Assembly (NCBI RefSeq): GCF_021018895.1 | Contig: NC_079373.1 | Location: forward strand, 26,281,876 to 26,345,875 | Reading direction: 5' to 3' | Length of the DNA: 64,000 nt | Source of the DNA: Seriola aureovittata | Lineage: Eukaryota; Chordata; Actinopteri; Carangiformes; Carangidae | In this document: positions 1-64,000 of the stretch, in pieces | Layout: each line of letters begins with the position of its first letter | How positions within the stretch are numbered: position 1 is the stretch's first letter | Position numbers and translations under genes: made by a program | The notes under the pieces: generated by a model | Database searches by the model: none | The model's input: only the letters and a program-made list of their open reading frames with translations | Told to the model about the DNA's origin: nothing

Positions 1-176
1 CCACTTTCACTCAGAAAATCTCTCATAAGAAATAATTGAAAATGTTCAGACAAAATTCGTGTTCGTATAGAAAATAAGTTTTCAGGCCCCTTAACTTCTC
101 ATATAAGTTATTTTTTCAGCAGTTTTTATATGTAAAACATTATATATATTAACATGTGGTAAGTTATTATCCATGT

Positions 177-525
177 TCAAAGGTCTGTGTCCATGTGTAG
201 TGTGATTATAGATCAGCTCTAGCTTCTATATTAATACTGTGAAAGTATCAAAGCCTCAGTCCACAGAGAAATGCACACAGCCTGTATTCAGAAACTGAGC
301 CTTAAAACCAGCCGTCAGGACTTCTGGAACTTTGTGATGTCACAACAAAGCAGTCACCAAGCCCCGCCCACCTGGACCCACCATCCAAACCTTGCAGGAT
401 TTGGTTTCTCTGAGTGTTTTTACCTGAAATCTGCTACATTTTTATTGGATCAGTCAGAAAACAGTCGGCCAATCAGAAGAGAGGCTCAGAGCCTCCTCTC
501 TTCTGATTAGCTCTTGTTGCGAACA
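177..525 (+). mobile_element. MITE family A, copy 1 (truncated)
   Basis: In the TMED6a intron upstream of exon 619-745. Family A is about 500 bp with short inverted ends TTAAAGCTCC and an internal near-palindrome around CCAATCAG...CTGATTGG. This copy lacks both ends. Confidence 0.75.
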
Positions 526-618
526 TACAAACTGGACATTTTAAAAGTCTCCAGTACATGAAAGTGTATTTAACTCTCTCTCTCTGCTCTACATGTGTGT
601 TGTGTTTTCTGTCTGTAG

Positions 619-2258
<1,640 letters not shown>

Positions 2259-2587
2259 CGGACTCAGGGCGGGTCAGAGTCCGGATGTTTAGTCCAGCAG
2301 AAACAGACCAGAACGAAGCCGACGGCCTAAATCCCCCAAAAAACATCATTCTGTCATCTGTGTGTGTGTACGGTGGCCCTGGAGCCTCAAACCACACGAT
2401 GATGCTGTGGCGGCCATTTTTCTTTCTGGTATTGTATTTGTGTCCTCTTACTTCTTCACACGATATAATTAAACTTTGCTATTAGACGATCATGTGAACA
2501 GTTTGTGATGTTTTCCTCAGTTAATGTTGATTATTATTGTCACAATATAGTGGCAGTCAATGGCTTTTGCTGTGTGACGTCAATACT

Positions 2588-2593
2588 AATAAA
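2588..2593 (+). terminator. Poly(A) signal, TMED6 copy a
   Basis: Canonical AATAAA hexamer 330 nt after the stop codon of TMED6 copy a. It is the first canonical hexamer seen downstream. Confidence 0.45.
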
Positions 2594-4158
2594 GCATTTC
2601 ATCAATTAATAAGTAATTGTACAATAAAAATAGGCATTAATACATTTGTTTAGAAATTAATTTATTAATCTATAAATAAATAGATTAAATTATAAAGTAT
2701 TTAATTATTTCATGTTTTAATGGTCAATAAAAACAGGAATTAAAACAATAATTTACAAATGAAATATTGATAAATATTTCAAATTAAAACTAAATTCACA
2801 AATAGAATTGAATCAGACTTTCATCAGATATTTAAAAAGCTATTTCCTCTCCCATTATCTTTTCTGTTTCCTTGCTTAGATTGGCTTCATCATTTAGCTT
2901 CACTTTATTTAGCCTCTTCATATGAAGTATTTTATTAATATTCCTATTGTCCTTCCAAACAGTGAGACTGCAACGCTCTTTGTAAAGAAAAACAAACTGT
3001 AAGATGTTTTAAAGTCGAGGTCCGTAGTTTGTTTTCGACTCTTAGCAGCAATCCTAAAGTAAATGCTGATGTTTATCATGTTCAACATCTTCTCCTGTAG
3101 GTTGGACAAACAAAAGCAGAAATAATAAACTGAGATTATTAAAATAACTACAAGGAAAATGCAGCAAATCCTTACGTTTAAGTTGCTGGAACTGGGAAAT
3201 ATTTACATGAAAAATTATTTAATTATACATTATAATTTTTAAATCATCAAGAAATCATTTCAGCTGTAATAGTATATATTATTGGACAGTTTAATCTACA
3301 ACAAAGCATTTTATTTTAAAAGCTCGTCAAATGCTTTGTATGTTAAATAATAATTAATTATTAAGTTGTTATATAACTTAATTTGCAATTTAAAAGTGGA
3401 GAAGTATAAAATAGTGGATGTGCTCTGGAGCAACACTACGCTTCTCTTGTAATGTGTCGTTCACACCTGTCTGACTGTGACGCACCTGACTGGTTTGTCT
3501 GATAACTCTTTTCCCGTATATCTGTGACCGAACTGGAACACAGTGAATAGTTTTGTACCTCTGGGTATCTGCAGCGATGTGTTATCACGACTCCGAGAGT
3601 CAACAACACCAAGCAGTGACAGCAGAATGCAACCGCTGCTTTCTGGAACGTTTCCCATCAGAGAAAAGAAGCTTGACGTCGTATAAAAATATTAATCGTC
3701 TGGTTTTTCCATGTTTTATTGTTTTATAACCTTTATTTAGTTTGGGTTTATATATGTCTAATTTTTGGGTTTCATTAGTTTACTTGAGTTTAGTCTCTTA
3801 AAATGTTCAAGTTGTGTTTCGTTTAATTAATCACATTTATTTTCTATGTATCAAGTGATTAACACTCAAGAACAGTTGTATTATTCAATCAGAGGAGATT
3901 ATTATTATCTTCATTGTCAATACATCTGACTGATTGATTGTTAGAGTATAAAATGCCCATCACAATTCCCTGAAGACCAACATATTCAAATGTGTTGTTT
4001 TATCTGAGAAACAGTCAACAATCCAAAAATGTTGAGAACCAGCAAATATTCACATTTGAGACGTTGGTACCAGTGAATTTCTGGAATTTTTACTGTAAAA
4101 AAAGTGTTTGATTGATCAACATTCGCCTTTAGGTTATATGGACCACAACAATCATTTC
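2594..4158. other. Intergenic, TMED6a to 4HB-1
   Basis: AT-rich, with scattered short open frames lacking any recognisable similarity. I see no gene, RNA or organised repeat here. Confidence 0.5.
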
Positions 4159-4250
4159 TTTGATACTTTCACAGTATTAATATAGAAGCTAGAGCTGATC
4201 TATAATCACACTACACATGGACACAGACCTTTACACTGGAGGAGCTTTAA
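4159..4250 (-). mobile_element. MITE family A, copy 2 (end fragment)
   Basis: Only the left end of the element remains, in reverse orientation, ending GGAGCTTTAA. It stops about 80 nt upstream of the ETS/IRF motif and 160 nt upstream of the TATA box of 4HB-1, so it borders that promoter. Confidence 0.7.
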
Positions 4251-4331
4251 ATCTGCTCATGCACCACAGTCTGTCACATACAGGCTCATAAAGACCAGAG
4301 ATCCCACAGTAATCTACGATCTGCTGAAACA

Positions 4332-4341
4332 GGAAGTGAAA
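4332..4341 (+). promoter_or_regulatory. ETS/IRF composite element (EICE-like) upstream of 4HB-1
   Basis: GGAAGTGAAA matches the ETS-IRF composite consensus GGAAnnGAAA exactly and contains the IRF core AAnnGAAA. It sits about 80 nt upstream of the TATA box. Binding is inferred from the motif only. Confidence 0.4.
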
Positions 4342-4412
4342 ACGGATGGACGCGCTGTGACGGTGACGGTGCGTTAAAGATGCCACAGATGGGAGGGAAA
4401 CAGGTGGAGGTG

Positions 4413-4419
4413 TATAAAA
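4413..4419 (+). promoter_or_regulatory. TATA box of 4HB-1
   Basis: TATAAAA at 4413-4419 lies about 75 nt before a good splice donor (exon end 4489, GTAAAC). Transcription should start near 4440, giving a non-coding first exon of about 50 nt. The intron would run 4490-5383, and coding starts 6 nt into exon 2. Confidence 0.55.
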
Positions 4420-4440
4420 GCAGCACAGCAGCAGATTCTC

Positions 4441-4489
4441 CTTCTTCAGCTGCATCCGACAGGACACCAACATCCTCCTCCTCCTTCAG
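4441..4489 (+). other. Putative non-coding exon 1 of 4HB-1
   Basis: The segment between the expected start site (about 25-30 nt after the TATA box) and a donor reading CAG|GTAAAC. The 5' boundary is an estimate. The other three MLKL-family genes can be given a similar untranslated first exon. Confidence 0.45.
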
Positions 4490-5389
4490 GTAAACCTGAT
4501 CATGTGATGTATTATCATGGGTTTGTAGTAGAATTAAGACTCTCTCTAAAGAAGAGCAGGAATAAATTTAGAAGCGTTTTATGTTGTTCTTGCCAAATAT
4601 ATTGCTAGAATATTCTTGATTATATTTTTGAGGGTTAAATTATTTAAACTTTTAAGGTTTTTTTCAGTTTGATGAAACTTTATAGTTTGTTTTTATTTAG
4701 TTTCATGTGTCCGTGTGTCCTTGCTGTGTGCCAACTGTCACCGAGCTGCTGTCCGTCTGAATGTGTCGTTTCCTTTAACAATAGTCTTTATTGTTCAAGG
4801 TTTAAAAACTCGAGGGTGAAGGTTTGGGAAACACATCATCGTCTTCCTTTATTTAAAAAGCTCATTTTATACTTCAATGTCATCAGTGTGTTAATGCATT
4901 GATGCATAATTTTAATTCTTAATTTTAGTTTTCACTAATAAAGTCCTCACACAAAAATATAGTTTCTTTTACTCAAAAAAAAAACAGTGCAGTGAAGTTT
5001 GAATAAGTTTTGTGAGGAGAATAAAACACTTTACAGTAAAGACGGACGGTAGAAAGAAAGAACGTCTTTGGGAAACCACACCTCACCTCACTCGGCCGTG
5101 TTCTGTGGAATGTAAATGGCGCCGTCTGATAGTCAGTGTTGGGAAGTGTTGAGGAAACCCCGCCCACTTCTGTACCGCTAGGAAAGTGCTTTAAATGGCT
5201 GTTTGATATAACGGCTGAACGTGGTTTCATTATCAGCTCTGGCCTGTAGCACGTGATACATGTATATAACAACACAGTGAGACGCGTGGCTTAAAACATA
5301 TTCTGATTCATGCTGTTCCAACTCTTCACTGCAGATGTTCAACAGCCCCTTTAAGTCAACTTCCTCTCTGTTTTCCTTCTCAGCTCGTC

Positions 5390-5860
5390 ATGGAAGACAT
5401 TGGAAGCATCTTGGGCTTATGCCGGGGCATCTTCTGGATGGCGTCTGAGGCGAAGGTCAATAAGAGTCGCTGTCTCCGCCTCGCAGAGAGGGTCAAAGCC
5501 CTGGAAGATCTGGTTCAGCTATTCAAACAAAGAGGGCCGAGCCAGATCCCCCAAAACGTGAACAGTGCGCTCTGGAAACTCCACATGACTCTGACCGCGG
5601 CCCACCAGCTGGTCAAGAAATGCGTCACGCACAAATTTGTGAACCCGTTGAAGTGCATGAGTGAGTTCAACAGTGCGAATGAAGGTCTGATAGACACCTA
5701 CCACGTCCTGTCTGGGGCTCTGCAGATCGATGGTCGATTCAACCATCCCCATCTTTTTGGGCCCCAGCAGCGGCCCCCAGGCCCCAGCCCTTTCGCTGCC
5801 ATGATGGAGGTGGGAAACGACACCATGTATTACTCGGAGGCTTTCTTCCTCGCTCAGTGA
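5390..5860 (+). CDS. 4HB-1: MLKL executioner-domain-only protein, short proline-containing tail
   Basis: Intact 156-aa coding exon. Residues 1-115 align by eye along their whole length with the N-terminal four-helix bundle of the MLKL encoded at 20755-24854. Shared positions include the helix-1/2 pattern VNKSRC (MLKL: ANKKSC), the RV..LE.LV core, QRG before the next helix, and the final LSGALQ. The MLKL bundle is the membrane-inserting domain of necroptosis. No brace helix or pseudokinase follows. The tail of about 40 aa is rich in Pro, Phe and Met and ends FFLAQ. The start is fixed by a 3' splice site 6 nt upstream (CAG|CTCGTCATGG), the same geometry as in MLKL. MLKL splices out after its equivalent of this exon, but this gene reads through to a stop. 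I found no kinase exons before TMED6 copy b. It could be a decaying truncated copy, but the frame is open and a promoter can be proposed. Confidence 0.8.
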   Translation: MEDIGSILGLCRGIFWMASEAKVNKSRCLRLAERVKALEDLVQLFKQRGPSQIPQNVNSALWKLHMTLTAAHQLVKKCVTHKFVNPLKCMSEFNSANEGLIDTYHVLSGALQIDGRFNHPHLFGPQQRPPGPSPFAAMMEVGNDTMYYSEAFFLAQ

Positions 5861-6386
5861 TTTGAGCAGGTTCCGTGTGTTGGACCTTCGTCGTCTCGTC
5901 GTATTCCTCCTCCAAAGCTAATTTGATCCACTTACATTTGGAAAACGCGCTCACCAACTTTCTTGCAGAGAAGATTGATGAACTTCGGTGTCGTACCGCT
6001 GATCGAAGACGTGCGTGCGGTGAAGAACCTTCATCACGTAACTTTTATTCTTTTCTTTCGCGGGTGACGTAAACAGCTTGATTCTCTAAAGGAGAAATGA
6101 CCATAACGAGGTTTTCAAGCGAATATAGAGACCGACATGGCGACACAGTGTCATGATGAAGCTGGATGAAAAAAGTGAGGGTCTTGTGCCCACAGATCAC
6201 ACCTGGGCAACATCTGTATCCACCTGTATTAGAAAAACATCCAGCCGATCTCCACCTGATTTACGTGACTCTGTTTCAGTCTTTTGTGGCTTTAAACCTT
6301 GATGTTTCTGTTGCTAATGGTGATGAACCCGAATGTAATTTCACACGTAATCTTATACTTACACTTATTTCATAAGAAATTCTATC

Positions 6387-6392
6387 AATAAA
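6387..6392 (+). terminator. Poly(A) signal, 4HB-1
   Basis: AATAAA about 530 nt after the 4HB-1 stop, with no nearer canonical hexamer noticed. Confidence 0.4.
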
Positions 6393-6769
6393 TTGGGTTT
6401 ATACTGTAAAACAACATGTTTTTTGTCACCTGCTGACCTGAAATCCCCCTTAAATCTCCTTAACAGCTGTAACTGGAGTCTGCTGAATAAGCAGATAATA
6501 AATGATAATATAGTAAAACAGCTGAAACATTATCATATAATTCTTCGTAGGAGAAGTTGTAATTGCTTGTTTATATTCTGCTTATAAATGCTGTTTTTCA
6601 TTCTCCAAAAGAAACAATTTAGAAAGGTGATATATATACATAGATTGTGTAAACAATGGAGATGTCAAACAATATTTTCTTAATAAATCTGTCTGTGTCT
6701 CAGCACTTCCTGTCCTCCCTCCTCTGTCGCTCAGCTCATTGGTTCCTACTGAAGATGTTAATCTTTAAA

Positions 6770-7130
6770 AACAGCTCACAAATATAAATGCGCCGCCGAC
6801 AGTCAGAGCGGCGGCCATTTTGCTTCCAGGTTGTCCGTCTGTCCGTCACGTTCTCGTGGATACGATATCTCAGTAACGCCTTGAAGGAAACCTCTTCAAA
6901 TTACGCACAAACGTTCACTTGTACTCAGGGATGAACTGATCAGATTTTGGTGTTCAAAGGTCAAAGGTCGAGGTCAGTGTGACCTCACAAAATACCTTCA
7001 GCCGTTACTTAAGACTTCACACAATTTCACACACGTGGTTCATATTTGATATTTTTCTGGATAAACAGGGATGTGACCTGGAACTAGTCCCAGCGGCGGA
7101 GGGATACGACCTCGAGACGGGAATTCCAGT
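6770..7130. repeat. Interspersed repeat family F with nuclear-receptor half-sites
   Basis: Contains GGATGAACTGAT...TTTGGTG followed by clustered AGGTCA half-sites. A degraded second copy is at 54365-54560 in a GLG1 intron. It lies 150-510 nt upstream of the TMED6b start codon, in the expected promoter region. Confidence 0.5.
6971..6985. promoter_or_regulatory. Perfect ERE-like palindrome AGGTCAGTGTGACCT
   Basis: Matches the oestrogen-response consensus AGGTCAnnnTGACCT with no mismatch. A direct repeat AGGTCAAAGGTC (6958-6969) lies just upstream. It sits in family F, 295 nt before the TMED6b ATG. Function is inferred. Confidence 0.35.
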
Positions 7131-7279
7131 ATCCAAATACAAAGCATGATTTTGGTCCCATTACACTGATATGTTATCAAATGTCACGGAGAGTCGGTCG
7201 TGGTGGTTAATGATTCTCCGGCTGATACCTGAGAGCGAGCGGGAGGAAGCGGCAGCTCCTCGGCTCCGGGACTGGACTC

Positions 7280-9536
<2,257 letters not shown>

Positions 9537-9654
9537 GAGCAGAACCTGCACACGTCTGGACCTCTTCATAATTTACTATTTTCTCTAATTCGATATTTAT
9601 TGAAAAAAAATTTGGAAAAGAAAAAAGATCTTGCACATTATCTGCAATATTTTA

Positions 9655-10162
9655 TTAAAGGTCCTCCAGTGTAAAGGTCTGTGTCCATGTGTAGTGTGAT
9701 TATAGATCAGCTCTAGCTTCTATATTAATACTGTGAAAGTATCAAAGCCTCAGTCCACAGAGAAATGCACACAGCCTGTATTCAGAAACTGAGCCTTAAA
9801 ACCAGCCGTCAGGACTTCTGGAACTTTGTGATGTCACAACGAAGCAGTCACCAAGCCCCGCCCACCTGGACCCACCATCCAAACCTTGCAGGATTTGGTT
9901 TCTCTCAGTGTTTTTACCTGAAATCTGCTATATTTTTATTGGATGACTCAGAAAACAGTCAGCCAATCAGAAGAGAGGCTCAGAGCCTCCTCTCTTCTGA
10001 TTGGCTCACCGACCTGTTGTTACTAGAGCTCCAGAGAGAAGCCTGAGAGAGGAGATGTAAAACTACACTGAGGTGGTTTTTGGTTCTTAAAACCACAAAT
10101 ATATCTTATGGATCAAAACTTTAAAATAAAACACAGAAGAAGAAGAAAATATGGAGTTTTAA
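9655..10162 (+). mobile_element. MITE family A, copy 3 (full length)
   Basis: About 508 bp from TTAAAGGTCC to GGAGTTTTAA. It begins within an ATTAAA that is the first polyadenylation-like hexamer after TMED6b, so the element may supply that gene's 3' end. The internal hairpin lies at 9961-10006. Confidence 0.8.
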
Positions 10163-10860
10163 ATCCTGTGGTCAACTTAGTGGCAGCAACATGTCAAGAA
10201 ACAGAGCAATGTGCCAACAAAGGCAGTGAAGAAGAAGACTGCAAATAGATGTAAACCGAATTCAGACAAATTCTTTATGAGTAAGAAATTTGTTAGACCT
10301 CATAATGGAGAGGACACTCAACACTGGATATAAACAGAGCCATAGGGCAGGCCACCTTCAACACTGCATACTGTGAAGTATATTAATTAGCTAACAATCC
10401 ATCTTTATGGTACCGTTAAGTTACCAGACCTGAACTCATTTTAATAAGTTTGCAAAACTTGATTTAATGATAAAAGATGAGCTGGTTTAATTAAAGCAAC
10501 GATGAGATTTTGCAGCTCAAAGGAACTGCTTGTCCAGCGTTAGCATTAGCAGCTGTTTACTTTCTACTAGTTTTAGCCAAGAGGTTATAATTCGCCCTCT
10601 GAGCAGCGCCAGAGTCAACAGTGGAAAAAGCTGTTGGCGAGTAAAGGAATGAGGTTTGATGCTGAACTTACAACGTTTCTATTGGACTGGTGATGAACAG
10701 CTGTCAGTGCCAGTGTTGGCTATGCAGCCATAACAGAACAAAAAGCTCCTTTAAGGAAAGAGAGCGCGAGGACTGGATCGGACACCTCCTTCCTCTGGCA
10801 TCTGACTGTCACACCTTTTAACACAGGAACGTCCAGGTCCAGAGCTTCTGCTGCTGCAAA

Positions 10861-11205
10861 ACAACTACAAAGAGACAAAACAACAACAAAACAGAAACAC
10901 AAAACAACCACAAGAAGACAAAACAACTACAAAGAGACAAAACAACTACAAAGAGACAAAACAACAACAAAAAAGAGACACAAAACAACTTCAAAGAGAC
11001 ACAAAACTACAACAAAGAGACACAAAACAACGACAGAGACACAAAACAACAACAAAGAGACAAAACAACAACAAAACAGAAACACAAAACAACCACAAAG
11101 AAACACAAAACAACGACAAAGAGACAAAACAACCACAAGAATACAAAACAACTACAAAGAAATACAAAACTACAACAAAGAGACACAAAACTACAGCAAA
11201 GAGAC
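10861..11205. repeat. Degenerate tandem repeat (ACAAAGAGACAAA-like)
   Basis: Purine-rich repeat of about 18-20 bp made of ACAACnACAAAGAGACAAA variants, several hundred bases upstream of the proposed 4HB-2 promoter. The Val/Leu/Cys-rich antisense frames over it are artefacts. Confidence 0.8.
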
Positions 11206-11634
11206 ACAACGTGACCACAAAGACTCATTTCGAGTCTCGTTCAGTCTGTGTAGGGTCGGGGTCTTTACATAATCCGTCCATGGGTGTTTGTTTTGTGGAG
11301 TGTAGACCTGGTTCTCAGTCCACAGCAGCAGCAGCACTTGATGGAGCCTGGAAGTCTTTTACATCCAGACTGACTGTGACCTCTCCCTCCATCACAGTCC
11401 AGGCACATCTGACCCACTTCGGCCTGTATCCTGAGTGGATGACCTTTTGTGTCACGTGACTCTGTGGTTTCCTCACGTTACCTGGCACCTGTGGGTTCTC
11501 CAGCTCTAATACAGGCCCTCAACATGAAAATCAGGTTCAACATGTGAATGAGTATCTGTTGTTGTGTCTGTGCCAAAGCATCATACATGCCACGGGTGTT
11601 TCACATAAAAGCACCTGGCATGAGCAGGGAAGTG

Positions 11635-11726
11635 ACGTTGGTGCTGAAAGACTGATTTACTTTCATTTTCTTCACTTTCCACACTCGCTGCTCCTGGATT
11701 CACAGACCGTCAACATCCGCTGACAG
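11635..11726 (+). other. Putative non-coding exon 1 of 4HB-2
   Basis: A TATA-like CATAAAAG (11604-11611) is followed by a stretch ending in donor CAG|GTAAAT at 11726/11727. Its end resembles that of the putative MLKL first exon (CAGACCG... up to CAG|GTAAAT at 18928). The 5' limit is estimated. The intron would run to 12978, with the acceptor 6 nt before the 4HB-2 start codon. Confidence 0.4.
11661..11670 (-). promoter_or_regulatory. ISRE-like element of 4HB-2
   Basis: On the minus strand the site reads GAAAATGAAA, an exact fit to the ISRE core GAAAnnGAAA. On the plus strand ACTTTCATTTTC differs by one base from AGTTTCnnTTTC. It lies 56 nt before the donor of the putative first exon (11726). 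Interferon response is inferred from the motif. Confidence 0.45.
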
Positions 11727-12984
11727 GTAAATCTTTTTTAAAATCATCTCCAACCAAACTCCTTTATAACTCTGATATGAAATATTACAATCTCCTGTGA
11801 AAACTAACAAAAAAGCTGCTGAGTTTTCAGCTTTGTGGCAACACATTTTTCAGGTGATCAAAAATGTATTTTGCTTAAGAAGAGGAAGATTTTCTGAAAT
11901 CATAAATGAACAGTTAAAGGGCAGATTCAAAGTTTGTCAAGTCTGTCTTGACACAACAGTCCAGTGCCCACGTCAACAGTGAAACTTGTTTTTCTTGCTC
12001 TGATCATTAAAGAATTTCATGCAATTTTCAGTGTAATACACGAGAGACAAAAGCCTCAGTCGTCAGTCTGTGGATAAATAAATTCCAAAGGTGACCTGAA
12101 GCCAACAGGAAGTTTCAGCGGGCTGAAATCAACAGGGTGTCGTTAAAGTTTCCGTCTTTTTCGTACCAAATTGTGACGGACAGTGTTTACCCGTTGAGAC
12201 AAAGTGAAACATCCTTTCATTCCTTAGCTTGTCTGAAAATTTAAAAACACATGGGTTTCAGTGGACAGCTGTGATTCATGTTATAGACTCTGCAATCTTG
12301 AACAGAAGTTTCAGCCAGCGGTTCCAGGCCGATGTTGGTAGAAGTCAGCACAAGTTGTATGATGTGAGTATGATGTGCTCTGATTAGTATAAACGTATTT
12401 AGGAGAAGACAGAAATGTAAAAGTGAAACAGTTTATAAATGGTTAATGAAACTGCAGTGGAATAAATGACCTTTGCTGACTCTCTATCAGAAACATGCGG
12501 AACGTTTTCATGAGTGTGGGTTTGGTTTACTGTCAGATTTCACAGAAGCCCCGCCCACTAACCTTCACACAGGTGTTTTATTTGGATGCTGTTTGTCTTG
12601 GCGTGGCGTGAACACAGAGACAGACTCAACTGCTGCACAGATTCATACAGTTCCAGCCTTGATTGTGAAAACTGACTGTTTCAGAGCTGAGATTCAGCAG
12701 CAGGAGAGAAGTGGTAAAAGTCTAGAGTACGACCAAAACCCGACTGAAGTTCTGCTCAGACATACTTTATTTGAGCAGATACCGATCCATTTAAATTTGC
12801 CTGAATGGGTCCTAATTGGCTCCGGACGTCTGTGTTTAGACTCAGATCTTCCTGTAAATATAAGAGAAATGTTTGCGGCCTTTCTTGGCTTCCGTACCCT
12901 TCAGTTCAGACTCGGCTTTGAAGTTCAGCTCAGTTCATTACGTTTCAGTCGTCGCTAACGGTTTCTCCGTCTCCACAGCTCATC

Positions 12985-13899
12985 ATGGAGAACGTGGAAC
13001 TGATCTTGTCTCTTTGCTACACAATCTACCAGAGGGTTGAGAACATAAAGTCCAACAAGGAGCGCTGCCAGCGAGTCGCCCAGAGGGTCCAAGACCTGGA
13101 GGCACTGGTCCTGACCATCAAACAAAGGGGGCCGGGCCAAATCTCGGCCCCTGTGCACCAGGCTCTGAAGGACCTCATCGTCACTCTGAATAGTGCCAAA
13201 GAGATAATGATGACATTCTCCCAAACTACGGGTTTTAAGAGCTTCCTGAAGTCCAGCAACCACGAGGAGAAGTTCTGCAGGATGAACGACAGACTCAACG
13301 ATAACTTCCAGGTCCTGTTCGGAGCGCTGCAGGTCGAGCAGGGCAACATCCTGCAGAAAGTCTACGAATGTGTGGCGAGACCGGAGGAAGAGCGACCTCT
13401 TACCAGCCCCATAGCCCCGATGCCTCCCCCCACGCCTACAGCCCCGATGCCTCCCCCCACGCCTACAGCCCCGATGTATCCCCCCACGCCTACAGCCCCG
13501 ATGTATCCCCCCACGCCTACAGCCCCGTTGCCACTTACCATGCCTATGTCTAACCCCATGCCTCCCATGCGTCACCCGACACCAGTGTATCGCCCTGCAG
13601 CTCCCACACCTGTGCAGTACATGGTGCCCCCCCCCAGGCCAGTGTTCGTCCGTGCAGCTGCCATGCCTGTGCGCTCCATCATGTCGCCCGTGCAAATGTA
13701 CAACCCCGTGACCATGACTAGAGCCGTGACCCAGCTCCCTCTCTCCACCGCCGTTGTCTCCCAGCATGTCACCACTACAATGTACTCCGTCCCTACCTCC
13801 CCCACCACGGTCCCCATGCAACTCATCACCCCTGTTCGCCCCGTGACTGTTTCACAACAAAATGCATCTGTAGGTTTTATCAATTCGTTTTTACGTTAA
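12985..13899 (+). CDS. 4HB-2: MLKL executioner-domain protein with long proline-rich tail
   Basis: Intact 304-aa single coding exon. Residues 1-130 form an MLKL-type four-helix bundle, the closest of the three to the MLKL at 20755: SNKERC, RV..LE.LV, KQRGPGQ, SFLKSS, LFGALQVEQGN. After that there is no brace or kinase. Instead a 170-residue tail is rich in Pro, Thr, Met and Val. It opens with four 9-residue repeats (consensus TAPMxPPTP, residues about 143-179) encoded by four near-identical 27-nt units. The start is set by acceptor CACAG|CTCATCATGG 6 nt upstream. An ISRE-like site lies near the proposed first exon. Function is not known. The bundle suggests lipid binding or permeabilisation. 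The tail may be disordered or bind SH3/WW-type partners (inference). The antisense frame is also open but is a Gly/His-rich shadow. Confidence 0.82.
   Translation: MENVELILSLCYTIYQRVENIKSNKERCQRVAQRVQDLEALVLTIKQRGPGQISAPVHQALKDLIVTLNSAKEIMMTFSQTTGFKSFLKSSNHEEKFCRMNDRLNDNFQVLFGALQVEQGNILQKVYECVARPEEERPLTSPIAPMPPPTPTAPMPPPTPTAPMYPPTPTAPMYPPTPTAPLPLTMPMSNPMPPMRHPTPVYRPAAPTPVQYMVPPPRPVFVRAAAMPVRSIMSPVQMYNPVTMTRAVTQLPLSTAVVSQHVTTTMYSVPTSPTTVPMQLITPVRPVTVSQQNASVGFINSFLR
13414..13521 (+). repeat. Four 27-nt tandem repeats inside 4HB-2
   Basis: Units start at 13414, 13441, 13468 and 13495, each encoding nine residues of the proline-rich tail. Units 1-2 carry a Pro codon (CCT) where units 3-4 carry Tyr (TAT). 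All are in frame, so copy-number change would keep the reading frame. Confidence 0.9.
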
Positions 13900-14109
13900 A
13901 ACAAGAGAAACCGGCTCTAAACTAAGTGTTTTAAAGTATTTCTGTGACGTGTGAGGACAGAGACGGAAGGAAGGTGGGACCGGGACTTTTTCTAGTGTTG
14001 CAACCGTCCTTTTGTTTCTCAGGAGACACGCCCGTTAACCCGTTAACTAGTGATGACATCATGTTTTCATTAATGAACTAACCAGTATGTGAAGAAGGAA
14101 TGAATTAAA

Positions 14110-14583
14110 TTAAAGCTCCATATGTTCTTCTTCTTCTGTGTTTTATTTTGAAGTGTTGATCCATCAGAAGATATAAAAACCATCTCAGTGTAGTTTTACA
14201 TCTCCTCTCTCAGGCTTCTCTCTGGAGCTCTAGTAACAACAGGTCGGTGAGCCAATCAGAAGAGAGGAGGCTCTGAGCCTCTCTTCTGATTGGCTGACTG
14301 TTTTCTGAGTCATCCAATAAAAATATAGCAGATTTCAGGTAAAAACACTGAGAGAAACCAAATCCTGCAAGGTTTGGATGGTGGGTCCAGGTGGGCGGGG
14401 CTTGGTGACTGCTTCGTTGTGACATCACAAAGTTCCAGAAGTCCTGACGGCTGGTTTTAAGGCTCAGTTTCTGAATACAGGCTGTGTGCATTTCTCTGTG
14501 GACTGAGGCTTTGATACTTTCACAGTATTAATATAGAAGCTAGAGCTGATCTATAATCACACTACACATGGACACAGACCTTC
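14110..14583 (-). mobile_element. MITE family A, copy 4
   Basis: Reverse orientation, between the convergent genes 4HB-2 and 4HB-3. Starts TTAAAGCTCC. It supplies an AATAAA (14316-14321) on the plus strand that could end 4HB-2 transcripts. Confidence 0.8.
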
Positions 14584-14767
14584 AGACTATATAGATCTTT
14601 AAAATTAAGATTCAAATCATCATATTTTAAAGTGGCAATTTTACATATCAGACCAAATTTTACTGGATAATCCAAAGTTATGAAATCACGTTTATTAATA
14701 TATTTATTGCTGCTGATTATTATGAATAATTTTGTTGACAGAATTATTAATTAAACCAACATCAATA

Positions 14768-14781
14768 TTTATTAATTTATT
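14768..14781 (-). terminator. Poly(A) signals, 4HB-3
   Basis: Two minus-strand AATAAA hexamers (14768-14773 and 14776-14781) lie about 220 nt past the 4HB-3 stop codon. Confidence 0.35.
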
Positions 14782-14995
14782 ATGAACAGTAAAGCAGATT
14801 ACAGTGTTTATGAAGCAGTCATACCTCGTTATCAAGAGCCAGAAAAGTAAAATATGCTGAGACGTACACATGAAACATAACAAGTGATGATTTTAGGATA
14901 TTAATATAAAAGTATTATTTGGATGTTTACACACATATTATGAGTAAACAATGAGGCATGTCTGGACTGGTGTTAAACATTTACTAAGCTCGTCT

Positions 14996-15517
14996 TCACT
15001 GCAGAACACAGTAGTAAGCTCTACTTTCATAGGCGATTTTTGACTCCACTATTTGCAGTATGTCTTCCTGCTCGGCCATTTTGTTCTCCTGCTCAGCCAT
15101 CCTCCTCTCCTGCCTCGCCAGCTGTAACTCCTGCTCGTCCAGCTTCTTCTCCTGCTCGTCCATCCTCTGCTCCTGCTGGATGTGCAGAGCCACGGACAGA
15201 GTCACAAAGGTGTCGGTCAGACTTTTGTTCAGGTTCTCGAACTCTAGTTTGTAGTCGCCTGATTTCATGGCGTGATGCAGCTTGTGTGCATCCATGAATT
15301 TTTTGATCAGCTCAGTGGCCGATAACACGGCCTTGTCGAGTTTCTCCAGAGCATCCTTCATGTCGTCAGAGAGTCGCTCCGGCACTTTAAGTTGGATGAA
15401 AACCAGCAGTTTCTCCAGGGCTCTCAGTCTCTGCAGGATGTGGGGACACTGCTGATCGTTGTTCTTCATCCTGTCAAACAGGTTGTAGACGACCGTGAAG
15501 GATTTGAAGACCTCCAT
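14996..15517 (-). CDS. 4HB-3: MLKL executioner-domain protein with coiled-coil tail
   Basis: Minus-strand single coding exon of 173 aa. An upstream in-frame start at 15592 is possible, but a 3' splice site (CACCAG|CTGACAATGG) lies 6 nt before the start chosen here, exactly as in the sister genes. Residues 1-115 form an MLKL-like four-helix bundle: RLRALEKLL, a QLKVPERLSDD turn matching the QRG...SDD turn of MLKL, then TFVTLSVALHIQQEQ. Residues about 117-152 are five heptads of pattern xMxEQEx, a charged coiled coil encoded by degenerate 21-nt repeats. This tail sits where MLKL has its brace, the region that drives oligomerisation, so it may act as a substitute (inference). It is the most diverged paralogue and the only one in reverse orientation. 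No pseudokinase exons follow. Confidence 0.78.
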   Translation of the reverse strand: MEVFKSFTVVYNLFDRMKNNDQQCPHILQRLRALEKLLVFIQLKVPERLSDDMKDALEKLDKAVLSATELIKKFMDAHKLHHAMKSGDYKLEFENLNKSLTDTFVTLSVALHIQQEQRMDEQEKKLDEQELQLARQERRMAEQENKMAEQEDILQIVESKIAYESRAYYCVLQ

Positions 15518-15781
15518 TGTCAGCTGGTGAGACAGGAAGTCGGTTAGCTTAGAACGAAAAATGTACCGATATTGATCAGGCGTGAATGGCAACTACGATT
15601 CTCGCTGAGGCGAGTTACATTGATTGTTCTGGTGAATATGATCGGAGCATCATGAGCTGAGTTTGAGGCTTTAAGAGAACCATACCGAGCTGTAAGAGCT
15701 ACAACAGGAAAGACAAAACTAATATTCTGCTTCTTTGAAATCTTTTCTAATATAATGTTGTTTTCAATTAATAAATATACA

Positions 15782-16580
15782 CTTAAGAAAACACATTCAA
15801 CACACATGCTGCAAATACTCACAACACGACCGGAAGTGTATGTTAATACTTGTTGTTCAATGCTATTAACTTCAAAAAGTCACAAAGCATTGAACAAGTG
15901 CGTCCCAGCCTGGTGCATCACTCTTTAGTGTCCCCTGGAAACTGTAGTGTATTATCCACTTCATTTCTCTTTTATCTTAATAGTCTAAATGGTTGTATGT
16001 TCTTCCTTTATGTATCTCTTATTCTAAAGTTCAAGAAGGGTGCCAACTAAGATGTTGTTGAAGGTTTCCTTGAACCATCCATTATAAGTTGAGGTTAAGG
16101 AATGTGCATTAAGGGGCAAAACTGTTCACACATCAGTTTTCTGTTAACCATGATACGGGTGACTCAGGATGTGGGGGTCTTTGCTGGCCCAAAAGGTTAA
16201 AGGTCAAAGACCAGAGGCCTGAGACCAGATGTGGTCAACCTCTGGGTAAAGGCTCCTCTATTGAAAGAAGGGCAATTCCCAAAGGAGGGTTGAGACGGAT
16301 AAATAGAGGGGTTTGTGAGACAGTAGGAGAGAGATCTCACATCGGCAGAGATGCTCCAGGATTCGGCATTTTTTGACACTGTTTCTTTCTTGTAAATAAA
16401 CTTCTTTTTGATTGCAAGTAAAGACGTGTCAGCGGTGATCACTTCTTCACATCAGCACCTCGAGATACCACAAAACACTTCCTTTGTGTTGTCAGTATTT
16501 GCAGCACGTGTGTTGTCAAATCCATGAAGATATTTTCTAAATTCGTTTGTATTTTGTCTATTTGTGTGTGTTTTCTTAAG
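15782..16580. mobile_element. Foldback MITE family B, copy 2 (split by solo LTR)
   Basis: Inverted ends CTTAAGAAAACACA (15782) and its complement ending at 16580. Without the 534-bp LTR insertion and target duplication it is about 265 bp. It lies in the proposed intron of 4HB-3. Confidence 0.6.
15943..16472 (+). mobile_element. Solo LTR (endogenous retrovirus or LTR retrotransposon)
   Basis: 530 bp bounded by TGTAGT...ACCACA (TG...CA) and flanked by a perfect 4-bp duplication AAAC (15939-15942 and 16473-16476). Internally it shows a TATA-like ATAAATAG (16299-16306) and AATAAA (16395-16400) about 95 nt apart, the usual U3-R-U5 layout in plus orientation. It has no internal coding region, so it is a recombined solo LTR. 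It splits a family B foldback element: joining the flanks restores the TGGAAACACTTCC sequence seen at 1024-1036. A 4-bp duplication fits gamma/epsilon-type retroviruses and some Gypsy elements; the class is not determined. Confidence 0.75.
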
Positions 16581-16760
16581 TTGCGGTGCGTAGAAGACTT
16601 AAGAGCGACAACATAAAGGGAATAATAAAAACTACAAATATGTCCCGATTAACACACAACAGCTAGCCACCATGCTGAAGATAAAACCTTTCGCTTTATG
16701 AGGCGATGTGAACTTCATTCTGGTGCAACTTTCCAGACAGACTGAAAGGTTTGTTTTCAG

Positions 16761-16946
16761 TGCACCAGTCCAGATGCTGGTTTTTCCCAGTTTGCCCAGT
16801 GGTCGAAGACAACATGTCCGGTACTCACTGGTCCAGAGTACGAGCTACTAGAACTTGACCCTGACAAGTTTAGAAACAGTGTCTTTAAGACATACTTTGA
16901 CACAGTTTGTCCAGAGCAGAAAAATGTCACTGTAGAAATGGATTAA
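16761..16946 (+). pseudogene. Unidentified coding-like segment (last exon or gene relic)
   Basis: A reading frame starting at a good 3' splice site (TTGTTTTCAG|TGC) runs 61 codons to TAA at 16944-16946. Its composition looks protein-like, not repeat-like: CTSPDAGFSQFAQW near the start, then LTGPEYELLELDPDKF, and an ending with charged residues (VTVEMD). There is no in-frame start codon, and an in-frame stop lies 17 nt before the proposed acceptor. It could be the terminal exon of an unrecognised plus-strand gene, or a relic of a duplicated or retroposed gene. I do not recognise the family. It lies within the proposed intron of 4HB-3 on the opposite strand. Confidence 0.35.
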
Positions 16947-17059
16947 GCAGATTTCCCTGGCTGCCATAGACGACAGGTAGAAGCTGCTATTGGTCGTAAC
17001 ATTGAGCCTCGTTCTAATTAAAAGGTTAAATAATATATCAAGAGTAAATGGTAACTTAC

Positions 17060-17100
17060 CGTAAAGTGGATACCATGCAAGCTGTCAGAAGTAATCCAGG
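17060..17100 (-). other. Putative non-coding exon 1 of 4HB-3
   Basis: On the minus strand a TATAAAT (17133-17127) overlapping an IRF core AAATGAAA (17130-17123) is followed about 70 nt later by TCCACTTTACG|GTAAGT. The exon end closely resembles the MLKL first-exon end TCCACTTACAG|GTAAAT. The intron would run 17059-15524 and contain the solo LTR. This is a model from motif similarity only. Confidence 0.35.
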
Positions 17101-17303
17101 TATATGTGGGAGAAAGCTAAACTTTCATTTATATCCTCTAATGTAGGTCAGCTGATAGGTTATCATCCCTCTCTGCTGTGGCGTCATTCGTGTTCTCTGG
17201 TCAGACACATTACAGATCTATACCCAAGATAATTAGACTCCTTACGTCCACACCCATCGGACACGAACAGGGTCAGCCTCATTTAGGCTCCAGAGACCAT
17301 CAC

Positions 17304-17688
17304 AGGTCTCTGCAGGTCTCTGTCTGCAAGTCTCTGTCTGCAGGTCTCTGCAGGTCTCTGTCTGCAGGTCTCTGTCTGCAGGTCTCTGTCTGCAGGTCTC
17401 TGTCTGCAGGTCTCTGCAGGTCTCTGTCTGCAGCTCTCTGTCTGCAGGTCTCTGTCTGCAGGTCTCTGTCTGCAGGTCTCTGCAGGTCTCTGTCTGCAGG
17501 TCTCTGTCTGCAGGTCTCTGTCTGCAGGTCTCAGCAGGTCTCTGTCTGCAGGTCTCAGCAGGTCTCTGTCTGCAGGTCTCTGTCTGCAGGTCTCTGCAGG
17601 TCTCTGTCTGCAGGTCTCTGTCTGCAGGTCTCTGTCTGCAGGTCTCTGTCTGCAGGTCTCTGTCTGCAGGTCTCTGCAGGTCTCTGTA
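17304..17688. repeat. Minisatellite of CAGGTCTCTGTCTG units
   Basis: About 27 head-to-tail units mixing a 14-bp unit (CAGGTCTCTGTCTG) with a 10-bp unit (CAGGTCTCTG). It lies between the 4HB-3 promoter model and the MLKL promoter model. No spacers, so not a CRISPR array. Confidence 0.9.
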
Positions 17689-18839
17689 GACCTACAGGAA
17701 CTCTGAAGGTTGACCTGTGGTTACACAACTACAGTTAGATAATCTAACTGTTAGTGATCATTGGAACAAAATACAGTTGTTTATATCTTTACTGGTTTAT
17801 TGTAACCTTCATTAAATTACACTTCAATAAAGTCACATCGTTCACTGAGGTCAGGCGTGTGTCTTCCCAGCTCAGACCAAGCAGATTTTGTTCGCAGCTG
17901 TCTTGTCGCCCTGCTGGAAAAAAAAAACAAAAAAACAAAAATGAAACTTAAAGGTGAAAGTAAATTGTTGCTAGACTAAAATATTTTATGGATTATTTGG
18001 ACTGGACAGTGATATTAATATTGAATCACTGAATCTCTGCTGCAGCCTGTAATCTAAAGCGTTCCCTGTTTGGCTTCACATCTTGTTACCAAAGTTACTT
18101 CTTTCCAGTCAGTTGTCTACAGCAGGGAAGTTTGGGCCCTGTGATTATGCTGTGTCACACAGAATGATCTCTGTGTTTGATAATCTGCTGTACAAATACA
18201 TTTGCCCTCTGTTGGAAAAATGATGATACTTTATGACTAGATAAACATTGTTATCGTCAAATGAATCCTGAACATGAAACCATATGAGAAATATCAGAGA
18301 GGAACAAAGTTCCTCCAAGATACTATGCCCACAGGTTTCTTATGATAAACATGTATCTATGTCTGCCGGGTGCATAAATCCCCCCCCCCCCATATGCTCT
18401 GTACATAAATCCTGTGTGAACCTTGTATTCTTTGAACATTTGCACTGCAAGCTCTTTGTGTGTAACTTGTTCCCTCGCTGCAAGAATAAATATCCTACTC
18501 TTGTGAATTTCAGACAGCGCTCCTGAGTTTGTTTGACAATTTTCCTATCACCCTCACTGCTGCACCCTTGACCCCGGGTGTTTCACATGAAACCAGCGAG
18601 CCTGACAGATCATTAATAAAAGAGTGAGTCAGGACGCCTCTAGAGCCCCCACCCCACCCCACCCCGGTCATCGTGCAGTAAGTTACAACACTTCTGTGGA
18701 AAGGAAAAGTAAAATAAATCCTGGGTGTGTCAGCACTGAGGAGCGAAAACAAATCTCTGAGGGGGGAAGGACTGTTAGTTCCTAGCAGCAACAGGAAGTC
18801 TGAGCAGCAGAGGGAGGAGCTGAAGGCTACACAGCTACA
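17689..18839. other. Intergenic, upstream of MLKL
   Basis: No gene is seen. It contains a C-run (18381-18390) and CCCCACCCC repeats (18650-18665). Purine-rich GGAAAGGAAAAGTAAA (about 18699-18714) is reminiscent of IRF/ETS sites but does not fit the ISRE spacing. Confidence 0.4.
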
Positions 18840-18928
18840 GCTACACCGCCTTTTCTCTTCCTCGCTCAGCTCTCACACAGAATACACGTCCGTCCAGACC
18901 GGCAGCTGTTACTGACTTCCACTTACAG
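18840..18928 (+). other. Putative non-coding exon 1 of MLKL
   Basis: A transcript-like segment ending TCCACTTACAG|GTAAAT, resembling the first-exon ends proposed for 4HB-2 and 4HB-3. I found no convincing TATA box or perfect ISRE upstream. The 5' limit is arbitrary. Intron 1 would be 18929-20748. Confidence 0.35.
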
Positions 18929-20754
18929 GTAAATTATGGTTTTGTTTATGATTAACTCTGCTGATAGCTCTTCACGTGTCCTCTGGTTGGGAGCACAGCG
19001 AGTCATTTCTCTACAGCTGATATACAGTTATACTGTATAGTTCCTCACAGTTTTCCCAGAGAGGAACTTTCCTTTCCTGGTGAAAGCGACACAGAGGAAA
19101 ATAGTTTCCAAAATGAATATCACTGCTGAGGAGAAGCTCCTTCAGCATCTGGGTTTCGGGGGGTTAATCCGCTCACATGACCAAAGTACAGTCCTTTTGA
19201 ACACATTTGTACACGCTCTGAGAAGCTCAGGATCTGCAGACAAACAAGAACTCAATTCACACTTTACGTAGTGTAGCTTTAAATGGAAATGTGTAAGAGT
19301 TATAGATCGGGGTTTTTACAGAACACCACTTTGTATTCCAAGCACGTTTTCACTGAGCAGCTTGTTTCCCTTCAGAACACAGTGATTCACTTGTCGCTCT
19401 GTAACAACTTTAAAGCCAAAGGATTTGTAATAAAAACAAGCAGTGGAAGAAGTTCTCCTTTTTAAAAATACTAATCCATTCATTCATATGAAAATGATGA
19501 GTAAAAGTCCTGCATTCAAAATCCTACTCAGGTTAAAGTGCAGGAGTATTATCAGAAAAATGTACTCAGCGTGAAAGTAAAAGTACTGGTTATGCAGGGA
19601 AATGATGCATGTGAAAAATACTTTTTTTTTTTTTTTTACAGTGGAGCTGGTTTAGTCAAGTTGTTTCTGACCGAGATGATGGGATGATGGAAGAGGGAAG
19701 AAGAAAAACTTCCTCTTATCTTTTAAAAAATACTGAATAGGAAGAAAGTGTCTCTGGCCCCGCCCGTCTCTAGACAAGGGGCCCAACCAGATTCTTTTTG
19801 GAAGAGGAAAGACCGATTTAATCTTTAACATTGTGTTGTATTTTATAAGAGATCAGTTTCATATATCATCTAGTCTGTGCACAACTTACTCTGAAAAGTA
19901 GTTAGTAACTATAGTTTTAAAGGTCCCGTATAATCTAAAGGTAGATGTCCATGTCCAAGAATTCAGCTCTTGAGAAGCTTTTCATCTTCAGGCTTTAAGA
20001 GGCGAGGCGAGTTACAAAACCAGACATGTCCACAGACCTGACGGACCTGACAGGGTGGTCACCAGGAAGCACCAACACTAAACCTCTCAATTCCTCCTTG
20101 CTGTAAATCAGTAAAACTGTTGCGTCAGAAAACTTTCAATAACTGCTGAACAGTGAATTTTCTTTCTTAGGTTTTGTTCTTTAGGAAACAGAGAGACCTG
20201 TCTCCCTGTGACACTCCCAGCCTCGGGGTGATGGACTGTGAGTTCTGCTCTCAACATGAATCTGTTTCAATCGCCGATTTTATGCTTTAACTCTGAAACC
20301 AACCTCCCTTTTCTTTAAATATATTCATCCTGTCCGGTGTGGGCGTTAACGTGGTTTAACTTTGTGGAACGAAGTGTTAATTTGTCTCTCCATGATTTCT
20401 GATTTCCCTCCTCTGTTGGTGACTCTCAGCTCCAAGCCTGGTTCCTGCCGAATATGTAAATGATCACAAATATATGGTTTTCTTTTTCTTTTTTAAATGC
20501 CCCGTAATTTACTAAAACAGGTACTCAAACTGGGAGAAATAGTGCTATTTGTCTGGGACTATTTTCAGTGCTGGATTAATCCACATTTGGTGCTTTAGTT
20601 TAGTAACCACAGCCAGTCTCAGCTTCCTTAGGTGAGTCAGACTTGCGCAGTATAATCCAGGTTATTTCAGCTCAGATAACTGTCCTTCGATCAGCTCTGA
20701 CTTATTTCATTTCACTGCTATAAGTTCATTTCTTCTCTGTCTTTCCAGCTGATC

Positions 20755-23700
20755 ATGGACTACGTGGAGCCCATCCTGACCATTGTCTCAGAGATCTACA
20801 CGCTGATCCAGAATGTGAAGGCCAATAAGAAGAGCTGCCGTCGTGTTTTTGGCCGAGTCCAATCCCTGGAGCAGCTGGTGAAGTCCATCCAACAGAGAGG
20901 GACAGTCCAAGTCTCTGATGACGTAGAAAAAGCCCTCAAGGAACTCAACGGCGTTCTGAAATCAGCACAAACAATCATAGATAAGTACGCCTCCTCTAAC
21001 TGGGTGAAGCTCATCCTGAAATCCAGCAGCCACAAAGAGGAGTTCATCATTGTCAATGAGCGCCTCAATGAGACCTTCCAGCTGCTGTCTGGAGCTCTGC
21101 AATTGGAGCAAGGGAATGCGCTGTACATGGTTTATGTAGAGGTCTCCAAAAAGAAGGACGATGAGGATGCCGGGACAGAGGACGACGCGGAGCTGAAGGA
21201 CTGTGAGCGAAACCGATTTTGACTGGTTTTGAGTTGCACACATAGAGCGGAAGAAATATAACTAGGAGTCAGAGTGTGTTTGCCTTTGTGTCATCAGTTG
21301 TGTTTGTCTGTTCCTCAGTGCTCCTGGAGAACATGAGGGAACAGCAAGAGAAACTGGACGCCATCAAAAGCGACGTGGAGAAGCTCATAGAGATAAGTGA
21401 GTGCACCAAAACACAATCTCTGCATCAGTATTGTTAATACAACAAGTACTAGAAGCTGCAGCAGTTGTAGCTGGCATACTAATAGGACAATAACTAATCG
21501 TAATGACATTTAATCCACTGGTATTTTTTAGATAAATGTATTTATACAGGTTTTGAAAACGCCCTTAGTTAACTCTGAGTTGAGGGAAACTCATAAAAAT
21601 AATATAAAACTGATCAAATTATTGCACAATGACAAAGTTTGTCCGTAGATAATCCAGGAGTTGCCTTGTGTATTTTCACAGTGAATACGCCCCGCAAGGC
21701 TGAAGACAACCAAATGATCAGACAAAGCGATCTGCAGTACGAGAGAAAGCCCTTCATGAAGACAGCAACCTCAGAGGTCTACAAGGGAAAGTATCATGGA
21801 TTCGAAGTGGCCATCAAGAGATACACGGAACCTGTGAACAAAAGCCCAAGGTCTGTGCGACACTGCAGGACGATACCGAAGCAAAATACAGGAAAACTTG
21901 TGTCGTACCTGTATAACGTTTAGATTTTTTATCTGATTTTTGAAGCTTTAGGCTTAAACTGACCCGTCGCGTGTCTCTGTTTTCAGGGAGATACGTGCTT
22001 TTTTCGAGAGGGAGGTTAAAACCATGAAACAGTTTCAGTCGCCCAACATCCTGCGAATGTATGGCATCTCTGTCCGGGACGAAGACGGTGAGTAGTAGTG
22101 AGGATGTGAATCAGCCACGTAGCACAGTTACAATAATAAATAATGCAATGTGTCCCTGTGATTGCCTGTAGGACCCAACCCTCAGTTCCTCGTTGTCACG
22201 GAGTACTGTGAGCTGGGAAGTCTCCGACAGGTTCTGGACTCTAGCGTTGAACTGTCCTGGGCCAAGAAAGCTCAAATGTGTCTGGACGCAGCACTAGGAC
22301 TCTACCAGTCAGTCTATACTAATTAATATGTCAAATTTAAATGTGCAAAGAATGACTCTTTAACACTTTCACAGTATTAATATAGAACCTAGACCTGTAT
22401 ATATTATATGGAGCTTTAAGATAGATCAGTATAAACTGTACCTTCATCGTTTTTGCCACTAGATGGCAGAGTTACTATGATATCCAGAACTACAGATGAA
22501 GCCGATAATTTATTCACTAATGAGTATCTCTGTTTTGTCTCAGACTGCATCACACTGGAGAAAAAAGTAGGATTCATGGATGCATCACCAGCAGCAAGTT
22601 CCTGGTGGCTGAGAACTACAGGGTCAAGGTACTGAAGTCAGTGCATGCTGGGATTGCCCCCAGCCAATTGAATGGTGGTATTCAGGGGGTTGAGGACAAT
22701 GTATTAAGTCTCATACGGTGTTATTTTTGTTTTTTGTATTTGACAGCTGGGAGGTTTTGAGCTGGCCAAAACAGAGACGTCATTGAAAAGGTCGAAAACT
22801 GTCGAGAGCAGGTCCTCGTGCTACGAATCTCCTCAGAAGCTCAACGACATCAACTACGAGTACAGCGACAAGTGTGAGATATACAGGTCAGATACCAGAC
22901 AGGGATCAATCTATACAGCTGCACAACACCTACAGTATATCATTTTTAAAATGATGTGAATTATATAGTATAAATGAAACACTAAATATAACAAAATATA
23001 ACAGTGGTTCTCAAAGCACCAGTCTTAGGGATGAGATTTGTTTCTATTTTTTAATTGTACATTTTATTGACATTTTACCACATGAAAAAGCGAAGCAACG
23101 TTTACTTTACCTTCATTTCTGTCAAATATCTAAACTGTAAAAATAAGCAGGAAACATGAGAATCACCACATTTAAAATGTTGCTGTTGCCATTTTTCTGC
23201 AATTAAGGCCATGACAGCCAACAGTTGCCGGATGTTGAAGAAAGTTATATTAATAAATGCTCATTGTTTTTGTTCACTTTGTAAAAACTCATCAGGTTGG
23301 CAGTTCTGTGTGTTAATACATCATCAATAGAGGGACATAGCTTCCTTCCAAGGGTTATAAATGCTAAGAAGTCACATGCTAATAAGTTGCTGCTGCTAAA
23401 TCAGTTGTGGTCCTGATGTTCTGCAGCTGTTTTCCAGAAGGTATCTGGTTTCTGATGAATAAAGGAGCTAAAAAATCTATTCTTATTTATGGTTTATATA
23501 ATGTCTTAGTACGTGATTTATAAACCATGAATAAAGCCATTACTTGCAACTGCATGAACACTTTATAATGTTTGACTTATAAGTAAGTGCCACTAAATGT
23601 GTTAATACAGACAGCTGCTCAGAGTAGCCACTGCATGACAGTTGAATTCATAGAGATTCAATAATGAATTTTATAATTAAGCAATGAAACCAACCTCACC

Positions 23701-24854
23701 TACAAATGTTGTCTTTCAGCTTTGGTATCGTCCTGTGGGAAATTGTAACTCGTAAGATCCCTTTTCAATGTGAGTATCTGTCTGTGTCTCAGTATGTTGA
23801 GCTGCCTGGACATCTTCACCTTTCTCCTTCCTGTCCGCAGAAGCATCAGCATTACTCTCACGTGCTGACAGTAAACATATCAAACAAGCAGTATGGAGGA
23901 AAAAATATCTAAAAATCAATCTATTCAAAAATATTTACCATGAACTGACAAGGACACTGTCCGGTCACAAGGCAGAGGATCTATTAAGGAAAGAAGCCTG
24001 AATGCTAAAGAGGATCTTTGCTTCAGTGCACACCTGAGGTAGTGTGTAGCCAAGGCAGCAAGCTAGTGTGCACTGTGCAGGTCGGGAAAGCGTTGCTTAG
24101 CAACAGTTCAGTGCCAGTCCAGTTGTTGTTGGCGTAGCCAAAACAAACAAATCATAATCTGTAGCTTATTACTGTTAAACATGGCGCTCGTAGAACTGTT
24201 GTATAAAAGCTAAATCACACTGGAGGATGTGTTGTACTGAATATCAGCGCGGCTGTGTGATAATGCTAAAGTCATTTGCTCGTTTACTTGCTAATTTTCC
24301 CTCTTGACGCTTAATACGGAAGTTTAGTTTCCGCATTCGTCTACGCATGCGTGTAATGTGTGCGATATCATAACTGATCTCAGAACAGTAGAAGCTGAGT
24401 CAAGGACAGTTTAACGCGTTAACGTGGCTATAGCTAATCGCCCATTAAAAGTCCCAGGATTATCCTGCAGAATAAAAAAATGACTATAGAACATTTCACT
24501 TAAATGTTGATGATGTGTCTTTGTCTCTTTTCTCCAGTTTGTTCAATTGAACAAATCGAACAGAAAGTGTGTAAAGAAAGATCTTGCGAACCGTTTCCTG
24601 ACGACTGCGTTGACTGTCCTGAAGCGCTGCGCAGGCTGATCGATGACTGCCGGGAGTACGACGGCTTCCACAGACCAACAGCTGGAGGTGAACCAGTCAC
24701 CCCATTTTAAAAACTGTTTACTTTGTAAGAAATCATCTAAAATAATAATAATAATAATAATAATAATAGCCAACTAACATCATGGTAATCTTTCTCTTCT
24801 ACAGTGCTGGTGGACGAGCTGCAGGTCCTGGTGGCACAGTTAAAGAAGCAATAA
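20755..24854 (+). CDS. mlkl: MLKL, mixed lineage kinase domain-like pseudokinase
   Basis: Ten in-phase coding exons: 20755-21202, 21319-21396, 21682-21850, 21987-22087, 22172-22307, 22544-22628, 22747-22886, 23720-23769, 24538-24687 and 24805-24854; 468 aa, close to the human length. MLKL is the terminal effector of necroptosis: RIPK3 phosphorylates its pseudokinase, the protein oligomerises and its N-terminal bundle permeabilises the plasma membrane. Seen here: four-helix bundle (about 1-125), acidic linker and brace helices (about 130-180), pseudokinase (about 195-460). The VAIK lysine (K221) is kept. The catalytic HRD is replaced by Ile-His-Gly (321-323) and the DFG by GFE (342-344), both hallmarks of MLKL. 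A Thr-Ser pair (350-351) lies at the position of the human RIPK3 target sites. The start is set by an acceptor 6 nt upstream. The neighbour RFWD3 supports orthology. Confidence 0.95.
22364..22413. mobile_element. MITE family A, copy 5 (deleted fragment)
   Basis: In MLKL intron 22308-22543. About 25 bp of internal sequence (ACTTTCACAGTATTAATATAG) is joined nearly directly to the end ATATGGAGCTTTAA. Confidence 0.55.
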
Positions 24855-24855
24855 A
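24850..24855 (+). terminator. AATAAA overlapping the MLKL stop codon
   Basis: The last codons CAA-TAA followed by A create an AATAAA hexamer spanning the stop. Further hexamers at 25265-25270 and 25692-25697 are more usual candidates for the main 3' end. Confidence 0.3.
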
Positions 24856-24944
24856 AGTCTTCAACCTGCCACTTCATCACAAGTATTCAGGATTTCTGAA
24901 GGTTGAGAGGAAACAAAATGTTTAAGTCATAAAACTAATCTATA

Positions 24945-24966
24945 GATAGATAGATAGATAGATAGT
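24945..24966. repeat. (ATAG)n after MLKL
   Basis: Five to six ATAG units in the MLKL 3' UTR. An (AAT)n run of about nine units also lies at 24741-24768 in the last intron. Confidence 0.85.
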
Positions 24967-25691
24967 AGTGGTAATAATAGTTAATAAACATTCATAGTTT
25001 AATAGTTCAATATATGACTTTGCATAAATCACCAAAAAAAAAGGTATATAAGGCACTAAAAGACTTAATGTGACTCTGGTGTAAGCTGCTGGGTTCCTTC
25101 TCCTGCATCTTTTTACAGTTGTGGTGTGTTGTGTTTAAACAGCTGTAACTGAACATTTTTTTTTAAGTGAATGTATTTTAACCTGTTAGAACAGGTAGCT
25201 GGTAACTTGGATTCCTTTGGAGCTGGTAGTAATTTCAGGGAACTTTGGAGAAGCCATATTTACCAATAAAATGCTGTGATTTCAACAGAGCAGCTGTATT
25301 TTATAGCATTTATCAACCACAGGACAGCAGGCCTTCACTACCTTGTAAATCCTCTCTTTGTAAGTGAGCCGTATTTAAATCTCAAACATGCACCAAACTG
25401 TTTCTCAGGAGATTTTAACACCAGCTCTGGAGACTGCTGTAACTCCATCTCATCAAACTGAATATGTCTCCACTTAGTGGTGACAAACGTTACGTTTTCA
25501 TGCTGTTACAAAATTGTGTTTCATGTAATTTAGCCTTTAGCTTTGACCATTGAGTCTGTGAACAAAAGCAGTGTTTTAATGCAACATGACCGGTTTTAAA
25601 GGCTGAAATGTGTCATTGAATAAGATTCAGTCTTCTTCACTCAAACTGATGAAAAGAGAAACCACAGAGGGGGAGTTGTATTCTTATTTTC

Positions 25692-25697
25692 AATAAA
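25692..25697 (+). terminator. Distal poly(A) signal, MLKL
   Basis: AATAAA about 840 nt after the MLKL stop codon. An alternative hexamer lies at 25265-25270. Confidence 0.4.
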
Positions 25698-25924
25698 ATT
25701 TCTTATTTTAACCCAAGTTGCCATGAATTGTGGATCTTTTTATTGCTGCCAGTTTCTGTTCCCAGCCTCCTTCTCCTCTCACTGCACCCTTAAAACGAAG
25801 GTCATTTTGCTCATGATGTTACTTATCTCATCACTTTTCATGATCTGTAGTTTTCCTTTTCCACATCTTCCATTTTTTTAAATTCTAGTGTGAGTATGCG
25901 GGCAAGTTTTTGTTCTTTGACAGA

Positions 25925-26190
25925 TAATTTATTATTACGACGGAGTACTAGGACCACATGGAGGAAATAAACAACCTGAAATTTCGTGAAAAAAGTCATA
26001 ATATTATGAGAAGAAAGTGGTAATTTTAGGTTACGTGTTTTAGAGGGGAAATATCAAAGGAGCAGCAGGGTTCACCTGTATACATAATATTACTTTTATC
26101 GCAAAATCACGACTTTATTCTCATCATATCATCACTTTATTCTAGAAATTTCTGATTTCTTTTTTTCCTCAATGCGGCCCTCATACTTCT
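25925..26190. repeat. Foldback repeat rich in TAATATTATGAG / ACTTTATTCTCAT
   Basis: Left arm GTCATAATATTATGAGAA and right arm CGACTTTATTCTCATCATAT are roughly inverted. Downstream of MLKL. No coding content. Confidence 0.4.
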
Positions 26191-26380
26191 AACAGTTGCT
26201 TCTAATATTTTGTCCACATTTATTATCAATGAGAGAGGCTAACTAACAGAAGCACTTCTCTGTATAATGCAACACTGCATGATTCAACAGCACCACAAAC
26301 TGCAGCCTCTTTTATGAACATTATAAGCTTCATGGAGGAGGATTTATTGTAGGATTGATTGTTGTATTAGATTACTTTAG

Positions 26381-26411
26381 TTTTAGTTAGGTGTTCCTAA
26401 TAAACTGCCAA
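26381..26411. repeat. Short interspersed repeat family D, copy 1
   Basis: AGTTAGGTGTTCCTAATAAACTGCC. Its reverse complement recurs at 43831-43862. It resembles a common fish repeat end. Confidence 0.5.
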
Positions 26412-26939
26412 CTATGTGATGAAAAATTGAGTATCACATACAGAACATCACATCTGCAAAAACGATTTATTGTGAAGCTCTTTATTTTATATGGACAATA
26501 CTACAAAAAATACTACAATTCAAAATAATAATTGGACACTCTATTGATTCAATACAATACAAACTGTAGAAACCTGTAAAGCCTTAAATATTTTTCCTTT
26601 AATATCTTTGTTTTGTTTCATGGTATCCCTATGTATATAGATTGGTTTTCTCCTTTTGTCCTTATGAAATTCTTTTTTTAAAACTATTTTTGTTTCATCA
26701 TCCTTATTTCCTTTTAATGTATTTATTTTATTTGCATATATTGTCCATATTTTACTATGTATCTTATTTCAGAAGTTATGATTGTTTCCTCCATTTTCAA
26801 TGTTTAATTTTGCAGTAAGATGAAATGGAAAATGATTTGAATAATAAAACATTGGGGGGGGGACATCACATCAGAAGAAGAAGAAGAAGAAGAAGCAGCA
26901 GTGTTTCTGAAACAATGAGAGTGTCGTTCATCTTCGCAA

Positions 26940-27176
26940 CATACGATCTTTGGCTGTGACGTCACTGCAGGATGGGGCGGGCAGAGTGCACTGGCGCCGG
27001 GAGATTCGAGCCCTGACCGCGGTCTCGAGTTAAATAACACCGCCGTGTGAACTGGAAGTAACCCCTAATACCCCCACAACACGACCGGTTTGATCTGTCC
27101 CTTTGCCGCGGAGCCATGTTGTTACCTGCTGCGGTGTTTCAGAGCGGGATCAGCGACTGTTAAACCTTCCATACAG
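26940..27176 (+). promoter_or_regulatory. Putative promoter and non-coding exon 1 of RFWD3
   Basis: A relatively GC-rich, CpG-containing stretch with no TATA box ends in the donor-like ACAG|GTCGGT at 27176/27177. It precedes the RFWD3 start codon by about 1.5 kb, and that codon sits 1 nt after a splice acceptor (GTACAG|ATGG), so an upstream untranslated exon is required. This is the best candidate seen. Confidence 0.4.
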
Positions 27177-28274
27177 GTCGGTGTTTGCTCCTGACCGCGC
27201 TGCTGCTCCTGTGCACCCCGAGCAGAGCGCAGCCACGTCGGTTTCGCTAACGAGCTAGCCGAGCTGACTCATTTCTAAAGCTTATTTGTAGTAACAACAC
27301 GACAGTTTGTAAGAGCAGCGGATATGAATGTGCTCACCTCAGTGATATATCAATATAAGCTAATTATCGTCTGTCACAACCTCTCAAATGCTAATGCTAA
27401 CTTTAGCTCAACCGCCCGTGGTTACCAGGAGATAAAAGCAGAGGATACAAATATAATTATTTCCTTATGTCTTTCTATAACAATGCTTATATGTTGATGA
27501 GCTATATCAAAAATGAATAGGACTAAAGTTTGAACTGAGTAAAAAGAGCTGCTATTAGCTTTTATTGCCTGGAGGCCTTGGTGACCTCGGGCTGTAGTTC
27601 GGTGTTTAGCCGGAGAACGCACCACCTGGCCCCGGGGGACACACCGGGAGATATTTAGCATCACAGATAAGAGTTAGATCAATATATTTTAAAGGTTACA
27701 TGTTGGACGCTTCAGTCAGATCGTGGCAACGTTAGCTAACTGGTTAGCATAACTTTCCGGTTGTGTAACTGTTAACTTTGTGCAGCCAGGTGGGTGTCTC
27801 CACTGTGAGAACACCTGTGAAGGTAGACCACTCAACAGCGCTGTGAGCAGGTGACAAGCTGGTTATCTGTTGAAGATTTGGGAATTATCTTTGTATATGT
27901 AAGGTGCAGTTAACCCGGGCTAAATTAGTCCCAGCTCTACTTTGCAGTGGAGGATCCTGGAGCTTCAGGTGATCATAGATCATAATACCTTAAAGTGCTA
28001 CCTGAATTATTTGATAGTGACCTCATTGAACCCAAAGGCAGATTTTTGGTCTGCCCCCTGTCTGGTTGTGGTGCAGATTGTGCAGATCAGGATCGACCAA
28101 GCAGTGGTTAAAGACTGTAATGATAATCTTTATTTACATACCACATTTCCGAGGTCACAGGTCACCATGTGTGGAAACATTTAATAATACTGCAAATAAA
28201 GGTGTATAATAAATATTGCACCATACAAACAGTAATGCCAAATCAAATACCTCCATGTAAACACACAAAAAAAT

Positions 28275-28328
28275 GTATTTATTTATTTATTTATTTATTA
28301 TTATTTATTTATTTATATATAAAAATAA
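28275..28328. repeat. (TTTA)n in RFWD3 5' intron
   Basis: Short TTTA/TTAT tract between proposed exon 1 and coding exon 1 of RFWD3. Confidence 0.85.
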
Positions 28329-28636
28329 AGTTTTTAAAGGCAATTACGGAACTAGCTAAAATGTGTTTATCATCCAAAGCCCTGCCTTTCAAATGTGTGG
28401 TCACCTCAGATAACAAGTTTTGAGGAAGGAATAGCAGGCAAAGCCGCTTCTGAGGATCTCAAGTTATGAATGGGAACATATTGGGGTAGAGAGGTCACTA
28501 ATGAAGGATGGTGCAAGGCTAAAGCCATTCACGCCTTTACAGAACAAGATGGGAATTTAACCCACAGCCTTGCTGATGTGATGTGCTGTCAGAGCAGAGA
28601 CTAACAATCTAACCTCTGTTGTTTCCCACTGTACAG

Positions 28637-34989
<6,353 letters not shown>

Positions 34990-36799
34990 GCCGCTGGTTT
35001 TGATCCAGAGAAGAAGAAAACAGACACGGTCGGAGCACAACGAGAGGATCCGACTGCGCTGGAAATCAAATGCTGCTAAACTTTTATCTGTACGTTTACA
35101 CACAACAAAACAAACCAGAGGGATCAACCTGTGGAAACATTTCAAATCCTTCATTATAGCTTTTAGTTTCTTCTTCTTCTTTTTTTTTTTTTTAAACCAA
35201 ACATCCACATTGCCGCAACTGGTGACCTTTGACCTGCACAGAAAGCAAACAAAGCGTCCGTCAGGTGTAGGATAAGATGGTTTACACGAGTCTGAGGTCA
35301 AATTTTTACTAGGTTCTGATTCGCTCAGTCGGCTCACGTCCTGCTGAAGTGACGAAGGTGGAGAAGGTGATTTCCTGTCGGGCGAGAGCAGGTGTTTTCA
35401 GTCAAGATTAAAGTGAAAACTTACTGGAGGAAAACTGTCAGTCCTGCAGTGAAAGGACCGACATGCCCGTGTGCATGTTTGCACGTCGTGGCTCTTTAAC
35501 TTCACATCATGTCGACTTCACTTTGTTGCTGGTTGTTTTCAGGCTGTGCAGTTTGGCAATGAATCAACAGACTCATGGAACTTGTTTGACCTTGTGTAAT
35601 CCATCAAGTCGAGGCTGCAACCAGCTGCTCCTTTCATTATACGTTAATCAGCTGATTTACGTCTCTAACTCATGATCAGAAACAACAAAACATGAGCAGA
35701 TTGTCACATTTCAGGAGCTGGAAGCAGCAAATATTTGTCAAAATGTTTCGTCTTTAATCAAGTCCACACAGATCTTTCTAACTGCTGCATCAGAAACAGT
35801 GTCTCCATTACATAGTTCGTCCACCAGAGAGCTCTGACGTTCAGCGTTACACTGTCAAATGTTCCACTCGCCACATAACGACAACCGGATGATCAGGTTT
35901 AAGAGATCTGTATCAGAAAATCCAGTTATTGGTTGTTGCTCTGTTTTCACAGCTGTAATGAAACTGCGACGTTTCACTGAGATGGAAAACACAAATCAAG
36001 CAAGTGGCAAGAGTCTGGTATTAAATGTTTATATCATACAGAAAGAAAAAACATCAGGATTTCTACAGAGCAGCTGTTCAGTCCTGATGTGAGAACAAGT
36101 TCGTTAAAAGGTTAAAATCAGGCGAAACCATTCAGGTAAACCTTCAGGTAAAGTGAAGGAGCAAAGAGACCATCACCACCGATCATTTTACTCATCATAT
36201 CAGCTTTTGAATTGATTTCTCTGCCAATGGTGTGAGTTCATTTGCATGAAAACTACATGCAGATGAAAAAGCAGGAAGTTAATGAGAAACATGGACATGC
36301 TCTGAGGTTTGAAAATAAAAACTGATGCTATGATTTGGAAAAAGAAATACTGTCTGTGTGACTGAAAACACCAGAAGCTCGCACCAATTGCTCGTGTTAA
36401 AAAAACAGTCATGTGACGCTCAGGTTTTCCTGTTGTGATCTGAACCGATCCGTCGCCTCCAGATCCTCAAGAACTGGTTTTAAAAATCAGTTGAAGCGAC
36501 TTTGCGAGGTCGGATTTCAACAGGATCCCAGCTGAGTCACAGTCGAGCAGGACTTCACCCCCCCCCTCCTCCTGAGCGTGTTGGATTTTGTTTAGATTTT
36601 AAAGGTCACGTCTCTCAAACAGAAGGAGGCTCCACACTCGTTTCTTGTCTGATTTCAGTCTTGTTTTATTTCCACTCCCTCTGAAGCGGAACATTAAGTG
36701 CCAAAGGACTCTGCTGTTGTTGAACTTTTTACTTTTCCTGTTGTAACTTGTGTATATATGTATATTTGCTACCAACTGTTTGAGTACGACGTCAAAGTT

Positions 36800-36805
36800 A
36801 ATAAA
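36800..36805 (+). terminator. Poly(A) signal, RFWD3
   Basis: AATAAA about 1.8 kb after the RFWD3 stop. The intervening sequence holds no other recognisable gene, so a long 3' UTR is plausible. Confidence 0.4.
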
Positions 36806-38420
36806 AATTATTAGTTATTTTTAATCAAAGTTGTCAGAGTGGACTGATACTTGAACTCCCTTCAGATTTTTACTGTTTTTGTGAGAGATCTTGTGAATTT
36901 AGCATCAACGCTGCAGCTCACAATTATTTTCATTACTGATTAATGGAGAGAAATTGTCTGCAGATTAATTATTATTAATCATTATATAATGTCAGATAAT
37001 TTCTAAATTGATTATCATTAAATACTGTAAAAGTCTTTCATACAACTTTAAATGCAATAAATTTTAAATAAATTAATTCATCTTTTAAAGATAAATAAGA
37101 AATAGCATCATTAACTGACATTTCATAACATTTTAACTTTTTTGCATTTACTTGGAGATGTATTACATTTTAATGTAGCTATAATACTTGTTAAAAATAG
37201 TTTATTTATAAATAGATTATTTTGAAATTAATTTAAAGGCAATAAGGAAATTTTGTAAAGTTTTATTTTATCTTTTTTATATTTACATAGTTTTTTTCTT
37301 ACATTTTAAAGTAACTATAAGAATTGTTTAAAAAAGGTTGAATTCTAAATTGAGTATCATTAAACACTGTAAAAGTCTATCATACATTTGTACAATAAAA
37401 CATTAAAAATAAAAAAACAAAGGTTGTCATCTAGAAGAATAAATAACACTTCCATTTTATTGGTGTGTACAAAAATAAATATTTTATGGTTAATCTCTAT
37501 GGTGCTACGACTTCTTTACTCATGGATTTGTATAAACTGACCTGTTTTTATATGAGTTCTGTTTTCAAGTAAATGTTAATGACTGTATGAGCAGATATTT
37601 GATTACACTCAGTACAGATCAGTCATCATGGGATGGTTCAATCTAGAAACATATTTCTATCAAATGCACAAACCCACTGGATGCTGCTTTCAAGGTAAGC
37701 TCGTCAATGCCTACCTTTATTTCCCAGTAGTGGAAGATGTTTATGGTCAGAAACACATCTATAAAATAAAACTGAGTTTAAGGAAACGTTTTGCAGCAAA
37801 TTTTAAAATAGAAAAAGTTTATTTATTATATATTTTTGCTGCAAACCAGTGGGATGTCACATGTTAACACTGAAGTATTTTACCACAACAAAATAACCAT
37901 TTCCTTGTTCTATCATTTCCCCACCGCTGGCATAAATATAGTATGAGCTTTTCTTTAGTGATTAATCAACATAAAATTAAACTTTTCTCTGTTTTATATC
38001 ATTTTAAACTGAATTATCAGGATTTTTGGACTGTTGGTTAGAAAAAACAATTTTGATCAATGACGTGAGTCGTTTCAGTCATTTTTCAAGCAAAAAGGTA
38101 AAATATTCTCTGTTTTTTAGTTGAACTCTGAGCTTTTTTTTCTACATTTTATACAGTAAAACATTAATTTAGAACCTAATCTGCAGAATACTTGATAATA
38201 TAAATAATCATCACCTGCATCTGACACTGCTATCAATAATTTATGAATATCCAGAGTCTGATATATACTTTATTCCTCTGAGCCATGGAGTTCCATTGTT
38301 TTCTTTTATGTATTTGTTTGCTTTTAGAATAATAAGAAATGCCGGGAGAACACGTTTCCATGGTGGTTGTGTGATTGGATGACTCAGAGCATGAACCCAT
38401 ACGCACTCGTGAATTATTCA
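36806..38420. other. Intergenic, RFWD3 to GLG1
   Basis: Very AT-rich, with a family E fragment near 36906. No gene is seen. The GLG1 leader with GC-rich sequence starts after about 38440. Confidence 0.5.
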
Positions 38421-38541
38421 TGAGCTGTCCAATGCCATCTAGAAAGAAAGGGGGGGGGGGGATCCTTCTGCAACTTTACTCCTAGTTCCCATATTTCCGA
38501 CAGCTCCTGAATGCAGCAGCAGGCTGACTGGCTCTGTGAAG

Positions 38542-41500
38542 ATGGCGGACTGTATACGTGTTCCTCTGCCCCTGCTTTTGATGTGCATCTTGTCGTCTGT
38601 GCATCCACTTCGAGGAGATAACAATGCCGTCGCCAGACTTGCTGGTAATGCCGATAACCTCCCGAACCCAGCCGGAGGTCCGGGGCCGGCTGCGGTGAAC
38701 CCGGGAGCCGCTGAGAGGAACCTGGGCGCTGGGGCCTCGCTTCCTCGGAGGCGCTCTGCCGGCTGGAAGTTGGCAGAGGAGGCGGTGTGCAGGGAGGACC
38801 TGACCCGGCTTTGCCCCAAACATTCCTGGAACAATAACTTGGCGGTGTTGGAGTGTCTCCAGGACAAGAAAGAGGTAAGTTGGAGGGACGGGCTCTTGTT
38901 GTTGCAGAGAAAGAAGCAGGGTGTGACTGCTGAACGAATCCGCTAACGTTAGCTGCCAGCGTTAGCCAGTCGCTAGCCCTGGTATTGAGAGGACGTCACG
39001 CCAAATGTCGGTCAAAAAGTTGGCAATTTATGACTTATGATATCATAGTCAGTATGGCATGGATTGGAGAACAACACTGAACACATACTCAAGAGTTGCC
39101 AGGGTCCACTCTTCAGTTCGGCATAATCTAATGCTACAAATGGCGCTTTCCTTCTTTACGACTTGTAAGTTTTTGAATCGCGTCGCCTCATATTTCTTGT
39201 CTTTAACGTCTCAGCGATTTGAAGCAGCGTAGCATTGACCAACAGCAAAACAACTGGCTCACACTGAAATAAAGCCTTCCCTGCAAAACACTTATAAGCC
39301 GAATTCACCAGAAGACATATCTGTTGTAGATTAACTCTAAATCTTGCTCGGGTTGTTGTCAGTTTTTTCACTGTGCGTTAAAACGCGAGGAAGTGGTAAA
39401 TGAACAGGGCAGTTCGCAGACGCTCATAAAGCGACGCGCATCTGGACAAGCTAGCGGCTAAATGTTAAAACTGGTTCACACAAACCGCCAACCTGCAGGC
39501 GTGACACACCAGGGCAACGATTCAACAGAAGACGTTTTAGACATACTAGTAACCGGTTAACTCTGTTAACCAGGCTAGTTAACCTGAAGGCAGCTAACTA
39601 TATTAGCCGTTACTCGGCTAGCAGTCTTAGCCTGACCGAGATGTTAGCTCAGATAACCGTTACCGAGCCCTTTGCTGGTTGATGCTTGGCTTTGTGTGTA
39701 ATCCCAGTAATTACACCGTTTCATTTAAGATGATAACATAACGTTACACAGGAATAAACTGCAATGACTTGTCACTGATTATAGCCAGTTAACAGAACTT
39801 GTTACTGATGGCTGGTGTAGAAGTTGTTGTGTAGCTAACGTTAACATGAGGCAGACAGCAGTTTAAACCCATTTTGTCTGCAGAGTCTCCTTTTTTTTTT
39901 TTTTTCCCATGGGAATAATGTCAGTGGCCCGAGGCAGCACCAGGTCTGGTAGTGCAGTGAGTGTAGTAGTACCTGTGGTTGTGGGTTAGTGAATGTTGCC
40001 CTGACATGTTTAGGCAAAACATTGCCAGAAAAAGATAAAAGATACAACTCCTCCCTTTTGTTGGCACCATTGCCAGTAATGTGTCTGGATTTTTTCCAAT
40101 ACCAAACCTTGTGTAAATCAATATGCAGACTGTCCAAGCGTTACTTGCATTACAAAGCTGTAAAACAACTTAAATTAGTGAAGATGCAGTTAATGAAACA
40201 GTGATTAAATTCAGGCGTTATTTGGTTGCAGAAGCAGCAGTCAGTGTTAGGCTGCAACTAACAATTACTTTCATTTACCAACTAATAATTTAGTCAATTT
40301 ATTGTCACAAAAAATAGAGAGATGTCCACGGTTTCAGAGAGCGTGAGGTGATGTCTTCAAATGTCTCGTTTGTCTGACCAGCTTTCTAAAAGCTGAGGAT
40401 AATCAAGATATTTCAACGATATAAAACAAAGAAAAGCAGCAAATCAAGTTATAACCAGCAGGATGTGGCAATTTTGTTTTTGTAAATTAGCTACTATGAA
40501 ACATCTTCATCATCAATTAATCTGCTGATTATTTTTCAGGATAATTGATTAGTTATTTGCTCTGTAAAACATTGAAAAATGAACATAATAAACCAAAAAA
40601 ACCCAAATACATTCAGGTTACTACATGTCAGACTGGATAAAGTGGCAAATTGTCACATTGGAAATCCGAAAAATGTTTGACATTATTGCACACAATGCTT
40701 TTGATCAACTAATTGATTAATTTCCTGTTTACTTTAGCAGTAGTTTAGCACCTGCGCCACTCATTTCTTAACTAAATTTAACCCGGCTGGACTTGAAGAG
40801 CTGGCAGTTTGGTGTAGGAGGGAGGTGTTCACACTCGCACGCACAATAATCAGGGAGGCAACTGTGAACTTTCTTCCTGATGTGCAACGAGTAGCTTCCC
40901 AGCAGCTGCTTGATTTGTATGTGTTTTGATCCAACTCCGTCCAAAGGTAATAGTGTGAGAAACGGCAACGATTCCTCATCACTTACTTTCACATACTCAG
41001 CCTCACAAAGAGAGACTTGCTGGTGTTGTGAACTTGTGATTTTCGGGTCTTCTGGTTGCTTTCTGTGACCTTTTTAGGCCCGTTCAAGTGCGTCCTGAGA
41101 GATCAACCCGGGACTGTGGCAGCTGACCGCTCACTCGCTTCTTTAAGCTCATTAGCTGCTTGTCAGCAGCAGAACTACAGCAGACTGAGAGCTCTCTATA
41201 CGCTACAACAGGAGCTTACAGCAGCTAAGACAAGCCTCGGTTTGTGCCCATTATCTGCTTACTCAAAATCACAAGACAGCGTCCTCTCTGGTGGTGAAAG
41301 TCGTCCTGACACACTGAGTGTGTGTGTCGGTGTCCTTGTATAGAAAATGCAGGACAACAGCTGCTAAAGAAAATATTTATTTTAAAGAAGAAGCAGTGTA
41401 TGAAGTGAGTCCGTAAAAACTCAATTCACAAACAGCTTAATGATTAAAAAATGAATCCTGATAGTTTAAAGCTCCTTATTTTTTTTCTTCCTCTGTGTTT

Positions 41501-43373
41501 TATTTTGAAGTGTTGATCCATAAGAAGATATATTTGTGGTTTTAAGAACCAAAACCATCTCAATGTAGTTTCACATCTCCTCTCTCAGGCTTCTCTCTGG
41601 AGCTCTAGTAACAACAGGTCGGTGAGCCAATCAGAAGAGAGGAGGCTCTGAGCCTCTCTTCTGATTGGCCGACTGTTTTGAGTGATCCAATAAAAATACA
41701 GCAGATTTCAGGTAAAAACACTCAGAGAAACCAAATCCTGCAAGGTTTGGATGGTGGGTCCAGGTGGGCGGGGCTTGGTGACTGCTTTGTTGTGACATCA
41801 CAAAGTTCCAGAAGTCCTGACGGCTGGTTTTAAGGCTCAGTTTCTGAATACAGGCTGTGTGCATTTCTCTGTGGACTGAGGCTTTGATACTTTCACAGTA
41901 TTAATATAGAAGCTATTGTTAGGGTTAGTTAAGTTTCTTGTGAGGATTTGCTGCTTTTCTCAGTTTTTATATTGTTGTAATGGAATATTGTGGAGTTTTG
42001 GATAAAACTAGTATCTGACGTGGAGCAGAAATGACCTGATTACCTGTTTAGTCAATTGACAGAAAACTGGCAGCTGTTTTGATAAGGAAATCATTGTTTT
42101 CAGTTATTTTTTTAAGCATAAATGCCAGAACATTTGCCCGTTCTAACTTTTCACATGTGAGGGTTTACTGCTTGTCCTTGTAATATACGTCGAGCTGCAA
42201 TAGGTAAAATTTTTAATGGTTTCAACTTTTGAAATGTGACACTTCGCTGCTGTTCTTCGTCTTTATATTAAAGGGAACTCAGAATTTTTGGCTTTTGTGC
42301 CCCAAAAAACTAACAAACAACATGAATATGTGCTTGACGAGATTGTTGAATGATTGAATTTTATTTATTTTTTATAAACCAAATGATTAATGCATTAATT
42401 GTGAATACAATTGACCAAGTAATGGTAATGAAAATAACTTAAAATAGTCAAATTAATGTCTTTGGGTTTTGGACTGTTGCTCAGACAAAACCAGGAACTT
42501 GATTCTACTGTGAGAATTATAAAGGAGGTGTTACACCTTTTTCTGACATCGACAAATTAATTGGTAATTATATAATATTGAAAATAATTGTTACTTTCAG
42601 CCCTAATCTGGGGATTGTGGTCGCCACCTTCACCATCCTCTGATATTTTATAGACTAAACCATGGTAATACAATCAATAGATTGATTAATAATGAAAATA
42701 ATACTTAGTTGTAGCTCTAGTCGAAACACTGGATGTCACATTTTAATGCAAACAGCCACAAACAGCTGTTTCCTGGCCGATATTTGAAGCGTATGGATAA
42801 AACGGCGCCCACTGGTTGGTCTACGCCGTTATTAGTTGACAATAGTAGTTAGTGGATGAAACTCCAGTTGAAGCTCAGCGGAGGCAGATCTTGGGTGTGA
42901 CGCCCACCAGCGGCTCTGCTGTGGCGCTCGACCGCCTCCAGCGTGGAGGCCCCCGAGCCGCCCAGCTGGCAATCTGCTGCTGCCGCTTCTGTTCTCTGGT
43001 TCGAGGGTGAGATTAGTAGCTGCTTTTAGACTCGTAGCATTTTTGTGTGTCTCCGGCCTGCCCGCCCGCCCGCCTGCCCGCCGTCAGTCCTGCTGGTGGC
43101 TGTGGTTTTGTGTACGTGGTGCAGAGCCTCAGGGTCCGGAGGGAGGAGGCTCTGGAGATTGAAGACTTGGCTCCGGCCGGTTTGGATACGTGAAGCCTCC
43201 ATGTGTCTGCTTGTGGCCCCCCCCCCGTTGTACACAGTTGAAATAATTGCTAATTAGCACATTACGGCTGCAGGACATTGTCTTTCAAAAATAGACATGT
43301 TGTTGTATATTCAGCTGCTTTGTTGTACCTGTTGAGCAACACAGGGAGTGGCAGTGGTACTTCTTTGCCAAAT

Positions 43374-43466
<93 letters not shown>

Positions 43467-43467
43467 G

Positions 43468-43551
<84 letters not shown>

Positions 43552-46500
43552 GCTCTCTCTCTCTCTCCCTCTCTCTCTCTCTCTCTTTCTCTGAGCTTTG
43601 GTCCTCACTGTATCTCTGGTACCCAGGAGTCGTGTTTTACTGCCAAAGATGCAAATCTAGAAACTTAATTTACTGAACTTCAATACAGTTGAACATGACA
43701 GCTTTGGGCACTTTCTACTTTTCTTTAACAACAAATAAATATAAAGGTCGTTCTGTTTATGCCACTGTCTTTATCTGATGCATTGTTGTTCTATAATGAT
43801 GGTAGTCAGACATACACTATACAATCAGCTGGCAGTTTATTAGGAACACCTAGCTAAAACTAAAAAGATTAATCCATCAATAAATACGATTTTAAAAATG
43901 CATTTACAAAAACAGTGTAAAATTCTCTTTAAATAAACCATTTATAAATACATTAATTAATTCATGAATAAATAATAGAGTGTGAAAAACTATTTGAAAA
44001 GGCATTTGGGAATACATTCCTGGATTCAGTCTTCAATTTCCAGCTGTTTCTCCTGTTATCTAATCGATTAGTCATTTAGCCTTTCCATTTAGGCGGTCCG
44101 TGTCACTGGTGTGACATTGGTTAGCTCTCCAACCAATCAGAGAGCTTGTTACATCCCTTGGCCAATTGGGATTGTTTAGTCCTGTTTTTACCAGCACTGA
44201 AGGCCCAGAGTGTCACAGAGGAGAAACAGTCAATGACACCTAAAACAACAAAAAAAACATAATTTGTGGTTTGGTACTGACAAAAGTCTTAATTTACCCA
44301 GAATTCATTGTACCACAGTCTGGCTTAAGAAAGTCAAGAACTAAACTGTTTTGTGCAGCAGATGAATTTAGACTCGGTCTAACTGAAGTCTGATTGTTTG
44401 TGGTATCTAAGCCGCAGCCACAGTCTGTCTTTGTGAAACCAGCCCAACCCCGGTTCAGCTCGGAGGCCGTGGCTTTGCACACGGGGACAGCGTCAGGTTG
44501 AAACAGGAAAGGACCTTGAACACTATTGTCTAAAGCGTCGCTGCTGTCGCCTTCAGATTCTCCTTCGTTGGAACAGCAGCGTTCACTCACAGGAAAAACA
44601 GCTGCAGAACAAAAGTACCTAAACTCATGTCGTCAGCGGCGTCCACATAAACAACACACATCATCAATGACCCGGTTTCACTTATGATAAACAGTGTGAG
44701 AGCAGGATCTGAATTCTTCTTCCACCAGCAATTAAAGAAAAACCACCTGATATTTAAGAGCGTGTCCGAGCAGGTTTTCACTCTCAGAATCGCTGTGTCC
44801 TGATGGAGGGAACGGAAAAAACTATTTTCAGATTCACTGTGTTTATAGTGAAGCAACAATAGAGACATTTCAGCATCTCTTGGTGCTGAATCACCACGAG
44901 TGTAGTGCTGCTTTTATAGGCTTGTCTTGCATTATCCTGAACAAAGACCGAAGCTTTTAGTTCGTTTTGATACATTTATTTTGGTCCTGCGCCAAAAAGA
45001 AGAGGGAAAATAGTCCCTGGTTGCCGGGCAACATCCTTTTGTGCCCTCCGAGCATCCAGTGTTTGCGTGACAGTTCTCAGGGTTTTTGTTGACATTCATC
45101 CGAACCTGTTCAAGTGCTCGTCCAACTGCAGCTCTGCTACGGCGCTGGATGTTTTAACGCCGCCGTCACCGGCGGAGGGCTCAGCTGCTTCTCAAGAGAG
45201 ACACAAATATGAGTTTCTTCAGTCCAGTGTGACGAATGTCGACCACACACTATGAGAGGAGACTTTTTAAAGACTGGAGTCTGTCACCCTCTCACATCTA
45301 AAGAGTCAGAGTTTTTAGTTTTCACTACAGCTGCACGATGTGATTATTTTGGTAGATATTACCATTTTTTTATTGTTTTTTTAAGTTGGAATGAATGTTT
45401 TTGCATTTTATTTTCACTGAAAACAATTTAGAAATGATGATGTGATTTTTGCTGGTGTTGTACCAAACAAACATGATGCTTCATGTCTGGAGAATATGAT
45501 TGCAGCTCCTGTCATACTGTAGACCAGGGCTCTTACGGGGTCATTATCTAGATCTATCATAGATTCATATGAGATTATTTCCCATCATGCACCTGGTGGA
45601 AATTTACAGGAAGAAAAACTTGACTCATTATTATTATTAATAATAATATTAAAGTTAGTAACTCAACACTCTAACAGGCTGCGTTTGGACTTTATTTATG
45701 ATTTCCTGTTTTTATTTTGAAATGATTTCCCTTGTGTCCAGTTACCCTCGCCCCCCCCCTCTGTTTATTATCGGCCTCACACCAAACGACTCACATTCTT
45801 GCGCGTCCTCGCTCTCTATCAGCTCGGTTTGCTACTTCCTGTTTGGCGCTGGAGAAAGCTCCTTTGAACGTGACTATCTGCGTGAGCCAAGATTCAAAAC
45901 TTTCGATAAAATTAAACATGTTTGATTTTTATTGAAACTGACTTAAGAAGCTGGGACGACCACCGTTCACCCAACGATCGAGATGTCGGGAGCGCGCCGC
46001 AACTTCAGCAAAACTCACATGATGTTATTTTTTCCTACGGTGGAAATTTGTCTGTGACAGTGAAGCCACAATCACGTGAAAGGTCCTGATCTTTTGTTGT
46101 TTTGTGCGCTGACGCCGAACAGAGGTTGATTTGTTTGAGGTCTAACAAGCCACTCCCCATGAATCCACAGAGTGTGGTCAGCTTATCACTTTATCACAGG
46201 TACACGTGGGTAACCTGAGAAAAACACACCCGTAATCTTATTAAGAGGCGCGCGTGTGTGTGTGTGTGTGTGTGCAGCTAATTTGGTGTTTCCTGTTTTG
46301 AAGCTTTCTCCTGCTCCTTCTGTTTGATTTCACAGTTTGATGAAACATTGGCGTCACAAGCTCCTCTCAGTCTTTTCTGTGTGTCGTCGGTGGCGGTGAA
46401 AGCGTGCACATCTGTCGCACACCTGACCTGAACGCTGCCCTATCCGGCTGTTTGGTAGGAAGGAGAGAGGGAAAAAAAAAAGCACACAAAGCAGTTTCCT

Positions 46501-49500
46501 GGGTGGACGGCGTGTGTAGAGAGTCAGCTGACGCACCCGAATCAAAGAAAAGAGGTGAAACGGTTTGTGTTTGCTGATGGTGCTGCCTCCAGTCGCCCGT
46601 GATCAATCAATAAGTGGCTGATTGAAAATGTGGCGTGTCTCGCTCGCTTGCTTTGGCAGCAGGAGGACGATCTGCTGACTGTCCGTGTCTCTGCTCTCTG
46701 CTTCTGCTGGAGCTGCTCATCTGTGAGGCATGATGGGAATGATGAGAACTTGTTGCATTGGATTGTGCGACCCTGAGCTTATCGTTATTCAAGAAACAAT
46801 GTAGTAGAACTCACGCAGCATAGCTCCTGAAAAGGAGAAGGGAGTCATGGCGAGGGAGGATGACAGCAGTGCTGGTTATTATCTCTGTAAAATGCCACGT
46901 CTCTGACTCTCCACGCACCGAGCAGCGCGCCCGTTACCCAAGGGTAAATATCTCGGCCTGATATCCAGAAGGTCATCCATGTTTCTTCTTGTCCCGCCGC
47001 CTGTTTCAGCCTCTCCTCACCGGTTACCGGACACTTTTAGAAATGCTTCCCTATAGAGCCGGGTGTTCGACGGATCGATTAAATTCCGTTTCACAAGGTC
47101 CTGATTGGATTCCAGATCGATTCACTTCCAGATTTTTCCGTTCTAATACAAATTTATCTTGGATATGAATGTGATTCTCAGATGCTAAGGCTGTACATTG
47201 TTCCTCTAACCTGGTGCATTATTAAAAAGCACTTTCTCTATAAGAACAATAGGTAGGAAATGAAGGATAAGTAACATAAACCTGGTGCACCGGCTACCGT
47301 ACACAGCTATTTCTTCTTCTTCTTCTCGGCTTCTTCTTGCACATCTCGCACGTGAATTTGCTTTTGACGAGCTCTTCACTGTCTTCATATTTTTAAATCC
47401 AAAATGCAGCCGTACGTCTGACTTCAGTGGAGCCGCGTTTTTGTCTCTGACGTCACGTGACCAGAGAAAATACTAACAGACATACGAAGTGATCAATCTC
47501 AGGATTTTATTAATCGATATCGGATTATTCCCCCCCCCCCCCCCCCCCCCAGTCCCGGCTCGGGCCTAAAGATGAGGCCCCTCAGCTCTGGAGCTCCCAG
47601 CCGAGGATCTGAGGCTCGACATCACTTCTTAAAACGTGTCAGCTCCTCCAAATAATTTCATGTCAAATAACATTTACTTCTGGAGGTTTCCTGTAGCTTT
47701 GGACTCGGTGACTTGATTATTTCTGTCAACACGCACTGATGAAGATGAAGGCTGTTTTAAATCTTAACACCTCGCTCTCTGCTCCGTGACTCAGAGGTGT
47801 TGGAAATGGCTGTCTTCCCTCTGGACTCTCTCTCTCTCTCTCTCTCCTCTCTCTGTTTCCTCATGTGTCACTTTCTCTCTCACTCGCTTCCTATCACATC
47901 TCGGCCTCACGCTGCTTTTCCCAAGACGAATTGAGGAGAGCTGATTAAGTTTAATATAGCTGCAGCTATTAACTGAGAGAGAGGTTTTGAGAGATTTTTT
48001 TTCCACGTTGACTGTGTGGAGCTGGAACTCCTGCAAACAAAAGGCTGGAGTATGTGAATGGGTGTGTCAGCTGTGTTGGTCTTATTTCCTCCCGTTGTTA
48101 GTTTACAGCCGTAACAGCTGGTCAGTGAGACGGACTTTGACTTGATTGACCCCGGATAACGTTGCATTTTGTATTTTGCTGTGTGGTCAGAAACAGGCTC
48201 ATGTCATCGTCGTTTGATCATTTTGGTTTTTAAAATAAACGTAGCATTGAATAGATGAGAAGTTGTGGCTTCTCTGAAACCTTCAGGTTCCCTGGCTGAG
48301 CTGGATAAACGCCCACATGAGTCACATTTGTGGTCTGCAAACAGTGTGATGTGATGTTTGGCCGTTCAGTCCAGAGGTGGACTGAGCATGTGCAGAGGTG
48401 GGGTTTTCCCCCGGGGGGGGGGGGGGGGTCGCTCCAGAAACACAAAAGAATAAAAGAAAAGTGTCTCCTCTTTATTTTTCCTTCCTCTTTCCTTCCTTCC
48501 TTCCACACTCGTTGCCGACACTGACTCACCGACTGTGGTGTGTTGACTTTACAGACGTGAGCCTGCACAAACATCGAGGCAGTAAATATGGAAACAAACA
48601 AACAAAAACTCCCAGTGGCACAAACCTAAATATAGAATCAGGTTTGTTTTACATGTTAGAAAAGCTAGTGACTATTGGCAGACGCTACAATTTGCAGATG
48701 TCCCCTAAACGCCTCACATGCTGGCAATGGGTAGATGCTACATTTTATAGCTATTCCCTGAATGCCTCACATGCAGACTTTAGGTATTTAGGTACCGCTA
48801 TTTACGAATGTCCCCTAAACGCCTCTCGTGCAGAATATCGGTAGACACTCTCAATTAAAAATGTCCCCTAAACGCCACACATACATTAGTATCGATTTAT
48901 TTTTCAGTAATTTATTTACTGTATTAGTCAAGAACTGCTGTACAAATGTGTTTAATCTGTAAAAGCTTCCTCTAATAAAACGGTAGAACATGTTCATCTA
49001 CATCGATAGTGTGACCAATGACTTTAGCCACATCCCCCATTATACTAACGGCCATCAGAGGCTTTATTTTAAAAGGGGAGTCACTGATTGTGAGCTAATT
49101 TTAAAAATTCGTTTTATAGTTAATTAAGCCCCGTCATAGTGAAAGCGCTCAGAATATCCTGGAACTAATTGAGAATATAGAAATAAAGTCCGTTTTGAAT
49201 CTTAGAAAAAAGATGAATCTCAATTAGAGTTAGTAGAAGATGTGAAATTGAACTTGAAAGCATCAGACTTTCACCGGCCGTGGCGTGTGTTACTGTGAGC
49301 TCTGGTGCAGTCGGCTGAAACGGTCCTGGATCAGACCGGACTCTGGCTGAGGTCGCGGTCAGGATTTTTTATTTTAGATTTTATGGGTAAACCATGATGA
49401 AGATTTGAGCTGTTCTTTGTCCGTGTTAAAAAATCTGTGAAGGAGATGATGATGGAAACTGTGATTCTTGCAGATAAAATGTGACACCTGAGCTGGACTC

Positions 49501-49849
49501 TGTGTTGTTCTGTTTCTTATAAATTCAAATAGTAAAGTCGAGTGTTTCTAAACCAAACTGTAGGAAGCAAAAAGCAGGAGTCAGCCAGTGAAGTAGCACA
49601 GAGGCTGCTCTGCTGCTCGGGTGGTGGGTGGGTCAGCTGTCACGGGTCAGTCCGGGTCACATCTATTTATTTATCTTTCACCCCTGTTCACCACTGAGTC
49701 AGCTCAGTGCTGTTTATAACATCTGTCTGTTCCCTCCTCTTCCTCAGTACGACCAGCGCCTCATCACGCTGCGTTTACTGTCTGTGTGAGGAGCACTGTG
49801 ACACTTGTGTGTAAAATACACTGTAAATAGGACACACACACACACACAC

Positions 49850-49887
<38 letters not shown>

Positions 49888-52800
49888 AGTCAAACACACA
49901 CAGCCTATTCCCGGCTCATGCTGTGGCTGCCATGTGGTGAACGGTCAGAAACTCCTGAGCCATCTGCAGAGCTGTTATTTCAAAGACACACAGTCCGTCC
50001 TCCACCAGGAGTACAGCAGTGATTTGGGTGTTTCTCTGGTGTGGGGGTGGGGTGGGGTGGGTGGGTGGGTGGGGGGGGGGTGGGGGGAACGTCAGACAGG
50101 TCACCTCAGGTCAGCGTGAGGCTGCATCAGAATAACTCCAGAAGCTGCGTTGGTGAAGGTGCGTCCTCCAGCAGGCCACACCCCCTCCTCAGACGACATG
50201 TTAGACGGAGGTTTAAAAAGTCGACGACCACCACCTGAACGCACCATCACACCGCAGACAAGCTCGCAATGGATTGTGGGCCGTGTGGCCATATTCAACC
50301 TCATGTTGCCGAACCTCGAAGACACGGAGCTCTGGAAACCACAAGAGATCTCTAACTGCTCCTTTCCTTTCTTTCTCTTTCAGGAAACTGAGATTGCCGC
50401 CGAATGCAACCATGTAAGTATTTCCACCTGGTGTCACACCCAGAAACACAACTTCCCAGCATGCATCATGTCATCCTATAATATATAAATCCATGTGGTG
50501 TATGTTCAGTGTGGTTCCTGAGGATTAGCCACTTGATGAACTGCAGGTTAAATCGTTTTTATCGTAAAACGATTCCAATTCAAGGTCCACTTACTAACTT
50601 TTTTCTTGAGCTTTCAGCCACAAGGCATGATTTCATCTGTATCAATTTCAGTTTTCAGAGTAGTTTGGCAAAACAATCCCAGCTGATATTTCTCCTGAGC
50701 TCTCTGTATCTCAAGATTAAATTCAGCTGAAAAGTTTTCGATGCTGCTGTTGTTTTAACACCATTTAAACAACTTTCTGTCGAGATGTTGGTTATGGAAC
50801 CAAGATGTATAAAAGAATATAAATATAAACATCCGCTTTTCAACCAAATGAAGCTCAGTTTTCACCTTTAGTCAGTTTGTGCAGAAGTGAAGTGACGGAA
50901 CGGATGATTTTCCAGAAACTGGACGAGATGCTCAACGTGCTTTAGAATAAAAAAATAAACTAGTACAATAAAATAAGGGCGAATAAAAGAAGTATGAAAA
51001 TCGATGATAGAAAGACAGTTCAGTTTTACAAAAGTTGTACAGTTTTTATAAATGTTTTCACTGCCCTGGGATCTTGTCATGTTTTATTCTTTTATCATAT
51101 TGAATCAGAGAATATGTAATAAGGGTTTTTTTATTTTAATCAACTGAAGAAGAAGAAGAAGAAGAAGTAGAAGAAGTAGTAGAAGAAGAAGAGGTCCACA
51201 GTAGAAATAGGAAACTAAAATAATTTAGGATCTTTGACGGTATGAAATCTTCCTGGTCTCAGTCTCACTAACGCAGAGAGACACTCGTAGCATCAGGACT
51301 GAGGTTATTACAGTTATCAGATAGTTGGGAGTAAATCTGTGTAATCCAGATGTTTCATGTATCCTCTCCTCCAGCTGCTGTGGAACTACAAGCTGAACCT
51401 GACCACCGACCCGAAGTTTGAGTCCGTAGCCGTGGAGGTCTGCAAGACGACCATCTCCGAGGTCGGTTACTGACACCAGATCTTTTCATTTCAGCTTCCA
51501 GGAAGTGAAAAAGAAACATGAAACCAGCTGCTGAGTGTTTTCAGACGTGTTTGTTAGTGTTTGTATTTGAGTCAAAGAATCGTCCGTGTTTTCCTGATCT
51601 GTTGTTGCTACAGCTGCTGCAGTAGGAATGATTGGATTCCTCTCAGCACACAACAAGATTTAGAAATGAAATCTTTCCCTGAAAACAAAACAAACAAACA
51701 AAAAAACGATTGAAATGAAACCTCTGTCGTATGGAGTCGTGACGCTGCCTTCGCTCCTCGCGCAGATTAAAGAATGTGCGGCGGAGGAGCTGGGGAAGGG
51801 CTACCTGGTGTCCTGCCTGGTGGATCACCGCAGCAACATCAGCGACTACCAGTGCAACCAGTACATCACCAAGATGACCACCATCGTCTTCAGCGACTAC
51901 CGGCTGATCTGCGGCTTCATGGACAAGTGCCGCGACGACATCAACACCCTGCGCTGCGGCAGCATCAGCACGGGAGAGAAGGTGAGTCGTGAGGTTTAAT
52001 TACATCCTGTTAAATCTATTATAGCTCCTACTGAATCCTGCTTATGATTCGTTTCCAATATTTGAGTGAGAAAAAAATAGTTTCTAATAGATCATGTGAT
52101 TTTTTTCGAGAGTTTCTATTTGGTGAAATGAAGAATTATCACCTTAATATTTTTGCCATGAGCGGGTGAAGTGTTGAGTGGTTCATGATTTCTGGAGACG
52201 TGAAAAAGGTTGCAGGAAATGCGTCATGATGTCAGACCAAAGATGCTCTTTAACAAAGATGACTCACCACAGGCGGCGCCTGCGGTATGAAAGGGTGTAG
52301 CTACACTTCCTGTCTCCTACGTTGGCGTGTTCGCGGTTTCTTGTTCGTGTCAGAACAGTAAAACACCAGATACAGTAGATATACTCTTGTGGTTGATTTA
52401 TTTTTTCCCCTCTTGTTTTTACCTGCTAGCTTGATATCTGATCGACCCAGCACAAGATCATATCAGTTTAGTAATATCCTCGGCTTCCCTCCAAAAACAG
52501 TCATAATAATATTATTAATAGTTGTATTATTAAGCAAAGAAACGCTCAGTTTTAAAACAGCATTAACAGCTGCTCTTCTGTAGCAAGGCCGCGGCGGCAC
52601 CTGGATAGCTTCAGAGATTCACCTGTATCTGTCAAAATGACGGACGGCCTCCAAATTTTTCCGTCATTGTTTTAAAAAAAAAAAAAACTAATTCGCTGAT
52701 TGAAAATATTCAGTTAAGGTGACCCGTCCCCCTCCCCTTCCCCCCTCCCCTGTCGGAGTGAACAGACTCAGACCTGCTGGTCTCCTAAAGGGGCGTGGCA

Positions 52801-55800
52801 CGTGAAGCCGATACAGGAAATGACTCCCGGAAGTGCACCTCCTGCAGTGTCCTCCCTGCGTCAGTTGCTCCTGCTCTAATCTGTCGTATCGTAAACAACG
52901 ATACATGTGCGTTGACAGTTATGGATGCAGATGTGGGAGTCTAGTAGGACGCTATCAGGATGCAGATCCGTTGGTCGAGATGTCGTCTGCTGCTCGAACG
53001 CGGTCGATCGCTGCTTTCGAAGTTCGGCTCGGCTCGAGTGAGAGGGGAGAAGTTTTTGACGGCGGTTTGTCGGCGAGCAGGGCGAATCCATCTCCTCTCT
53101 CCCGTGCGCTGAGCCGAGCTGAACCTCATAAGCCCGTTCGACACGCGGTTATTATGGGGTATCACGACGGCACAATTAGAACTCAGAGCAAATTATTTAT
53201 TTGTCAGGCGGGGGAGGGGCGGAGTTGGTTTCATTATCAGGAATTTGTCACGGCGGCTTTCTGTGCGGCGGAGATTAGACCGACTGAGTTCATATACAGA
53301 GTCAACACAGGCTCCGACCTGCCGCCTCCTCCCACTGACACACAACACAACACAGAGCGAGGGTAATTTCACTATTAGTGGCATTAGTGACACTTTAATG
53401 GCGAGCGCTGAGGAGTTTGCGTTTGTTCGTTCTGCAGCTAATCACCGTTTGCGAGACGAGTGAGACATTTAGTTCAGTCTCATGAGACAAAGTACAGCAG
53501 CAAGACTTTACGTTTACGAAGCTGCAGCCTTGAAAGATGATTATCAAAATAACTGTCGATTTAATGTTTAACGTCTGTGTTTTTAAAGATTTTTTTTGAT
53601 CAGTGTTTTGGATGTTAAATGAAAAGACGTCACTTTTGTGTTGAAGCGTGTCCGAGCAGGACGGGAACTCGACTCGTCTGCCGCTGATGAACTGTCCCGT
53701 TCTTGTGAAATGGAAAATGAGTCAGAAATAAACTGGGTTACATGAACAGAAGAAGCTGTAGTCCTAAAATACATCCTGCTCCTCACTCACTGTTGGAGAC
53801 TTACCTGTACCTGTGGTCCTCTGCGCAGGACGTCCACTCTCAGGGCGAGGTCATCGCCTGTCTGGAGAAAGGTTTGGTGCGGGAGGCCGAGGAGCAGCCG
53901 GGGGCGCACGCCATCAAGGACGACTGCAAGAAGGCCATCATGAGGGTCGCCGAACTCTCCTCTGACGACTTCCACCTGGACCGCTACCTCTACTTCTCCT
54001 GCCGCGAGGACCGCGAGCGCTTCTGTGAGAATGTGAGGATCTGGTTTCTACTCGTATCCACCAAGAGAATTCTGATAGTGATGGTTTGATCTGAAGTATT
54101 TCAAGAAATGAAATGTTGCTAACAGAAGTGTGTTCTGGTTTTTCAGACTCTGGCCGGGGAAGGACGAGTTTACAAATGTCTTTTCAATCACAAGTTTGAG
54201 GAGGCGATGTCAGAGAGGGTGAGTGCTGTTTAAAGACCAATCACTCCTTCTCAAGTGTGTTTGGAGAATTGTGGGAAATTGATTTGAGCATCTCCAGATG
54301 AAAGGTTTTGAAAACTTCTTGTCCTGATACAAATAGTTTTTATAAAAGTAGTTTCTATAAGTTGTGGTATAAGTAGTTTTGGGCACAAACATTCACCTGG
54401 ACTCAAGGATGAACTGATTAGAATTTGGTGGTCAAAGGTCGAAGGTCAAGGCTAACCCTTCACCCCTAATTATGACACAGTTTCACTCGACTGTCTATAA
54501 GGATAAAATTAAGTGATGAAATTTTATAAAACGTCAAAGGTCAGCTTGTAAAAGTTTAAGTTTAAATTAGTTCTGCGGCCCGACGCCTCACCGTGAACAA
54601 TAGAATCTGACGGTCTCTAACTCCGTGGTGACGCTGTGTGTCCTCAGTGCCGCGAGGCGCTGACCACCAGGCAGAAGCTGATCGCTCAGGACTACAAGGT
54701 GAGCTACTCGCTGGCCAAAGCCTGCAAGTCCGACCTGAGGAAGTACCGCTGCAGCGTGGACACCAACATGCCCCGAGCCCGAGAAGCTCGCCTGTCCTAC
54801 CTGCTGCTGTGTCTGGAGTCTGCTGTGCATCGAGGTGAGCGAGCCCGTCCGTCACTCTCAGGCCCGACCGCTAATTCGGTCCTCAGCTGTTTGTCTGACG
54901 GTCCGAGGCCGATGTTAAACTGAATTACCCATCAGTCACCGGTCTGTTTTCACTCCTGATTCATTGACTGTCTGTCACTCTAGTCTAAGTGAGAAGAGGA
55001 AATGAGGTTACAGCAGTAATGTTCCTGTCTCATGACTTAAAAGACAGAAAATTAAATCATTCAAAGCTCCATATTTCCTCTTCTCCAGTGTTTTATATTG
55101 TGTCGATCCATAAGAAGATATATTTGTGGTTTTAAGAACCAGAAACCATCTCAGTGTAGTTTTACATCTCCTCTCTCAGGCTTCTCTCTGCAGCTCTAGT
55201 AACAACAGGTCGGTGAGCCAATCAGAAGAGAGGAGGCTCTGAGCCTCTCTTCTGATTGGCTGACTGTTTTCAGAGTGATCCAATAAAAATGTAGCAGATT
55301 TCAGGTAGAAACCAAATCCTGCAAGGTTTGGATGGTGGGTCCAGGTGGGCGGGGCTTGGTGACTGCTTTGTTGTGACATCACAAAGTTCCAGAAGTCCTG
55401 ATGGCTGGTTTTTATCTACGTTTATACTATGTGGGACCTTTTTAATAGAGATTTTGGAAACAATAGATCTTCATATGAAGCGTTTTTAAGAAGATAAAAA
55501 ATAAAGTTTTTAATTTGATATTATGAATAAATACTTTAAAACCTCATTTACACCCACAATTCATTATGCATCATTTTTGAATGAGGCCAGAACTTCCTGC
55601 TCAGCTTTAAATTTTTTTAATTACTCAATAAAAACCTTTGATATTACATAACTCTGTCAACTTCTGTAATCTATAAAAGATAAAATACTGTTTGTTGAGC
55701 AAGCTTGTACGTGTCTTCAGGTCGTGTGGTCAGCGGCGAGTGTCAGGGCGAGATGATGGACTACAGGCGGATGCTGATGGAGGATTTCTCTCTGAGTCCC

Positions 55801-58800
55801 GAGATCGTGCTGCACTGCCGCAGCGAGATCGAGGGTCACTGCTCCGGGCTGCACCGCAAAGGACGGACGCTGCACTGCCTGATGAGGGTGGGCCGAGGGG
55901 ACATGGGATCAATCGATCCCAACTGTCAGAGAGCGGTGAGTCGGCGTAAATGTTAACTCTAACCCGGACGGGTGGAGGTGGAGGTGGAGGGGGTCGTTAT
56001 TTAGTGTCACCAGCGGTGGTGAGATTCTGCTGATTCACTTCTGCTTTTATTTGTTTTTCAAGCTCAGGAGAAACTGCTGGTGCGTTAAGTTGAGCAAGTC
56101 GAGTCTCTTATACTGAAAAGTCGTTTTCAGGAAGTAGAAAAACATTTTACTGAACAAGTTTCCAAATGTTAGAAATTTCGAAACCAATTCCTGGTTCTTG
56201 ATGCTCAAACATGATGTTAACCTGCCTCTTCTAATTCTCCCACACTAAATACCTTCCTACGTTTCCCACAATGCCTTTCAGCAACCCCTAGAGATTTTTT
56301 TTATTTTTTTGTTGTTGATGTATTTGTTCTTCTTCTGTCCTCAGCTCCAGACTCTGATCCAGGAAGCCGACCCCGGAGCCGACTACCGCATCGACCGCGC
56401 GCTGAACGAGGCGTGCGAGTCCGTCATCCAGACCGCCTGCAAACACATCCGGAACGGAGACCCCATGTGAGTCCTCGCCACGTCCTCAGACTTTTCATCG
56501 TCTGTTTTATTCTAATATTCTTTATTTTTACTAAATCTGGAATTCGACTCTGGACAACATGATAAACCGGCTCGGAGGAAGTTCCTGTAATTTATAAATA
56601 AGGTCCAGAGTTAAAGTCTGTTTTTGTGACGTGTTCATGTTGTTGCGTTGACAGAGACGTTTGGACAGAGAGAATAAAACGCGTTCTCATGTGAAATTGC
56701 TGCGTAGCGTCCGTTAGACGTGAGTGTGTTTGTGTTGCTGCTTCCTGCAGGATCCTGTCGTGTCTGATGGAGCATCTGTACACCGAGAAGATGGTGGAGG
56801 ACTGTGAGCACAGGCTGCTGGAGCTGCAGTACTTCATCGCCAGGGACTGGAAGTGAGTCGTGTTCACCCGTCAACACACAGACTGATTCACAGTCATGTT
56901 AAACTAAACTTTCTGAATGCATTTTCAGTTTCTTCATGATGCTTTTACTTGTTTTTAGTGTATTTAGTTCATGGAGGGAAGGCAAAGCCCGTAGTGCAGA
57001 TGTATTATTAAGTGTGGTCAGTTTAGTTATTGATATAAAACACCCTGTGTCGCTGCCCAGGTTGGATCCCATCCTGTATAAGAAATGTCAGGGCGATGCA
57101 GCCCGGCTCTGTCACACTCACGGCTGGAACGAGACCAATGAGATGATGCCCCCCGGCGCCATTTTCTCCTGCCTGTACCGCCACGCCTACCGCTCTGTGG
57201 AGCAGGGACGCAGGGTGAGTCTCTGCAGATTAAAGTTGTGATATCTGCTGCAGTAACAGTCATCCTGAACCATTCTCCACCAAATGTAGATGTTGGTCTG
57301 AAAATCTGTTGAATTCTTCACCTGTAAATGTATTTAAAGCTCCTCCAGTGTAAAGGTCTGTGTCCATGTGTAGTGTGATTATAGATCAGCTCTAGCTTCT
57401 ATATTAATACTGTGAAAGTATCAAAGCCTCAGTCCACAGAGAAATGCACACAGCCTGTATTCAGAAACTGAGCCTTAAAACCAGCCGTCAGGACTTCTGG
57501 AACTTTGTGATGTCACAACAAAGCAGTCACCAAGCCCCGCCCACCTGGACCCACCATCCAAACCTTGTAGGATTTGGTTTCTCTGAGTGTTTTTACCTGA
57601 AATCTGCTTTATTTTTATTGGATCACTCAGAAAACAGTCAGCCAATCAGAAGAGAGGCTCAGAGCCTCGTCTCTTCTGATTGGCTCACAGACCTGTTGTT
57701 ACTGAGAGAGGAGATGTAAACTACACTGAGATTGTTTTTGGTTCTTAAAACCACAAATATATCTTCTGATGGATCAACACTTTGAAATAAAACACAGAAG
57801 TGTAAAATATGGGACCTTTTAATACTGTGAGCACCATAAACAAAAGGCCATTGAATCACCACTGATGTCAGCTACGGAGAATAATAAAACATAACTGAAC
57901 ACAAAAAAAATCAGATGCCAGTAGGAGTGAGTGAAAAAATGAGACCTGGAATTTGAACTTTGATCTCGCTGCTGTTTGTTTTTGAACTAAAGTTGAGGCT
58001 TTTTGAGCTTTTGCACTCCCTGGAAGTTTGTTTTTTAAAAATATAAATACACATTTATTACAGCAGAGGAAAATAAAAACAAATGGTAAATACACAGGAG
58101 GTTTGTGTGAACTTTCTCACTGACCCGAGAATATTTTCGTAGCTCCACGCTGGAGCGTCTGAGGCAGAAAACCCCGGCGCCACTGTGAGTACGTCGTGTC
58201 GCTGAACCGATGATAATCACAGGAAACTCGTCTGTCATGGTGACTGGTGGTTTTGTAGGGGGAAGTGATTGTGTTAATTTTTTATCTGGTATCTGCTGCA
58301 TGAGGAAGTGAAGTGAGCTGCTGAAGAATCAACTAAAAGCTCCAGTTCTGGAGAATCTTTGTGGTTACGCTGATTAATCAACTGCAGCAAATTATACTCT
58401 CAATAATCAGCAGTGTTCCCCGTGCTAGCATGTCCTTAAACTGATCCTCCACCCAAATGTAATGTTTTAGTATCCATCACTCTCCATCCGAAGGTCGTAG
58501 TTTCCTCCTTCATGAGGAACAGCAGTCAGCTCGACTTCCTGTTGGTTGAAATGAATTAGATCAGTGTTGATTAAAGGAACAGTGTGACCCTTCTTTGTCG
58601 TCCGGCTTCTGTGTCGAGGCCTCGTCACAGCAGAGTTTAAAACTCAATCGGTGATATCAGTTTTAAATCTGAGCAAATCTTCTTTAACTTTAACTCTGAC
58701 ACATGAAATCATGCTACTGATGAAACTGTCTGAGGGAGCGTGGAGCCAGACAACGAGCTAGCTGCGTTTATTTAGTTTATTATTCAAGGGCTGCAGCAGA

Positions 58801-61800
58801 GCACTATTCTCATTATCAATTCATCTGCTGATTATTTTCTCAAATAATCGTTTATTCTGTAAAAAGAAATTATGCAGTTTATGATCAAAGAAGACAAAAA
58901 AAATATTTTCACACACGAGAAACTGGAATCTTTCATTTTTGCTTAAAAAGTGACAGTTGCTGATTGATTTTCCATTGATAGACTAATCACTTCACCTGAA
59001 GTCTTTTCAATTAACTGTTTAACTACTTTACTTGTCTTAACTAGGCCTTTAACAATTAGTTGATTAATCAATAAGTCGTTCAACAGAAAATGAATCACTT
59101 ATTTTGATAATGGACTAATCTTCTCAGTCATGTGATGGTTGTATAAATCATCTGTACATCGTCTTCAGCTTTGGGAAATTACAGCAGACACTTTCTATTT
59201 TTTCAAAATTCAAAGACAAAGTTATTAATCAAGAAATGAATCTTGCTGATGGATCAATAAGGACAATAACTAGTCCTAACTAACTGGCTAACTTCAATGA
59301 CCTTAACTTAGGTGGTGTGCAGTATTGACTAGTGCTAGCATGTTCCTAGTTAGCTGGCGTGTTAGCTTGCCAGCTACAGCAGTTCATGAGCTAACCCTGC
59401 GAGTAGTCACAACTTCCCCAAGTTTCTATGACGACAGATGTAGCACAGATGTTAGGATCAGTTCCTCTCTGCTGTGGCCCGGCCTCTGTCATGTTGGAGC
59501 TCCTCTGGACACAATGTGACTTTCTAAATAAAGTTATAAAGGACGCAGATGCTAAAACCGTAGAGTGGAGTGTCAGTTTGAGGGCTCTGTGGACGGTAAA
59601 AGGTCTTTCTGTAACTGGACATCGTGACTGTCCTCCTGCAGCTCTCCAGGGACTGTAAGGTGGAGGTGCAGAGGATCCTCCACCAGAGGGCGCTGGACGT
59701 GAAGCTGGACCCCGAGCTGCAGAGACGCTGCATGACCGACCTGGGGAAGTGGTGCAGCGAGAAGACGGAGGCCGGACAGGAGCTGGAGTGTCTGCAGGAC
59801 CACCTGGAGGATCTGGTGTCGGACTGCAAGGACGTGGTGGGAAACCTGACCGAACTGGAGTCAGAGGTAACGACCACACCTGCTGCTGCATCCCATAATA
59901 CTCTGGTTCATCAGCTAAAGAAACACTGGCACAACAGTCCTGTCAGGTCTCAAACTCACACCACACTTTAAATCTGAGCAGGTTTGTTTGTGGAGCGTTA
60001 CAGTGTTAAACCTGACAAGCACCTGATTGTTGAGTGTGTTGATGGAGGGAAAAGTGACATCATCAGACACATTTTAAAGCCCCACTTTGAAATATTTCAT
60101 CATTTTCTGTTGGTAAAAAACAGGTAAGTTTGTTGATTGCATGTAAACTAACTGCAAAAAACAGTGTACTGTAAATATAGTACATAATGTTTACAGCTCA
60201 CTAAACGGGTAAAGACGCACCACGACTTGTTTTAGATGAGATCGTCTCAGAGAATCATTTAGAGATTGGAGGATTGTCTTTTGTCGAATTCATTGATCAG
60301 TTCAGATCAGCATGTTTCTTTATAGGAGCATCAAGAATAAACTCAGCGGTTCATAACATTGTTGACTTGTGAACTGGTTTTTCACTTTGATTCATTTAAA
60401 GGAGAAAGAAATGAGATTCTATTATCTCTCTAATGGTGTTGTGACCCTTCAGATTTATCTGGGGACCACTTAAAGGTGCCGTCCCTCATGTTGGGAACCT
60501 GCTCTAACTGAATCTGACTTCTGTGACTTCATTAACCAGAACTGACGATCTCACTGTGTGCTCCGTGTTAACGGCTCCGTCACTCGTTCGTTCTGTCCTC
60601 AGGATATTCAGATCGAGGCGCTGCTGATGAGAGCCTGTGAACCCGTCATCCAAACCCACTGCCACGTAAGTCTGCGCTGAACCTGAACCATTTAAAGCTC
60701 CTCCAGTGTAAAGGTCTGTGTCCATGTGTAGTGTGATTATAGATCAGCTCTAGCTTCTATATTAATACTGTGAAAGTATCAAAGCCTCAGTCCACAGAGA
60801 AATGCACACAGCCTGTATTCAGAAACTGAGCCTTAAAACCAGCCGTCAGGACTTCTGGAACTTTGTGATGTCACAACAAAGCAGTCACCAAGCCCCGCCC
60901 ACCTGGACCCACCATCCAAACCTTGCAGGATTCGGTTTCTCTGAGTGTTTTTACCTGAAATCTGCTTTATTTTTATTGGATCACTCAGAAAACAGTCAGC
61001 CAATCAGAAGAGAGGCTCAGAGCAACTCACACATTGTACATTAACATATTTGTTACTTACATACACACAACTGTCGGACACAGTGTCTCATAATATTGTT
61101 TATACTGTGGTGGCTGTTAATTTATCATCTCTGGCTGTAACAGACTTCTGAGCTCAATGTTACAAATCAGTGAGTAGATCAGCTTTATTACATTAGTTAA
61201 TTCAGACATTCATGTTTGGTTTGTGATTTCCATGTTGATAATTATATTTCCACAAGGTGTGAAATTGAGAAAGGGATTGAGAACGTTTAAATCCAGCCTG
61301 TTGTTTGTCTCTCTCTGTCAGGAGGTTGCTGATAATCAGATCGACACCGGGGATCTGATGGAGTGTTTGGTCCAGAACAAACACCAGAAGGAGATGAACG
61401 AGAAGTGTGCGGTGGGAGTGACGCACTTCCAGCTGGTGAGCAGCACGAGGAAAATGTGTTGCTGTGTTTGTTTTAGTTCGACAGGAGAAGAAAACATTTG
61501 TGTTGGGCTTCGGTTGCAACAGAAAACATCTTCTGCTGCTTATTGCTGTTGACACAAACAAATCTAACAGTCTGTTTGTCTTTCTGTGCGCAGATTCAGA
61601 TCAAAGATTTCCGTTTCTCCTACAAGTTCAAGACGGCCTGCAAGGAAGACGTCCTCAAACTGTGTCCCAACATCAAGAAGAAGTAAGACGCACAGCGTCA
61701 CAGATACAAACACAAATACCGTTAATTAAAGCTGCAACCACCAGTTCGCAGGTTCTAACCTCTTCACAGAAACTTAAGTAAAGTAAATCGCCTTTTAGGT

Positions 61801-63454
61801 GAGTTGAGTGTAAAGTCATTGGGACTCGCAGTGTGGCGGGGACAGGCTGTCTGAGTGGTTGATGAGTTATTGCTCAACATTGGCTAAGCCCCGCCTTCTG
61901 TGAAAATATTGTGGTTGATGGCGGCCATGTTTGTGTCACCAATTTTGGTCAAAAATTCAAGAAGTTCTATTCATTTTACTGTTTTTGTATTATGCAAAGA
62001 AAATAAAAAATGTAGACTGACTTTTATTGTTAAAGAGGCTTTTTCAACTGGAAAAGTGTCAAATTTCGAGTCACTAATGGTGTGAGAGGCATTTTGGAGC
62101 CTTGATTACACTGCCACCATGTGGCTGATTGGGCTCCTACTTCTTGGGCAGCTCACGGCAATTTAAGCCGCAGCACAAGATTAATAATAATAATAATAAT
62201 GATAATAATGAACTGGAGCAGAAACAGTGGGAGTTAGAACCCTAAAAATCACCAGTGGAACAAAAGCCAAGCTCCAACTGACTGGCTCTGGCTGCATCTC
62301 ACAGCCTTTATCCAAACAGCTGCTGAGTCAATCTAGATTCTTTCTTTTTTTCCTCCCAAAGGTCAAAAATAAACTTTCAGGTGTTTTTGGTCAGATCCGT
62401 TTTCCAGAACTTCTCCTCCTGAGGTTTTCAGATCTCAGCGTGTCAGAGGAAGAGTGGTGGCTGAATTATAATGTTTGCTGCCAACAGCCTTTTTCCATCC
62501 GGTGAGAAAAGAAAATTACAATGTGTGGAAGAGAACGTTTTTAAAGTTTGAAAAAAATAAAATAAAATCTGTCTTCTTGAATGTGAGAAAACACATCGAT
62601 CCCTGATCAGTTTAAAAACCTGTATGAATGTAAGTGTTGTTATTCTGATCTGTCAAAGTCACAACTGATTTAAAAGCAGCGTTGACACGTTGTTGAAGAC
62701 GTGTTTGAGAGCGGCTGAATGACCTCATGTCTTCCTGTCGCTCAGGGTGGACGTGGTGATCTGCCTCAGCACCACGGTGAGGAACGACACGCTGCAGGAG
62801 GCCAAGGAGCAGCGAGTGTCCGTCAAATGTCGTAAACAGCTGCGGGTGGAGGAGGTGGAGATGGTACGTTCGCCGGCACGGTCGGCGCTCCGCAGTGTTT
62901 TCACCTGATGCGAGGTTTCCACAGAGCCTCACCGTCAGTCGGAGACGGAGACTAAACAGCAGCACAGAGACAGGAAGTCCAACCACAGTAAATGTCAGTG
63001 TGGACGTCAGACACCGTCACAACCACGACAAACCATATGAGCAGATACACAGCTGGGGTTGTGTTCTTACATCAGGCAGATTTGGAGAAGTTTAGTGGAT
63101 TTAACTTTCCCAGTTAAACAGTTTGTAAAGAAAAACCTCAGTAGAGATCTTGGAGTGAGTTTCTGAGCTCTTGTTCTGACCGTCTTTATCCGGCTGCTCA
63201 TCTCTGGAGATGCTCAGATGTTTCCTTAATCCGCTCTGACTTTCTTTTCTTTCGCCTGCACAGATTAAAAGTTTCTCTGTTTTCTTTGTGTCTTGTGTTT
63301 TCTGTAAATCCACTAAATCCTCTCTGAATCCTCTGCAGTCGGAGGACATCCGTCTGGAGCCGGAGCTGTACGACTCCTGTAAGCAGGACATCACCAGACT
63401 GTGTCAGAACGTCGCCTACGGCAACGCACAGGTCAGCGGCTACACCTGCAGACA

Positions 63455-63512
<58 letters not shown>

Positions 63513-63937
63513 TTCACGCGTGTTCAGACCTCAGCACAGGAGAAACTGCAGATTATGTCTAAAATAAAGTTTGATAATTGCATTTTAAGAATTAGCTGTA
63601 GATGAATTGTTCTCAGTTCAAGAGATTTAAATGCTCAGAAACATTTTCCAGTCAGTTCAAGAAACTCAAGTTGTTGCAGTGAAGACCTGAAACAGTGGAG
63701 GACACAACGTCCAGCAGGTGGCAGCTGCAGTTCCTTTCGTGTCACGTAGATTTCAAGTGATTCACTAACGGCCACATCTGTCCGTCTGCCTCTCCGCAGG
63801 TCATCGAGTGTCTGAAGGAGAACAAGCGTCAGCTGACTTCACGCTGCCACCAGCGGATCTTCAAGCTGCAGGAGGTGGAGATGGTTGATCCTGAGCTGGA
63901 CTACCAGCTGATGAGAGTCTGCAAGCACATGATCAGG
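38542..63937 (+). CDS. glg1: GLG1, Golgi apparatus cysteine-rich protein (3' partial)
   Basis: Eighteen in-phase exons: 38542-38874, 50384-50413, 51375-51461, 51766-51981, 53829-54032, 54147-54218, 54648-54834, 55721-55935, 56345-56466, 56751-56852, 57061-57214, 59642-59866, 60603-60665, 61322-61435, 61594-61682, 62746-62863, 63339-63431 and 63800-63937; about 854 aa, roughly 70% of the usual length. The remaining repeats, membrane anchor and tail lie beyond the window. GLG1 (MG-160, ESL-1, CFR-1) is a type I Golgi glycoprotein that binds FGFs, TGF-beta precursors and E-selectin. Residues 1-25 form a signal peptide, followed by a variable Pro/Ala/Gly-rich segment (about 26-75). Then come cysteine-rich repeats of about 60 residues, each with paired motifs such as CREDLTRLCP and LECLQ. 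The ATG is in ATGGCGGAC after a GC-rich leader; a GTG two codons earlier is not needed. Exon 2 is only 30 nt. Confidence 0.95.
40228..40580. mobile_element. Teleost-type MITE family E in GLG1 intron 1
   Basis: Begins GCTGCAACTAACAATTA and ends near AATTGATTAGTTATTTGCTCTG, with AATCTGCTGATTATTTTTC inside. Related fragments lie at 36906-36990, 42050-42140, 42360-42730 and 58780-59290. Confidence 0.5.
41466..41915 (-). mobile_element. MITE family A, copy 6
   Basis: Reverse copy in GLG1 intron 1. Starts TTAAAGCTCC and is truncated at the far end near the ATATAGAAGCT motif. Confidence 0.8.
43374..43591. repeat. (CT)n microsatellite in GLG1 intron 1
   Basis: About 218 nt of CT units with periodic CGCTCT interruptions. 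Ser/Leu-rich and Arg/Glu-rich frames across it are artefacts. Confidence 0.95.
43831..43862. repeat. Short interspersed repeat family D, copy 2 (inverted)
   Basis: GGCAGTTTATTAGGAACACCT, inverted relative to 26381-26411. In GLG1 intron 1. Confidence 0.5.
47531..47550. repeat. Poly-C tract in GLG1 intron 1
   Basis: Run of 20 C. A G-run at 48413-48428 and smaller C-runs at 18381-18390 and 45753-45760 are similar. Confidence 0.8.
48676..48893. repeat. Four degenerate tandem units of about 56 bp in GLG1 intron 1
   Basis: Each unit carries a version of GGTAGACGCTACA...ATGTCCCCTAAACGCCTCAC. The last block is the best conserved. It is an old minisatellite or a remnant of a larger satellite. Confidence 0.7.
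49831..49886. repeat. (AC)n in GLG1 intron 1
   Basis: About 28 AC units with one CACGCA interruption, roughly 500 nt before the 30-nt exon 2. Confidence 0.95.
50040..50091 (+). repeat. G-rich tract in GLG1 intron 1
   Basis: Many runs of three or more G separated by single T (GGGGTGGGGTGGG type), able in principle to form G-quadruplexes. It lies 290 nt upstream of GLG1 exon 2. Confidence 0.8.
51143..51195. repeat. (GAA)n tract in GLG1 intron 2
   Basis: GAAGAA units with two GTA interruptions. A smaller (GAA)n occurs at 26874-26896. Confidence 0.85.
54141..54146 (+). other. Example of GLG1 splice acceptor TTTCAG
   Basis: Acceptor of the 72-nt GLG1 exon. It is listed because that exon is small and fixed only by its two splice sites and by phase. 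Confidence 0.6.
54365..54560. repeat. Interspersed repeat family F, degraded copy
   Basis: Shares GGATGAACTGATTAGAATTTGGTG and the GGTCAAAGGTC cluster with 6770-7130. The palindrome is lost here (AAGGTCAAGGCTAACCC). It lies in GLG1 intron 54219-54647. Confidence 0.5.
55053..55414 (-). mobile_element. MITE family A, copy 7
   Basis: Reverse copy in GLG1 intron 54835-55720. Starts TCAAAGCTCC and has internal deletions and a truncated far end. Confidence 0.75.
57334..57822 (+). mobile_element. MITE family A, copy 8 (near full length)
   Basis: In GLG1 intron 57215-59641, from TTAAAGCTCC to GGGACCTTTTAA. It includes the hairpin and the usual open frame. Confidence 0.8.
58780..59290. mobile_element. 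Family E fragments in GLG1 intron 57215-59641
   Basis: CATCTGCTGATTATTTTCTCAAATAATCG and a second block with AATTAGTTGATTAATC show at least two overlapping partial copies. Confidence 0.4.
60692..61024 (+). mobile_element. MITE family A, copy 9 (3' truncated)
   Basis: Begins 26 nt after the donor of the 63-nt GLG1 exon 60603-60665. It ends inside the hairpin's left arm and loop. Confidence 0.75.
63456..63509. repeat. (AC)n in GLG1 intron 63432-63799
   Basis: About 27 AC units, 25 nt after the donor of exon 63339-63431. Confidence 0.95.
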
Positions 63938-64000
63938 GTAGGTCACATGATCAGGAGGCGTTTGGGGAAAGTGCAGACCGTTCAGTTTCCCGTTCACTAC

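Follow-up and report, generated by a model that had tools for sequence, protein, structure and literature searches.

Three kinase-less MLKL bundle genes beside MLKL in Seriola aureovittata, one of them from a percomorph gene family with a conserved CaaX-type C-terminus

Fungal HeLo and plant RPW8/CC-R proteins carry helical-bundle executioner domains, some of which are stand-alone or clustered. In mammals, CARD-only proteins, which are truncated single-domain duplicates, are encoded next to caspase-1, i.e., beside their parent cell-death gene. The route by which MLKL reaches membranes and permeabilises them is still debated. In flounder, both the MLKL four-helix bundle (4HB) and the 4HB-brace fragment kill HEK293T cells and inhibit the growth of E. 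coli, and the 4HB alone suffices (PMC10825024). In human MLKL, isoform 2, in which much of the pseudokinase is missing, is more lethal than the full-length protein, while the N-154 and N-166 constructs, both of which contain the brace helix H6, are non-lethal (PMC4725247). A simulation of human MLKL shows acidic residues in the inhibitory helix H6 being held by K26, R30 and R34 (PMC8433767). A published MLKL survey was restricted to proteins whose N- and C-terminal domains were both intact (section 4.1 of PMC11476962); kinase-less genes would therefore have been filtered out, and thus studies of fish necroptosis may have missed parts of the pathway.

We analysed a 64,000-nucleotide stretch of the Seriola aureovittata contig NC_079373.1, hereafter the window. 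It holds an intact full-length MLKL gene of 468 aa and ten coding exons, with GT-AG at every intron, whose bundle is identical to that of P0060, a protein named Seriola aureovittata MLKL. As the original prediction stated, three intact kinase-less bundle genes lie beside it (Table 1). These genes, g1 (156 aa), g2 (304 aa) and g3 (173 aa), are ORFs with a single coding exon that score 75.4, 116 and 75.2 bits, respectively, with the Pfam profile MLKL_N (PF22215; curated cut-off, 27 bits), against 135.7 bits for the MLKL exon, and no kinase Pfam match was obtained in any of them. A brace and a pseudokinase on one protein were found only in the gene at 20755, and no pseudokinase remnant was detected elsewhere in the window (other matches, E >= 0.67). 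The four proteins retrieve one another by tblastn (E 5e-33 to 6e-11), and PDB sequence searches with g1-g3 returned MLKL chains, the sole other rows having E values of 1.2 and 4.1. A profile scan of the 647-Mb genome (8 candidates scored; counts are lower bounds) gave at least four MLKL_N matches at E <= 0.001, all inside the window. By eye, a TMED-like gene can be read in the interval from g1 to g2. A RHIM scan for RIPK3 gave one match above the cut-off and two sub-threshold matches at E <= 5; the former is probably RIPK1 (read by eye), because it is near a death-domain-like frame.

Table 1. Positions of the MLKL-related genes and associated features in the window.
Feature	Coordinates	Strand	Basis or remark
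g1, kinase-less MLKL_N gene	5390..5860	+	ORF, Pfam, predicted helices
g2, kinase-less MLKL_N gene	12985..13899	+	ORF, Pfam, 17 relatives
g3, kinase-less MLKL_N gene	14996..15517	-	ORF, Pfam, predicted helices, relatives
Full-length MLKL	20755..24854	+	Exon model, ten coding exons
g1 putative non-coding first exon	4443..4489	+	TATAAAA at 4413, donor CAG/GTAAAC, 5' end inferred, by eye
GRAANNGAAA (ETS/IRF-composite-like) site upstream of g1	4332..4341	+	Motif match
GAAANNGAAA (ISRE-like) site upstream of g2	11661..11670	-	Motif match
GRAANNGAAA-type site upstream of MLKL first exon	18852..18861	-	Motif match; second at 18698
27-nt in-frame minisatellite in g2	13413..13532	+	Four PTAP motifs, g2 residues 151, 160, 169, 178
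g3 heptad-repeat coiled-coil tail	15011..15178	-	21-nt repeats at 15066-15177
g3 C-terminal CVLQ, CaaX prenylation motif	14999..15010	-	Cysteine at -4 kept in relatives

In all four genes, a CAG acceptor-like site is located six bases 5' of the ATG, after a pyrimidine-rich stretch. Putative non-coding first exons with a CAG/GTAAAY donor, picked by eye and then scored, were assigned to g1 (4489), g2 (11726) and MLKL (18928). Because of this common layout of acceptor and putative first exon, g1-g3 look like DNA-level copies of the MLKL 5' end, not retrocopies. GRAANNGAAA sites are located less than 160 bp from all three assigned donors; the background is 4.9% of 160-bp windows across the 64 kb.

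Neither the C-terminal tails of g1-g3 nor the existence of relatives was part of the original prediction. The g3 search, with a length filter of 0.55-1.75 times the query that excluded full-length MLKL, gave 42 matches (one of them the window's own), each of which carries PF22215 and lacks a kinase domain. The same holds for the relatives of g2, of which there are at least 17 (7992 candidates scored), with tails that are proline-rich by eye. The profile search covered the best 120 of its 190 matches. A tree of 106 of the 155 sequences, built after dropping two with short domain coverage and near-duplicates, grouped the g3 clade with an SH-aLRT of 100 (starred), the g2 clade with 94 (unstarred), and g1 with its closest relative, P0148 (58% over 114 residues), with 99 (starred). 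These sequences show g2 and g3 to be families conserved across percomorph fishes; their members are misnamed in databases, e.g., as 'golgin A6-like'. Stand-alone bundles next to MLKL recur among percomorphs, with intact g2 and g3 relatives in many species. Proteins from more than one of the families g2, g3 and MLKL are apparently on one contig in 11 named species, contigs being equated by matching size; by the same measure, g3 and MLKL share a contig in four species besides the window's, and in Eleginops their locus tags are consecutive. Broken frames in related species were to count against the genes; the intact relatives speak in their favour, but are not a full test, because a protein database lists no broken copies. 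These findings suggest that spiny-rayed fishes have a family of cell-death-related proteins not described before, and in the literature searched we found no description of a kinase-less MLKL gene cluster, in line with the original prediction, which knew of no described multi-gene system of this kind beside MLKL. Among the fishes with these genes are farmed ones: yellowtail, sea bass, grouper and flounder. A search for viral relatives in viral_contigs gave 92 pattern matches, none of which was confirmed.

The three tails are different. In g1, the bundle (residues 1-113; predicted helices 4-20, 25-48, 55-79 and 86-113) is followed by a short disordered tail of 43 aa. In g2, it is followed by a Pro/Thr/Met-rich tail that includes the minisatellite. 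The motif P[TS]AP, whose one-unit chance in g2 is about 12%, is present in 14 of 21 g2-clade rows and in none of 49 MLKL or 44 g3 rows, and is thus not universal in the clade. The four PTAP motifs looked like late domains, which would fit the ESCRT control of MLKL damage that has been reported (PMC9622947). A PTAP/ESCRT late-domain role for g2 was nevertheless demoted to a weak lead, because the motif is absent from 7 of 21 clade rows and rides on a minisatellite in the window.

In g3, the bundle (1-113), whose first helix is four residues shorter, is followed by a heptad coiled coil and a C-terminal CVLQ, and the predicted helix is unbroken across 90-172. CaaX-type ends make up 19 of the 5064 pre-stop quartets in the window. 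A cysteine at position -4 is present in 41 of the 42 g3 matches (including the window's own), which are not 42 independent cases because many are closely related, in none of 17 g2 relatives and in none of 50 long rows, most of them MLKL; the latter include P0126, a g2-clade protein, and 49 were used in the P[TS]AP comparison. A genuine C-a-a-X end, with L, I or V at position -2 in each case, was found in 42 of the 44 g3-clade rows and in 29 of the 31 dereplicated rows. P0089, whose terminal CKAL follows an unrelated extension, was not counted, and P0042 is without such a tail. The ends are mostly CVLQ or CILQ, some having L as X, and the post-bundle stretch ranges from 46 to 151 residues among the 29 dereplicated rows. 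Four notothenioid rows lack the terminal Q; in them, C replaces the tyrosine that preceded the old cysteine, which places a cysteine again at -4, and the old position is now C, R or P. A CaaX box alone is no proof of prenylation; the most likely reading is that g3-family proteins are prenylated and thereby anchored at the cytosolic side of membranes. Two other readings of the tail were rejected. As a relic of the MLKL brace it is too weak, with 26% identity and a raw alignment score matched or beaten by 1 of 60 shuffles. A Ctf8 match (25.1 bits; cut-off, 22) was dismissed as an artefact of the coiled coil, given that g3 scores 75 with PF22215 and that the 41 relatives have PF22215 without Ctf8.

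The g3 family has also lost most of the cationic cluster of MLKL (K25/K26/R30). In its 31 rows, K25 is D or N in 20 and is kept in 6, K26 is replaced by Q, E or D in 30, and R30 by H in 29. In g2, all 20 rows have K25 and R30, but 19 of them have E or D at 26; the loss of K26 is therefore not special to g3. The mean net charge of residues 14-39 is +5.1 in MLKL (29 rows that include the window bundle twice, as W_MLKL and P0060) and +0.9 in g3, and that of the bundle is +7.5 in g1 (2 rows), +3.9 in g2 (20 rows) and -1.0 in g3. The loss is coherent, since g3 is without helix H6, the partner of K26 and R30 in the simulation of human MLKL.

The explanation that we favour, to which we give about an even chance, is that g1-g3 are retained duplicates of the MLKL 5' end with address tags of their own. 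Old copies of the MLKL promoter, first exon and four-helix-bundle exon would have lost the brace and pseudokinase, and each would have gained a C-terminal tag replacing kinase control. The g3 protein would form a prenylated oligomeric stalk that displays the bundle on the cytosolic membrane face; resident there independently of RIPK3, it could bind or template the MLKL bundle and so tune the site or readiness of MLKL assembly. g2, with its proline-rich tail, and g1 would likely be transcription-controlled modulators or extra executioners. Homology, the missing kinase, intact frames, the conservation of the g2 and g3 families and of the CaaX cysteine, and the reduced cationic cluster of g3 are observed, whereas prenylation, membrane location, interaction with MLKL and an effect on cell death are what we infer for these proteins. 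A more specific version, which we put at somewhat short of even, is that percomorph lipid-anchored bundles (4HB, coiled-coil stalk, CaaX) replaced charge-driven, RIPK3-gated recruitment by prenylation and provide a platform beside MLKL that licenses, nucleates or caps necroptotic assembly.

Less likely, with perhaps half the standing of the favoured view, is that all three are expression-controlled executioners, each bundle permeabilising membranes, silent until interferon or ETS/IRF induction, and killing the cell, or bacteria inside it, independently of RIPK3. The lethality of the flounder fragments to HEK293T cells and their inhibition of E. coli (PMC10825024) agree with this, as do the GRAANNGAAA sites near the assigned donors of g1, g2 and MLKL, and the still positive bundles of g1 and g2, which are without the brace exons, H6-containing human N-154 and N-166 being non-killing (PMC4725247). 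It fits g3 poorly, given the loss of most of its basic cluster, its negative mean bundle charge and its shorter first helix, and constitutive expression of a lethal gene would be costly. The original prediction of pore-type effectors or MLKL-tuning partners thus stands in part: three equivalent pores are not what the genes suggest, and a membrane-tethered partner or scaffold appears at least as likely as a pore for g3, because a coiled coil and a CaaX box take the place of its mostly lost basic cluster.

We consider it improbable that g3 has departed from cell death altogether to become a prenyl-anchored coiled-coil tether in membrane traffic, loosely golgin-like, with the bundle kept merely as a fold. 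The coiled coil, the CaaX box and the lost cationic surface would suit such a role, but conservation of the bundle is strong (24 columns invariant in 23 rows, all at g3 residues 18-115), g3 apparently keeps company with MLKL in the four further species (consecutive locus tags in Eleginops), and a tether of fixed reach would not usually have a coiled coil that varies freely in length. No golgin family is among the seven Pfam rows of g3 at E <= 1, and the 'golgin' database name probably reflects the coiled coil.

It is very improbable that g1 and g2 are alternative MLKL 5' ends spliced into MLKL exon 3 to give isoforms with different bundles. In favour, both are upstream of MLKL and share its strand and exon layout, and in g2 a single weak phase-1 GT is present at 13369 (score 0.5, against only 1.6 for the MLKL exon-2 donor). 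Against this, g3 is on the opposite strand, the sole phase-1 GT of g1 past codon 110 scores -4.1, the TMED-like gene separates g1 from g2, the database proteins related to g2 and g3 terminate in tails of their own instead of continuing into MLKL, and an AATAAA or ATTAAA, which may be a chance match, follows each stop. Equally remote is the idea of decaying relics of an MLKL duplication with chance open frames and tail motifs. The g1 tail stays open in 41% of shuffles, and a codon model of the paralogues (110 codons; overall omega 0.42) gave terminal-branch values of 0.80 for g3, 0.57 for g1 and 0.37 for g2, all indistinguishable from 1; as the model is saturated and only MLKL of the four terminal branches rejects omega = 1, it was dropped as a test of selection. 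Against decay, the ATG and open frame survive in about 0.2-3% of simulated neutral exons (0.3-0.5 substitutions per site, indels ignored), all three bundles show a coding-type pattern (GC3 0.72-0.77, position-2 GC 0.23-0.36), and the intact relatives with conserved tail ends largely refute it for g2 and g3.

The g1-g3 genes are natural experiments: the MLKL bundle exists with neither brace nor kinase, and one family has a conserved lipid-anchor motif replacing most of the cationic cluster. They make it testable whether attachment and oligomerisation are enough for killing, and whether bundle-only partners gate MLKL.

Among the systems compared, human MLKL isoform 2 is likewise an MLKL product without much of the pseudokinase (PMC4725247), but is a splice form of one gene, whereas g1-g3 are separate genes with their own tails and a long separate evolution. 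They share with full-length MLKL the homologous N-terminal bundle, the region beside RFWD3 and the 5' exon layout, and differ in having new C-terminal tails and no brace, pseudokinase or RIPK3-phosphorylated activation loop. The proposed analogy to fungal HeLo and plant RPW8 proteins drew limited support: a plant NRG1 CC-R chain was near the top for both models, and a precomputed RPW8 (PF05659) label is present on 9 of 42 g3 rows, but helical bundles match widely. No Foldseek row reached E <= 0.001 with the two models, whose quality is limited by four-row alignments, and for g3 VIA rows tie with NRG1 and Cbl chains. Unlike g1-g3, the HeLo and RPW8/CC-R proteins are not MLKL duplicates, and they are not known to carry CaaX boxes. 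CARD-only proteins are also single-domain truncated copies beside the parent gene, but CARDs only recruit and have no lipid anchor, whereas the MLKL bundle can itself damage membranes. Finally, Ras is a prenylated CaaX protein, and Ras-type proteins share the C-terminal C-a-a-X with g3, which differs in that its cargo is an MLKL bundle carried by a coiled-coil stalk whose length varies.

The window carries three genes, g1, g2 and g3, that encode the four-helix bundle of MLKL (4HB; Pfam MLKL_N, PF22215) beside full-length MLKL. The original prediction that these are kinase-less MLKL_N genes was borne out, as all three frames are open at the coordinates tabulated below and encode nothing of the kinase; the adjacent MLKL, predicted to be full-length, is indeed complete, with ten coding exons, 468 aa and its end at 24854. 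A family-model scan of the 647-Mb genome, in which 8 candidates were scored and all counts are minima, showed at least four MLKL_N copies at E <= 0.001, all of them g1-g3 and MLKL, and the bundle of the database S. aureovittata MLKL (P0060) is identical to that in the window. In the bundle tree described below, the end branch leading to this MLKL measures 0.45 vs. a median of 0.15, indicating that its bundle evolves fast. Downstream of MLKL lies RFWD3 (WD40_RFWD3 match), followed by a gene with Cys_rich_FGFR repeats, which we take to be GLG1. Since RFWD3 is described as a conserved neighbour of MLKL in PMC11476962, the window corresponds to the orthologous MLKL locus.

Features of the MLKL locus (window positions)
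Feature	Position	Strand	Remark
p24/TMED-like copy	1752-2258		EMP24_GP25L match
g1	5390-5860	+	156 aa
Second p24/TMED-like copy	~7280-9536		by eye; two pieces tested, no Pfam match
421-nt inverted repeat, 99%	9668-10088 and 14168-14588		around g2; further copies 179-513, 4158-4250
270-aa antisense ORF	12955-13767	-	overlaps g2
g2	12985-13899	+	304 aa
g3	15517-14996	-	173 aa
14-nt minisatellite	17303-17687		~28 copies; between g3 and MLKL
MLKL	20755-24854	+

The p24/TMED-like copies on both sides of g1 suggest that a TMED gene may have belonged to the duplicated unit. The 421-nt repeat is probably a young dispersed element, since a peptide resembling its translation by eye recurs at 41631, 55176, 57408 and 60766. 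All four genes (4/4) have a CAG acceptor-like site six bases 5' of the ATG. For g1, g2 and MLKL, a putative non-coding first exon with a CAG|GTAAAY donor was chosen by eye. Each of these exons has a GRAANNGAAA site at most 160 bp upstream, against a background of 4.9% of 160-bp stretches in the window, a finding that is suggestive only because motif and distance were picked after inspection.

Searching for homologues of g3 gave 42 proteins, including the window's own g3, with MLKL_N in 42/42 and a kinase domain in none, under a length filter that leaves out full-length MLKL. Their named sources are Trachinotus, Paralichthys, Dicentrarchus, Pleuronectes, Lates, Epinephelus, Larimichthys, Pagrus, Perca, Nibea, Eleginops, Dissostichus, Trematomus and Xyrichtys, presumably all percomorphs, and many are labelled golgin A6-like. 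In Larimichthys crocea, two g3 copies (P0013 and P0017) have consecutive locus tags, LYC05462 and LYC05463, probably reflecting tandem duplication of g3 itself. With g2, 7992 scored candidates yielded 17 proteins, of which 17/17 have MLKL_N and none a kinase domain; their database names, YLP-motif and extensin-like among them, are unrelated.

A profile search gave 190 matches, and the 120 of them listed include full-length MLKL. The tree of bundle sequences has 106 rows over 119 columns, with many forks unresolved and a midpoint root only. The g3 clade (32 rows, SH-aLRT 100) and the pair of g1 with its one close relative P0148, alignable over the bundle only (SH-aLRT 99), are starred; the g2 clade (21 rows, 94), the g1+g2 grouping (92) and the main MLKL group (50 rows, 89) are unstarred, and one MLKL, P0151 from Diretmus, falls outside the main group. 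According to this tree, g2 and g3 predate the split of the sampled species and are not fresh copies of one fish. A 392-aa Poecilia reticulata protein named arginine-glutamic acid dipeptide repeats protein-like (P0126) is placed in the g2 clade, carrying the range of g2 to livebearers.

Pairings of these genes recur in 11 named species and one more record, where, among the rows listed, two genes were counted as one contig if their longest contigs were of equal size. By this inference, g3 accompanies MLKL in Dicentrarchus labrax, Paralichthys olivaceus, Xyrichtys novacula and Eleginops maclovinus, the last with consecutive locus tags (PBY51_011358, _011359); g2 accompanies MLKL in D. labrax, Siniperca chuatsi, Enoplosus armatus, Chelmon rostratus, Chaetodon auriga and Scortum barcoo (P0071, g2 clade); and g2 accompanies g3 in Trachinotus anak, Lates japonicus, D. 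labrax and a 68,978-base record.

The tails of g2 and g3 had been overlooked in the original prediction. In g3 the tail forms a heptad coiled coil, and its last four residues, CVLQ, are a CaaX box, i.e., a C-terminal prenylation motif. Cysteine occupies position -4 in 41/42 g3 matches, vs. 0/17 g2 matches and 0/50 long, mostly MLKL rows. A genuine C-a-a-X end, with L/I/V at -2, is found in 42/44 g3-clade rows (the 42 matches and two further members), or 29/31 after dereplication, while in the six frames of the window 19/5064 quartets preceding a stop are of this kind by chance; the exceptions are P0042, without a tail, and P0089, which continues into unrelated sequence. The coiled coil varies freely: across 29 dereplicated rows the bundle is followed by 46 to 151 residues, with the C-terminal motif retained. 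Four notothenioid rows (P0022, P0023, P0028 and P0035; three read from the alignment, the fourth from the printed sequence) lack the terminal Q; cysteine replaces the tyrosine just before the other rows' cysteine, and at the position of the latter these four rows have C, R or P. As judged from these sequences, the cysteine tracks the protein end rather than the alignment column, as prenylation would demand, and this is the strongest sign. The shift, its direction inferred from the majority of rows, may be one ancestral event.

The g2 tail is rich in proline, and a 27-nt repeat gives it four PTAP motifs. Some g2-clade rows lack P[TS]AP; 15/21 of the clade have a Q[NK]..V-like motif at the C-terminus vs. 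1/49 MLKL rows, so this tail also is somewhat constrained.

The bundles differ in their cationic cluster. MLKL rows have K25 (28/29), K26 (29/29) and R30 (29/29); g3 has D/N in 20/31 and K in 6/31 rows at position 25, Q/E/D in 30/31 at 26 and H in 29/31 at 30; and g2 keeps K25 and R30 with K26 lost (E/D in 19/20). Mean net charge over residues 14-39 is +5.1 in MLKL, +3.5 in g2 and +0.9 in g3, and two PDB MLKL rows, presumably mouse and human, align gap-free there. According to a simulation of human MLKL (PMC8433767), brace helix H6 is held through its acidic residues by K26, R30 and R34. On sequence grounds, g3 appears to have lost the brace and its dock and gained a lipid-anchor motif, a coherent change of design.

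Homology to MLKL, absence of a kinase and intact frames are established for g1-g3, as are family-wide conservation of g2 and g3 and, in g3, CaaX conservation with loss of charge. We infer that g3 would be prenylated and sit on membranes as a stalked bundle, where it would meet MLKL and tune it rather than kill alone. We lean towards modulation for g3 since much positive charge is gone and MLKL reportedly uses positive charge at lipids (PMC8433767). The genes g1 and g2, which keep a positive bundle, may kill under expression control. In published work, the P. olivaceus MLKL 4HB kills cells (PMC10825024), and human residues 1-125 and isoform 2 are reported to kill, whereas constructs including H6 (N-154, N-166) are silent (PMC4725247). 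Selection on the g1, g2 and g3 branches was indistinguishable from neutrality in the paralogue codon model, and the relatives come from a protein database, which cannot display broken copies. Finally, there is a small chance that g2 splices into MLKL exon 3 by way of a weak donor at 13369.

A single RHIM exceeded the cut-off in the genome scan (C12:13335039-13335104, near a death-domain-like frame); this locus is probably RIPK1, and RIPK3 was not identified by the RHIM model. Kinase-less MLKL paralogue genes were not found described in the openly licensed PMC full texts searched; the MLKL literature found there covers full-length MLKL, isoforms and artificial truncations, and the main survey left out every protein lacking an intact N- or C-terminal domain (PMC11476962). 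The MLKL_N domain is known; its architecture here appears to be new and, in g3, includes a conserved lipid-anchor motif.
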